Positions 1 to 49,016 of a DNA stretch of 49,016 nt are shown one piece after another. The first letter of the stretch is position 1; each line of letters opens with the position of its first letter. The notes beneath the pieces are model-generated. The model was not told the origin of the DNA and did no database searches. It saw only the letters and a program-made list of their open reading frames with translations. Source of the stretch: Muribaculaceae bacterium (GTDB lineage: Bacteria > Bacteroidota > Bacteroidia > Bacteroidales > Muribaculaceae). The position numbers and the translations under genes were made by a program. The DNA lies in NCBI GenBank assembly GCA_017453505.1, contig JAFTEU010000132.1, forward strand, positions 1 to 49,016, given 5' to 3'.

Positions 1-105
1 AAATGCAGGGGGAAAGGGGGTGGTATGCATCCCTGGGATGAAAATTGAACCCAAGGAGCACAGAAACCGCACTTTCAAGCTATGAAAATGATAATCAACA
101 CGAAA

Positions 106-405
106 TTACCGCCAAACTAATTCTCTTGCGGATTTAAGGTAGCCGATAAACGAAACTTGAAGCTTGGCGTTAGAGCCAGCTTTCAACGAGAAGTTACCGT
201 CCACATCGGTCGATGTGCCACGGGTCGTTCCAACCTCGACAATGCTGGCGCCGATGACGGGTTCTCCCTGTTCATCAACGACACGGCCTGTCACAATGCT
301 GGTGGCGGAGCTTGCCGTCACCTGGGGCGCAGGTGTTGCTTGTGCTTGGTAACCAGTACCGCACAACATCATCAATGCGCCCAAAAGAGCTAAATGTCTT
401 TTCAT
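106..405 (-). pseudogene. Truncated SusC/RagA-type receptor, N-terminal fragment only
   Basis: About 99 codons remain: a signal peptide (MKRHLALLGALMMLCG) and one carboxypeptidase-regulatory-like beta-sandwich with the typical motif GEPVIGAS...TDVDGNFSL, ending at VSFIGY. It then runs a few unrelated residues to a stop. A working SusC continues with a TonB box, plug and barrel of about 900 residues; none is present. I chose the ATG at 405; a GTG six bases upstream is also open. The gene points away from the intact susC at 836, and the first 30 or so coding bases of the two genes are nearly alike. Most likely a decayed duplicate or recombination remnant; a very short exported protein cannot be excluded. 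Confidence 0.6.
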
Positions 406-411
406 AAGCAC

Positions 412-829
412 GTTTTAATTAGTTAATATTGTTATTTAAAGTGAATTGTATTGTTGCCACACATCCGCATTTCACATGCGGTTCATTTTTGGATTTTAGT
501 TATATTTTTTTAACAAGATGCAAATTTCTATATTTTTTTTGAAATAGCCAAATAATCAGTGAATTTTTGTTACTGTAAAAGTTAAAAACCATAAAAAAAC
601 GTAGTTAAATCATAATTTTTTGTTAATATTTTATTGATTTTGGTTATTTCAAATCATTTTTTGTTGCAGACTTTTGGTCATGTAAATTTTTATTTGCAAA
701 TTTGCCTTTCCTAATTGGGGTGATTTGGTTACCCGTCACCTCAATAGGTGAAACTAATATCCATGTAACATGTTGTTTTGAAAAAATATATAGTCAGTAT
801 ATTTCAAATTTTTGTAAAATTTAAATTAA
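412..829. promoter_or_regulatory. AT-rich divergent spacer upstream of susC, with two small hairpins
   Basis: No gene is visible. It holds a 6-bp stem CCGCAT/ATGCGG (465-470 and 476-481) and a 5-bp stem CACCT/AGGTG (737-741 and 746-750), the latter about 85 bases before the susC start. A weak Bacteroidota promoter candidate is TTTG at 777-780 with TATATTTC at 798-805, spacing 17, one mismatch in the -7 box. Start sites would need mapping; the hairpins have no proven role. Confidence 0.35.
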
Positions 830-835
830 GTGCGT

Positions 836-3800
836 ATGAAAAAACAATTAGCACTGTTGGCCGCACTGGCAATTGCAGGTGGCGTGCCCGTGGGAATGAC
901 GTCGAGTCAGACCACGACGGGTTTTACCGCTGTTGCCCAGACCAACAAAGTCTCAGGCGTCATACGTGACGCCCAAGGTGAGCCCCTCATCGGTGCGACC
1001 GTCAAGGTCAAGGGTACCAACCGCGGTACCGCTACCGATGTCGACGGCAAGTATTCAATCAACGCCAATCGAGGTGACGTGCTCGTCGTTTCCTACGTGG
1101 GCAGCAAGCCCATGGAGGTAACCGTCGGCAGCAGCACGATGGACATTGCCATGCAGGACAATGACCAGGTCCTCGACGAGGTAGTTGTAACCGCACTCGG
1201 TATCCGCAAGGACAAGAAATCGCTGGGTTATGCAGTCGATGACTTGAAGGCCGAGGAGCTGATGCGCAACAAGAGCGCTAACGCTATCAACTCGCTCTCT
1301 GGTAAGATTGCGGGTGTGAACATCACCCAGTCGTCGGGTGCCGCCGGTTCTGGCGCCCAGATCATCCTGCGTGGTGGTACGTCTGGTGCCGAGAGCCGCG
1401 ACAACCAGCCGCTGTTTGTTGTGGATGGTGTCATCTACGACAACTCGTCGGCAGTAGTTGGTAACTCCGCATTTGACGGTATCATGAACAGTGCAACCAC
1501 CACTTCCAACCGTGTGATGGATATCAACCCCGAGGATATTGACAACATCAGTGTCCTGAAGGGTCCGGCCGCATCGGCACTTTATGGTAGCCGTGCTGCC
1601 AACGGTGTTGTGCTCATTACCACTAAGAAAGGTAAGGAAGGCCGCGTTGAGGTTAACTTGAGTGCCAAGTATATCCTCTCCCAGGTGAGCAACCTGCCCA
1701 AGGCGCAGAAGCAGTTTGGCCGTGGTTATCTCCAGGATTACTATTCCGAGGACGGTAGCTACCAGGGTGCCCGCTATGGCGATACCCATTCCTATAGCAG
1801 CTGGGGCGCTCCCCTCAAGGACTCTGGCCTGCAGTGGTATGACAACATCGGTGACTTCTTCCAGAATGGTGGCATTTGGGACACCAACCTGAGCATCAGC
1901 GGTGGTAACAAGAACGGCAACTTCTACTTCAGCGGTTCTTTCTATGACCAGACGGGTATTGTTCCCGAGACCGGTTACAAGAAGGCAACCTTCCGCTTCA
2001 ACGGCGAGCAGCGCTGGAGCATCTTCACCGTGGGCGCCAATGCAGCCTACAGTGATGCCCGCACGTCCAAGACCCTGACGGGTGCTGCCCTCTATGGTTC
2101 AAGCGGTACTGGTGCGCTCTATGCAGTGTACAACTGGCCCACCAGCGAGTACATGAAGCATTATCTCAACGAAGATGGTTCACGTTATCGCATGTTCGGC
2201 GACGAGATCGAGCCCTGGAGCGAGATGGATAACCCCTACTGGATCATCAACAAGAACCCCATGAAGGATAACACCGAGCGCTTCACCGGCAACTTCAGCG
2301 TGAAGGCCGACATCACCGACTGGTGGTGGATCAGCTACCGCATGGGTGTGGACAGCTACACGACCGACAACTCGATGCGCATCGCTAATGGCGGTGTCTT
2401 CAAGAACGAGTGGCTCAACGGTTTCATGAGCGATAACACGCTGCGCTTCCGCTATCTGAGCAACAACTTGATGACCAACTTCAACAAGCAGTTTGGCGAC
2501 TTCAACTTCAACCTGATGCTGGGTGGTTCTACCGACTATACCAAGACCCGCCGCGATTATCAGAAGGGTTGGGACTTCCAGATTGCTGGTTTCTATAGCT
2601 ACAACAACGTTCCCGATTCCAACAAGAAGTTCTCTCATGCCAGCTCGCGCAAGCGCATGGTATCGGCCTTCGGTGAGTTCCGCATGGACTGGCGCAACGC
2701 CATCTTCCTGACCGTCACCGGCCGTAACGACTGGACCTCTACCCTGCCCATCGAGAACCGCAGCTACTTCTATCCCAGCGTGAGCGGCGCTATCGCCTTC
2801 ACCGAGCTCTTCCGTGAGAGCCTGCCCGACTGGTTCAGCTATGGTAAGATTCGTGGTTCATGGGCCAAGGTCGGTAAGGACACCAACCCCTATGAGACCG
2901 CCACGACGCTGTGGCCCGTGGGTGAATACCTGAACGGTGCTATCGGTCTGGGTAACAGCTGGGAGCGTGGTAACCCCTACATCAAGCCCGAGATGGGTAA
3001 CGCCCTCGAGTTTGGTATCGAGCTGCGCTTCATCCAGAACCGCTTGAAATTTGACGCTACCTGGTACAAGAACAAATCGGTTAACCAGATTCTGTCGCCG
3101 CGTGGTCCTCAGTCCACCGCCTACATCTTCTGCTCGATCAACGCCGGTACCGTTTACAACAAGGGTCTTGAGCTCAGCTTGAGCGGCACTCCCATCCAGA
3201 CCCGCAACTTCACTTGGGAGACCGGTATCAATGCTGCCGGTAACCGTGGTACTATGGATGGCCTGCCCGCTGGTATGGACATCATGTACCTGACCGACGT
3301 ACAGTATGGCAGCGCCAAGGCTGCTACCTTCTCGGGTGGTGACTTCATGGCTATCGCTGGTACCAAGTGGGCCCGCGTGGCAGACACCGAGGAGAACCGC
3401 AAGTATAACCCCGACAAGATCGGTCAGCTGATTCTTGACAAGAACGGTATGCCCCAGGTTGCCGAGTCTGGCAAGATCTACGAGGTAGGTAACCGTGAGC
3501 CCAAGTTCACCGGTGGTTGGAACAACACCTTCACCTGGAGAAACGTTTCGTTCAACATGCTGTGGGAATTCCGCGTTGGTGGCGACGTATTCAACGGTAC
3601 CAAGTATGCCATGACCCAGAGCGGTGTGAGCAAGTTCTCGGGCGACATCCGCAACGAGCCTCTGACCATCAGCGGTGTTGTTGGCCACACCGAGGTTGTC
3701 GACAAGGATGCCAATGGCAATGACATCAGCGCAACTGTCTATACCGACGTGACCAACACCTGGAAACCCGGTGAGACCTGCACCTACAATGACAAGCAGA

Positions 3801-4678
3801 TGAGCTCGACCAACGTGATCACTGGCTACTACACTGGTGCCTATGGCTACGAGACCGCTAACTGGATCACCAAGGTGAACAGCCTGCGCCTGCGCACCAT
3901 CTCGCTGAGCTACAGCCTGCCCAAGTCCCTGCTCGCCAAGACCAGGGTTCTCGACCGCGCCATCATTACCGCTAGCGCTACCAACCTGTTGCTGTTCACC
4001 AACTATGATGGTGATCCCGAGGTGGCTGCCGCTGGTGCTGGCCGTGGTGGTTCTTCATCGGTTGGCTTTGACTACTGCGGTGTTCCCTCGACCCGTCAGT
4101 ATGCCATCGGTGTTAACCTGACCTTCGGTGGCGACTATGACGCTCCCGCTCGCGTCAACAACGTTGAGCTCGATAACCTCAATGGTCAGATCAACGACCT
4201 GCGCAGCCAGTTGGCTAACGCTCAGAACGCCAGCAACGCCCGCATTGCTCAGCTCGAGAACGACCTCGCTGCTGCCAACCGTGCCCTGGCTAACTGCAAG
4301 AATGACCTGAACGCTGCCAAGAATGTCGCTCCCAAGGTGATCGACAACAGCGCTAAGTACATGAACGTCCTGGTTCACTTCCCCGTAGCCAAGACCGGTA
4401 TCACCGCCGATCAGCGTGCCAACGTTGAGCGCGTGGCTGCTTACCTCAAGAGCCATCCCGAGGCTACCTGCGAGATCAAGGGTTATGCTTCGCCCGAGGG
4501 CAACAAGGACAACAACATCAAGCTCGCTAACGGCCGTGCCGCCAGCGTGAAGGATATGCTCGTTAACAAGTATGGTATCGCTGCTAGCCGTATCAATGCC
4601 GCTGGCCAGGGTATCAGCAACATGTTTGACGAATTGAGCTGGAACCGTGTTTCCATCTGTGAGATCATCGTGAAGTAA
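836..4678 (+). CDS. SusC/RagA TonB-dependent receptor fused to a C-terminal OmpA-like domain
   Basis: Outer-membrane receptor that, with its SusD partner, imports glycans or peptides using TonB energy. From the ATG at 836 (a GTG two codons earlier is in frame) it has 1280 residues: signal peptide 1-35, carboxypeptidase-regulatory-like domain about 39-107, TonB box region DEVVVTALG near 114-122, plug to about 240, and a beta barrel ending near residue 1098 at the usual closing strand GVNLTF. SusC proteins normally stop there. Here a linker and a coiled coil (about 1105-1160, heptad-like LDNLNGQINDLRSQLANA) follow, then an OmpA-like peptidoglycan-binding fold (about 1174-1280) with GYASPEG and NGRAASV. 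The Asp that binds diaminopimelate in E. coli OmpA is Ser here, while the Arg is kept. Substrate unknown. Confidence 0.93.
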   Translation: MKKQLALLAALAIAGGVPVGMTSSQTTTGFTAVAQTNKVSGVIRDAQGEPLIGATVKVKGTNRGTATDVDGKYSINANRGDVLVVSYVGSKPMEVTVGSSTMDIAMQDNDQVLDEVVVTALGIRKDKKSLGYAVDDLKAEELMRNKSANAINSLSGKIAGVNITQSSGAAGSGAQIILRGGTSGAESRDNQPLFVVDGVIYDNSSAVVGNSAFDGIMNSATTTSNRVMDINPEDIDNISVLKGPAASALYGSRAANGVVLITTKKGKEGRVEVNLSAKYILSQVSNLPKAQKQFGRGYLQDYYSEDGSYQGARYGDTHSYSSWGAPLKDSGLQWYDNIGDFFQNGGIWDTNLSISGGNKNGNFYFSGSFYDQTGIVPETGYKKATFRFNGEQRWSIFTVGANAAYSDARTSKTLTGAALYGSSGTGALYAVYNWPTSEYMKHYLNEDGSRYRMFGDEIEPWSEMDNPYWIINKNPMKDNTERFTGNFSVKADITDWWWISYRMGVDSYTTDNSMRIANGGVFKNEWLNGFMSDNTLRFRYLSNNLMTNFNKQFGDFNFNLMLGGSTDYTKTRRDYQKGWDFQIAGFYSYNNVPDSNKKFSHASSRKRMVSAFGEFRMDWRNAIFLTVTGRNDWTSTLPIENRSYFYPSVSGAIAFTELFRESLPDWFSYGKIRGSWAKVGKDTNPYETATTLWPVGEYLNGAIGLGNSWERGNPYIKPEMGNALEFGIELRFIQNRLKFDATWYKNKSVNQILSPRGPQSTAYIFCSINAGTVYNKGLELSLSGTPIQTRNFTWETGINAAGNRGTMDGLPAGMDIMYLTDVQYGSAKAATFSGGDFMAIAGTKWARVADTEENRKYNPDKIGQLILDKNGMPQVAESGKIYEVGNREPKFTGGWNNTFTWRNVSFNMLWEFRVGGDVFNGTKYAMTQSGVSKFSGDIRNEPLTISGVVGHTEVVDKDANGNDISATVYTDVTNTWKPGETCTYNDKQMSSTNVITGYYTGAYGYETANWITKVNSLRLRTISLSYSLPKSLLAKTRVLDRAIITASATNLLLFTNYDGDPEVAAAGAGRGGSSSVGFDYCGVPSTRQYAIGVNLTFGGDYDAPARVNNVELDNLNGQINDLRSQLANAQNASNARIAQLENDLAAANRALANCKNDLNAAKNVAPKVIDNSAKYMNVLVHFPVAKTGITADQRANVERVAAYLKSHPEATCEIKGYASPEGNKDNNIKLANGRAASVKDMLVNKYGIAASRINAAGQGISNMFDELSWNRVSICEIIVK

Positions 4679-4689
4679 GAGTAACTAAG

Positions 4690-4793
4690 TTTTTGGTTTT
4701 GAGTTTTTGGTTTTGAGTAATATTACCGACAATTCAATTGCAGGCGATACAATCTGTACTTAAAACTTACAACTTAGAACTTACAACTAAAAA
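4690..4793 (+). repeat. Two 7-base repeat arrays forming a long intercistronic hairpin
   Basis: Between susC and susD, 4689-4716 is four copies of a T-rich heptamer (GTTTTTG, GTTTTGA, GTTTTTG, GTTTTGA) and 4762-4789 is four copies of an A-rich heptamer (AAAACTT, ACAACTT, AGAACTT, ACAACTA). Base k of 4690-4718 faces base 4794-k of 4765-4793; by hand 26 of 29 positions pair as RNA, five of them G-U. The loop is 46 bases and the stem ends 11 bases before the susD ATG. It could act as an mRNA processing or stability element, or weaken susD translation. Confidence 0.6.
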
Positions 4794-4804
4794 AGATAGA
4801 AAAT

Positions 4805-6712
4805 ATGAAATTATTCAATAAAATTATACTGTGCGGTTTGGGACTCACTGCCTTGACGTTGACCTCGTGCAACGACTGGCTGGATGTGAACACCGATCCC
4901 GATAACCCCTCAGACCAGATCGTAAGCTACGAGCAGCGTCTGGCCCACCTTGAGTTCTATTCCAATAGTGCCCACCAGTTTGCTGACTGGCGCACCAACT
5001 TCATCACTGGTGACTGGACCCGCTACTACAACGGCGGTACCTACTGGCACATGTCCTACTGGAATCCCCAGGTTGGTGCTGTGACCACTTCCTACCAGTG
5101 GTTCTTTGTTGGAGCCTATGCCAATATTGTTGACATGTACAACAAGGCTATGGCTGCTAATGACAAGAAGTTTGCCGGTATCGCACGCGTGATGAAGGCC
5201 TATGGCTTCATGCTCATGACCGACTTGCACGGTGAGATGCCTTATACCGAGGCTGGTGGCATCGAGGCACTTCCTCACTATGACACAGGCCGCACCATCT
5301 TTATGGGCTGTATCAATGACATTGAGGAAGCTATCACGCTGCTTGAAGAGGGCAAGACCCAGACGGGCAACGAGTATGCCGACCTGGCCGCTGTTGACTT
5401 CTGGAACCAGGGCAATGTGGACAAGTGGATCAAGCTGGCCTACTTCCTGAAAGCCCGCTGGTTGCTCAAGCTCACCAAGAAGGGTGCTGGCAGCTACAAG
5501 GATGGCAAGTATGACGCCAACGAGATTCTCGCTTGCCTCGACAAGGCCATGCAGAGCAATGCCGACAACACCATTATCAACCACACCGATGACAATGGCG
5601 CTACCCACGACGTGCTGGGTTGGGACGAGCCTGTTGACTACTCACCCCTGTACTCGGTTTGCGGTATGAATGCTGGTTACATGGTGACCAAGATGCTCTA
5701 TGACAACCTGACCAACTTCGGTGGCTATGGTGTTGAGGACCCCCGTGCCGACCACATCATTCCCTGGGCTTACAGCGAGAAGGGCGAGAACACGCCTGCC
5801 GAGATCAAGTGGATTGGCAACTGGCGTCGTTCGATGGGTGTTGACATGGCTTCGGGTATCAACCAGGCTGGTGGCCCCCTGCGTGCCGCTTACACCACCT
5901 CATCTGTCGAGAAAGGCCCCGAGGGCAACAAGAAGACCTTCCAGCACTGGTACATCAACGACAATAACCCCGACCGCTGGGGTGACACCATCTATGTGGA
6001 GTGCACCAGCGAGTCTAAGGGCTATGCCGGCAAGAAGGACCTGCTTTATCGCCGCGGTGGCGTCGATGTTGAGGGTTCCAAGGAGTCGGGTACGTTCTAC
6101 ACCCGCGTGAGCTCGCCCACCTATGTAGGCACCTATGCCGAGTGCTGCCTGATCCGTGCCGAGGTTCTCTACAACCAGGGACAGAAGGCTGCCGCATTTG
6201 AGGCCTACAAGAAGGGTATCCAGGCCAGCATTGAGCAGATGAACGACAAGCTGAAAGTATGGGTTGCCGAGGATCCCAGCCTCGCCGACTGCCCCTCGTT
6301 CACCCCGATCAAGCAAGAGGATATCGACAACTTCTTGAACAATGGTATCGGTAATGCTGGTAACATCACCCTGGGTCACATCCTGACCCAGAAGCGCATC
6401 GCCCTCAACTTCTCGGTTGAGATCTGGAACGACATGCGCCGTTATGACTTCGATTCCAACCTGTTCTTCGGCTGGCACATCCCCGCTTATCACGCATTTG
6501 TAGCCGCTGCAACCAAGGGTATCCCCGAGGGCAAGCAGTATCGCCGCTGGCGTCAGTGCTCACATGAGTACAACTACAACGCTGCCAACCTGCAGGCCAT
6601 CGGTGCCCAGGTTCCTGGCGCCGTGATGACCAAGGACGGCAAGGAGAATCGCTGGAACGAGGATGACGAGGTTTGGACCATCCCCGTATGGTGGGACAGC
6701 GACCAGGAGTAA
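4805..6712 (+). CDS. SusD/RagB-family surface lipoprotein
   Basis: Substrate-binding lid lipoprotein that sits on the SusC barrel at the cell surface. 635 residues. The N-terminus MKLFNKIILCGLGLTALTLT is followed by SC, giving a lipobox with Cys22 as lipid anchor, then NDWLDVNTDPDNPS, the usual start of the SusD-like branch often annotated as starch-binding outer-membrane lipoprotein. Helical TPR-like stretches follow, and the C-terminal half contains the ligand-facing variable regions. The gene begins 126 bases after susC with no promoter seen between, so the two are probably one transcript with a structured spacer. No glycoside hydrolase or peptidase lies next to the pair, so the imported substrate cannot be inferred from context. 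Confidence 0.93.
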   Translation: MKLFNKIILCGLGLTALTLTSCNDWLDVNTDPDNPSDQIVSYEQRLAHLEFYSNSAHQFADWRTNFITGDWTRYYNGGTYWHMSYWNPQVGAVTTSYQWFFVGAYANIVDMYNKAMAANDKKFAGIARVMKAYGFMLMTDLHGEMPYTEAGGIEALPHYDTGRTIFMGCINDIEEAITLLEEGKTQTGNEYADLAAVDFWNQGNVDKWIKLAYFLKARWLLKLTKKGAGSYKDGKYDANEILACLDKAMQSNADNTIINHTDDNGATHDVLGWDEPVDYSPLYSVCGMNAGYMVTKMLYDNLTNFGGYGVEDPRADHIIPWAYSEKGENTPAEIKWIGNWRRSMGVDMASGINQAGGPLRAAYTTSSVEKGPEGNKKTFQHWYINDNNPDRWGDTIYVECTSESKGYAGKKDLLYRRGGVDVEGSKESGTFYTRVSSPTYVGTYAECCLIRAEVLYNQGQKAAAFEAYKKGIQASIEQMNDKLKVWVAEDPSLADCPSFTPIKQEDIDNFLNNGIGNAGNITLGHILTQKRIALNFSVEIWNDMRRYDFDSNLFFGWHIPAYHAFVAAATKGIPEGKQYRRWRQCSHEYNYNAANLQAIGAQVPGAVMTKDGKENRWNEDDEVWTIPVWWDSDQE

Positions 6713-6730
6713 TCCCCTACCCTATTGATT

Positions 6731-6773
6731 AACAACGACCGCCAGGGCTGTGATGGCCTTGGCGGTCGTTGTT
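6731..6773 (+). terminator. Hairpin terminator after susD
   Basis: Perfect 14-bp stem AACAACGACCGCCA / TGGCGGTCGTTGTT (6731-6744 and 6760-6773). The T-run is poor. It lies between convergent genes and may serve both. Confidence 0.7.
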
Positions 6774-6818
6774 CTGTTGATAATGGGTCACCCGCAATCT
6801 CACGTCCAGTCAGTCCTG

Positions 6819-7952
6819 TTAGTCCAGCCCGTCCCCGATGTCCACGACGGGGGCTGTGTCGAGCAGGCGGCGGTATTGATCGGTCATCTTCTTATAGAAG
6901 GTGGGATAATCCAAGTTATTCTGGAAATCCTTCTGAGCCTGGGTGCCCATGCGCGAACGACTGGCAGTATCCTTAATGAGATGGTTGATGGCATTTGTCA
7001 ATGCTTGCTCATCTCCAGGAGGAACCAGCAAGCCGTTCACCCCATCGTTGACATATTCAGGCTGTGCACCATTGTTGCTGGCGATATGCGCCTTTCCTGC
7101 CATCATATACTCCAAGTTGCTGATACCCAACGCCTCGGGCTGGATAGACGGCAGCACGCCGAAGTCGGCCTGCCGCAGGTATTCTAATATATTGTCCCTG
7201 AAGCCAAGCAGCGACACATTATTTACAATTCCGGCAGCGACGATGAACCCCTTGATTTTAGCCTTATATTTGGCTTGTCCTTCACCGATAATGACCAGGT
7301 GATACTTGCTCTTGTCCACATGGGTTAATGCGCCCAGGAGGGCATCTATGCCCTTCTCGGGGGCTAATTTGCCATGGTACATGATCAGGGCCTGGTGGCT
7401 GTCGATGCCTAACTCGCGGCGCAGGTCGGGTACGGTAGTGCCAATCATACTGTCACACACGCTGTCACGCAGCACCACAGTGCGGTCGGCATACTGCTTC
7501 TTGGCCTTGCCCAAGAACGCCTCACGAGCCATCTCGGACGAGAAAATAAAGCAATCAATCGACTTGTATAGCTTGGTGTACATGTAGTTCTTCTTGGGCT
7601 TATATACGCCATGCACGCTGACCACCACTCGCGTGTCGCGATTCTCGCTGATGCGCCGAGCCATCACTGCCATAAAGGCGTCCTTGAAGCTGTGCACATG
7701 GATGATGTTCTGCCCCTTGCGCAACAAGCGGGCAAAACGCACGGGAGAGTCGATGTCGGTCACGCCCTTGAGCGGCAGGATGGAAATGGGAATCTCCAAG
7801 CGGCGGTATTGCTTGAGCACATTGGGATGCTTGCGGCAAACAACCTCAACATAGAAGTCTGGGTCGTTGCGCAAGCGGTCCACCAGGTCATAGGTGTACT
7901 GCTCGGCACCAGTCCAGTGCTTATTGGATACAATATGAAAAACATTAATCAT
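6819..7952 (-). CDS. GT4-family glycosyltransferase
   Basis: Transfers a sugar from a nucleotide donor, probably to a surface polysaccharide or lipid, in the cytoplasm. 377 residues, a normal GT-B length. The N-terminal acceptor domain opens with MINVFHIVSNKHWTGAEQY, and the C-terminal donor domain has the E-x7-E signature PEALGISNLEYMMAGKAHI (near residues 275-290) followed by NGLLVPPGD. No membrane segment is visible. It stands alone rather than in a polysaccharide cluster, so its acceptor is unknown. It converges on susD with a hairpin between. A one-mismatch -7 box (TATCTTCG on the minus strand, near 7998-8005) lies upstream but no good -33 element was found. Confidence 0.88.
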   Translation of the reverse strand: MINVFHIVSNKHWTGAEQYTYDLVDRLRNDPDFYVEVVCRKHPNVLKQYRRLEIPISILPLKGVTDIDSPVRFARLLRKGQNIIHVHSFKDAFMAVMARRISENRDTRVVVSVHGVYKPKKNYMYTKLYKSIDCFIFSSEMAREAFLGKAKKQYADRTVVLRDSVCDSMIGTTVPDLRRELGIDSHQALIMYHGKLAPEKGIDALLGALTHVDKSKYHLVIIGEGQAKYKAKIKGFIVAAGIVNNVSLLGFRDNILEYLRQADFGVLPSIQPEALGISNLEYMMAGKAHIASNNGAQPEYVNDGVNGLLVPPGDEQALTNAINHLIKDTASRSRMGTQAQKDFQNNLDYPTFYKKMTDQYRRLLDTAPVVDIGDGLD

Positions 7953-8054
7953 CCGGTTATGGTATTATTGCATGGCGCTGGGGGTTAAAGCCAGCGACGG
8001 CACGAAGATAGTGAAAAAAACGCACCTGTGCAATACTTGGCTGATGATTAATAC

Positions 8055-8089
8055 AAAAAAAGGCAATCCGCCTTCTCAGGTTAATTGCC
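8055..8089 (-). terminator. Rho-independent terminator, minus strand
   Basis: Read on the minus strand: stem GGCAAT/ATTGCC (8089-8084 with 8067-8062), an inner ACCT/AGG pairing, then seven T. It lies about 325 bases past the stop of the AraC-type gene, so it ends either a long 3' tail of that gene or a separate small transcript. Confidence 0.6.
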
Positions 8090-8231
8090 CACACTTGCTT
8101 ATTCTGTAAATTACTATGATGTTTCTACTCTTCCAGTTTACTCAATGCACTTCTCAACATGTTCTTTTATATTATCCATAAAACTTAAAGCCTGTTCTGT
8201 GCTTCAATCACAGTTATAGCGCTTGATTCAC
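8055..8231 (-). ncRNA. Possible small transcript with its own promoter and terminator
   Basis: A minus-strand -7 box TACTTTTG (8243-8236) and the terminator at 8089-8055 would bracket a transcript of about 175 bases. It holds only tiny open frames, for example an 11-codon one reading MLRSALSKLEE. No good -33 box was found 17-23 bases upstream. The rest of the 7953-8413 gap shows no gene. Weak evidence; transcript mapping would decide. Confidence 0.25.
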
Positions 8232-8413
8232 GTGGCAAAAGTAGTAAAATATTGCGTCGGTTGCACAGGCCTTGAACATGCTATCGTTTTTAATTGTTGC
8301 GTACCAAATTTTTTTACGATTCCGCACCATAGAAACCCAGAAAATGCCGATGAAATCGTCATTTCTTGAACAGAATAAATCCATTGAAATAAAATCAAGA
8401 AAGGGCGCAAATC

Positions 8414-9553
8414 TTATTGGACATTGCGCCACTTGTTGGGGCTGATGCCCTCAATCCTCTTAAACGTGCTGGAGAATGTCGATGGTGATGAGAAGCCCAC
8501 GTGGTTGGCTACTTGTTCGATGGTCATGTTGCGGTCGGCAAGCATTAGGGCCTTCGCTTCGTCGATGCGCATCCCTGCCACCCACTCATAGAAAGTCATC
8601 TGCTTGACATCGTTGAGATAGGCCGACAGGTAGCTGCGGTTGGTACCCATGTCACGTGCCACGCAGTCGATCGTGATGCCAGGCTGGCGGTAACCGCCAT
8701 GCTCCCGCCAGCGTTGTTCCTTCTCTTGCAGGACTTCGCGCAGCGAGTTACTCAGGTTGGCGGCATGATTCGCATTGCCATCAGCCGAGGTCGGGTCAGT
8801 GTCCTTGCCGACATGTTGTGTGTCGTCTTGAGGGATAATCGCATCAGCAACCTTATTGTAGCTGAATGAGAAATTGATCGTGCAGATGAACGTATAGATG
8901 AACATGATGATGCCCAGCGCCATCTGGTTGATGCCCACCCACCGGGGGCTGAGGCATGTGAACGGGGCGGTGATGAGAAACAGCATGATGCCTACCCCTA
9001 CCCCGGGCATCCAGCGCATCATGTTCTCGACGACATCCGAGTAGTATTTTCTCAAGTCGCTGATAGCCTTGCGGTAGATGACGATGCACTTGTAGATGGA
9101 AATGCACGTGATGAAAAACAGCAATAGACACGCGATGATAATGCCTGTAACCTGGTACCGTGCAGGCACCATGAAATAATTGATTATCAAGAAGGCAAGG
9201 TACCCACCAATAATTGAGGTGCTGATCACATGTTGCCGCTTGGTCATCAATATGGGAGCCAGCATGTTGCAGAATCCCACCGAGAATAATAATGAAGCGA
9301 CACAGAAGGTGAACAAGTAGGCCGAAACCGAAAGCACCGGATCATGCAGCTCAAAGTAAAAACGGATGAGCCACTGGAACAAGAGTTCAAGACCGAAGAG
9401 CAGAATCGCTGCTGCACAGGTGTTTTTGCCTCTGCGATAGGACATGTGCGCGTTCTCGTTGGGAGTCTTGATGAGCAGCAGGAATGTGCCAAGCATGATG
9501 GCAACGACCCAACCGATCAGCACTAAGTTATATTCGATAGTTTGGATGTCCAT
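8414..9553 (-). CDS. AraC-family regulator with N-terminal membrane domain
   Basis: Predicted membrane-bound transcription factor. 379 residues: about seven hydrophobic segments in residues 8-240 (for example YNLVLIGWVVAIMLGTFLLL), a linker, and a C-terminal AraC-type double helix-turn-helix (about 285-379) with the second-helix motif MTIEQVANHVGFSSPSTFSS and the ending SFKR-type core FKRIEGISPNKWR. Such proteins are thought to sense a signal in the membrane or periplasm. It is divergent from a similar gene at 9729 with 175 bases between the starts. A -7 box TAATTTTG lies on the minus strand at 9580-9573. Signal and targets unknown; the adjacent SusC/D locus is 1.7 kb away across another gene, so linking them would be a guess. 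Confidence 0.88.
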   Translation of the reverse strand: MDIQTIEYNLVLIGWVVAIMLGTFLLLIKTPNENAHMSYRRGKNTCAAAILLFGLELLFQWLIRFYFELHDPVLSVSAYLFTFCVASLLFSVGFCNMLAPILMTKRQHVISTSIIGGYLAFLIINYFMVPARYQVTGIIIACLLLFFITCISIYKCIVIYRKAISDLRKYYSDVVENMMRWMPGVGVGIMLFLITAPFTCLSPRWVGINQMALGIIMFIYTFICTINFSFSYNKVADAIIPQDDTQHVGKDTDPTSADGNANHAANLSNSLREVLQEKEQRWREHGGYRQPGITIDCVARDMGTNRSYLSAYLNDVKQMTFYEWVAGMRIDEAKALMLADRNMTIEQVANHVGFSSPSTFSSTFKRIEGISPNKWRNVQ

Positions 9554-9572
9554 GTTGACTAACTGATTACCG

Positions 9573-9580
9573 CAAAATTA
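9573..9580 (-). promoter_or_regulatory. -7 box of the minus-strand AraC-type gene
   Basis: TAATTTTG on the minus strand fits TAnnTTTG, about 20 bases before the ATG at 9553. No clear -33 TTTG found. Confidence 0.45.
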
Positions 9581-9653
9581 CAAAAAATCGGACATTAAGA
9601 TAGGAAAAGGGCAAGATTAGATGAAAAAAAACCATTGTTCATCAGATTTTATA

Positions 9654-9661
9654 TATTTTTG
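9654..9661 (+). promoter_or_regulatory. -7 box that decides the start of the plus-strand AraC-type gene
   Basis: TATTTTTG fits TAnnTTTG exactly. It lies inside the longest open frame (which begins at 9621), so if this promoter is used, that upstream start cannot be translated and the ATG at 9729 is the real start. The -33 position has only ATTG at 9634-9637 (spacing 16). Confidence 0.5.
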
Positions 9662-9728
9662 TCACTTCTTTGCTGCTGTTTCCGGTAAACGGCTGCGGCG
9701 GCATTGTGTGTTAAGTCTCATTGCAGTT

Positions 9729-10820
9729 ATGTTATCATCTACACTATATGAATACTCGCAGCTAGGCTGTATCGTCGAGACGCTGTGCTTCAGCCTCTCG
9801 CTGGCGCTTATAGGTAATGAGAAGGTGCGGTCGGCCCTTTGGCTACAGGGTGTCAAGCGGATTTTGGCCTTTGTGTTGTTCCTTGTGGGCCTATTCACTG
9901 CTGTGCAATGGACCACCGGCATGAGTGTGACCAATCCGATGATGGACTTGGCGCTGAACAGTACGCTCCTCTATATTGTGACCTACCTCTTGACTATCGC
10001 TTTCCTGCCGTTAGCGACAGCTAATCATATTACACGCAATAGGTTGATAATCACAACATTGGCTTTTTCTTCCTGTCTTGTCCTTGTGTGGGCAGGTGTC
10101 CTGCTTGACGGCTATCTCTCACAGATGGCTGTCATTGTCTCGATGGCCATCTACCTGGTCGAGACTGTGCGGATCATGATTGTATTCTTTGTTAACTACA
10201 AGCTCCTGCGTGAACAGCATCATGAACCAGGCAGTGATGATGAGGCCAGGTACCATTGCCTTAACATCATTGTGAGGAGCATTATCTTGCTGTCATTTTT
10301 TGCTGTTTTGTATCTTTTCATGGTGCTGCTTTCAACGAGATTCAAAGCGCTGCACAACTTTGCGATGCTGGTGGTGTGGGCCTACTTATTTGTCTCAATA
10401 GTGAACCTGATTATAGACTATAACCCGCTGGTAAAGATGGATATACGTCTCGTGAAAGATGCCGATTCCAGCGAGATGATGATTTTCCATCCTGAATTGA
10501 CCCATAAGGTTGATCAGTGGATAGAGCGTCGGGATTACTGTAGGCCAGGTGTGACGATGATTCTTGTGGCCGAAGAGCTCTCTACGAACCGAACCTACCT
10601 CTCGCAATATATCAACAGCCGTTATAATTGCAGTTTCAATACATGGTTGACAGGCTTGCGGATAGGTGAAGCCAAGCGCCTGTTACAGCACTCCCCCACC
10701 CTCTCGATAGAGAAAATCGCCACTGCTGTGGGCTTCGCGACAAAGTCCCACTTCATGAGCACCTTCAAGACCCACGAGGGCATGACTCCTGGCCAGTGGC
10801 GTAAACAACATCTGGATTGA
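9729..10820 (+). CDS. AraC-family regulator with N-terminal membrane domain, paralogue
   Basis: 363 residues from the ATG at 9729. I prefer this over the ATG at 9621 because a promoter box sits between them and because the protein then starts MLSSTLYEYSQLGCIVETLC, which lines up with the start of the divergent neighbour (MDIQTIEYNLVLIG). Seven or so hydrophobic segments fill residues 10-235. The C-terminus (about 265-363) has two helix-turn-helix units, including NRTYLSQYINSRYNCSFNTW and LSIEKIATAVGFATKSHFMS, ending FKTHEGMTPGQWRK. Likely a membrane-anchored transcription factor; its signal is unknown. Together with 8414-9553 it forms a divergent pair that may regulate each other across the shared 175-base spacer. 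Confidence 0.85.
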   Translation: MLSSTLYEYSQLGCIVETLCFSLSLALIGNEKVRSALWLQGVKRILAFVLFLVGLFTAVQWTTGMSVTNPMMDLALNSTLLYIVTYLLTIAFLPLATANHITRNRLIITTLAFSSCLVLVWAGVLLDGYLSQMAVIVSMAIYLVETVRIMIVFFVNYKLLREQHHEPGSDDEARYHCLNIIVRSIILLSFFAVLYLFMVLLSTRFKALHNFAMLVVWAYLFVSIVNLIIDYNPLVKMDIRLVKDADSSEMMIFHPELTHKVDQWIERRDYCRPGVTMILVAEELSTNRTYLSQYINSRYNCSFNTWLTGLRIGEAKRLLQHSPTLSIEKIATAVGFATKSHFMSTFKTHEGMTPGQWRKQHLD

Positions 10821-10844
10821 CGTGCCGTTGTACTCGAAAAGAAT

Positions 10845-10885
10845 GGCGCGAACCGCATCTGATAGATCGATTCGCGCCGCAATTT
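10845..10885 (+). terminator. Rho-independent terminator after the AraC-type gene
   Basis: Stem GGCGCGAA/TTCGCGCC (10845-10852 and 10871-10878) with an inner ATCT-GAT-AGAT pairing, then GCAATTTTTG. Confidence 0.75.
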
Positions 10886-10922
10886 TTGTTGAATTGTGGG
10901 AATGGTTCTCCCCTACTCTACT

Positions 10923-11888
10923 TTACTCTTTTTCACCGTTATTCTGGAATAATTCCTTGATACCACCGATGGAACCCAGCAGGTTGGTGGCCTCATAGGG
11001 CAGATAGACGGTCTTGGTCTTGTCGCCACTGGCAACGGTGTCGAGCATCTGGATATACTTCTGAGCCAGCAGGTAGTTGGCAGGATTAGTGCTCTGCCCC
11101 ACGGCCTGGGTGATCTTGTCGATGGCGATAGCCTCGGCCTCGGCACGGCGTATGCGGGCTTGAGCTTCACCCTCGGCACGCAGGATCTCGGTCTGCTTGT
11201 CGGCTTCGGCCTGGTTGATGCGTGCGGTCTTCTGACCCTCGGATTGCAGGATGGCGGCCTGTTTCTGTCCCTCGCTGGTGAGGATGGTTGCGCGCTTGTT
11301 GCGCTCGGCCTGCATCTGCTTCTCCATGGCCTGGAGCACCGTTTGCGGCGGCTGGATGTCCTGTAGCTCAACGCGGTTGACCTTGATGCCCCACTTGTTG
11401 GTGGCGTCGTCGAGGACGGCGCGCAGTTTGCTGTTGATGGTATCGCGCGAGGTGAGCGTCTGGTCGAGCTCCAGCTCACCGATGATGTTGCGCAGTGTGG
11501 TCTGTGTCAGCTTCTCGATAGCGTTGGGCAAGTTGTTGATTTCATATACCGCCTTAAAGGGGTCCATGATCTGGAAATAGAGCAATGCGTTGATCTGGGT
11601 CATGACATTGTCCTTGGTGATCACGTTCTGCTTGTCGAAGTCATACACTTGTTCACGCAGGTCGATGACATTGGTCGTGCGATAGCGTCCGTGCTCATAG
11701 GCGACAATGCTCTTGGCGCGGTCGATAAAGGGGATAATCACGTTGATGCCAGGCTTGAGTGTGGCGTAGTATTTGCCCAGACGCTCGATGATCTTGGTCT
11801 CGCTCTGTGGGATAATCACGAGGCTGTTCTTGACTAAAAGCAGTGCAAGAAGGATGATGACGATGAGAAAAATGGATAATGGTGACAT
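10923..11888 (-). CDS. qmcA: SPFH/band-7 membrane protein, QmcA/paraslipin type
   Basis: Membrane scaffold protein of the stomatin/prohibitin/HflK class, 321 residues. One N-terminal transmembrane helix (about 4-24), then the SPFH domain with VIIPQSETKIIERLGKYYAT and the conserved LKPGINVIIPFIDR, then a long Ala/Glu/Arg coiled coil (AEADKQTEILRAEGEAQARI) that drives oligomer formation. In E. coli the same pair is qmcA-ybbJ; members are tied to membrane microdomains and to control of the FtsH protease. It lies 45 bases downstream of its usual partner nfeD and is almost certainly cotranscribed. See the sigma-54 site at 12495-12510. The assignment to the family is firm; the symbol is by similarity. 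Confidence 0.9.
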   Translation of the reverse strand: MSPLSIFLIVIILLALLLVKNSLVIIPQSETKIIERLGKYYATLKPGINVIIPFIDRAKSIVAYEHGRYRTTNVIDLREQVYDFDKQNVITKDNVMTQINALLYFQIMDPFKAVYEINNLPNAIEKLTQTTLRNIIGELELDQTLTSRDTINSKLRAVLDDATNKWGIKVNRVELQDIQPPQTVLQAMEKQMQAERNKRATILTSEGQKQAAILQSEGQKTARINQAEADKQTEILRAEGEAQARIRRAEAEAIAIDKITQAVGQSTNPANYLLAQKYIQMLDTVASGDKTKTVYLPYEATNLLGSIGGIKELFQNNGEKE

Positions 11889-11933
11889 ATTGTTTAAGTT
11901 TTAGTTGGTTACAAAATCGGGTTCTTAACATGT

Positions 11934-12383
11934 CTAGACAGTCTCGACGGTGGCGATAATGCTGTCCATCTTGACGACACGCACGCGTGTGCCCTTCTTG
12001 ATAGCGCTACCGTCAACACTCAGTGCCTTCCAGTCGTCGCCATCGATTGCAACACGGCCATAGCCACCAGCCTCGATGGTCTCGCTCACGCGGCCTTCCT
12101 GGCCGATCATGGCTTCGGCGTTGCTCAGGCGTTCACGGTTGGGTTTGTGTAGCTTCTTAACTAATTTGGGCCTTACCAGCAGCAGGCTGAGTGCAGACAC
12201 GACGGCAAACACAAGGATTTGCCAGGTCAGCGTGGCACCGCATCCAGCAACGATCGCTGCAACGGCTGCGCCGATGGCAAAGCACAAAATGAAGAAATCA
12301 CCGGATGATAATTCCAGGATCAAGCAGATGATGGAAACGATGATCCATACAAGCCAAAGATTAGATGTGAAATACTCGACCAT
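11934..12383 (-). CDS. NfeD-family membrane protein (short form)
   Basis: 149 residues with three or four membrane segments in the first 85 residues (WIIVSIICLILELSSGDFFI and following) and a C-terminal OB-fold beginning near EAMIGQEGRVSETIEAGGYG, which is the NfeD soluble domain. It lacks the ClpP-like protease domain of long NfeD proteins. NfeD and SPFH proteins are a conserved partner pair across bacteria, and the OB-fold is thought to bind the SPFH assembly. First gene of a two-gene operon with the SPFH gene downstream. An exact sigma-54 motif and a vegetative-type promoter overlap upstream. Confidence 0.88.
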   Translation of the reverse strand: MVEYFTSNLWLVWIIVSIICLILELSSGDFFILCFAIGAAVAAIVAGCGATLTWQILVFAVVSALSLLLVRPKLVKKLHKPNRERLSNAEAMIGQEGRVSETIEAGGYGRVAIDGDDWKALSVDGSAIKKGTRVRVVKMDSIIATVETV

Positions 12384-12467
12384 AATCGTATCGTTTTATT
12401 TTTATTGAATGTGATATTGTCTTCTACTATGTCGTGCTGGGTTGAGGCACTGATTACTTTGACATCT

Positions 12468-12500
12468 CAAAGGTACTCATTTTACATCTAATTCTGCAAA
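12468..12500 (-). promoter_or_regulatory. Vegetative-type promoter of nfeD-qmcA
   Basis: Minus strand TTTG (12500-12497), 21-base spacer, TACCTTTG (12475-12468); an exact fit to the Bacteroidota consensus. Leader to the nfeD ATG is about 80 bases. Its TTTG shares bases with the sigma-54 -12 element, so the two promoters should exclude each other. Confidence 0.7.
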
Positions 12501-12510
12501 TTTTATGCCA
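12495..12510 (-). promoter_or_regulatory. Sigma-54 (RpoN) promoter motif upstream of nfeD-qmcA
   Basis: On the minus strand the 16 bases read TGGCATAAAATTTGCA, an exact fit to TGGCAYR-N4-TTGCW with the GG and GC dinucleotides at -24/-12 spacing. The predicted start is about 12484, giving a leader of about 100 bases. The other SPFH gene of this window has the same motif (41733-41748). I did not locate an enhancer-binding protein gene here. Confidence 0.6.
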
Positions 12511-12727
12511 AAAATCGGCCAAAATTCCCCAATGACTACCGATGGCCGCCAAAATTTTGAATTCTCAAGCGGTTAAAATGACTCTAATGCCTGTTTTTCA
12601 ATAGATTTCGGGTTTTGGGCAATTGACTCAGAAAAATCGAGTGGGGAGAGTCGTTGGCTTTTTTGTGGCTATAGCCCTGCCTGCGTGTTTTTATTGTTGA
12701 AACGGGTGGCAAAACCTGCCATTTATT
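12511..12727. other. Intergenic stretch without a visible gene
   Basis: This part of the nfeD/ybeY spacer is AT-rich. A small hairpin TGGCA/TGCCA near 12706-12720 sits just before the ybeY -33 box. I see nothing else that I can support. Confidence 0.4.
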
Positions 12728-12757
12728 TTTGTTTATCAAAATAATGTGTTATCTTTG
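12728..12757 (+). promoter_or_regulatory. Promoter of the ybeY-mnmG-apt-uvrC run
   Basis: TTTG (12728-12731), 18-base spacer, TATCTTTG (12750-12757); exact fit. The start would be near 12764, which excludes the upstream in-frame codons and supports the ATG at 12795. Confidence 0.75.
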
Positions 12758-12794
12758 TCTCCCGTTTTTCAAGGCATACCTTAAATGTACTGTT

Positions 12795-13238
12795 ATGACC
12801 GAGATTGTTTATATGACGCATGGCAATGTTGAGATGCCCAAGCTGGATGAAACAGCAGTCCGAGACTGGATTGTTGAGGTTGCCAGCAGGCATGGCCAGC
12901 GAGTGGGCTGCTTGACCTATGTCTTCTGTGACGATGAGTATATCCTGTCGACTAACCGTGAGTTTCTCGGCCATGATTACTATACCGATATCATCACATT
13001 TGATTATACCAATTCCCGTCACATTGCCGGCGATATGGTCATTTCGCTGGATACAGTGCGCAGCAATGCAGAGATGCTGGGAACCGATTACCGTACCGAA
13101 CTCATGCGTGTCATCATTCATGGCGTGCTCCACCTGTGCGGCATCAACGATAAGGGACCTGGCGAGCGTGAGATCATGGAGCAACACGAGAATGATGCTC
13201 TTGCTGTGTTACCCAGCAACATTTTCCTGAACGATTGA
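12795..13238 (+). CDS. ybeY: rRNA maturation RNase YbeY
   Basis: Zinc-dependent endoribonuclease involved in 16S rRNA 3'-end maturation and ribosome quality control. 147 residues from the ATG at 12795. The metal motif reads VIIHGVLHLCGINDKGPGER: the first two His of HxxxHxxGxxH are present and the third position is Lys. To my knowledge this replacement is usual in Bacteroidota YbeY rather than damage. The core FLGHDYYTDIITFDY and the ending region with AVLPSNIF are typical. First gene of a tight run: mnmG starts 14 bases after its stop. Confidence 0.93.
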   Translation: MTEIVYMTHGNVEMPKLDETAVRDWIVEVASRHGQRVGCLTYVFCDDEYILSTNREFLGHDYYTDIITFDYTNSRHIAGDMVISLDTVRSNAEMLGTDYRTELMRVIIHGVLHLCGINDKGPGEREIMEQHENDALAVLPSNIFLND

Positions 13239-13252
13239 TTTATTCTCCCGAG

Positions 13253-15130
13253 ATGAGAAACGACTATGATGTCATAGTGGTGGGTGCCGGTCATGCCGGA
13301 TGTGAGGCTGCTTGTGCTGCCGCACGGCTGGGTTCGCGCACGTTGCTTATTACCATCGACATGAACAAGATTGCCCAGATGAGCTGTAATCCCGCCGTGG
13401 GAGGTATTGCCAAGGGCCAGATTGTCCGTGAGATTGATGCCCTGGGTGGTCAGATGGGGGTTGTCACCGACCGCAGCAGTATCCAGTTCCGCATGCTCAA
13501 CCGCAGCAAGGGACCGGCCATGTGGAGCCCTCGTTCCCAGTGCGACAGACAGCGGTTTATCCTCGAGTGGCGACAGGTGATTGAAAACACCCCCAACCTT
13601 TACTTGTGGCAGGATAGTGTCGTTGAATTCGTCATCGAGGGTGGGGTAGTGAAGGGCGTGAAAACCGAGCTGGGCATGACTTTTACCGTTAGTGCTGTGG
13701 TCTTGACTGCCGGCACGTTCCTCAATGGATTGATGCATGTGGGCCCTGTCCAGACACCTGGTGGTCGGGTTTCTGAGCCTCCTGCAAGGGGCATCACCGA
13801 GCAATTAATGTCGCTTGGCTTCACTGTCGGACGGATGAAAACGGGTACACCGCCACGCTTGGATGAAAGGACTATTGATTTTTCGCAGTGCATCACGCAG
13901 GAGGGTGAGCAGGATTTCCACCATTTCTCTTATCTTCCTGGCGTCAAGTCCCAGCTTCCTCAGCGACCTTGCTGGATTGTGCATACCAATGAGCAAGTCC
14001 ATGACGTGCTGCGCAAGGGTCTGCCGCAGTCGCCGCTCTATAATGGCCAGATCAAGAGTGTCGGCCCTCGTTATTGTCCCAGCATCGAGACCAAGATAGT
14101 GACCTTTGCCGATAAAACTTCACACCAATTATTTATCGAGCCCGAGGGCGCAACGACCCATGAGATGTACCTCAATGGCTTCTCGTCATCCTTGCCCTGG
14201 GGTGTGCAGATCGAGGCCCTGCGCCAGATTCCCGCTCTCAGGGAAGTGCATGCTTTCCGTCCAGGATATGCCATCGAGTATGATTTCTTCGACCCGACAC
14301 AGCTCAAGCACACACTGGAGTCCAAACTGGTGAAAAACCTGTTCCTGGCAGGCCAAGTTAACGGCACAACAGGCTATGAGGAAGCGGCAGGGCAGGGGCT
14401 CATCGCAGGTATTAATGCCCACCAGAATGTCGCAGGCGGCGAACCGTTCACCCTGGCCCGCAACGAGGCCTACATCGGTGTGCTGATTGATGACCTGGTG
14501 ACCTGTGGTGTGGATGAGCCTTACCGCATGTTCACTTCTCGTGCCGAGCATCGCATTCTTTTGCGTCAGGACGACGCGGACATGCGTTTGACCGAGAAAG
14601 GGTATCATCTGGGCCTTGCCACCCGTGAGCGTTATGAGTTGATGTGCTCCAAGCGTGAGCAGATTGAAGGCTTTGTGGCCTTCTGCCGCGAGTTCACGGT
14701 GAAGTCTGTTGTCGTTAACCCGTTGCTGTCGGAACTTGGTATGAATCCGTTGGCGCAGGGTCAGCGCCTGCATGACCTGTTGCTCAGGCCTCAGCTCAAC
14801 GTGGCATTACTGTCACGGGCGCTGCCCGAGCTGCAAGAGCGGATTGATGCCCTTGAATCAGCCCGACGTGATGAAATTGTCGAGGCGGCCGAGATTGCCA
14901 TCAAGTATCGAGGCTATATTGAGCGCGAGACGCTCATTGCCGACAGGGTGTCGCGGCTTGAGAATGTGGCGCTCAAGGGGAAGTTTGACTATTCCCAGAT
15001 TCATCAGATTTCTACTGAAGCTCGTCAGAAGCTGCAGGCCATTGACCCCGAGACGGTGGGCCAAGCCTCCCGCATTCCAGGTGTGTCGCCAAGTGATATA
15101 AACATTCTGCTCGTTCTGTTGGGCAGATAA
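13253..15130 (+). CDS. mnmG: tRNA uridine-5-carboxymethylaminomethyl modification enzyme MnmG (GidA)
   Basis: FAD-dependent enzyme that, with MnmE, adds the carboxymethylaminomethyl group to U34 of certain tRNAs. 625 residues, normal length. I chose the ATG at 13253; the upstream in-frame TTG at 13235 would overlap ybeY. FAD motif VIVVGAGHAGCEAACAAARLG near residues 6-25, MSCNPAVGGIAKGQ, and the C-terminal motif GTTGYEEAAGQGLIAG. mnmG is often beside parAB or the origin in bacteria; here two parS sites lie immediately downstream, which fits an origin-proximal position. Confidence 0.96.
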   Translation: MRNDYDVIVVGAGHAGCEAACAAARLGSRTLLITIDMNKIAQMSCNPAVGGIAKGQIVREIDALGGQMGVVTDRSSIQFRMLNRSKGPAMWSPRSQCDRQRFILEWRQVIENTPNLYLWQDSVVEFVIEGGVVKGVKTELGMTFTVSAVVLTAGTFLNGLMHVGPVQTPGGRVSEPPARGITEQLMSLGFTVGRMKTGTPPRLDERTIDFSQCITQEGEQDFHHFSYLPGVKSQLPQRPCWIVHTNEQVHDVLRKGLPQSPLYNGQIKSVGPRYCPSIETKIVTFADKTSHQLFIEPEGATTHEMYLNGFSSSLPWGVQIEALRQIPALREVHAFRPGYAIEYDFFDPTQLKHTLESKLVKNLFLAGQVNGTTGYEEAAGQGLIAGINAHQNVAGGEPFTLARNEAYIGVLIDDLVTCGVDEPYRMFTSRAEHRILLRQDDADMRLTEKGYHLGLATRERYELMCSKREQIEGFVAFCREFTVKSVVVNPLLSELGMNPLAQGQRLHDLLLRPQLNVALLSRALPELQERIDALESARRDEIVEAAEIAIKYRGYIERETLIADRVSRLENVALKGKFDYSQIHQISTEARQKLQAIDPETVGQASRIPGVSPSDINILLVLLGR

Positions 15131-15131
15131 T

Positions 15132-15147
15132 TGTTCCACGTGAAACA
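15132..15147 (+). promoter_or_regulatory. parS centromere site 1
   Basis: TGTTCCACGTGAAACA is an exact match to the ParB-binding consensus TGTTNCACGTGAAACA. It fills over a third of the 43-base spacer between mnmG and apt. Confidence 0.85.
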
Positions 15148-15173
15148 AAATTATTATAACATATTGATTAACA

Positions 15174-15707
15174 ATGAATAAGCAAGAATTAGAAAGAGTA
15201 AAGAGTGTGGTGCGCAACATTCCTGATTTCCCTGTTCCCGGAATTCAGTTCAAGGACTTGACCACCGCCTTCAAGGACCCCGAGGCACTCCAGATCATGA
15301 CGCGTGCCATGGTTGACCTGTATCGCGATGCAGGCATCACCAAGGTCGTCGGAATCGAAGCGCGCGGCTTTATCGGCGGCGCAATCCTGGCCACCCAGCT
15401 GAATGCCGGCTTTGTGCCCCTGCGCAAGCCCGGTAAGCTGCCCGCAGAGGTTGTCCAGAAATCTTATACCAAGGAATATGGCACCGACACGATTGAGATC
15501 CACAAGGATGCCATCACCCCCGATGACGTTGTCGTCATCCATGATGACCTGCTTGCCACCGGCGGCACGATGCTGGCAGCCTATGAGCTGGTGAAGTCGA
15601 TGAATCCCAAGAAGATTTACATCAACTTCATCTGTGACCTGGAAGTCCTGCATGGTCGTGAGGTGTTCCCTGCTGATGTGGAAATCACATCTCTCTTCAC
15701 GTTTTAG
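15174..15707 (+). CDS. apt: Adenine phosphoribosyltransferase
   Basis: Purine salvage enzyme converting adenine and PRPP to AMP, cytosolic. 177 residues, normal length. Starts MNKQELERVKSVVRNIPDFP; the PRPP-binding motif VVVIHDDLLATGGT is near residues 121-134, and VGIEARGFIGG precedes it. Part of the ybeY-mnmG-apt-uvrC run, an arrangement I recognise from other Bacteroidales. It starts 43 bases after mnmG, downstream of the parS site. Confidence 0.96.
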   Translation: MNKQELERVKSVVRNIPDFPVPGIQFKDLTTAFKDPEALQIMTRAMVDLYRDAGITKVVGIEARGFIGGAILATQLNAGFVPLRKPGKLPAEVVQKSYTKEYGTDTIEIHKDAITPDDVVVIHDDLLATGGTMLAAYELVKSMNPKKIYINFICDLEVLHGREVFPADVEITSLFTF

Positions 15708-15737
15708 GGACATCAGTAAGAAAAGGCCTTTCCACTG

Positions 15738-17603
15738 ATGACCGACGAACTGAAACTCAAGCTGTCGTTGCTCCCCGATGATCCTGGCGTTTACCGCTAC
15801 CGCAATCGGGAGGGCACCATCATCTATGTGGGTAAGGCCAAGAACCTCAAGCGGAGGGTCAATTCCTACTTTAACCGTGAGCATGTGTCGGTGCGCACCA
15901 CGATGCTTGTGCGAAATATTGCCGACCTGGAATATACCGTCGTCAATACCGAGGAAGAGGCCCTCGACCTCGAGAACGCACTCATCAAGGAGTATCAGCC
16001 GCGCTACAATGTCCTGCTCAAGGACGACAAGAGCTACCCATGGATCTGCATCTCGGGTGACCTGTATCCCAGGGTTTACATCACCCGTGATGCTCGGGCC
16101 AAGGGTGACCGCTTCTATGGCCCATATCCCAAGACAGAGGTCGCCAAGGTCCTGATCGACACTATTCGCCAGATTTACCCGTTGCGCACTTGCCGCTTGA
16201 ATGTTTCACGTGAAACAATCGACGAGGGCAAGCATCGCCTGTGCCTGCAATACCACATCCATCGCTGCGAGGGGTGTTGTAAAGGCTTGGTGACACCTGA
16301 GCGTTATGGGGAATACATCAGCGAGATCAGGCAGATCCTCAATGGAGACACCCATGTGCTCATGGATGTGCTCATGGACCAGATGCAGCAGCTGGCGGGA
16401 GAATTGCGCTTTGAGGAGGCCGAGGTGATCAAGCGTCGCTACAAGATGCTGGAGCACGTGCGCCGCCGCTCGGTCATCGTCAGCCCCAGCATCCATAACA
16501 TTGACATCTTCGGCCTGCTGCGGGATGATGATGCGGCATGGGTTAACTTCATGCACATGCGGGGTGGGGCAGTGGTGCAGTCGCTCACGCTGGAATACCG
16601 TCTCTCGACGCACGATGAGACCGATGCTGAGATCATGTCGATGGCCATATCCGAGGTTCATCAGCGCTTTGCCGACACCTATCGCCGTGACCGAGTCACC
16701 GAGGTGATGGTCAATGTAGAGCCCGATGTCGAATTTGCGGGACTTACCTTCGTCATACCCCAGCGTGGTGATAAAAAGCACCTGCTTGACATTGCCGTCA
16801 AGAACGCGACCCAGCGCCGTACCGATCGCCTGCGCATGATGGAAAAGCTCAATCCAGAGCAACGCACCACCCGCACGCTGACCACCATGCAGCGCGACCT
16901 GCGCATGTCCGTCTTGCCGCGTCATGTCGAGTGCTTTGACAACAGCAACATCAGCGGTTCCAATCCAGTGGCGTCGTGTGTGGTCTTCCGCAACGCTAAG
17001 CCCTCCAAGAAGGAATACCGCCACTTTAATATCAAGACCGTAGAAGGAGCCGACGACTTCGCATCGATGCGTGAGGTCGTCACCCGCCGCTACAGCCGGC
17101 TGGTGCAGGAAGGCCAGGAATTGCCACAACTGCTCATCGTGGATGGAGGCAAGGGGCAGGTCAATGCTGCCATCGAGGCGCTTGACCAGATAGGGCTCCA
17201 TGGCCAGATTACCGTTGTCGGTATCGCCAAGCGTCTCAACGAGGTCTATTTCCCTGGCGATAGTGTGCCCCTCTACATCGATAAGAACAGCGAGACGCTG
17301 CATGTGATACAGCGCCTGCGCGATGAGTCTCACCGCTTTGCCATCACCTTTCATCGCAAGCAACGCAGCAAGAGCCAGGTTCATAGTGCCCTCGATGAAG
17401 TTCCCGGCATCGGCCCGAAGACCCGCACCTTGCTGCTCAAGCACTTCAAGTCGCTCAAGCGCATCCGTGAGTCCAGCGGGGAAGACTTGGCGGCAGTGAT
17501 CGGCCCGTCCCGTGCTGCCTCGCTGCGTGCCGTGCTTGGCGCTGCGACGGGCACTGGTGTTCAAGAGGTCGAAAAGACCGATGATAGTGAAATGAAATCT
17601 TAG
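15738..17603 (+). CDS. uvrC: Excinuclease ABC subunit UvrC
   Basis: Nuclease that makes both incisions around UvrAB-marked DNA lesions. 621 residues: GIY-YIG-type nuclease at the start (GVYRYRNREGTIIYVGKAKN), UVR motif near residues 205-240, the RNase H-like nuclease with HVECFDNSNISGSNPVAS and LLIVDGGKGQV, and C-terminal helix-hairpin-helix VPGIGPKTRTLLLKHF. The segment coding NVSRETI (about residues 155-161) is itself a perfect parS site, so the protein sequence there is partly dictated by the DNA signal. Starts 30 bases after apt. Confidence 0.96.
   Translation: MTDELKLKLSLLPDDPGVYRYRNREGTIIYVGKAKNLKRRVNSYFNREHVSVRTTMLVRNIADLEYTVVNTEEEALDLENALIKEYQPRYNVLLKDDKSYPWICISGDLYPRVYITRDARAKGDRFYGPYPKTEVAKVLIDTIRQIYPLRTCRLNVSRETIDEGKHRLCLQYHIHRCEGCCKGLVTPERYGEYISEIRQILNGDTHVLMDVLMDQMQQLAGELRFEEAEVIKRRYKMLEHVRRRSVIVSPSIHNIDIFGLLRDDDAAWVNFMHMRGGAVVQSLTLEYRLSTHDETDAEIMSMAISEVHQRFADTYRRDRVTEVMVNVEPDVEFAGLTFVIPQRGDKKHLLDIAVKNATQRRTDRLRMMEKLNPEQRTTRTLTTMQRDLRMSVLPRHVECFDNSNISGSNPVASCVVFRNAKPSKKEYRHFNIKTVEGADDFASMREVVTRRYSRLVQEGQELPQLLIVDGGKGQVNAAIEALDQIGLHGQITVVGIAKRLNEVYFPGDSVPLYIDKNSETLHVIQRLRDESHRFAITFHRKQRSKSQVHSALDEVPGIGPKTRTLLLKHFKSLKRIRESSGEDLAAVIGPSRAASLRAVLGAATGTGVQEVEKTDDSEMKS
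16202..16217 (+). promoter_or_regulatory. parS centromere site 2, inside uvrC
   Basis: TGTTTCACGTGAAACA, the perfect 16-base palindrome, 1070 bases from site 1 and within the uvrC coding sequence. Confidence 0.88.
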
Positions 17604-17615
17604 CTATTGATCGTG

Positions 17616-18647
17616 ATGGGACAGAGGGATGTACAGCTAGACAACTACAGGGCGCTCATGATCATGCATGTCCTGTTCATTCATGTGCTCTACTGGCTAT
17701 GGGACTGGGAGGAACCGTACATGTCGCTCGCGCTCTTTGAGATGGCAACGGTCTTTTTTGTCTCAGGCGCGTCCCAGGCGATGAGTAGGTCCAGACGCAG
17801 CTTGTGGTTAACCGTTGTGGGGCGCTTGCGCCGCGTGGTCATCCCGTTTTATATCTATGCCTGCGTGGTCATCGCCCTATTCGCGCTATTGACTGTGATG
17901 CTGGGTGACACTTCCCGTTTCGGTTTTGACCCGTTGCATCTGGGAAACTATCGTTGGGAAGATGTGCTGTCTGTCGTCTTGTGCCGTGATGTGCCGCAGG
18001 TGCCCAATAATACGCACTTATGGTTTATTGTACCATATCTGATACTGAGCTGCACTTTCCCGCTGCAGCAATGGCTCATTGATCGTTGTCCGAACCGTCA
18101 CTTGTATATGGCGGCATGTGTTGCGCTTTTCTTGCTGGTTCAGGCGGTCACAAGCAATGAATTGTTGTGCGAGGTGCTGTGCTATAACGTGTTTATGGTG
18201 GCTGGTTACCTCTATTACAAGCGTTGCAAGGTCTTGACTATCGTTGCGGTGTGCATGGCTGCAGCTGCCGTTCTTCTGGTCTATACCCTGATGATGGGAG
18301 GTGACTTCTGCCCCCTGCAGAGCCACAAGTTTCCGCCGGACTGGGTCTTCTTGTCCTATTGCGTGTTCGCACTATGCCTTGTATCGCTGGTATTGCGCCA
18401 TGTGACGATTCCCAGCAACCGTTTTCTGCGGCTGTGGAGTGAGCGTGGCTACACCATTTACTTGTACCAGAGCGCGGTGTTTGTAGCCGTGGTGATCCTC
18501 CGCTTGCACACCTACGGAAAGATTCCTGATTCACATGTTTGGCTTGCCTGTGACACCATTGCAGCCATCCTGCTTTCAACCCTCCTGTCCATGGCGACCT
18601 TCCCTCTCGAAAAATCAATCATGGGTCTCATGAGAACCAAGCATTAA
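17616..18647 (+). CDS. Acyltransferase 3 family membrane protein
   Basis: Integral membrane acyltransferase that typically O-acetylates or otherwise acylates surface glycans or lipids. 343 residues from the ATG at 17616; TTG and GTG codons just upstream are in frame but overlap or crowd uvrC. Starts with the family-typical DNYRALMIMHVLFIHV, in which the His of the R/H-containing first helix is present, followed by VFFVSGASQAM and about ten hydrophobic segments. It is 12 bases after uvrC, so probably cotranscribed with the repair gene; no functional link is obvious. A second, unrelated-looking member lies at 36232-37158. Confidence 0.82.
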   Translation: MGQRDVQLDNYRALMIMHVLFIHVLYWLWDWEEPYMSLALFEMATVFFVSGASQAMSRSRRSLWLTVVGRLRRVVIPFYIYACVVIALFALLTVMLGDTSRFGFDPLHLGNYRWEDVLSVVLCRDVPQVPNNTHLWFIVPYLILSCTFPLQQWLIDRCPNRHLYMAACVALFLLVQAVTSNELLCEVLCYNVFMVAGYLYYKRCKVLTIVAVCMAAAAVLLVYTLMMGGDFCPLQSHKFPPDWVFLSYCVFALCLVSLVLRHVTIPSNRFLRLWSERGYTIYLYQSAVFVAVVILRLHTYGKIPDSHVWLACDTIAAILLSTLLSMATFPLEKSIMGLMRTKH

Positions 18648-18691
18648 CCCATCTTGTGGCTCAAAAAAGGCGTAAAAACCAAAAAATCACT

Positions 18692-18699
18692 TACCTTTG
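18692..18699 (+). promoter_or_regulatory. -7 box of nadK, five bases from the ATG
   Basis: TACCTTTG followed by CACAC and the ATG at 18705. A start point 5-8 bases below the box would put transcription at or next to the ATG. No good -33 TTTG was found at the right distance. Confidence 0.5.
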
Positions 18700-18704
18700 C
18701 ACAC

Positions 18705-19571
18705 ATGAAACGAGTGTTAATCTTTGGCAATGCCTATCAGCAGGGAGACATCGACCGTGTCTGCGCCTTGCTGGAACACCTGCGGCAGCAGCAACTCCAC
18801 GTTGCCGTCGAGAGTGACTATCTGCACTACCTGAGCCGGCAGGGTAGGGTGGTGGATCTGCCCTCGTTTGGTACTGAACAGGTGCCAGAAGCCGACTTGG
18901 CGCTGTCGCTGGGAGGTGACGGCACGTTCTTGACGACAGCGATGTGGGTCTCGCGCCAGGGAATGCCCATTCTGGGCATTAATGTGGGCCACTTGGGATA
19001 CCTGACCGCTGGTCGGCTTGATGCCGACAGCGAGGTGATAGATGCCGTCCTGAAGGGTAATTACCGCATTGAGGAGCGCACGATGCTGCAGGTTGACAGT
19101 GATGCGGTCGAGATCGCTCATCCGTGGGCGCTCAACGAGATCGCCATCCTGCGTCACGACACGTCATCGATGCTAGATATGGAGACAAGGTTGCGCAGCC
19201 ACTCGCTGACGACCTATCGTGGTGACGGCCTTATCGTGAGCACTCCAACAGGCTCCACAGCCTACAACATGAGCGTCGGCGGACCCATAGTCGAGCCAAC
19301 CGCGGCCTGTCTGGTGTTGTCACCCATCTCTCCCCACTCGCTGACCATGCGTCCGCTGGTCGTGCGGGATGACAGTGTCATCACCGTGCGCACCCACACG
19401 CGAGCTACCCACTACGAGGTCAGTATTGACGGAGAGGTGGCCTTGTGTCCCACTGGTTCAACACTGACCATCAAGCGCGCTCCCTACTGTGCGCGTGTCG
19501 TCCAGCTGATGGATAATAACTTCGGCAGCACGTTGCGGCAGAAACTCCTATGGGGTACTGATCAGCGATAA
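18705..19571 (+). CDS. nadK: NAD kinase
   Basis: Phosphorylates NAD to NADP, the main source of NADP. 288 residues from the ATG at 18705; the open frame extends 17 codons upstream but a promoter box lies there. Motifs: ALSLGGDGTFLTTAMWVS (the GGDG signature, near residues 64-82), INVGHLGYLTAG, the NE...LRHD region, and GLIVSTPTGSTAYNMSVGG. Normal length and complete. Its own promoter box is five bases before the start. Confidence 0.95.
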   Translation: MKRVLIFGNAYQQGDIDRVCALLEHLRQQQLHVAVESDYLHYLSRQGRVVDLPSFGTEQVPEADLALSLGGDGTFLTTAMWVSRQGMPILGINVGHLGYLTAGRLDADSEVIDAVLKGNYRIEERTMLQVDSDAVEIAHPWALNEIAILRHDTSSMLDMETRLRSHSLTTYRGDGLIVSTPTGSTAYNMSVGGPIVEPTAACLVLSPISPHSLTMRPLVVRDDSVITVRTHTRATHYEVSIDGEVALCPTGSTLTIKRAPYCARVVQLMDNNFGSTLRQKLLWGTDQR

Positions 19572-19580
19572 TGATACGAT

Positions 19581-19622
19581 AAAAAGACGAGCCCGCAGTC
19601 TCCTGTGCGGGCTCGTCTTTTT
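19581..19622. terminator. Bidirectional terminator between nadK and a glycosyltransferase
   Basis: Perfect 17-bp stem, AAAAAGACGAGCCCGCA and its complement (19581-19597 and 19606-19622), with A-run and T-run on the two sides. Confidence 0.92.
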
Positions 19623-19640
19623 GATAGTGTATAGCTGTGA

Positions 19641-20780
19641 TTACTGAAACAAGCGACGGTGTACAAGAATTGAGCGGTAGATGTGGATCATGTGGTCGGC
19701 CAGCACTTTGCCTGTGAAGCGCTCGGTGTTCTCACGGGCAGCTTGCAGCAATGCCGCTTTCTTGTTTTCATCCTCCAGTACATCGCTCAGCAGTTCAGCC
19801 CCTTGCCCAAAGTCAGTGTAATACAGAGCGCCCTCACCGCCAAACTCGCGTGCCTTGGGTGAGTCCTTGCAGATGACGATAGCACCCGAACGCTGGGCAT
19901 TGATGAGTTTGTACATGTCGCGCATGCGGTCGGTGTTGGGGATGATGACCGCTTGAGCCATCTTGGCCACGGCAGTGAGGTCGGCATGGTGCACCTTGTC
20001 AATCTGCTTGAAGCGGTGGAAGATGTGCAGGTCGTGGGCTTGCTCCTTGATGACGTGGTCAAAGTGGTCGGTGCGGTATCCCAGCATGACGATGGAAATC
20101 TTGCGGTTGCGCAGCTCGTGCACCAGCTGCATGGCTTCCTTGAGGTTGTCCTCGCTGTTAAAGCGTCCCTTATAGAGCACGAAGTTCTCGGGCAAGTGAT
20201 ATTTTCCCTTGAGGATATCGTACATATTCTCAGGTACCGACTCGTCACATCCGTCAAAGAAGCAGGGGTGAACGACCTCGACGTTATCGGGGTTGACGTG
20301 ATAATGGTCGATGATAATCTGCCGGTCGACCTCGTTCAGGGCGATCACACGCTTGGCAATCTTGCAGGCCTTGCGGGCACGTCGCTGCATGAGCATGCGC
20401 TCAATCCAGCCTTTAGCGCCCTTGTACAAGGGGTCGGTCATCGTGAACACCGTGGGGAAGCTGCTGCCGTCAAATCCTGATGCGATGCCGTCATCAATGC
20501 CGTGGAAGGTGTTCACACCGTGAGCCTTGGCCGAGCGGACGATGCCGTTGCCGGTGTACCAGCGCTCCTTCAAGTGGATGTGGTTGCGGGGAAACTTCAC
20601 GCGAACACTATCCTCGTTGAGCATCGATGTGATACGCTTGTTCTGCTCATTTTCAGGCGAATAGAGGATATAATAGTTGTCTGGATAATTTGATGCCAGT
20701 GCCTTGATAAGGATGCGGCCATAATAGGACGTATCATTATTCTCCATGATGATTTTGCGGGCACCGTAACCTACTACCAT
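19641..20780 (-). CDS. Glycosyltransferase, GT-B fold (GT4-like)
   Basis: 379 residues. N-terminal acceptor domain with the Gly-rich loop VGYGARKIIMENNDTSYYGR and the later GVNTFHGIDDGIASGFDG; C-terminal donor domain opening with LPENFVLYKGRFNSEDNLKE and carrying KMAQAVIIPNTDRMRDMYKL. The terminal E-x7-E motif is not as clear as in the protein at 6819, so this may be a divergent GT4 or GT1-like enzyme. Alone between convergent terminator and its own promoter; acceptor unknown. A -7 box and a dyad lie in the 5' region (20839-20882). Confidence 0.78.
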   Translation of the reverse strand: MVVGYGARKIIMENNDTSYYGRILIKALASNYPDNYYILYSPENEQNKRITSMLNEDSVRVKFPRNHIHLKERWYTGNGIVRSAKAHGVNTFHGIDDGIASGFDGSSFPTVFTMTDPLYKGAKGWIERMLMQRRARKACKIAKRVIALNEVDRQIIIDHYHVNPDNVEVVHPCFFDGCDESVPENMYDILKGKYHLPENFVLYKGRFNSEDNLKEAMQLVHELRNRKISIVMLGYRTDHFDHVIKEQAHDLHIFHRFKQIDKVHHADLTAVAKMAQAVIIPNTDRMRDMYKLINAQRSGAIVICKDSPKAREFGGEGALYYTDFGQGAELLSDVLEDENKKAALLQAARENTERFTGKVLADHMIHIYRSILVHRRLFQ

Positions 20781-20838
20781 AATGCTTTAAGTTGTATTTT
20801 ATCTTGTTGTTAATAATCTGCGGCTAATATATCACATT

Positions 20839-20882
20839 GAGTCATGTCTTTGACTCTATTATCGTGACAACCTGCAAAGATA
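20839..20882 (-). promoter_or_regulatory. -7 box and leader dyad of the glycosyltransferase gene
   Basis: Minus-strand TATCTTTG at 20882-20875. In the leader just below it a perfect dyad GAGTCA-N6-TGACTC (20839-20844 and 20851-20856) could be an operator or small hairpin. No -33 TTTG at the right distance. Confidence 0.45.
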
Positions 20883-20935
20883 GTCTTTTTTTCATTAAGT
20901 AAGGGCTTTTATGCTCTAAATTTGAAAAAAAGGGT

Positions 20936-20943
20936 TAATTTTG
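20936..20943 (+). promoter_or_regulatory. -7 box of the DUF4923 lipoprotein gene
   Basis: TAATTTTG, 18 bases before the ATG at 20962. The nearest TTTG (20921-20924) is only 11 bases upstream, too close. Confidence 0.4.
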
Positions 20944-20961
20944 CGGCAAATATAGTTGGAA

Positions 20962-21576
20962 ATGAAACGATTCGTAATAGCTTTTAGCGCATTGCTGGTG
21001 CTGGTGGCAACATCCGCGACCAGCTGTAAAACGCCTCAATCCAGCCAAGGCTACATGCACCCTGATGAGGTCTTCACGGTGAGTGAAGAGGACATTGCCA
21101 ACGAGACATGGCGTATCAACTCGGCCATCTCGGGAGAATGGACCTACAAGGGACCTAGTGTGGACGTCAGTGGCAAGAACCTGCTGGCCGGCATCGGCAA
21201 GCCCATTGCCAAGGGTAAGCTCAAGAAGAAACTGCAGAAGGCCTACAAGACCATCGGCCTTGACCGTGCGCGGCCCCAGTTCACGTTCAGCCCCGATGGC
21301 TCTTGTGCCATCAGGATGATGGGCGTCAGCCTCAAGGGGCAGTACAATTACAACCCCAGTACTGAGCAACTTACCTTGAAGTGGCATGGTATTCCCATGA
21401 CCGCCAAGCTGCGTCGTGACGGGAAAAGGAAACTTCACATCACCTTTGACACGGACAAACTGCTGTCCTTGTTGAGGCTGGTGGGCCGCTTCAGCGACAG
21501 TTCGACGATCAAGGCGCTCTCGTTCCTCACCGATCACTACGATGACGTGATGGTAGGCTTTGAGCTCAAGAAGTGA
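20962..21576 (+). CDS. DUF4923-type lipoprotein
   Basis: 204 residues from the ATG at 20962. Signal peptide with lipobox ending SATSC, so Cys22 would be the lipid anchor. The body shows the family pattern: ISGEWTYKGPSVDVSGKNLL, IAKGKLKKKLQKAYKTIGL, TFSPDGSCAIRMMGVSLKG and a C-terminal segment about growth of the chain LSFLTDHYDDVMVGFELKK. DUF4923 lipoproteins are common in Bacteroidales; no function is known to me. It stands alone, with a bidirectional terminator after it. Confidence 0.8.
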   Translation: MKRFVIAFSALLVLVATSATSCKTPQSSQGYMHPDEVFTVSEEDIANETWRINSAISGEWTYKGPSVDVSGKNLLAGIGKPIAKGKLKKKLQKAYKTIGLDRARPQFTFSPDGSCAIRMMGVSLKGQYNYNPSTEQLTLKWHGIPMTAKLRRDGKRKLHITFDTDKLLSLLRLVGRFSDSSTIKALSFLTDHYDDVMVGFELKK

Positions 21577-21595
21577 GGAACTGTAGATACAAGAT

Positions 21596-21636
21596 AACGA
21601 GAGGAAGACCCATCGTGTGGTGATCTTCCTCTCGTT
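21596..21636. terminator. Bidirectional terminator after the DUF4923 gene
   Basis: 13-bp perfect stem AACGAGAGGAAGA / TCTTCCTCTCGTT (21596-21608 and 21624-21636) between convergent genes. Confidence 0.8.
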
Positions 21637-21658
21637 GTTCAGTATCCGGTGTTTCCCA

Positions 21659-22282
21659 TCAGCGACGGGGAGGATTGTTCATCTGCTGCTTACCCTGGTT
21701 GACGGCCTGCTTCTTGGTCATTCCAGGCTGACTCTTGCTGCCGCTAGTGCCAGGCTGGCTCTTGCTGCCGCCCATTCCGGGCTGGTAGGTACCAGTGCCG
21801 GAGCCAGGCTGTGACTTGCTTGTGGGGGCACCGAAGGTGCGCCCGTTGTAAGCACTGTGGTCAAAGTAGCGGTTGGAGCCCTTGTACACCTGGTATCCGG
21901 GAGGAGCTGCGCGATAGAAGCGGTCCTTGGGATAGCGGTCATAGATGGTGAAGACAAACTTCTTGTTCGTCCACGTGATGGGGCGATAGAAGTACTCCAG
22001 TTGCATGTAGTACTGGTATTGTGCAGCACTGAGCACATACCTTAACTCGTTATTGCGGCGGTTCCAGAAAGTGCCGTACAGGTCATCATAGGTATCGATG
22101 CACATGATGTAGTCGATGTTGATTTCAAACACGGCATTGTACTGGTCATCGCTCAGTCCGAGCTCATAGGCCATCTTGTCGGTCAGGAAGAACGCCTGAT
22201 CGCGGGCCGACTTGTAACTCATCGCGTTGGCGGCTGCCCCCAGGGTCAGCACTGCCACCATTGTTAAGATTAAGCGTTTCAT
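21659..22282 (-). CDS. Secreted protein with a SKSQPG-repeat tail, function unknown
   Basis: 207 residues. A cleavable signal peptide (MKRLILTMVAVLTLGAAANA) is followed by a helical, Tyr- and Asp-rich domain (FFLTDKMAYELGLSDDQYNA, then DTYDDLYGTFWNRRNNELRY) that resembles small hypothetical periplasmic proteins of Bacteroidales. The last 65 residues are low-complexity: three SKSQPG units separated by Gly/Thr/Met, then a basic, Asn-rich end (MNNPPRR). No enzyme motif. The tail may be a flexible linker or a length-variable region. Exact-consensus promoter upstream. Confidence 0.65.
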   Translation of the reverse strand: MKRLILTMVAVLTLGAAANAMSYKSARDQAFFLTDKMAYELGLSDDQYNAVFEINIDYIMCIDTYDDLYGTFWNRRNNELRYVLSAAQYQYYMQLEYFYRPITWTNKKFVFTIYDRYPKDRFYRAAPPGYQVYKGSNRYFDHSAYNGRTFGAPTSKSQPGSGTGTYQPGMGGSKSQPGTSGSKSQPGMTKKQAVNQGKQQMNNPPRR

Positions 22283-22322
22283 AGTGCGTATGTTTTAATG
22301 TGTTATTAAATGTTTGTTGCCC

Positions 22323-22354
22323 CAAAATTAGCCACTCAGAAGATTTGTTGCAAA
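22323..22354 (-). promoter_or_regulatory. Promoter of the SKSQPG-repeat protein gene
   Basis: Minus strand TTTG (22354-22351), 20-base spacer, TAATTTTG (22330-22323). Exact fit; leader of about 34 bases. Confidence 0.7.
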
Positions 22355-22538
22355 TTTTTTAGACAAATATTCATAAATAATCGACTAACTACCCAGTGAT
22401 TTGCATTTTTTGTGCCATCATTCCGCTAAAGTTTGCCTGATCGTCATTCTTGAAGGCGAGCGGGTGATAGTCAGCGACGAAGGGGGCGATTTTCCCGATT
22501 TTTAGGCGATGGTTTCTCGTGGTTTCGGGGTTTATTTG

Positions 22539-22546
22539 TACTTTTG
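22539..22546 (+). promoter_or_regulatory. -7 box of the GH3-family gene, five bases from the ATG
   Basis: TACTTTTG followed by CAGAC and the ATG at 22552. Same geometry as nadK and the RsmF-like gene. Confidence 0.5.
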
Positions 22547-22551
22547 CAGAC

Positions 22552-24066
22552 ATGATAGACTTCACGCCATTTGTCCGCGGTCATTTCCTGTCGCGCTTGC
22601 AGCAGCAAGTGCGTTACATCGACCATGCCGATGCCGTACAGCAAGGCGAGCTTGTGCGCTTGATTGAGAAAGCCTCCCTCACTCGCATCGGGCGCAAGTA
22701 TGACTTCTCGTCCATCCGGACCTATAAGCAGTTTGCCACATCCTTGCCGCTGTACAGCTATGAGGACTTGCGCCCGCAGATCATGCGCATGGTCAACGGC
22801 ATCAAGGACGAGTTGTGGCCAGGCCGATGTGTGAATTTTGCCCAGTCATCGGGCACGAGTGGCGGTCGCAGCAAGTATATCCCTATCACGCGCGAGTCAT
22901 TCCAGTGGAACCATTACCAGGGTGCCAGTGATGTGGTGTCCCATTACTTGAACCTGAACCCTGAGAGCCGCATCTTCTCGGGCAAGGCGTTTATTCTGGG
23001 GGGCAGCTTTGCCAACAACTTGCAGTTGCCGCGTGGAGTGAGGGTGGGGGACTTGAGTGCCAACCTCATCGAGAACATGAATCCGCTGGCTAACCTTGCC
23101 CGCATCCCTAGCCGCCAGGTTGCCCTGATGGAGGACTGGGTCGAGAAGTTACCCCGGCTAGTTGAGGCCAGCTTGGGTGCCGATGTGACCAACCTGAGCG
23201 GTGTGCCCTCATGGTTCCTCACGGTGCTGCATGAGGTGCTCAAGCGCACTGGCAAGTCAAGCATACATGAGGTGTGGCCACACCTGGAGGTGTTCTTCCA
23301 TGGAGGTATCGCCTTTGAGCCCTACAGGCGGCAATATGAGGCCATCTGTGACATGGACAAGATGCATTTCCTGGACACCTATAATGCCAGTGAGGGTTTC
23401 TTTGCCGTACAGAGCGACTGGGCATCTGAGGCCATGCTACTGCTGCTTGACGTGGGCATTTTCTATGAATTCCTGCCAATAGAGGACATAGACAGTGAGA
23501 CCCCCGAGGTCTATCCCATCTGGGAGGTCGAGAAGGGCCGTACCTACGAGCTCATCATCACCGCGGCCAACGGCCTGTGGCGCTATCGGCTGGGCGACAC
23601 GGTGACCATCGAACAGCTCAATCCCGTGAAAATCAAGATAGCGGGCAGGACCCGCAGCTTTATCAATGCCTTCGGTGAGGAATTGATGGTACACAACGCA
23701 GACCATGCCATCACTCTCGCATCGCAGGAAACCGGGGCTCAGGTGCTTGATTATACCGCTGCACCGGTCTATGCCCATGATAACACGCGCGGTCATCATC
23801 AGTGGCTCGTCGAGTTTGCCCGTCGTCCCGACGATGAGGCGCGGTTCATGCAATTGCTCGACCAGCACCTGCGTGAGGTCAACAGCGACTATGACGCCAA
23901 GCGCAGTGGAGACATTTTCCTGGCCATGCCCACGCTTGTCGTGGCCCCCAAGGGGCTCTTTGACCGCTGGCTGGCCTCGACTGGCAAGCTAGGCGGTCAA
24001 CGCAAGGTGCCTCGCTTGAACAATAACCGCACTGTCATCGAACAGATGCTCGCTCTGATTAATTGA
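22552..24066 (+). CDS. GH3-family (acyl-adenylating) protein
   Basis: 504 residues from the ATG at 22552. Member of the GH3 superfamily, which in plants joins amino acids to acyl acids by adenylation; bacterial members are often annotated GH3 auxin-responsive promoter family and have no settled substrate. ATP-binding motif FAQSSGTSGGRSKYIPIT (near residues 100-118), the loop YNASEGFFAVQSDW (near 278-291), and GLWRYRLGDTV (near 342-352). Complete at both ends. It sits 28 bases upstream of a sulfatase-fold phosphoglycerol transferase, so the two may act together on an envelope or lipid modification; that is inference. Confidence 0.86.
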   Translation: MIDFTPFVRGHFLSRLQQQVRYIDHADAVQQGELVRLIEKASLTRIGRKYDFSSIRTYKQFATSLPLYSYEDLRPQIMRMVNGIKDELWPGRCVNFAQSSGTSGGRSKYIPITRESFQWNHYQGASDVVSHYLNLNPESRIFSGKAFILGGSFANNLQLPRGVRVGDLSANLIENMNPLANLARIPSRQVALMEDWVEKLPRLVEASLGADVTNLSGVPSWFLTVLHEVLKRTGKSSIHEVWPHLEVFFHGGIAFEPYRRQYEAICDMDKMHFLDTYNASEGFFAVQSDWASEAMLLLLDVGIFYEFLPIEDIDSETPEVYPIWEVEKGRTYELIITAANGLWRYRLGDTVTIEQLNPVKIKIAGRTRSFINAFGEELMVHNADHAITLASQETGAQVLDYTAAPVYAHDNTRGHHQWLVEFARRPDDEARFMQLLDQHLREVNSDYDAKRSGDIFLAMPTLVVAPKGLFDRWLASTGKLGGQRKVPRLNNNRTVIEQMLALIN

Positions 24067-24094
24067 GATGGTTTCGAGATTTCGAAGTTAAGTG

Positions 24095-26053
24095 ATGCTG
24101 AAGAGATTTATTCATAGTAATATCGGGGCTGCAGTGTTAAATGTGCTGCTGGCCTATCTCGTTTGGATGCTTTCGCGGGTGGCGTTCTTCATGGAGAACT
24201 GGTCCACCTTTGCCCCCTACATGTCGTGGTCACTGTTGTGGAGCATGATGCGCGGAGCGTTGGTGTTTGATACGTCGGCATTGCTCTATATCAACGCCCT
24301 CTATCTGGCGCTCATGCTGCTACCGTTGCACCTCAAGGAGCGTGCGGGCTTCCACAAGGGGCTGAAGTGGCTATTTGTCGTTACCAATGCCGTCGGCATC
24401 GCCATGAACTTGATGGATGCTGTCTATTTCCAGTACACGGGTCGGCGCTCGACGGTGACGGTCTTCACCGAGTTTGCCAACGAGGGCAACATCACGTCCA
24501 TCATCTTGACTGAGTTCCTGCGCCACTGGTACCTGGTGCTGGCCTTTGTCGCGCTGGTTGCCATCCTGTGGCGCTGCTATACCAAACCGCGGCTTGAGGC
24601 CTATCGCTTCGGCTCTCACTACTATATCTCTCAGGCGGCAGCCCTGCTGGTGATGATACCGCTGGCCATTGTGGGCATCCGCGGCAGTGTCACGGCGGGC
24701 ACTCGTCCCATCACCATCAGCAACGCCAACCAGTTTGTCAACCGCCCAGTTGAGGCCTCGGTCGTGTTGAACACGCCGTTCTCGATGATACGCAGCCTGG
24801 GCAAGAGACCCTTTGTCACGCCAAGCTATATGTCTCGCGAGCAGATGGAAGCTCTTTATAGCCCTGTTCATCTGCATCCTGTTGTCGACGAGAAGAGCCA
24901 TGCGGGTAAGAACGTGGTCATCCTTATCGTCGAGAGCATGGGTAAGGAGTACATCGGGTCGTTGAACCATGACCTGGATGGTGGAAACTACAAGGGTTAT
25001 ATGCCCTTTATCGACAGTCTGATCACGCGGTCGCTCACCTTCAAGTACAGCTATGCTAACGGGCGCATCAGCATGGATGCCATGCCCTCAATCTTGTCGG
25101 GCCTGCCCATGATGGTCGAGTCGATTTTCCTCACCCCCGCCTCGCTCAACGATGTGGACGGTATCTCCTCGATACTGGGCCGCGAAGGCTACAGCACCGC
25201 CTTCTTCCACGGTGGGCACAACATCTCGATGGGCTTCAGCGCCTATGCCCACAGCATCGGCTACCAGCGTTATTACGGCCTGGACGAGTTCTGCCAGTCG
25301 CCCAAGTATGGCGGCATGGACGACTTTGACGGCAAGTGGGCCATCTGGGATGAGCCGTTCCTGCAATTCACTCTCGATAACGTCAAGGAGATGAAAGAGC
25401 CCTTCCTGGCAACGGTGTTTACCGCGTCGTCCCACCATCCCTATAACGTCCCCAATCAGTACCGCGACTCGCTGCGCGACGAGGGCGGCCAGCCCATTCA
25501 CAAGTGTGTGCGCTACACCGACATGGCCTTGCGGCGCTTCTTTGAGCGTGCGAGCCGTGAACCGTGGTACAGGAACACCATCTTTGTCCTTGTGGCCGAC
25601 CATACCAACCAGAACAGCCACGATGTCTATAAGACCGACCTGGGTCTGTACAGCATCCCCATCATCTTCTACACGCCCGACGGCACTTTGTCGCCCGCCG
25701 TGCGTGAGGACCTCATCGTTCAGCAGACCGATATTACTCCGACGCTGCTGCATCTGCTGGGTTACAGCAAGCCCTATGTTGCCTTCGGTGATGATGTGCT
25801 GGCGGCCGATCCTACTGGGACTTGGGCCTTCAGCTACAACGCAGGCATCTATCAGCTGGTCAAGGATGACCTGATGCTGCAGTTCGACGGCGAGAAGACC
25901 ACTGCCGTCTATCGCTTCAAGAGCGATCGCCTCTTAAAGGAAAATCTGGTTGACCGTCTGCCCGAGCAGCAAGGTTTGGAACAGTTCGTGAAGGCTATCA
26001 TCCAGCAGTACATGTCACGCATGAACGAGAACCGTCTCCTGCCCAACAAGTAA
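24095..26053 (+). CDS. LTA-synthase-type sulfatase-fold membrane protein
   Basis: 652 residues from the ATG at 24095. Four or five transmembrane helices in the first 210 residues, then an extracytoplasmic alkaline-phosphatase/sulfatase domain like LtaS/OpgB/MdoB. Signature pieces: NVVILIVESMGKEYIGSL (metal-binding Asp/Glu region), ISMDAMPSILSGLP with the catalytic Thr position occupied by Ser-Met-Asp-Ala-Met, STAFFHGGHNISMGF, and FVLVADHTNQNS. Such enzymes move phosphoglycerol or phosphoethanolamine onto glycans or lipids. Bacteroidales do not make classical lipoteichoic acid, so a different acceptor is likely. Operon with the GH3 gene. Confidence 0.85.
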   Translation: MLKRFIHSNIGAAVLNVLLAYLVWMLSRVAFFMENWSTFAPYMSWSLLWSMMRGALVFDTSALLYINALYLALMLLPLHLKERAGFHKGLKWLFVVTNAVGIAMNLMDAVYFQYTGRRSTVTVFTEFANEGNITSIILTEFLRHWYLVLAFVALVAILWRCYTKPRLEAYRFGSHYYISQAAALLVMIPLAIVGIRGSVTAGTRPITISNANQFVNRPVEASVVLNTPFSMIRSLGKRPFVTPSYMSREQMEALYSPVHLHPVVDEKSHAGKNVVILIVESMGKEYIGSLNHDLDGGNYKGYMPFIDSLITRSLTFKYSYANGRISMDAMPSILSGLPMMVESIFLTPASLNDVDGISSILGREGYSTAFFHGGHNISMGFSAYAHSIGYQRYYGLDEFCQSPKYGGMDDFDGKWAIWDEPFLQFTLDNVKEMKEPFLATVFTASSHHPYNVPNQYRDSLRDEGGQPIHKCVRYTDMALRRFFERASREPWYRNTIFVLVADHTNQNSHDVYKTDLGLYSIPIIFYTPDGTLSPAVREDLIVQQTDITPTLLHLLGYSKPYVAFGDDVLAADPTGTWAFSYNAGIYQLVKDDLMLQFDGEKTTAVYRFKSDRLLKENLVDRLPEQQGLEQFVKAIIQQYMSRMNENRLLPNK

Positions 26054-26082
26054 CAACAACTATCATCCTGCCCATAAAAACA

Positions 26083-26119
26083 AAATCCCCCGGCAATCTT
26101 GACGATCGTCGGGGAATCT
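26083..26119 (-). terminator. Terminator of tRNA-Leu
   Basis: Read on the minus strand, an imperfect stem ATTCCCCGACGA / TTGCCGGGGGAT with a small loop is followed by a T-rich run GATTTTGTTTTTATG. Confidence 0.65.
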
Positions 26120-26125
26120 CGTTGT

Positions 26126-26210
26126 TGGTGCCCAGGGCGGGACTCGAACCCGCACACCTTGCGGCACACGCACCTGAAACGTGCGCGTCTACCAATTCCG
26201 CCACCTGGGC
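26126..26210 (-). tRNA. tRNA-Leu(CAG)
   Basis: Minus strand begins GCCCAGGTGGCGGAATTGG and ends CCCTGGGCACCA. Acceptor stem pairs GCCCAGG with CCTGGGC. Anticodon stem CACGT/GCGTG encloses loop TTCAGGT, anticodon CAG. A long variable arm (GTGCCGCAAGGTGT) marks a class II tRNA. The 3' CCA is encoded. Confidence 0.96.
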
Positions 26211-26247
26211 ATGTGGCCATGCGCAATTCGTTTTGCGTTTAGCGGTG

Positions 26248-26277
26248 CAAAGGTAGTACTTTTTTTTAATATACAAG
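26248..26277 (-). promoter_or_regulatory. Promoter of tRNA-Leu
   Basis: Minus strand CTTG (26277-26274), 18-base spacer, TACCTTTG (26255-26248). The -33 box has one mismatch. Confidence 0.55.
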
Positions 26278-26335
26278 CGATTTGGCAAAAAAAATGTGTA
26301 AAAAACGCATTTTTCTTGTATGAGGGGTGCCTGAA

Positions 26336-28435
26336 TTACCGATTGAGGCGTCGGTTATTCCGGTTATTCTTGGCATCGTTATACTTGTTGCCGGTGTAGG
26401 AGGCATTGGAGATGCCGGTGCCGAATTCGTCTTCCTCCTCGTCCTCATCACCGCTGGATTTGTCCTGTTTTTTCTCCACCTTGTTCTTGGCTTGTTCGGG
26501 CTTATTGTGCCGTATGTCGTCGGGCTTCTGCAGATCGAGTGCCGTCTCATAGATGTTCCAGTTCTCGTCCAGGTCCCAGTTGGCACGCAGGCGCAGTTTC
26601 TTGGGGTAGTAGTACACTTCCTCGGGTTGCAGGTGGCTTGCATAGTTGCCCGTGTCCCACTTGCCATTGCCGTTGCTGTCGATGGTCAGTCGCAGGTAGT
26701 AGGTGCCGGGCGTCACGTTGATGAGTTCAAACGCGTTGTTCTTGACCGGCACGGTGCGTATGACCTTCTCGCCGCTGGCTAGCAGCTCGACAAAGGCGCT
26801 GTCCTTGACGTTGACGTGGAAATAGACGTTGGCATACTGTTCCAGACCTCTCACCTTGAGCTCCTTGGACAACCTGTCGTTGCACAAGCCATAGACTGAG
26901 GCCACCGCAGCGCTGTCGATGGTGATGCGGTAGGTCGAGTCGGGGAGGGTAGTGACAGGCAGCCAGTAACGCATCGGGTTGCAGTCATCCACGAGGCGCA
27001 GTGGCGGTGTGGTGCCGGAATAGGGTACCCACAGCGTGTCACGCTTCATCTCCAAGTGGACACCGCCAGGGTCGATCGAGGCGATGGGCACATCAAACTT
27101 GAGAATAATCGAGTCTCCCACGTCGATAGTGCCGCTCTTGGCGAGATCCATGTTGAGCTTGGGTGTCTCGTTGGGATCGACGCGTTGCAGTTCCTTGAGT
27201 TCATCGAGCTCGCCCTCGTTGAGTTCCTTGCCTTGAGCGGCGGCTTTCTCTTGTTTTTCAAGAAGTTGGGCGAGACGCTTGGCTCGCTCTTCGCGTTCCT
27301 TGGCTTTCTTTTCTTCTTCCTTGACTTGGGCTGCTGGCTTGCGGTAGCCGAAGCGTATAGTGTCGGTCGCTTGCTGGAGCCGATCGGCGGTATCGGTGCG
27401 CAAGTAGGTCATGGCGACGATGATGGTGTCGGTCTTGATCATTGCCGAGTCGGTAATCCAGTAGAAAAGGGAGTCGTTGTCGGCCGTGCGCTCCACACGG
27501 TACCAGTCGGGTTGATGCTGTGCGGGCCGGATGACATCGAGGGTGGGCAGCGTGTCGTTGGGGGCTCCGAAGAGCATGTAGAGCTTGTTGTCGGCCGGAC
27601 GACTGGTCTGCTTGATGTAATGGGAGCGGTAGCCCTCGTTGAACATGCACAGCAGCAAGTCATTGGGCAAGAACAGCGTGTGGGTGCCTGTCATCACCGA
27701 GTCCACCTTGCGGTCGAAGGTAAAGATGGTGTCCGACGACGTGTACTCACTAGTCGAGGGAACGATAATCTTGTCCAGGAAGGCGATGTCCTCGGTGCGC
27801 GCCATGCGGTAGTCGCCGTCCACATCGTTGATGGCAAACACGTGATAACTACCAGGCTTGAGCCCCAGGATGGTGAACTTGCCGCGGTCGTTGGTTCGGC
27901 TGACACGCTCCAGGGGCACGCGGGTGAAGGCGCTGTCCTCGAGGTTGCTGTGCAAGCCGACGATGACGTGCTGCATGGGCTCCAGGTCACTGGCGCGGAG
28001 CACGATGCCCGACACGGCCAGCGTGTCAATCTCGTCGCCTGTCGAGAAGGCAAACGCATAGCCGTCCAGCTGATTGCTCTCGTTGTTGTCCTCGATGGCG
28101 TTGGAGAAGTCGATGACATAGGTCGTGTTTTCCTCCAGGGGCTCACGGAACTCGACGGTGACCTTCTTGCCGACGGTGCGGATGAGGGGCTGCGACTTGG
28201 GTGCGGGTGAGACGATGACCTTCTTCTGCTGGTCCTTGAGGTTGATGATCTCGTCGAAAGTGATCTCAACCTTCTGGCCCTTGAAGTTGAGCGATCCAGG
28301 CGCTGGCGAGGTCTTGGTTACCTGGGGTGGCGTGTAGTCGCGCGGGCCACCCTCGGGTGACCCGATGCTGGCGCATGCCATGAGCAAAGCGCCCACGACA
28401 GCCATCATCAACCAGTATGTCCATGTTGCCTTCAT
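26336..28435 (-). CDS. Large lipoprotein with N-terminal bacterial Ig-like domain
   Basis: 699 residues. The signal peptide ends in LLMAC, so Cys21 would carry the lipid, followed by ASIGSPEGGPRDYTPPQV. The first 120 residues form a Big_5-type Ig domain (NFKGQKVEITFDEIINLKDQ, then TYVIDFSNAIEDNNE). Further beta-rich domains follow, a highly charged coiled coil near residues 365-405 (VKEEEKKAKEREERAKRLAQ), another Ig-like part, and a C-terminus with GNGKWDTGNYASHLQPEEVY, typical of a large Bacteroidota family of envelope lipoproteins of unknown role. The tail is Asn/Arg-rich and acidic before that. A -7 box lies 13 bases before the start. Confidence 0.85.
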   Translation of the reverse strand: MKATWTYWLMMAVVGALLMACASIGSPEGGPRDYTPPQVTKTSPAPGSLNFKGQKVEITFDEIINLKDQQKKVIVSPAPKSQPLIRTVGKKVTVEFREPLEENTTYVIDFSNAIEDNNESNQLDGYAFAFSTGDEIDTLAVSGIVLRASDLEPMQHVIVGLHSNLEDSAFTRVPLERVSRTNDRGKFTILGLKPGSYHVFAINDVDGDYRMARTEDIAFLDKIIVPSTSEYTSSDTIFTFDRKVDSVMTGTHTLFLPNDLLLCMFNEGYRSHYIKQTSRPADNKLYMLFGAPNDTLPTLDVIRPAQHQPDWYRVERTADNDSLFYWITDSAMIKTDTIIVAMTYLRTDTADRLQQATDTIRFGYRKPAAQVKEEEKKAKEREERAKRLAQLLEKQEKAAAQGKELNEGELDELKELQRVDPNETPKLNMDLAKSGTIDVGDSIILKFDVPIASIDPGGVHLEMKRDTLWVPYSGTTPPLRLVDDCNPMRYWLPVTTLPDSTYRITIDSAAVASVYGLCNDRLSKELKVRGLEQYANVYFHVNVKDSAFVELLASGEKVIRTVPVKNNAFELINVTPGTYYLRLTIDSNGNGKWDTGNYASHLQPEEVYYYPKKLRLRANWDLDENWNIYETALDLQKPDDIRHNKPEQAKNKVEKKQDKSSGDEDEEEDEFGTGISNASYTGNKYNDAKNNRNNRRLNR

Positions 28436-28448
28436 AAATAATGTGCCG

Positions 28449-28456
28449 CAAAGGTA
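28449..28456 (-). promoter_or_regulatory. -7 box of the Ig-like lipoprotein gene
   Basis: Minus strand TACCTTTG, 13 bases before the ATG at 28435. No -33 TTTG at the expected distance. Confidence 0.45.
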
Positions 28457-28463
28457 GTATAAA

Positions 28464-28500
28464 GTTTTCAGTTTTCGGTTTTCGGCTTTCAGTTTTTCGG
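28464..28500. repeat. Heptamer tandem repeat, GTTTTC(A/G) type
   Basis: Units GTTTTCA, GTTTTCG, GTTTTCG, GCTTTCA, then GTTTTTCGG. Same 7-base period and T-rich theme as the repeats in the susC-susD spacer. It lies in the divergent spacer before blaI. Confidence 0.6.
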
Positions 28501-28570
28501 AGCGACCGCACCGAAATACTCAACAAAAGCCTGAAAGGGTTTCGTGCTGTCGTCCGAGAAAACTAATGTT

Positions 28571-28589
28571 TTTAGTTTTATTAACTAAA
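28571..28589. promoter_or_regulatory. Candidate BlaI-type operator
   Basis: Perfect dyad TTTAGTT-N5-AACTAAA about 66 bases before the blaI-like start. A further half-site AACTAA lies at 28561-28566 and another near 28604. BlaI/CopY repressors bind dyads and control themselves; the match to this gene is inference. Confidence 0.45.
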
Positions 28590-28654
28590 ATAATTTGTTT
28601 TATAACTAAGATGTTTGGTTAATTTGCGATGTCAAACTTTAAAAGGCTTGAAAA

Positions 28655-29023
28655 ATGAAACAGTTAACCCAAAAAGAAGAGGAAATCATGGAACGGATGT
28701 GGAATCACGGTCCCTTGCTCGTGCGTGAGTTGCAGGCTTATTATGATGAGCCCCGGCCCCATGTGAATACCCTGGCTACATTGATGAAGATATTGGAAGA
28801 GAAAGGTTTCCTGGGCCACAAGGCCATCACGGCGCGCTGCTTCCAGTATTTTGCCCGCATCAGCCGCGAGGAGTACCGTGGTGGCTCGTTGGAGGGTGTA
28901 ATCAACAAGTTCTTCGGCAAGTCCTACCTGAGTGCCGTCTCGGCGCTTGTCAAGAGTGAAAAGGTCAGCATCGATGACCTGAAGGAACTCATTCGTGAAG
29001 TGGAAGAGAACAACCAACAGTAA
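28655..29023 (+). CDS. BlaI/MecI/CopY-family transcriptional repressor
   Basis: 122 residues, normal length. The N-terminal winged helix (LTQKEEEIMERMWNHGPLLV, then HVNTLATLMKILEEKGFLGH) is characteristic of the Penicillinase_R family, followed by a dimerisation helix. Such repressors are normally paired with a BlaR1/MecR1 membrane protease that cleaves them when a signal arrives. Here the partner gene starts 13 bases downstream but is cut off after about 65 codons, so the repressor has lost its local sensor. It may be constitutive, respond to another protease, or be on the way to loss. Confidence 0.88.
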   Translation: MKQLTQKEEEIMERMWNHGPLLVRELQAYYDEPRPHVNTLATLMKILEEKGFLGHKAITARCFQYFARISREEYRGGSLEGVINKFFGKSYLSAVSALVKSEKVSIDDLKELIREVEENNQQ

Positions 29024-29036
29024 ACGATGCATTGCC

Positions 29037-29285
29037 ATGTTACTCATTTATCAAATCAAAGTGGGCCTGTGCCTCATCATGTTCTACCTGCTATGGAAGT
29101 TGCTCCTCAGCCGTGAGACCTTGCACCGCTTCAACCGTTTTGCCCTGCTGGCGGTCATGGTACTTGCCCTGGTGCTGCCGTGGATATGCCTCTCGCTGGA
29201 TGCTCCGGTGGCGGTGGCCAGTAGCGTGAGTCCGATGAAACTTGATTGTCGGACTCATGTAAAATACAACGAATACATTAGTTGA
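29037..29285 (+). pseudogene. Truncated BlaR1/MecR1 (M56 peptidase) gene
   Basis: The first 60 or so residues match the N-terminal membrane segments of M56 sensors: IYQIKVGLCLIMFYLLWKLL, then the signature LHRFNRFALLAVMVLALVLP. After about residue 63 the frame runs into unrelated sequence and stops; the HEXXH metalloprotease and sensor parts of a 400-700 residue protein are missing. An 8-bp perfect inverted repeat TGAGTCCG/CGGACTCA (29227-29234 and 29250-29257) sits exactly where similarity ends. The next gene starts 24 bases past the stop. A deletion or insertion has replaced the rest. Confidence 0.72.
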
Positions 29286-29308
29286 TAAACTTAAAGAGCT
29301 CTATTGAA

Positions 29309-30829
29309 ATGAGAATCAGAAACATATTAGTCGGATTGGCGGTGGCTATTGCCCTTGCCGGATGCTCGGTTAGCAAAATTCCACCTTTTGCATCATCAAG
29401 ATGGACTCTTGATGGCAACGTGGCAAGCAGCGCGCGTCATGGTATGGCGATCAACTTTGGCGGTGAGAGTGTATTCCCTATCACTAACATGAGTGATGGC
29501 GAATATGACTTGCACTTTATCACCGGCGAAGAACAATTTCAAGCCTACGACACCTATTGCAGGGATTATATCGCATCGGCAATCAGTAAAATTCCACTGA
29601 CAATCGACTCGTTGCAATTGGTGCTTGCCGACCAGTTTATCGTGTTTACTCCCAATCTGTACAGTCAATGGATGCCCGACTTTGTGCGCCAGAGCGACGG
29701 GGTGGAACTGGTCGTTGAGGCTAACCCTCGAGATGGAGCCATTCAGCCGCATGATGAGATATGGCGCAATTTCATTTTCGACAACAAGCGGCATCGCATT
29801 CTCGTCGTTGACCGCTTGGTGAAAAACGGGAAGCATCTGGGTATCGTCTATATCATGCAGGGCGAGGACAAGCATGTTCCGTTTTCAGGAAATTTCCATT
29901 ACGATATCACCGCCTGGCGCAATATTCAACCTGTGGGCGAGCACATGAGAGCGCTCCTCGACATAACGATTGACGCAAGCAACTCTACGGTGCCGTCTCG
30001 CACCTATGGCGAATGTATTCACGCCGCCGACTCCTGCTTTATGGCCGGTGATTACAAGGGGGCATCAAGACAGTTTGAGACAGCGTTCGCTACCGGGGAG
30101 ACAATCTATGGCGCTCACCTGTACAATGCGGCATGTGCAGCGGCATTGGCGGGTGATAACGACGTGGCATTTGCCCGACTGAGGGCCCGTATCAGCAACG
30201 AGCCCGATTGGTATGTCGATGACCCCGCAGCCGATAGCGACCTTGCCCCACTCCATGACGACGCAAGGTGGAGTGGCTATGTCGATACCTTGACGGCCCG
30301 CCGCGACCGCATTGAAGCGAATTTCGACAAGCCGTTAAGGGGAAGACTGCAAGAAATAGCCCAGAGCGACCAGAGCATACGTTATGAGTTTCTGGAGGCC
30401 TACCGTGCTGCCGGACCAAACCAAGCACTCATTGACTCGCTGACACATGAGATGCAACGTGTCGATAGCATCAATCAAGAGGCGATATGCAACATATTGG
30501 ACACACGAGGCTTTGTGGGGAGTGACAAAGTGGGAAATGCCTGTGCCGTGTTTTGGCTTGTCATTCAACATGCGCCGGTCGAATTGCAAAAGAAATATTA
30601 CCCACTTTTTGAGCAAGCATCACATCGAGGTGACATCTCGCTGGAGAGCATTGCGATGATGGACGATAGAATTGCCATGTTTGAGAATCGTCCGCAACGA
30701 TATGGCACTCAAATTGTTGACGGAAAACTTTACCAACTGCTTGACCCAAACAAGGTTGACCAATGGCGGCACGAAATGGGAATGCCGCCACTTGAACACT
30801 ACCTGATGCAAATGGGCATCTCGCAATGA
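29309..30829 (+). CDS. Lipoprotein with TPR-like middle and DUF6624 C-terminal domain
   Basis: 506 residues from the ATG at 29309; an in-frame TTG lies 27 bases upstream. Lipobox IALAGC gives a lipid-anchored Cys19. Residues 20-230 are a beta-rich domain I do not recognise. A TPR-like helical stretch follows (AADSCFMAGDYKGASRQFET, then YGAHLYNAACAAALAGDNDV and DSDLAPLHDDARWSGYVDTL). The last 140 residues fit DUF6624: FWLVIQHAPVELQKKYYPLF, SIAMMDDRIAMFENRPQRYG, and the end WRHEMGMPPLEHYL. No catalytic motif is evident. It lies between the truncated blaR1 and a decayed restriction locus, in a region that looks inserted. Confidence 0.75.
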   Translation: MRIRNILVGLAVAIALAGCSVSKIPPFASSRWTLDGNVASSARHGMAINFGGESVFPITNMSDGEYDLHFITGEEQFQAYDTYCRDYIASAISKIPLTIDSLQLVLADQFIVFTPNLYSQWMPDFVRQSDGVELVVEANPRDGAIQPHDEIWRNFIFDNKRHRILVVDRLVKNGKHLGIVYIMQGEDKHVPFSGNFHYDITAWRNIQPVGEHMRALLDITIDASNSTVPSRTYGECIHAADSCFMAGDYKGASRQFETAFATGETIYGAHLYNAACAAALAGDNDVAFARLRARISNEPDWYVDDPAADSDLAPLHDDARWSGYVDTLTARRDRIEANFDKPLRGRLQEIAQSDQSIRYEFLEAYRAAGPNQALIDSLTHEMQRVDSINQEAICNILDTRGFVGSDKVGNACAVFWLVIQHAPVELQKKYYPLFEQASHRGDISLESIAMMDDRIAMFENRPQRYGTQIVDGKLYQLLDPNKVDQWRHEMGMPPLEHYLMQMGISQ

Positions 30830-30843
30830 TTCCATGGGGATGA

Positions 30844-30954
30844 TGGGGCACCTTTAACGTGAGTGGCAGATTGCAGGGCGGAGATAGTTCTAACCGTCTT
30901 CGTGTGGAGCAGTTTGCTTTGTCAAGCGGGCTTACAAAAGAATACTTAGGCTAA
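30844..30954 (+). pseudogene. Possible C-terminal remnant of a lost gene
   Basis: A 36-codon open frame without a start codon reads WGTFNVSGRLQGGDSSNR and ends LSSGLTKEYLG before a stop. Composition looks protein-like, and it lies downstream of the DUF6624 gene where the far end of the broken blaR1 could be expected. I cannot assign it to a family. Low confidence. Confidence 0.2.
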
Positions 30955-30970
30955 GACATCCTGAGGGTTT

Positions 30971-31059
30971 CTCGCTAATTTTCTATATCTTTGCGCTCAA
31001 AATTGCGATTTAGCGAGGAGCAATGAAATCCCCCTTTCATATTGCCGAGCGAGAGCAAT
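30971..31059 (+). promoter_or_regulatory. Promoter box and structured leader of the YhcG nuclease gene
   Basis: TATCTTTG at 30986-30993 is flanked by the inverted repeat CTCGCTAA (30971-30978) and TTAGCGAG (31010-31017). The leader holds two tandem hairpins ATTGC-N13-GCAAT (31002-31024) and ATTGC-N9-GCAAT (31041-31059), each with GCGAG inside. The start codon overlaps GAGCGCAAA (31071-31079), complementary to 30990-30998. Function unknown; could be autoregulation. Confidence 0.45.
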
Positions 31060-31078
31060 TTATCTAAAAAGAGCGCAA

Positions 31079-32245
31079 ATGGCAAAGAAAGAGATAATTA
31101 AGACGACAGAGATCGAGCTTGTTCCCTCTCAAGCGGAACTGTTTCATGATGCATGTATCATTATAGATCAGGCCCAACAGTTTGCATATCGTACGGTTAA
31201 TGAAACATTGATTAAACGTAATTGGCTGTTAGGGTTGCGCATTCAACATGAGGTACTGAAAGACCAGCGTGCTGAGTATGGAGAGCAAGTTATTAAGAAT
31301 CTTGCAAAAGAACTGACCACAAAATATGGAAGTGGTTATTCGAGGAATAATCTTTACAGGTTTATTTCCTTTTACAAGTCATTCACAAGCCTTTTCAAGG
31401 CTGACAGAGGGGTATCTGAAATTGTCCCGTCACGGATGGGACAATCTGAAATAATCCCGTCAGCGATGGGATTATCTGATGGATTGGACTTGTACTCTTC
31501 CATTAAACCTACTAAGGCACTAAGGCTGTCTTGGACCCATTATAGCATTATTCTTCAAGAGCTTACAGCCGAAGGCCGTGCTTGGTATGAGAACGAAGCC
31601 GCCAAGGAAATGTGGAGTACTCGCACCCTGCAGCGCAATGTGTCGTCACAGTATTACCATCGGCTGTTGCAGTCACAGGATAAAGCCGTCGTGCATGACG
31701 AAATGGTCGAGTTGACCAAGCCATTGCAGGACAGACTGGAGTACCTGAAGAATCCTGTGGTCGCTGAATTTCTTGGTTTCAAGAACAATACCAACTATTC
31801 AGAGAGCAGCCTTGAGCAGAGCATCATTGACCACATGATTTCATTCCTCATGGAATTGGGGAAAGGCTTTGCCTTTGTTGACAGGCAGAAGCATATCCAC
31901 ACCGAGAAGGAAGACTATTATATCGACCTGGTATTCTACAATTACCACCTGCGGTGTTTTGTCTTAATTGATCTGAAAACCACAAAGTTGCGTTATCAGG
32001 ATGTTGGACAGATGGATATGTACGTCAAGATGTATGACGAGTTGGCTCGTCCCGAAGGTCATAACCCGACCATTGGCATGTTACTTTGCGCCGAGACAGA
32101 TGAAGATGTAGCTCACTATTCTGTTCTCAACAACAACGATCAACTCTTTGCCGCTAAGTACTTGACCTATATGCCGACACAAGAGGAACTCCGCCGAGAA
32201 ATAGAGCAGCAGAAAGAGTTTTTCAGATTACAAAACGAGAAATAG
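31079..32245 (+). CDS. YhcG/DUF1016-type PD-(D/E)XK nuclease
   Basis: 388 residues. N-terminal DUF1016 domain (about 25-200) with RNWLLGLRIQHEVLKDQRAE and LSWTHYSIILQELTAEGRAW, and a C-terminal YhcG nuclease domain (about 220-388). Catalytic region: DYYIDLVFYNYHLRCFVLID followed by LKTTKL, so the D...(D/E)xK triad reads D-x(n)-D-L-K, with Asp where most relatives have Glu. YhcG genes often sit in type I restriction-modification operons; here an hsdS stub starts three bases after the stop, supporting that origin. Inserted between the two halves of DUF1016 is a short decapeptide repeat (SEIVPSRMGQ, SEIIPSAMGL) coded by hairpin-forming DNA. Base composition is AT-richer than the flanking housekeeping genes. 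Confidence 0.87.
   Translation: MAKKEIIKTTEIELVPSQAELFHDACIIIDQAQQFAYRTVNETLIKRNWLLGLRIQHEVLKDQRAEYGEQVIKNLAKELTTKYGSGYSRNNLYRFISFYKSFTSLFKADRGVSEIVPSRMGQSEIIPSAMGLSDGLDLYSSIKPTKALRLSWTHYSIILQELTAEGRAWYENEAAKEMWSTRTLQRNVSSQYYHRLLQSQDKAVVHDEMVELTKPLQDRLEYLKNPVVAEFLGFKNNTNYSESSLEQSIIDHMISFLMELGKGFAFVDRQKHIHTEKEDYYIDLVFYNYHLRCFVLIDLKTTKLRYQDVGQMDMYVKMYDELARPEGHNPTIGMLLCAETDEDVAHYSVLNNNDQLFAAKYLTYMPTQEELRREIEQQKEFFRLQNEK
31415..31475 (+). repeat. Two tandem 30-base hairpin repeats inside the YhcG gene
   Basis: Unit 1 arms ATTGTCCC/GGGACAAT (31421-31428, 31438-31445); unit 2 arms ATAATCCC/GGGATTAT (31451-31458, 31468-31475); nine-base loops. The two units differ at two arm positions, and each change is matched on the other arm. 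A degenerate third copy seems to lie just upstream (31401-31420). Confidence 0.75.
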
Positions 32246-32248
32246 GTA

Positions 32249-32341
32249 ATGGGTCTGAGGCGATACAAGTTAGGCGATCTCATTGAGGTCACTCGTGGCC
32301 AAAGCCTCGCTTGCAAGTCTTATGCCGAAGAAGGCAGATAA
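32249..32341 (+). pseudogene. Stub of a type I restriction specificity gene (hsdS)
   Basis: Thirty codons reading MGLRRYKLGDLIEVTRGQSL then ACKSYAEEGR and a stop. This matches the start of HsdS target-recognition domains, which usually run on as EGKYIRLTLGNF; here the Tyr codon has become TAA and the following sequence no longer matches. It begins three bases after the nuclease gene, the layout of an intact yhcG-hsdS operon. No hsdM or hsdR is present in the window, so the restriction system is gone and only its accessory nuclease remains. Confidence 0.7.
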
Positions 32342-32371
32342 ATCCCGGCCCCTCTCTGATATGTACAATAG

Positions 32372-32408
32372 ATGCCCCCAGTGTCGCTCAGAGCGTCGCT
32401 GGGGGCAT
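32372..32408 (+). terminator. Strong hairpin after the restriction remnant
   Basis: 10-bp perfect stem ATGCCCCCAG/CTGGGGGCAT (32372-32381 and 32399-32408) with an inner GCTC/GAGC pairing. No T-run. A second hairpin GCGGGG/CCCCGC follows at 32433-32450. Confidence 0.5.
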
Positions 32409-32511
32409 GTGTGAAGATCGTAATATATCGGCGCGGGGATTACGCCCCGCATAAGGAAAAAACGCTCTTGTTGAGATTCTCTCTTTATCCTTTAAACTCT
32501 AACCATTATCC

Positions 32512-32543
32512 TTCAATAATTGCCGAGAACGGCAATTATTGAA
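32512..32543 (-). terminator. Hairpin immediately after gyrB
   Basis: Perfect 14-bp stem TTCAATAATTGCCG / CGGCAATTATTGAA (32512-32525 and 32530-32543) starting next to the gyrB stop. No long T-run. Confidence 0.65.
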
Positions 32544-34568
<2,025 letters not shown>

Positions 34569-34581
34569 CTATAAAAACGTA

Positions 34582-34612
34582 CAAAATTACAAAAAATAGG
34601 CCATTTGCCAAA
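34582..34612 (-). promoter_or_regulatory. gyrB promoter
   Basis: Minus strand TTTG (34612-34609), 19-base spacer, TAATTTTG (34589-34582). Exact fit; leader of about 50 bases. Confidence 0.75.
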
Positions 34613-34783
34613 AGCTAAAAACCTTAAAAAACTATAATTTAAATCCCGTTTTGCCATTAGGAAAAGCAATAGGAAATAATCCTGTTTTCCGTCTCATAGA
34701 ATTAATATAAGAAGCAAGGATTTTTGTGCAAAAGTGGGGTAAAAACCATAGATTTGGACGAAAATCAATTTACTGGGCATGTT

Positions 34784-34817
34784 TTGTGTCGTGTTTGCGG
34801 CATTTCAACTAACTTTG
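34784..34817 (+). promoter_or_regulatory. Promoter of the RsmF-like gene, -7 box five bases from the ATG
   Basis: TTTG (34784-34787), 22-base spacer, TAACTTTG (34810-34817), then CAGCA and the ATG at 34823. It excludes the upstream in-frame codons. Confidence 0.6.
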
Positions 34818-34822
34818 CAGCA

Positions 34823-36211
34823 ATGAAACTGCCCGATGAGTTTATAGAGCAACTGCGCGGCCTGCTGCCTGACGAGTGGGAGAAGCTGGCCGCTGCTATC
34901 ACGTCGAGCGAGCCGAGTGTGTCGGTGCGTGTCAACGAGGCCCGTGGGGTAGGGGTACCTCAGGGATCCCGTCGTGTGCCTTGGTGCGGACAGGGTTTTT
35001 ATCTGGCTGACCGTCCCACGTTCACCTTCGACCCAGGCTGGCATGCCGGGCAGTACTATGTGCAAGATGCATCGTCGATGTTTATTGCACATGTCGTCAG
35101 TCACTTTGTGCATGAGCCCGTACGTTATCTCGACCTGTGTGCCGCTCCTGGCGGCAAGACCACTGCCGCCATGCAGGCGTTGCCTCAAGGGTCGCTGGTG
35201 GTTGCCAACGAGATTGTGCCGCCGCGTGCCCGCGTGCTGGCCGACAACGTCATCCGCTGGGGCAATCCCCGATGTGTGGTGACAAGCAATGCGCCTGCCC
35301 ACTTGGGTCGGTTCAACGATTTCTTTGATGTGATTGCCACCGATGTGCCGTGCAGTGGAGAGGGCATGATGCGCAAGGATGATGAGGCCGTCGGCCAATG
35401 GTCGCCGACCCTGGTCAAGCAGTGCGCCCAGCGCCAGCGAGAAATTCTTGCCGGCGTGTGGCCGGCTTTGCGTCCTGGAGGCCTGCTTATCTACAGCACG
35501 TGTACCTATAACCGCCAGGAGAACGAGGAAATAGCCGATTTTATCGTCCAGGAACTGGGTGCCGAGTCGCTTGAGGTGCCCATTGAGGCCTCGTGGAACA
35601 TTCATCCCGCCATTGATAGCAACTGCCGTTGTTACCGCTTCATGCCACATCGTGTGGATGGCGAGGGACTCTTCATGGCGGTCTTCCGAAAGTCTGGAAA
35701 TGGCTCACGGCAAGATGTCCGTGTCAAGGAGAAAAATGCTAAAAAAGTCGATGAAATCGGCCGTAACTGGCTTTCTTGCCCTGACGAGTACACCATCGGT
35801 CAGCTGGGTGACCTGCTTGTTGCCGTGCCTCAAGATATCCAGCGCGAAGTCGCTGCCCTGCGCTCCTCGTTGAACGTGCTGCATGCCGGTGTGGAACTGG
35901 CCACTGTGATGGGTCGCAAGACGGTGCCCCACCATGCACTTGCCATGTCACTGGCCAGGGCCGAGGACGCATTTCCGTCCTGTGAGGTGGACTACCCGAC
36001 GGCCTTGCGCTACCTGCGAGGCGAATCCATCTCTGTAGATGCCCCGCGTGGACATGTCCTGATATCCCATGAGAGGGCTGTACTGGGCATCGCCAATAAC
36101 TTGGGGAACCGTGCCAACAACCTTTATCCCAAGCCACTGCGCATTCTCAGTACCCATGTGCCCGCTGAGAAGCCGCTGGTGCTCCATAGGGCATCTGCCG
36201 ATTGTCGATAA
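34823..36211 (+). CDS. NOL1/NOP2/Sun-family rRNA (cytosine-C5) methyltransferase, RsmF-like
   Basis: SAM-dependent enzyme that methylates a cytosine in 16S rRNA. 462 residues from the ATG at 34823. SAM motif VRYLDLCAAPGGKTTAAMQA (near residues 100-120), catalytic-loop motif VIATDVPCSGEGMMRKDDEA (Cys of PCSGEG), and second Cys motif GLLIYSTCTYNRQENEE. After the catalytic core comes a C-terminal RNA-binding region like that of RsmF (RsmF_methylt_CI and PUA-like), including LGDLLVAVPQDI and the end GNRANNLYPKPLRI. The symbol is withheld because RsmB- and RsmF-type members are close. Confidence 0.88.
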   Translation: MKLPDEFIEQLRGLLPDEWEKLAAAITSSEPSVSVRVNEARGVGVPQGSRRVPWCGQGFYLADRPTFTFDPGWHAGQYYVQDASSMFIAHVVSHFVHEPVRYLDLCAAPGGKTTAAMQALPQGSLVVANEIVPPRARVLADNVIRWGNPRCVVTSNAPAHLGRFNDFFDVIATDVPCSGEGMMRKDDEAVGQWSPTLVKQCAQRQREILAGVWPALRPGGLLIYSTCTYNRQENEEIADFIVQELGAESLEVPIEASWNIHPAIDSNCRCYRFMPHRVDGEGLFMAVFRKSGNGSRQDVRVKEKNAKKVDEIGRNWLSCPDEYTIGQLGDLLVAVPQDIQREVAALRSSLNVLHAGVELATVMGRKTVPHHALAMSLARAEDAFPSCEVDYPTALRYLRGESISVDAPRGHVLISHERAVLGIANNLGNRANNLYPKPLRILSTHVPAEKPLVLHRASADCR

Positions 36212-36231
36212 CCAATTATAAACCAGACAGC

Positions 36232-37158
36232 ATGATGATGTTTGAATTCTCTGACTTCAGCAAATACAGGATCCAGTTGATGGGCGTATCGATTGTGGCC
36301 GTCATGCTGTTTCATGCCTTCGGCCGCTATTCTCTTTTCGCTTGGGGAACGGTGGGCGTTGAGTTTTTTCTCGTGATATCGGCCATCGGGTTGTACTTCT
36401 CTTTGTCGAGGGATCAGCGGCTGCTTCCCTTCTACGGGAGAAGGCTGATGCGCATCCTGCCGGCCTATCTTATCGTGGCAATCATCTATTACCTGTTGAT
36501 GGATTGGGGCAATCTGGATTGGAGCAGGTTTCTGTATAATATCTCGGGACTGTGTATCCTGGAGGGGCGGCTGGACTTCTGGTTCATTGGTCTAATCCTT
36601 GTCTGCTATCTGGTAGCCCCGTTTTACTACAGGTTGATGAAATACAAGTACTCCATTCTGCTGCCGTTTGTAATGTTGGTGGTGTGCTTTGCCCTGGGAT
36701 TGCGTTTTGTATCCCTGGAAATCGTTCTTAATAGGTTTGCCATCTTCTTTATGGGTCTCCATCTGGCCCGCTGGGTGCATGAGAAAAAGCGGATTCAGGT
36801 GCCACACCTGTGGCTATTGTGCCTGGTGGCGTTCTTGATGATTGTGGTTGTTAATCAGGTGGATTGTTATGTCGGGTTCAGGCGTGTTGCGGGCTTTATC
36901 CTGTCGATTCCCGTACTGATGGGGTGTATCCTCTTGCTCAAGAAGGCCTCGCGGCCTGTTCATGTCGGCCTTATCTTCATGGGAGCTATGTCGCTGGAAC
37001 TTTACATGATTCATGAGAGAATCTGCTTGTATATGCTTCTTGGCCAGATGGATTATAACATCCGCGGTATCATCAGTTTCCCCATCGCCATCCTATTGGC
37101 TTACTTGCTGCACAAAGCACTTGGCTTGGCATTGGGAAATGTGGGTGCAAAACGCTGA
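36232..37158 (+). CDS. Acyltransferase 3 family membrane protein
   Basis: 308 residues from the ATG at 36232 (three Met codons in a row; any could start). About ten hydrophobic segments. Family features: GVSIVAVMLFHAFGRYSLFA with the conserved His, GVEFFLVISAIGLYFSLSRD, FYGRRLMRILPAYL, DFWFIGLILVCYLVAPFYYR, and SLELYMIHERICLYMLLG. Probably acylates a surface polysaccharide or lipid; substrate unknown. It follows the RsmF-like gene by 20 bases and may share its transcript. Confidence 0.85.
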   Translation: MMMFEFSDFSKYRIQLMGVSIVAVMLFHAFGRYSLFAWGTVGVEFFLVISAIGLYFSLSRDQRLLPFYGRRLMRILPAYLIVAIIYYLLMDWGNLDWSRFLYNISGLCILEGRLDFWFIGLILVCYLVAPFYYRLMKYKYSILLPFVMLVVCFALGLRFVSLEIVLNRFAIFFMGLHLARWVHEKKRIQVPHLWLLCLVAFLMIVVVNQVDCYVGFRRVAGFILSIPVLMGCILLLKKASRPVHVGLIFMGAMSLELYMIHERICLYMLLGQMDYNIRGIISFPIAILLAYLLHKALGLALGNVGAKR

Positions 37159-37234
37159 AAAGAACAAGTAAAGAAGTAAAGAAGCGCCCACCCCGCTATG
37201 GACGAGCGCTCACATCACTATTTGAATCGGCTAT

Positions 37235-37516
37235 TTACAGGTTCAGGTAACCTTTTAATGCTTCGACATACTCCTCGAAGGCCTTGCGACCTTGCTCGGT
37301 GACCTGGCAAGTGGTGCGCGTCTTCTTGCCGACAAAGCCCTTGGTCACAGTAATGTAACCGGCATTGGACAGTTTGTCAATTTGCACGCTCAGGTTGCCC
37401 GCTGTGGACTCGGTCTGCTCCTTGAGGTAGACAAAGTCGGCCTCCTCCACATTCATCAGGATGGACATCACCGCCAGCCGCAACTGGGAGTGAAGTATGG
37501 GGTCCAACTCTTTCAT
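37235..37516 (-). CDS. Small winged-helix transcriptional regulator (HTH_34 type)
   Basis: 93 residues. MKELDPILHSQLRLAVMSIL opens the winged helix, followed by the recognition helix SVQIDKLSNAGYITVTKGF and the wing GKKTRTTCQVTEQGRKAF. It matches the small DNA-binding regulators that in Bacteroidales pair with a multi-pass membrane protein. Its ATG overlaps the stop of that upstream gene (ATGA, 37513-37516), so the two are translationally coupled. Two copies of a TATAAA-N4-TTTATA palindrome near the operon promoter are likely its own operators (inference). Confidence 0.82.
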   Translation of the reverse strand: MKELDPILHSQLRLAVMSILMNVEEADFVYLKEQTESTAGNLSVQIDKLSNAGYITVTKGFVGKKTRTTCQVTEQGRKAFEEYVEALKGYLNL

Positions 37517-38136
37517 CGCTGTTGACGGGCTTTATGGTTAATCACGTGGCCGGGGATGATCATCATGCAGGCAAAGGCAACCATGAACAGCGGCAGGAAC
37601 CAGTTGATGAGCAGGCGCGCGTTGCCAACGATGCAGCAGAATGTGAATAGCCCGACGCACAGTCCGATGGCACCGCCCACGACGAGAGACCTCTCTTTCA
37701 CGATAATGCCCTGGGCCATTTCGGCCATCGGCACGATGAGGAGCGGGATGGCAAACATCATCCCCCAGGCGTTAAAGCCCTTGAGGCCAAACCCGAAGCA
37801 GAACACCGTCGCAACCACCGATGCCAAGCCAACGATAGTCCAGATTTGAGACGTGATCTTGTCTGAGTAACTCTTGACGCCGCTTTTGAGGTCACTCTTC
37901 CTCGACATGATGGGGGTGGCGATACCGCCAACGATACCTATTGCGAACCACAACCAGTTCCAGGCCGGGTTGTGCGTCATGACAAGCATGATCCACACTA
38001 GGGCGGTCACAATCACCGTGAGGTAGCCCCACATGAGCAAAATGTTGCCGTCACCGATGTAGCGCTCTCGGGTGCGCTGGATCATTGAGGTGATTAATTC
38101 GAGGCTCTCGCGCTCGGTCATTTTCTTCTCTTCCAT
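37513..38136 (-). CDS. Multi-pass membrane protein coupled to a winged-helix regulator
   Basis: 207 residues from the ATG at 38136 (MEEKKMTERESLELITSMIQ). The open frame extends 36 codons upstream to 38244, but the promoter -7 box and an operator palindrome lie there, so the longer form is not plausible. A soluble N-terminal helix precedes six hydrophobic segments, for example LLMWGYLTVIVTALVWIMLV and LLINWFLPLFMVAFACMMII. No known enzyme motif. The pairing suggests a membrane-stress or ligand sensing module, but nothing in the sequence shows its signal. Confidence 0.78.
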   Translation of the reverse strand: MEEKKMTERESLELITSMIQRTRERYIGDGNILLMWGYLTVIVTALVWIMLVMTHNPAWNWLWFAIGIVGGIATPIMSRKSDLKSGVKSYSDKITSQIWTIVGLASVVATVFCFGFGLKGFNAWGMMFAIPLLIVPMAEMAQGIIVKERSLVVGGAIGLCVGLFTFCCIVGNARLLINWFLPLFMVAFACMMIIPGHVINHKARQQR

Positions 38137-38162
38137 AACTTGAATTGTTTTTTTTGATTGGT

Positions 38163-38178
38163 TATAAAGTGGTTTATA
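38163..38178. promoter_or_regulatory. Operator candidate 2: TATAAA-N4-TTTATA
   Basis: TATAAAGTGGTTTATA in the leader of the membrane protein-regulator operon; extends to TTATAAA-N4-TTTATAA. Same geometry as the copy at 38246-38261, 83 bases away (about eight helical turns). Confidence 0.6.
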
Positions 38179-38241
38179 AAATAAACTAAAACTCTCCGAA
38201 AAAAGAACAGCACTCGCGATTACCGTTCTCATTTCACGCTG

Positions 38242-38273
38242 CAAATATAAACTAGTTTATAATATAAACCAAA
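38242..38273 (-). promoter_or_regulatory. Promoter with operator candidate 1 in its spacer
   Basis: Minus strand TTTG (38273-38270), 20-base spacer, TATATTTG (38249-38242). The perfect 16-base palindrome TATAAACTAGTTTATA (38246-38261) lies between the two boxes and overlaps the -7 box, the usual place for a repressor. Confidence 0.72.
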
Positions 38274-38349
38274 TAACATCCAATTATTTAACATCTTTTA
38301 ATATCATTATCTCATCAAGTAACTGTTCAATCCATCTGTGGCGTGCTAT

Positions 38350-38556
38350 TCATTGCCTATTAGCTAACTCGGTTATCACGTCATTGACAATGTATTCGTC
38401 GCCGAGGAGTTGCAGGCCAGATTCAGGGTCATTGAACAATTCAAACGTGTGTGAATTGTAAAAAATATCCATTGCCCGCTCTTGTGAAATGCTCAGGCGG
38501 TCAGCAAGTATGGTAATGATACGGGCGGTCTTGCGCCACAATACTTGGTCTCTCAT
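38350..38556 (-). CDS. DUF3791-family small protein
   Basis: 68 residues. ITILADRLSISQERAMDIFY and DPESGLQLLGDEYIVNDVIT match the DUF3791 pattern. Preceded by a strong Shine-Dalgarno sequence AAGGAGG seven bases before the ATG, which is rare in this genome. It lies 122 bases after the DUF3990 gene in a three-gene cassette. DUF3791 proteins commonly accompany DUF3990 proteins and may be their antitoxin or partner; that role is inference. Confidence 0.72.
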   Translation of the reverse strand: MRDQVLWRKTARIITILADRLSISQERAMDIFYNSHTFELFNDPESGLQLLGDEYIVNDVITELANRQ

Positions 38557-38678
38557 TGTTATCCTCCTTGGTTGACGATTGGCTGGGATGAGATAAAGCT
38601 CAAGCAGTTATCGATAATGGTTTGGTTGCTAATGCACATCTGGTGAGTGGGTCGGGCAAATCTCAGTTGGCCAAGGGC

Positions 38679-39065
38679 TTACTCTACTGTGATTCGGCCG
38701 CTATAGTAGTCCTCTACCGTGTCAATAACCTGATCATTGGCAACACCACCCTCAATGATATCATATTCAGCCCACGGTTCTTCTCCGCAGCGGCTGGCAA
38801 CAATAAAATCGAGCCACTGCCGGTCATATTGATCTAATCTTAGGATTTTAATATCATCAGGCAATAAATCTGTTTGAAAACTGTAGATTGAGAGAATTGG
38901 AGTATTTGTTGCTCGGGTAATGCAAACGCGTCTTGCCCACCGCTCGGCCTGGTCGCGCAAGTTTGTGACATAAAAACCAGGTCCAAAGTCTAACTCGCGT
39001 CGTCCGACACCCACTAACGGGGACTCGACGGCAACAAATGAGCCATGATATAGCGTTTGATTCAC
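38679..39065 (-). CDS. DUF3990-family protein, ADP-ribosyltransferase-like
   Basis: 128 residues from the GTG at 39065, whose bases overlap the stop of the upstream gene (GTGA, 39065-39062) and which has a strong Shine-Dalgarno AAAGGAGG eight bases before it. An in-frame TTG at 39089 would bypass that site. The start NQTLYHGSFVAVESPLVGVG followed by RRELDFGPGFYVTNLRDQAE and WARR fits DUF3990, a fold I associate with ADP-ribosyltransferases (YHGS and FGPGFY..T motifs); a family ending YDIIEGGVANDQVIDTVEDY is present. Probable toxin of a toxin-antitoxin-like module. Confidence 0.74.
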   Translation of the reverse strand: MNQTLYHGSFVAVESPLVGVGRRELDFGPGFYVTNLRDQAERWARRVCITRATNTPILSIYSFQTDLLPDDIKILRLDQYDRQWLDFIVASRCGEEPWAEYDIIEGGVANDQVIDTVEDYYSGRITVE

Positions 39066-39313
39066 TGTAATGCCTCCTTTCTTTCCCAATTCTTGAGCGC
39101 TTCCATCACATTCCAGACGACACCTTCTATACTCTCGGTATGTAAAGTGTCATAGCAATCAAATAATAGCGAACGAATAAGCCCATAACGCTTCAAGCGG
39201 TTATGAACCTCGGTTGCGGGGATGCCCATTTTTTGGGCTGTCGCACCAATGGCCATTGTTGCAAACTGGACTTTATAGTCCGCTGTTGCTCTTGCTGTTG
39301 AATTTGACATCAT
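39062..39313 (-). CDS. DUF3791-like small protein, first gene of the cassette
   Basis: 83 residues (two Met codons at the start). VQFATMAIGATAQKMGIPAT then EVHNRLKRYGLIRSLLFDCY and DTLHTESIEGVVWNVMEAL fit a DUF3791-type protein. It is translationally coupled to the DUF3990 gene by the GTGA overlap. Two DUF3791 members flanking one DUF3990 suggests one is an antitoxin and the other a second partner. A -7 box TATATTTG lies upstream at 39339-39332. Confidence 0.68.
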   Translation of the reverse strand: MMSNSTARATADYKVQFATMAIGATAQKMGIPATEVHNRLKRYGLIRSLLFDCYDTLHTESIEGVVWNVMEALKNWERKEALQ

Positions 39314-39331
39314 CAGGATTGTTTATCGTTG

Positions 39332-39339
39332 CAAATATA
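39332..39339 (-). promoter_or_regulatory. -7 box of the DUF3791-DUF3990 cassette
   Basis: Minus strand TATATTTG, 18 bases before the ATG. No -33 TTTG at the usual distance. Confidence 0.45.
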
Positions 39340-39424
39340 CAATAATTCCAGATGCTTTTACAACCTTAGGTCAAAAAACGCATTTTTTACATCGTTTTTC
39401 CGCTTCGTGTCGCTGAAAAGTGAA

Positions 39425-39466
39425 AAAGTTTAGTGGATTGGGGATTCCCTCTAACCACTAAACTTT
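39425..39466 (-). terminator. metG terminator
   Basis: Perfect 12-bp stem AAAGTTTAGTGG / CCACTAAACTTT (39425-39436 and 39455-39466), followed on the minus strand by CTTTTTCACTTTT. Confidence 0.75.
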
Positions 39467-39503
39467 AATCTCTATACTTCAAGCGGCTTATGCCTCTTGA
39501 ATA

Positions 39504-41597
39504 TCACCCCACCTGACAACCGGGCTTGACGGGGCCTGTCGGGCCGATGACCACAAGGCGTCCGCCGGCATCCTCGGCGCTCAGGATCATGCCCTGGCTC
39601 TCGATGCCCTTGAGCTTGCGGGGCGGGAAGTTGGCGATGAAGCACACCTGCTTGCCCACCAGTTCCTCGGGCTCATACCACTTGGCGATGCCGCTGATGA
39701 TGGTGCGGCCCTGGATGCCGTCGTCGATGGTGAACTTCAGCAGTTTGTCAGCCTTTTTCACCTTCTCGCACTCGAGGACGGTACCCACACGGATGTCGAG
39801 TTTGGCAAAGTCGTCAATGGTGCACGAGGTGGTGACGGGCTTGGGCTTGAAGTTGTTGATGATGTTCTCTTGCTTGATGCGCTCCAGACGGTCAACCTGT
39901 GCTTGGATAACGTCGTCCTCGATTTTCTCGAACAAGAGCACGGGCTGCTCCAGTTGTCGTCCGGCGGGCAGGATGTCGATGTCACCCAAGCGGTTCCAGT
40001 CAACCTTTTCCATGCCGAGCATGCTGCGCAGCTTTGCTGAGCTGAAGGGCAGGAACGGTTCAAAGGCGATAGAGAGGTTGGCCGTGATCTGCAGTGCCAG
40101 ATTCATGATGGTCTGTACACGGGCCATGTCGGTCTTGGCCAGTTTCCAAGGCTCGGTGTCGGCCAGGTACTTGTTGCCGCAGCGGGCCAGGTTCATGGCA
40201 TCCTTCAGGGCCTCGCGGAAGTGGAAATGCTCGATGTGGTCGCTCAACACGGCTTTCACGCCCTTGAACTCCTCGATGGCGGCGCGATCCACATCGGACA
40301 ACTCGCCTGCTTCGGGCACCTTGCCCTCACAGAATTTGTGAGTCAGCACCAGGGCACGGTTCACAAAGTTGCCCAGAATGGCCACCAGCTCGTTGTTGTT
40401 GCGTGCCTGGAAGTCCTTCCAGGTGAAGTCGTTGTCCTTGGTCTCGGGGGCATTGGCCGTGAGCACATAGCGCAGCACGTCCTGCTTGCCGGGGAAGTCC
40501 ACCAGATACTCATGCAGCCAGACAGCCCAGTTGCGGCTGGTCGAGATCTTGTCGCCCTCGAGGTTCAGGAACTCGTTGGCCGGCACGTTGTCGGGCATGA
40601 TGTAGTCGCCGTGGGCCTTCATCATCGTCGGGAAGATGATGCAGTGGAACACGATGTTGTCCTTGCCGATGAAGTGGATGAGACGCGTGTCCTGCTGCTG
40701 CCACCACTGCTGCCAGGTACCCCAGCGCTCGGGCTGGGCATCACACAGTTCCTTGGTGTTGCTGATGTAGCCGATGGGTGCGTCAAACCACACGTACAGC
40801 ACCTTGCCGTCGGCACCCTCGACAGGGACGGGGATGCCCCAGTCCAGGTCGCGGGTCATGGCACGGGGCTGCAAGCCGTTGTCAAGCCATGACTTGCACT
40901 GGCCATACACGTTGCTGCGCCACTCCTGGTGACCCTCCAGAATCCACTCCTTGAGCCAGCCCTCATACTCGTTGAGGGGCAGGAACCAGTTGGTGGTGTC
41001 CTTGAGCACGAGCGGGTGGTCGCTGTCCTTGGCGTGCGGGTTGATGAGTTCGGTGGGGTCCAGGTCGCGGCCACAGCCGTCCTCGCACTGGTTGCCCTTG
41101 GCGGCGGGGTGGTGGCAATAGGGGCACTCGCCCTCCACGTCACGGTCGGTGAGGAACTTGCCGTCCTGCTCGTCATAGAACTGCTTGGTGGTCTTCTCGA
41201 TGAGCTTGCCGTCATCATAGAGTTTGCGGAAAAACTCGGCGGCAAACTGGTGATGGGTCTTGCTGGTCGTGCGGCTATAGATGTCGTATGAGATACCCAA
41301 CTCCTCAAACGAATCCTTGATGATCTTGTGGTAGCGGTCCACCACCTGCTGCGGGGTGATGCCCTCCTTGCGGGCGCGCTGGGTCACGGGCACGCCGTGC
41401 TCATCGCTGCCACCAACAAACAGCACATTCTCGCCCTGCAGGCGCAGATAGCGCACATAGATGTCGGCGGGAACGTACACGCCAGCCAGATGGCCGATGT
41501 GAACGGGACCGTTAGCATAGGGCAACGCCGTCGTCACCAGCGTGCGTGCAAATTTCTTCTCTTTCTCCATCTTGTCTATATCTTTTTGACTTGTCAT
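39504..41597 (-). CDS. metG: Methionyl-tRNA synthetase with C-terminal tRNA-binding domain
   Basis: Charges tRNA-Met. 697 residues. Class I signatures: HIGH as [20 protein letters not shown], and the KMSKS loop as [13 protein letters not shown] (a Lys-Ile-Ser-Thr-Ser form usual in this phylum). Zinc knuckle [19 protein letters not shown]-terminal EMAP-like/Trbp111 domain (about 590-697) with [20 protein letters not shown] and [10 protein letters not shown], which helps dimerisation and tRNA binding. The ATG at 41597 gives a short extension before the catalytic start; the second Met (DKMEKEKK) is an alternative. Confidence 0.97.
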
Positions 41598-41613
41598 TTC
41601 ACATTTAGAGGTG

Positions 41614-41621
41614 CAAAGGTA
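41614..41621 (-). promoter_or_regulatory. -7 box of metG
   Basis: Minus strand TACCTTTG, 16 bases before the ATG at 41597. No clear -33 box. Confidence 0.45.
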
Positions 41622-41732
41622 AGAAAAAGTTTTGAGTTCTGGCTTCCTAACCCCTAGTTTCTAGCCAAATGACTATTTCATAGCCGATGATTGGCGGTTT
41701 TTCATGCCGTTTGGTTGTAAAAATAGGTTGCT

Positions 41733-41748
41733 TGGCATGATTTTTGCA
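41733..41748 (+). promoter_or_regulatory. Sigma-54 (RpoN) promoter motif upstream of the flotillin gene
   Basis: TGGCATGATTTTTGCA fits TGGCAYR-N4-TTGCW exactly, with GG and GC at the -24/-12 distance. The predicted start near 41760 leaves a leader of about 80 bases before the flotillin ATG. No vegetative-type promoter of comparable quality was seen in this spacer. Confidence 0.65.
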
Positions 41749-41839
41749 GTTTTTAACAGAAAAAATGTAGAGATGATGTAGTCCATTGCGTCTATCTTAT
41801 ACAAGAAAGAACTTTATCGGTTTTTAAAATATTTAAGTT

Positions 41840-43324
41840 ATGGGACTATTTGAAATAGGAATTATTGCAGGAGGAATTATCCTGCTGTTGATGGTAGTAT
41901 TGTTCACGTGCTATGTCAAGGCACCGCCCAGCACAGCCTATGTCATCTCGGGCATCAAGCGTGAGCCACGCATCCTGATTGGTGCGGGTGGTGTGAAAAT
42001 CCCCATCTTTGAGCGTCTTGACAAGGTGTACCTGGGTCAGTTGACGGTTGACATCCGCACCGAGCGCAGCGTGCCCACCAATGACTTTATCAACGTCAAC
42101 GTCGATGCCGTTGCCAAGGTGGCCGTGACCCCGACCCCCGATGGCGTGCGCCTGGCAGCCCGCAACTTCCTGAACATGGATGCCGGTACTATTTCCAGCC
42201 AGCTGCAAGACACGTTGCAGGGTAACCTGCGTGAGCTGATCGGTAGCCAAGGGCTCAAGGAACTGAACGTGGACCGTGACGGCTTCTCCAACCAGGTTAT
42301 GGACAAGGCTGCTCCCGACATGGCCAAGCTGGGTATCTCGATCCTGGCCTTCAACGTACAGAACATCACCGACGAGTTGGGGCTGATTGAGAATCTGGGT
42401 GCCGATAACACCTGGACCATCCGCAAGAACGCCGCTATCACTAAGGCTCAAGCCGAGAAGGACATTGCCCAGGCCAAAGCCGAGAACGAGAAACTCGCCA
42501 ACGATGCCACTGTGGCCTCACAAACCGCCATTGCCGAGCGCCAGAATGAGCTGACCATCCGTCGCGCCGACCTCAAGCAGGAAGCCGACACGCGTCAGGC
42601 ACAGGCCGATGCCGCTTACCGCATCCAGGAGCAAGAGCAGCAGAAGGTGCTCAACGAGAAAGAGGTTGATGCCCAGATTGCCCGAACCAAGAAAGAGCAG
42701 GACTTGACCAACGAGCAGATCAAGATCCGGGAGAACACGCTGCTTGCCGAGGTGAACAAACAGGCTGATGCCGACCGCTACTCCAAGCAGATTCAGGCCG
42801 AGGCCGAGAAGTTCCAGATTCAAAAGAACGCCGAGGCCGACCTTGAGAAACGCAAACGCGAAGCCGAGGCGCAACGATATGAAGCAGAGCAGGAAGCAGA
42901 GGCTATCCGTGCCAAGGCCGAAGCTCAGAAGTTTGCCATGATGCAGGAGGCCGAGGGTATCAAGGCCCGTGGTGAGGCCGAAGCCTATGCCGTGCAGAAG
43001 AAAGGTGAGGCCGAAGCCCAGGCCATGGAGAAGAAAGCCGAAGCCTTCAAGAAATATAATGACGCAGCTGTGGCCCAGATGGTTATCGAGAAGCTTCCCG
43101 AAATCACCCGCAACGTGGCCGAACAGGTGGCAACCATCCAGGGTGTGAACATCTACAGCACTGGTGGCGACCAGGGTGCAGGCATCGGTACGATCACGGG
43201 TACATTGCCCGTAGTGCTTGCCCAGGTCAATGACACAGTCAAGAGCGCCGTTGGCGTGGATCTGGCCAGCATCGTGCGCAAGCACGAGGGACCCAAGGAC
43301 ACTCCCGCTGCCCCTGAGAAGTAG
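41840..43324 (+). CDS. Flotillin-family SPFH protein
   Basis: Membrane-microdomain scaffold. 494 residues: one N-terminal transmembrane segment (about 7-26, GGIILLLMVVLFTCYVKAPP), SPFH domain (about 30-200) with GIKREPRILIGAGGVKIPIF and QNITDELGLIENLGADNTWT, a very long Ala/Glu/Gln/Lys coiled coil (about 200-420) of flotillin type (AEAEKFQIQKNAEADLEKRK), and a C-terminal region with INVYSTGG-like NIYSTGGDQGAG. Unlike QmcA in this window it has no NfeD gene beside it. Preceded by a sigma-54 motif and followed by a strong terminator, so it is a single-gene transcript. Confidence 0.92.
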   Translation: MGLFEIGIIAGGIILLLMVVLFTCYVKAPPSTAYVISGIKREPRILIGAGGVKIPIFERLDKVYLGQLTVDIRTERSVPTNDFINVNVDAVAKVAVTPTPDGVRLAARNFLNMDAGTISSQLQDTLQGNLRELIGSQGLKELNVDRDGFSNQVMDKAAPDMAKLGISILAFNVQNITDELGLIENLGADNTWTIRKNAAITKAQAEKDIAQAKAENEKLANDATVASQTAIAERQNELTIRRADLKQEADTRQAQADAAYRIQEQEQQKVLNEKEVDAQIARTKKEQDLTNEQIKIRENTLLAEVNKQADADRYSKQIQAEAEKFQIQKNAEADLEKRKREAEAQRYEAEQEAEAIRAKAEAQKFAMMQEAEGIKARGEAEAYAVQKKGEAEAQAMEKKAEAFKKYNDAAVAQMVIEKLPEITRNVAEQVATIQGVNIYSTGGDQGAGIGTITGTLPVVLAQVNDTVKSAVGVDLASIVRKHEGPKDTPAAPEK

Positions 43325-43359
43325 GTCGTCATTGCCGACACATCGTGTTGACCCCATCG

Positions 43360-43391
43360 GGCCGGAATCATCAAGGTTCCGGCCTCTTTTT
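43360..43391 (+). terminator. Rho-independent terminator after the flotillin gene
   Basis: Stem GGCCGGAA/TTCCGGCC (43360-43367 and 43377-43384) followed by TCTTTTT. Confidence 0.9.
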
Positions 43392-43485
43392 GATTTTCAT
43401 GGAATTGCGGTTCAAGAATGGGTGTCACAGGCTACCTAAAACAATAGAAATCATGGAATTGATTTTTTTAGCAATAATTATTGAG

Positions 43486-43493
43486 TATATTTG
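43486..43493 (+). promoter_or_regulatory. -7 box of the secreted tail-bearing protein gene
   Basis: TATATTTG, exact fit to TAnnTTTG, about 102 bases before the chosen start. The -33 position has only ATTG at 43458-43461 (spacing 24, too long). Confidence 0.4.
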
Positions 43494-43595
43494 CAATCTC
43501 AAGTGAATGATATGCCCACTTCTGGGTTTCATGGGCTCTCCCCGGGATGTGTGGTGAAGATGAGAATTGAGCCATGTATTATAATTTCTAGAGCT

Positions 43596-44576
43596 ATGAT
43601 TAAAAGATTACTTATTGCAAGCATGGTGCTTTTCACAGGCCTGTGCATGAGTGCCCAGCTGGTGGGCAATCCCAGTGTCGACTACAATGTCGATGAGGTG
43701 GGAACCGACTTTATCACCATCACCTTCTCGCCCAATGCCGATGTAGCCGGCTATTCCTTCTGCCTGTTTGATGCAGGGACTGCCGAGCAGCAGTTCGCCA
43801 TGTTTGGTCCCTGGATGGGATTCCAGACCATGGGCGACATGATCAGGGCTTGGGGTATTACCCAGACTGCTGAATACCAGTATACCTGGAATGGCCAGTC
43901 ACCTGGCAAGGATTATGAGGTCTATGTGCAGTGCTGGGACGCTAACAGTGCTGATGCCGACATGATCATCATTCCCGTGACCACCCAGAAGATGGGCGGT
44001 GAAGGACTTGCCGAGATGACCATCGAGATTGGCGAGTTCGGTGGAGATGAGGAATATGGCTACTACCAGTGGGTGACTTACACGCCTAACGAGAACGTCA
44101 GCCTGCACCGTGACATCATTATCACCAAGGAGGCCTACGAGAGTGAGGAGTGGGGTGAAGAGAACTTGCTCAACTACCTCAAGCAGGACAATCCCTACAA
44201 CCCCTATTGGGATCAGTTCGGTGTTGACAATGCACAGTGGAATGCTGAGCCCAACACCTGGTACATCGCATTCTCGATCGGCAAGAATGCCCTCGACGAG
44301 TGGGGACCGCTGGTGGGAGTTGAGTTCAAGACTCCGGGCACTACTGGCATTAACGAGATTGCCGCCGGCAAGACCCGCATCGACATCAACGCTGCCCAGG
44401 TGAACGCTTCGGGCATGAAGCCAGGCAGCCAGCTTTGCATCTATGACATGAACGGTCGATTGATGGGCAAGGCCCTCGTGAACGCTTCGGGTGAGGCCGC
44501 AATTGCCACCGATGCACTTGACCGCGGTGTTTACATCGTCACCGACGGCACGACGCCCTGCAAGTTTGCCAAGTAA
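43596..44576 (+). CDS. Secreted protein with C-terminal type IX-like sorting tail
   Basis: 326 residues from the ATG at 43596; the open frame reaches back to 43491 but only the later Met gives a clean signal peptide (MIKRLLIASMVLFTGLCMSA). The body has a fibronectin-like beta domain (TDFITITFSPNADVAGYSFC) and an acidic, Trp/Tyr-rich middle. The last 75 residues look like a Por-secretion-type tail: LCIYDMNGRLMGKALVNASG then DRGVYIVTDG and a final KFAK. Such tails direct export by the type IX system and surface attachment or release. No T9SS component gene is in this window. Ligand or activity unknown. Confidence 0.72.
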   Translation: MIKRLLIASMVLFTGLCMSAQLVGNPSVDYNVDEVGTDFITITFSPNADVAGYSFCLFDAGTAEQQFAMFGPWMGFQTMGDMIRAWGITQTAEYQYTWNGQSPGKDYEVYVQCWDANSADADMIIIPVTTQKMGGEGLAEMTIEIGEFGGDEEYGYYQWVTYTPNENVSLHRDIIITKEAYESEEWGEENLLNYLKQDNPYNPYWDQFGVDNAQWNAEPNTWYIAFSIGKNALDEWGPLVGVEFKTPGTTGINEIAAGKTRIDINAAQVNASGMKPGSQLCIYDMNGRLMGKALVNASGEAAIATDALDRGVYIVTDGTTPCKFAK

Positions 44577-44604
44577 CCACCATGGTGTGAAATCCTAAAT
44601 CACT

Positions 44605-44646
44605 CAAAAATAAGGTGCTGCTTTGATTTGCAGCACCTTATTTTTG
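44605..44646. terminator. Bidirectional terminator between the secreted protein and the oxidoreductase
   Basis: Perfect 17-bp stem, CAAAAATAAGGTGCTGC and its complement (44605-44621 and 44630-44646), with A- and T-runs. Confidence 0.93.
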
Positions 44647-44669
44647 GTCACCAACAGTAGCTGAGCTGT

Positions 44670-47600
44670 TTACTGGAAAGCATTCTCGCTCAGACCCTTG
44701 CCGCCGATGGCGAGATCCTTCATATACTCGGGAACGGGCTTGCCCAGATACTTGTCCACATAGAGCTTGGCAAGGTACTGGCCGAGCATGAAGCCGTGGC
44801 CGCGCAGGCCAGTGAGCAGACCCACCTCGGGGTCGATGATGTAGCGCGGCTCGATGTAGTAGCCGGCCCAAACGGCATGGAAGCCGACGGATGCCAGATT
44901 GGGTATCCACTGGGCAAACATCTCGCTCACGATCTTGAGGAAGGCCTGGCTGTTGTACTTGAGGTTTTGTCGAGCCTCATAGGCATCGCAGTCGGGTGAT
45001 GCGCAGCCGATGATCTGGCCGGTGTGCAGGAACTGCTGACCGTAAACAGCGTTGAATCCCTTGTAATGACGACGGTCGATAATCATGTCGAGCGAGTCGC
45101 CATTGACACCCATATTGGGCAAACGGCGGGTGATGAATGCCTGATGCTTGACGGGATAGAACTGGGTGTCGATGCCGAGCATGTCGGTAAACTTCTCGGC
45201 ACCCCAGCCCATGGCGTTGACAAAGTGGTCGCACGTGAATTCCACGTAGTGTTTGTCGTGGCGGCGCACCAGGACGCGGTACTTGTCACCGGCACGCTGC
45301 ACGTGCAGCACCTCGCAGTCCTCGAGCACCTCACCGCCATGCTGCTTGCCCACGGTGCGCACATAATCGATGGTGCGGCCTGGTGTGGCTTGCCAGCAAT
45401 TTTCTGAAATCAAGGCGTGGCTGTAAATGTTGTCGTTGGGATTCCAATAAGGCGAGATAACCTTGGTGAAGTCCTTGCGGTCGATCATATAGGCCTCGCT
45501 CCAGGCGCGTGAAGCGTCAAGTGAGCGGTAGGTGGCATCGTCGTGCACGAGGTTGACATAGCGGGTCATCTTCAGGTCGATGTTGCAATGCTGCTGGTCG
45601 TCGCGGAAGATTTCCAGGTTGTGCATGGCGATGTCGCTGATGTCGGGGTTGGAGAAGGCGGGACGGCCGCCGCCGATGCAGCGCCACGTTGAACCGCGGT
45701 CATAGTTGACCAGGACGACGCGCTTGCCGGCCTCGGCAAAGTAGCGGAATGCCGCACTGCCTGCCATACCGCCGCCGGCGACGAGGACTTCGGTCTCGGC
45801 CTTCTCGATGACCGAGCCGTGCTCAAAGACGAAAGTCTCCTTGGTTTCGCCATTATAGACATCGCCCAGGGTGACCTGGTTGGCCAGCGGGGCACGCGGG
45901 GTGCTGTCGCCAGTCACCTCGATGCCATGGGCGCGCAGGATCTGCTTGGCGCGCGACACGCAACGCTTGCCGCGGCAGGGACCCATACCCATGCGGGTGG
46001 TGTGCTTGAGCTCGTCCACCGAGATGAATTTGCGGTCGCCAACGATGGCAAGCAGAGTCTTGACATCCACATCCTCGCAGTGGCAGACAAAGGCTTTGCC
46101 TTCCTCGGGATGGGTGAGGGGACGCAGGTTCAAGGGCTCGGGATAGCGTTCCTTGAGGATGAAGCCCTTGACTTGGTTCAAGTCGTCGGCCTGAGTAGCC
46201 TGGACGCGGGCCACATGGGTCTTGTTGTCCTTCTTGAGCACCTTCTCGATGACACCTTCGCCCACCTTGGCACCGTTGTCATCAACGAGGAAGACTTCCT
46301 TGCCCTCTTCTACCTCATATTCCACAGGCAGGAACACCACGTTCTTGCGCTTGTCATAGCCGAAGATGGCAAGGCCTGGACAGTGGTTCACGCACTGCAT
46401 ACAGCCGATGCACTTGTCGTAATCGACAATGGGCACCGACGAGGTGGTGGGCTTGGTGATTGCACCCTGCGGACAAGAGAAGGTGCAGGGGTTGCAGGCG
46501 AAGCCGTACAGGCAGTTGATTTGTACATAGGGTTTCAAGGCCATGCGCTCCTCGCTGGGGATGCGCGGTTCGTCGAGCAAGCGCACGGGACGCTGCTGTG
46601 AGTCGATATACTGGCGGGATACTTCGAGATAATCCTCATAGGGGAAACGGATGCCCAATTCCTGAGCCACCTCATAGGCCACCTGCTTGCCCCGCAGCAC
46701 GGCACTGGTGCCCTCGCCGATGCGGACGGCATCGCCGGCACCGTACACGTTGCGGCCAAAGACCGAGCGGCCCTTGACGAGCAGTTGGTTGTCGGGAATC
46801 AGACCCGTGCAGATGTTGATGATGTCGATGTCATCAATCACTTGCTCGGTGCCTGGGATGGGCTGGAAATTCTTGCACTCGGCAATCACGGCACCAGTGA
46901 CACCGGTGTAGTCCTCGTTGGGGATGGCGCGGATGAGCACGTGTGATGTCATGATTGGGATGCCCAGGCGGCGCACACGGTTGGCCTGCACGGGGAAACC
47001 ACCCTCGTGGTCCATGCCCTCGATGATGGCCTTGATGGTCGCACCCGCCTGCATGGCCTGGTAGCTGGTGAGGTAGCCGATGTTGCCGGCACCCACAGTG
47101 AGCACACGCTTGCCCAGCAGGGTGTGCTCCTGGTTCATCATCTTCTGGAACACCGCAGCGGTGTAAACGCCCGGCACGTCATCGTTCTCGAACACCGGCA
47201 TGAAGGGCACCGCACCCGTGGCCACTACCAGATGGTCGGCATCGATGTAGCTCACCTCCTGGGTGGCGATATTCTTCAAGGCAATGCGGCGGCCTTCGAG
47301 CAGGTCCCACACGGTATTGTTGAGCAGAATGCCGTCGTGGTTGTCGCCGGCAAGGGTCTTGGCGATGTCAAAACCGCGCATGCCACCGAACTTCAGCTCC
47401 TTCTCAAAGAAGAAGAACTGATGGGTCTGCATGTTGAATTGTCCACCCTCGGTAGCATTGTTATCAACGACAATGTTGGGGATACCCAGTGCCGTGAGCT
47501 GCTCGCGGCAAGCCAGACCGGCAGGGCCGCCACCAATGATGGCAACCGTGGTCTTGTAAATCTTGGTCTCGCTGGCTGCACGTGCCTTGCCCTCGGGCAT

Positions 47601-47891
47601 GTAGTCCTTGGGAATCTCGCACACCTCTTTCACACCGTCAACGCTGGTGATGCAGATGCGGCGCACCTGGCCGTCAACAAGCATTTCGCAGGCACCGCAC
47701 TTGCCGATGCCGCACTCCAGGCTGCGGTTGCGGCCGGTGGTGCTGTGGCTGTGCACGATTAAGCCTGCCTGATGAAGGGCGGCAGCGATGGTTTTGCCCT
47801 TTTGGCCGCGAACGGTCCTCCCTTCAAATTGGAATTCCACGTACTCTTCTTTGGGAAGGTCAAGAATAGGATGATTTTCAATCTTATACAT
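44670..47891 (-). CDS. Single-chain multi-cofactor FAD/iron-sulfur oxidoreductase (HcnABC/amino-acid-dehydrogenase type)
   Basis: 1073 residues. Order of modules: [2Fe-2S] Fer2-type domain (Cys 60, 65, 68, 80; GIGKCGACEMLVDGQ) like HcnA or the SoxA N-terminus; FAD/NAD-disulfide-oxidoreductase domain (VAIIGGGPAGLACREQL near 116-132, second Gly-rich site LTVGAGNIGYLTSYQA near 264-279) like HcnB; two [4Fe-4S] motifs (Cys 460, 466, 469, 473 and 494, 497, 500, 504); BFD-type [2Fe-2S] (Cys 603, 605, 639, 644); and a second FAD domain (VLVAGGGMAGSAAFRYFAEA near 702-721) of the HcnC/D-amino-acid-oxidase type. In HcnABC, opine oxidase and archaeal proline dehydrogenase these are separate subunits. It probably oxidises an amine or amino acid and passes electrons along the clusters; the substrate is unknown. 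No signal peptide or membrane helix. No gene partner is nearby. Confidence 0.88.
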   Translation of the reverse strand: MYKIENHPILDLPKEEYVEFQFEGRTVRGQKGKTIAAALHQAGLIVHSHSTTGRNRSLECGIGKCGACEMLVDGQVRRICITSVDGVKEVCEIPKDYMPEGKARAASETKIYKTTVAIIGGGPAGLACREQLTALGIPNIVVDNNATEGGQFNMQTHQFFFFEKELKFGGMRGFDIAKTLAGDNHDGILLNNTVWDLLEGRRIALKNIATQEVSYIDADHLVVATGAVPFMPVFENDDVPGVYTAAVFQKMMNQEHTLLGKRVLTVGAGNIGYLTSYQAMQAGATIKAIIEGMDHEGGFPVQANRVRRLGIPIMTSHVLIRAIPNEDYTGVTGAVIAECKNFQPIPGTEQVIDDIDIINICTGLIPDNQLLVKGRSVFGRNVYGAGDAVRIGEGTSAVLRGKQVAYEVAQELGIRFPYEDYLEVSRQYIDSQQRPVRLLDEPRIPSEERMALKPYVQINCLYGFACNPCTFSCPQGAITKPTTSSVPIVDYDKCIGCMQCVNHCPGLAIFGYDKRKNVVFLPVEYEVEEGKEVFLVDDNGAKVGEGVIEKVLKKDNKTHVARVQATQADDLNQVKGFILKERYPEPLNLRPLTHPEEGKAFVCHCEDVDVKTLLAIVGDRKFISVDELKHTTRMGMGPCRGKRCVSRAKQILRAHGIEVTGDSTPRAPLANQVTLGDVYNGETKETFVFEHGSVIEKAETEVLVAGGGMAGSAAFRYFAEAGKRVVLVNYDRGSTWRCIGGGRPAFSNPDISDIAMHNLEIFRDDQQHCNIDLKMTRYVNLVHDDATYRSLDASRAWSEAYMIDRKDFTKVISPYWNPNDNIYSHALISENCWQATPGRTIDYVRTVGKQHGGEVLEDCEVLHVQRAGDKYRVLVRRHDKHYVEFTCDHFVNAMGWGAEKFTDMLGIDTQFYPVKHQAFITRRLPNMGVNGDSLDMIIDRRHYKGFNAVYGQQFLHTGQIIGCASPDCDAYEARQNLKYNSQAFLKIVSEMFAQWIPNLASVGFHAVWAGYYIEPRYIIDPEVGLLTGLRGHGFMLGQYLAKLYVDKYLGKPVPEYMKDLAIGGKGLSENAFQ

Positions 47892-48311
47892 GATGCTGGT
47901 TTATATAGTTATTAATTGATATCGGTTAAAAGTACAGTGGCCCATCAGTTTAGAAAAAGCAGCAGTTATTCATAGTCTTTTCTAACATAGGTCTTAAAGT
48001 TGGTCTGCCCATTGACTCACCGCACGAGCACGTGCTATCTGCCAAAGAACACCCGCAAATTTACACATTATTTCATTACAACACCAATTTTTATAGCACA
48101 TTTCTATTTTTCCCTCCCCAAAAACACAATTTTGTCACCTGCCTGCCATCCCCACCGTATCCTCTCCCGTAAATCCCAATATAAAGACTCCCCCCTCCCC
48201 CCAAAAGAACCAGCAATCCTTATCTGAAAAACGCACTACAGAATCACTAAACATTTTGCTATATTATAAATTTTCAATTAATTATATTTTATCAATCATA
48301 TATAAATCAAG
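47892..48311. other. AT-rich intergenic stretch without a visible gene
   Basis: About 420 bases. It is rich in A and T with a short C-run (around 48189-48202). A minus-strand near-promoter TACTTTTA lies close to the oxidoreductase start. I see no convincing coding frame; the 75-codon plus-strand frame from 48000 has no recognisable features. Confidence 0.5.
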
Positions 48312-48872
48312 ATGTTTGATGACCGAATAGTGTTTGAGTCTCCGGGCAAGCTTCCTGGACAGGTGAAACCTAACAACATCCGGCATACCCACTTCTCCCG
48401 TAATCCCAAGATAGCAGCCTTCCTCAAAGCATATCACTTTGTGAAGGAGTTCGGCGAGGGCTTTGACCGTATCTGTCGTGAACAGGAGGCTAATGGCGCA
48501 AATGTCCCATCCTTCAGAACCGACGAGTTCATCCTGAAGATTACGGTACCAAAGGTCACTGATAATTCTTCTGTTCGAACAGAAAAGTTGATAGAATCCG
48601 AACAGAAGGTGACAGAAAAGTTGATAGAAAATCATCAAAAGTTGATAGAAAAGTTGATAGAAAAAGCTGCTAGACAGGGTGACAGGTTGACAGAAAACAG
48701 GAAATCCATACTTCGATTAGTAATGGACGATCCATATATTTCAAAAGCAGATTTGTCAAAACTCGTTGGTGTCAGTGTTGCCGCAATAAGTGCAAATATT
48801 GAGGTAATGCGTGGTAAATACCTTCGTAGAGTGGGTCCTGATAAAGGCGGCTTCTGGGAAATTATAGAATAA
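48312..48872 (+). pseudogene. C-terminal part of an ATP-binding HTH regulator (AlbA_2/HATPase_c_4 family), truncated
   Basis: 186 residues starting MFDDRIVFESPGKLPGQV and HTHFSRNPKIAAFLKAYHFV, the core of the HATPase_c_4 domain, normally near the middle of 400-500 residue proteins annotated ATP-binding or RecG-like transcriptional regulators. The N-terminal Schlafen/AlbA_2 domain is missing; a stop codon and AT-rich sequence lie upstream. Then comes a Lys/Glu linker built from a 14-base repeat, and a C-terminal HTH with ISKADLSKLVGVSVAAISAN and the end RRVGPDKGGFWEII. Either a remnant or a short protein still expressed as a DNA-binding piece; decay is more likely. Confidence 0.7.
48583..48662 (+). 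repeat. Four copies of AAAAGTTGATAGAA in the regulator linker
   Basis: Copies at 48583-48596, 48616-48629, 48637-48650 and 48649-48662; they code the EKLIE units of a Lys/Glu coiled linker. The last two are directly adjacent (12-base period), a set-up for copy-number slippage in frame. Confidence 0.75.
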
Positions 48873-48957
48873 AAAAAGCCTCATCCAAAATTTGGAGTGA
48901 TGGCAGTGTGACAGACCCGCTGTCAAGACATGCGCAAGCCCCTAAACACCAAGAACC

Positions 48958-48992
48958 ATCTCGCCAGATTCATCGGCGAGATATTTTTTTGC
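48958..48992 (+). terminator. Rho-independent terminator after the truncated regulator
   Basis: Stem ATCTCGCC/GGCGAGAT (48958-48965 and 48975-48982) followed by ATTTTTTTG. Confidence 0.85.
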
Positions 48993-49016
48993 CGTAAGCT
49001 GCTAAAACAAAGGTGA

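Follow-up and report, generated by a model that had tools for sequence, protein, structure and literature searches.

Two loci encoding proteins of the SPFH/NfeD class lie in the window, the whole 49,016-base stretch of DNA that was analysed. The genes and the promoter-like elements associated with them are as follows.

10923..11888, minus strand: qmcA-like gene for an SPFH (Band_7) protein (Pfam Band_7, E 1.1e-35)
11934..12383, minus strand: nfeD (Pfam NfeD, E 2.7e-15)
12468..12475, minus strand: TACCTTTG, a TAnnTTTG box like the -7 element of the Bacteroidota primary sigma factor; the corresponding -33 TTTG, at 12500-12497, would fall within the -12 element of the sigma-54 site
12495..12510, minus strand: predicted sigma-54 promoter of nfeD-qmcA, exact match; -24 GG at 12509-12508, -12 GC at 12497-12496, predicted start 12484
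41733..41748, plus strand: predicted sigma-54 promoter of the flotillin gene, exact match; -24 GG at 41734-41735, -12 GC at 41746-41747, predicted start 41759
41766..41792, plus strand: TGTAG-N18-CGTC, ECF-promoter-like, between the sigma-54 site and the flotillin ATG; the sole exact match in the window
41840..43324, plus strand: flotillin gene, with SPFH and Flot domains (Pfam Band_7 and Flot)

According to the original prediction, the two loci belong to one protein class, each carries an exact sigma-54 motif with about 80 to 100 bases between predicted start and ATG, and no further exact motif occurs before any gene of the window. All of this was borne out. The Pfam matches (NfeD, Band_7, and Band_7 with Flot) agree with the SPFH/NfeD class; the NCBIfam FloT model also matches the flotillin, with a score under the model cut-off. 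TGGCATAAAATTTGCA, at 12510-12495 on the minus strand, and TGGCATGATTTTTGCA, at 41733-41748 on the plus strand, match TGGCAYRN4TTGCW exactly, and a scan of both strands of the window returned no other exact match. The starts, computed by taking the C of GC as -12, give leaders of 101 nt for nfeD (12484 to the ATG at 12383) and 81 nt for flotillin (41759 to the ATG at 41840). Sequences with one mismatch number four in the window vs 2.87 expected, so that the relaxed pattern is uninformative there, and the window alone is too little to decide between a motif and chance.

The scan of the whole genome that had been proposed as a check (2.99 Mb in 188 contigs, 88.8% complete) found the exact motif 26 times, vs two matches for a reversed-pattern control. 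Counted over all 101 genus genomes, that of the window among them, there are 2468 exact matches vs 227 reversed ones (means of 24.4 and 2.2 among relatives that are not independent of each other), and the motif outnumbers its control in every one of the 101. The 75 genomes of other genera, which form part of 79 sampled from the family and are likewise interrelated, contain 400 vs 189 matches, a weaker, twofold excess; the highest counts outside the genus are those of G027 (24), G018 (14) and G064 (13). The genus is thus not unique in kind. Since rpoN is widespread (78 of the 79 family genomes and 98 of the 101 in the genus) and the motif excess is greatest in the genus, the set of sites appears to have been enlarged there.

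QmcA was detected in 95 of the 101 genus genomes, and 71 nfeD leaders, the best-scoring ones together with a hand-picked spread of others, were read. Of these 71, 58 have the exact site, six a site with one mismatch and seven nothing that close. QmcA was also matched in 31 genomes of other genera, and none of the 27 loci fetched from these carries an exact site (for four of the 27, less than 450 bases of upstream sequence was available). In genus g29, two genomes encode a QmcA 84-87% identical to the query and are without the site. As a separate observation, a stretch lying some 40-100 nt above the nfeD site is conserved among close relatives. Because this stretch is absent from many of 40 more distant loci, it probably belongs to the divergent neighbour and not to an activator.

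The search for flotillin yielded 50 loci, comprising 24 whose records name Bacteroidales or one of its families, many of them ruminant-derived, and 26 of Lachnospiraceae or other non-Bacteroidota origin. In the 400 bases upstream of the gene, the 24 Bacteroidales-type loci show 19 exact sites, three with one mismatch, one with two and one with three; two of these loci, L071 and L077, appear to be the same and could come from one genome. In the locus with three mismatches, L083, an exact site lies farther away, 416 bases upstream and beyond a repeat array. None of the 26 non-Bacteroidota loci has an exact site, the best having two mismatches. When the window's locus and that of G017 are added to the 24, 21 of 26 leaders are exact within 300 bases. 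The DNA above the flotillin site varies among many genomes while the site itself stays. Flotillin of this type occurs in only two of the 79 sampled family genomes, both in the window's genus, and was therefore probably gained. Among the 97 nfeD and flotillin leaders, no match was found with a spacer of 1-3 or 5-8 bases, and only the 4-base spacer occurs. A chance origin of the motifs is ruled out by the reversed-pattern, spacer and orthologue controls.

A search for rpoN and a bEBP gene, also put forward with the original prediction, identified one rpoN and one strong bEBP in the window's genome. The rpoN gene is a single match (E 1.2e-44); its product scores 323.2 bits against TIGR02395, above the cut-off of 277.35, and carries the core-binding and DNA-binding domains in Pfam. 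Among the three genus genomes without an rpoN match is G133, which is 92% complete and has 23 motif matches. The bEBP has 417 residues (Pfam Sigma54_activat, 220.8 bits). Its AAA+ domain starts at residue 18; a lid domain, a Fis-type HTH and a GSFTGA loop are also present, and Pfam found no receiver domain in the protein. Four other PF00158 matches in the genome are weak. As this genome is 88.8% complete, a further bEBP could be missing. At E 1e-20, exactly one bEBP is found in 95 of the 101 genus genomes and none in five, among them G173, which is 95% complete and keeps its nfeD site. G082 has two, the second being, by manual reading, an ordinary response regulator adjoining a hybrid histidine-kinase-like ORF. 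Genomes of the family have up to five.

Upstream of the bEBP gene is an acyltransferase gene with a sigma-54 site, downstream is lptE (Pfam), and manual reading placed a SecG-like ORF downstream as well. Autoregulation of the bEBP was rejected as a general feature, as the acyltransferase-bEBP operon of the window's genome has an exact site before it that is not conserved elsewhere: no exact site and two with one mismatch were seen in the genus (27 readable of 30 loci), and no exact site in other genera (11 readable of 30 loci). PspF is a receiverless bEBP, and the architecture found here, an AAA+ domain followed by a Fis-type HTH without a receiver, is the one expected of PspF; identity with PspF was nevertheless rejected, the equivalog model giving 266.1 bits vs a cut-off of 443.55.

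The identity of both elements as sigma-54 promoters, as first proposed, is well supported by the enrichment, by conservation before orthologues with fixed spacing, and by the presence of rpoN and a bEBP, and from these sequence data the promoters are very likely real. Some unrelated DNA-binding protein might instead bind the motif, whose likeness to a -24/-12 promoter would then be superficial, and it would fit this that inverted repeats and 6-mers at 20 sites of genome G000 revealed no shared activator-binding site, only A-rich repeats and words slightly above shuffled sequences. Against such a protein stand the exact sigma-54 consensus upstream of start codons and the occurrence of rpoN and a bEBP in nearly all genomes, and we regard it as highly improbable. 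A structured leader RNA was also considered and rejected: the structure z-scores are -0.88 for nfeD and -2.09 for flotillin, and Rfam, searched over positions 10000-44000, matched one tRNA and nothing else.

Two further promoter-like elements accompany the sigma-54 sites. The consensus of the Bacteroidota primary sigma factor is given as a TAnnTTTG -7 box and a TTTG -33 box in the available part of PMC7366714. TACCTTTG fits the former and sits 21 nt after the TTG of the nfeD -12 element, and a -7 box about 20 nt below a TTTG is present at nfeD and absent at flotillin. The nfeD motif might then be mainly a housekeeping promoter, with the TTTG of the -12 element as its -33 box, TACCTTTG as its -7 box and sigma-54 unneeded. 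Such a box, 18-23 nt after the TTG, indeed occurs in 30 of the 58 exact nfeD leaders, that of the window included. It is missing, however, from the other 28, from all 21 exact flotillin leaders and from all 37 G082 and G084 sites (intragenic ones included), and it is found at three of 19 G000 sites, nfeD included; the conserved TGGCA with its fixed 4-base spacer would also be left unexplained. A mainly housekeeping role is quite unlikely, and we consider it probable that the window's nfeD sigma-54 site overlaps a housekeeping promoter.

The second element, TGTAG-N18-CGTC, which we take to resemble an ECF promoter, starts 18 nt downstream of the flotillin sigma-54 site. With a spacer of 16-19, it occurs in 17 of 71 nfeD leaders and four of 26 flotillin leaders vs 0.18 of 97 in base shuffles, the leaders counted being related sequences. 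The one occurrence of an extended form in 544 kb (the window and the fetched loci other than those of nfeD and flotillin) is at the flotillin of the window, and the reversed control also occurs once. These figures leave room for an ECF sigma factor acting through this element as the true common regulator of SPFH genes, with the sigma-54 sites secondary, as SigW acts in Bacillus. The window's own nfeD leader lacks the element, however, as do 76 of the 97 leaders, most of which keep their sigma-54 site, and with one mismatch allowed the element has nine matches in the window vs 7.98 expected. We hold this arrangement to be unlikely; where present, the element would be an SPFH-specific second input. 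The contrast with Bacillus drawn in the original prediction is not clean, given the ECF-like element at flotillin and in 17 of 71 nfeD leaders.

The 26 motif matches of the window's genome were sorted by manual reading of ORFs: 20 precede a plausible gene on the same strand and six fall within ORFs. The weaker among the 20 are L002, L004, L021 and L022, which an ORF on the opposite strand overlaps, L003, which is just 15 nt from the ORF start, and L001, whose listed ATPase ORF begins 392 nt downstream. Pfam domains of the genes after the sites are HSP70 (dnaK), AAA ATPase (called Clp type from a reading of its domains), thioredoxin, a sigma-70-type factor, LemA, Bax1-I, DUF1232, YtxH, Pmp3, YbjN, semialdehyde dehydrogenase, glycosyltransferase, P-type ATPase, the maltose acetyltransferase type, GNAT, acyltransferase, NfeD and flotillin; two of the 20 genes have no Pfam match. 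In G082, where all 29 sites were examined, and G084, where eight of 25 were chosen by hand, sites also precede genes for Hsp20 (twice), Clp-type ATPases, LemA, Bax1-I, YbjQ, LolA, enolase and an M50 protease, as well as nfeD, at distances of 22 to 383 nt, and many further sites lie inside ORFs. Because these genes mostly concern protein folding and the envelope, we read the set, by annotation, as a putative protein-folding and envelope stress regulon.

The term "membrane-microdomain regulon" used in the original prediction consequently proved too narrow, since sites also precede dnaK and the genes for the Clp-type ATPase, thioredoxin, LemA, Bax1-I, Pmp3 and YtxH. A sigma-54 regulon devoted to membrane microdomains would account for the site at both SPFH loci of the window; it would not account for the 18 of 20 upstream sites that precede other genes (chaperone, Clp-type, redox, metabolic and other envelope genes), nor for G082 and G084, which look alike in this respect, and is very unlikely. 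Membership of both SPFH loci in one broad regulon is likely. The explanation preferred here, that both sites are working -24/-12 promoters and that the two loci belong to one sigma-54 regulon enlarged in the window's genus of gut Bacteroidales, is judged to have a good probability on the sequence evidence. The alternatives weighed above are not all incompatible with it.

Under the preferred explanation, sigma-54 holoenzyme would wait as a closed complex at the promoters of dnaK, Clp, thioredoxin, lemA, Bax1-I, Pmp3 and YtxH, and likewise at those of nfeD-qmcA, flotillin and the other genes. Protein-folding or envelope stress would release or raise the single bEBP, which would then open the promoters of the regulon together, and the SPFH and NfeD proteins may represent the membrane-organising arm of the stress response. 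At the window's nfeD, sigma-54 polymerase and housekeeping polymerase would compete at overlapping promoters. A wider reading, held tentatively and at somewhat less than even probability, is that in this genus sigma-54 and a single receiverless activator serve as the general protein-folding and envelope stress sigma system, doing the work done elsewhere by sigma-32, sigma-E or SigW; SPFH/NfeD genes would be its standing members, and flotillin, probably gained from outside the family, would have been wired in by an acquired sigma-54 promoter.

Sigma-54 promoters on heat-shock genes of Bacteroidota have already been reported: as stated in the available passages of PMC12316311, groups of chaperones and ATP-dependent proteases, including the Clp-type group COG0542, are enriched for predicted sigma-54 promoters in the phylum, Bacteroidia included, and in B. 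thetaiotaomicron GrpE and GroES depend on sigma-54. The likeness consists in dnaK and the Clp-type ATPase of the set described here; what those passages do not describe is an expansion within a single genus that has one receiverless bEBP, as in the present system, and the main text of that study, so far as available, has no word match for flotillin, SPFH, band 7 or COG0330. In Bacillus subtilis, SigW controls FloA and FloT (floA, floT) according to the part of PMC8144471 that was available. SPFH genes are outputs of an envelope stress regulon there and would be so here; SigW is an ECF sigma factor, whereas here sigma-54 would act, with a possible ECF-like second promoter. PspF, and PspA together with band 7 and NfeD proteins, are treated in the accessible part of PMC9239133. 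That phage shock system resembles the one proposed here in having sigma-54 and a receiverless bEBP drive membrane-protective genes; unlike PspF, the bEBP described here lies upstream of lptE and a SecG-like ORF and would serve about 20 promoters.

Among the matches listed for flotillin, SPFH, NfeD, band 7 or yqiK combined with sigma-54 or RpoN, no paper was on the topic by its title and the start of its abstract, and Muribaculaceae with sigma54 matched only a paper on hyperlipidemia in mice. There was no word match for RpoN or sigma factor in a paper on Pseudomonas SPFH proteins (PMC13086221), for "Bacteroid" in PMC3162934, or for sigma54 or rpoN in two regulatory papers on B. thetaiotaomicron (PMC12596196 and PMC7366714). 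Sigma-54 in gut Bacteroidales seems to have received little experimental description. With its single sigma-54 and single activator, a regulon that can be read off the sequence would make a clean system in this phylum for the study of switching of chaperones and membrane scaffolds, and the probable gain of flotillin would offer a naturally replicated test of how a new gene is added to a regulon.

Besides the predicted sigma-54 sites (exact motif TGGCAYR-N4-TTGCW), two further features lie in the window itself:

41766-41792, plus strand: TGTAG-N18-CGTC, an ECF-promoter-like element in the flotillin leader
26129-26210, minus strand: tRNA gene (Rfam)

Within the genus, the TGTAG-N18-CGTC element, with spacers of 16-19 allowed, occurs in leaders of both flotillin and nfeD. 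It is found in 17 nfeD leaders among loci L122-L150, and the window's own nfeD leader has none at these spacings. Some 40-100 bases upstream of the sigma-54 site of nfeD, loci L122-L150 also show conservation in a block centred on CTGAGAATTNAAAATT, which is perhaps part of the control region of the divergent neighbour.

In G173, a 95% complete genome of the window's genus, rpoN was found and a search for a sigma-54 activator (bEBP) detected none. Its nfeD site is nevertheless exact, despite this and only 10 exact-motif matches in the genome; the undetected bEBP reflects either an assembly gap or recent loss.

Sigma-54-like or promoter-like sequence is borne by tandem repeats at two loci, one of them in the window's genome:

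L014 (contig 86), 1382-1511: tandem repeat of two 65-base copies

The second copy at L014 enters an exact sigma-54 motif, and at the flotillin locus L083 a repeat array is located between the sigma-54 site and the gene. New promoters might arise from such repeats. Motif expansion may have occurred more than once in the family, since three genomes of other genera are also motif-rich (G027, 24 exact matches; G018, 14; G064, 13).
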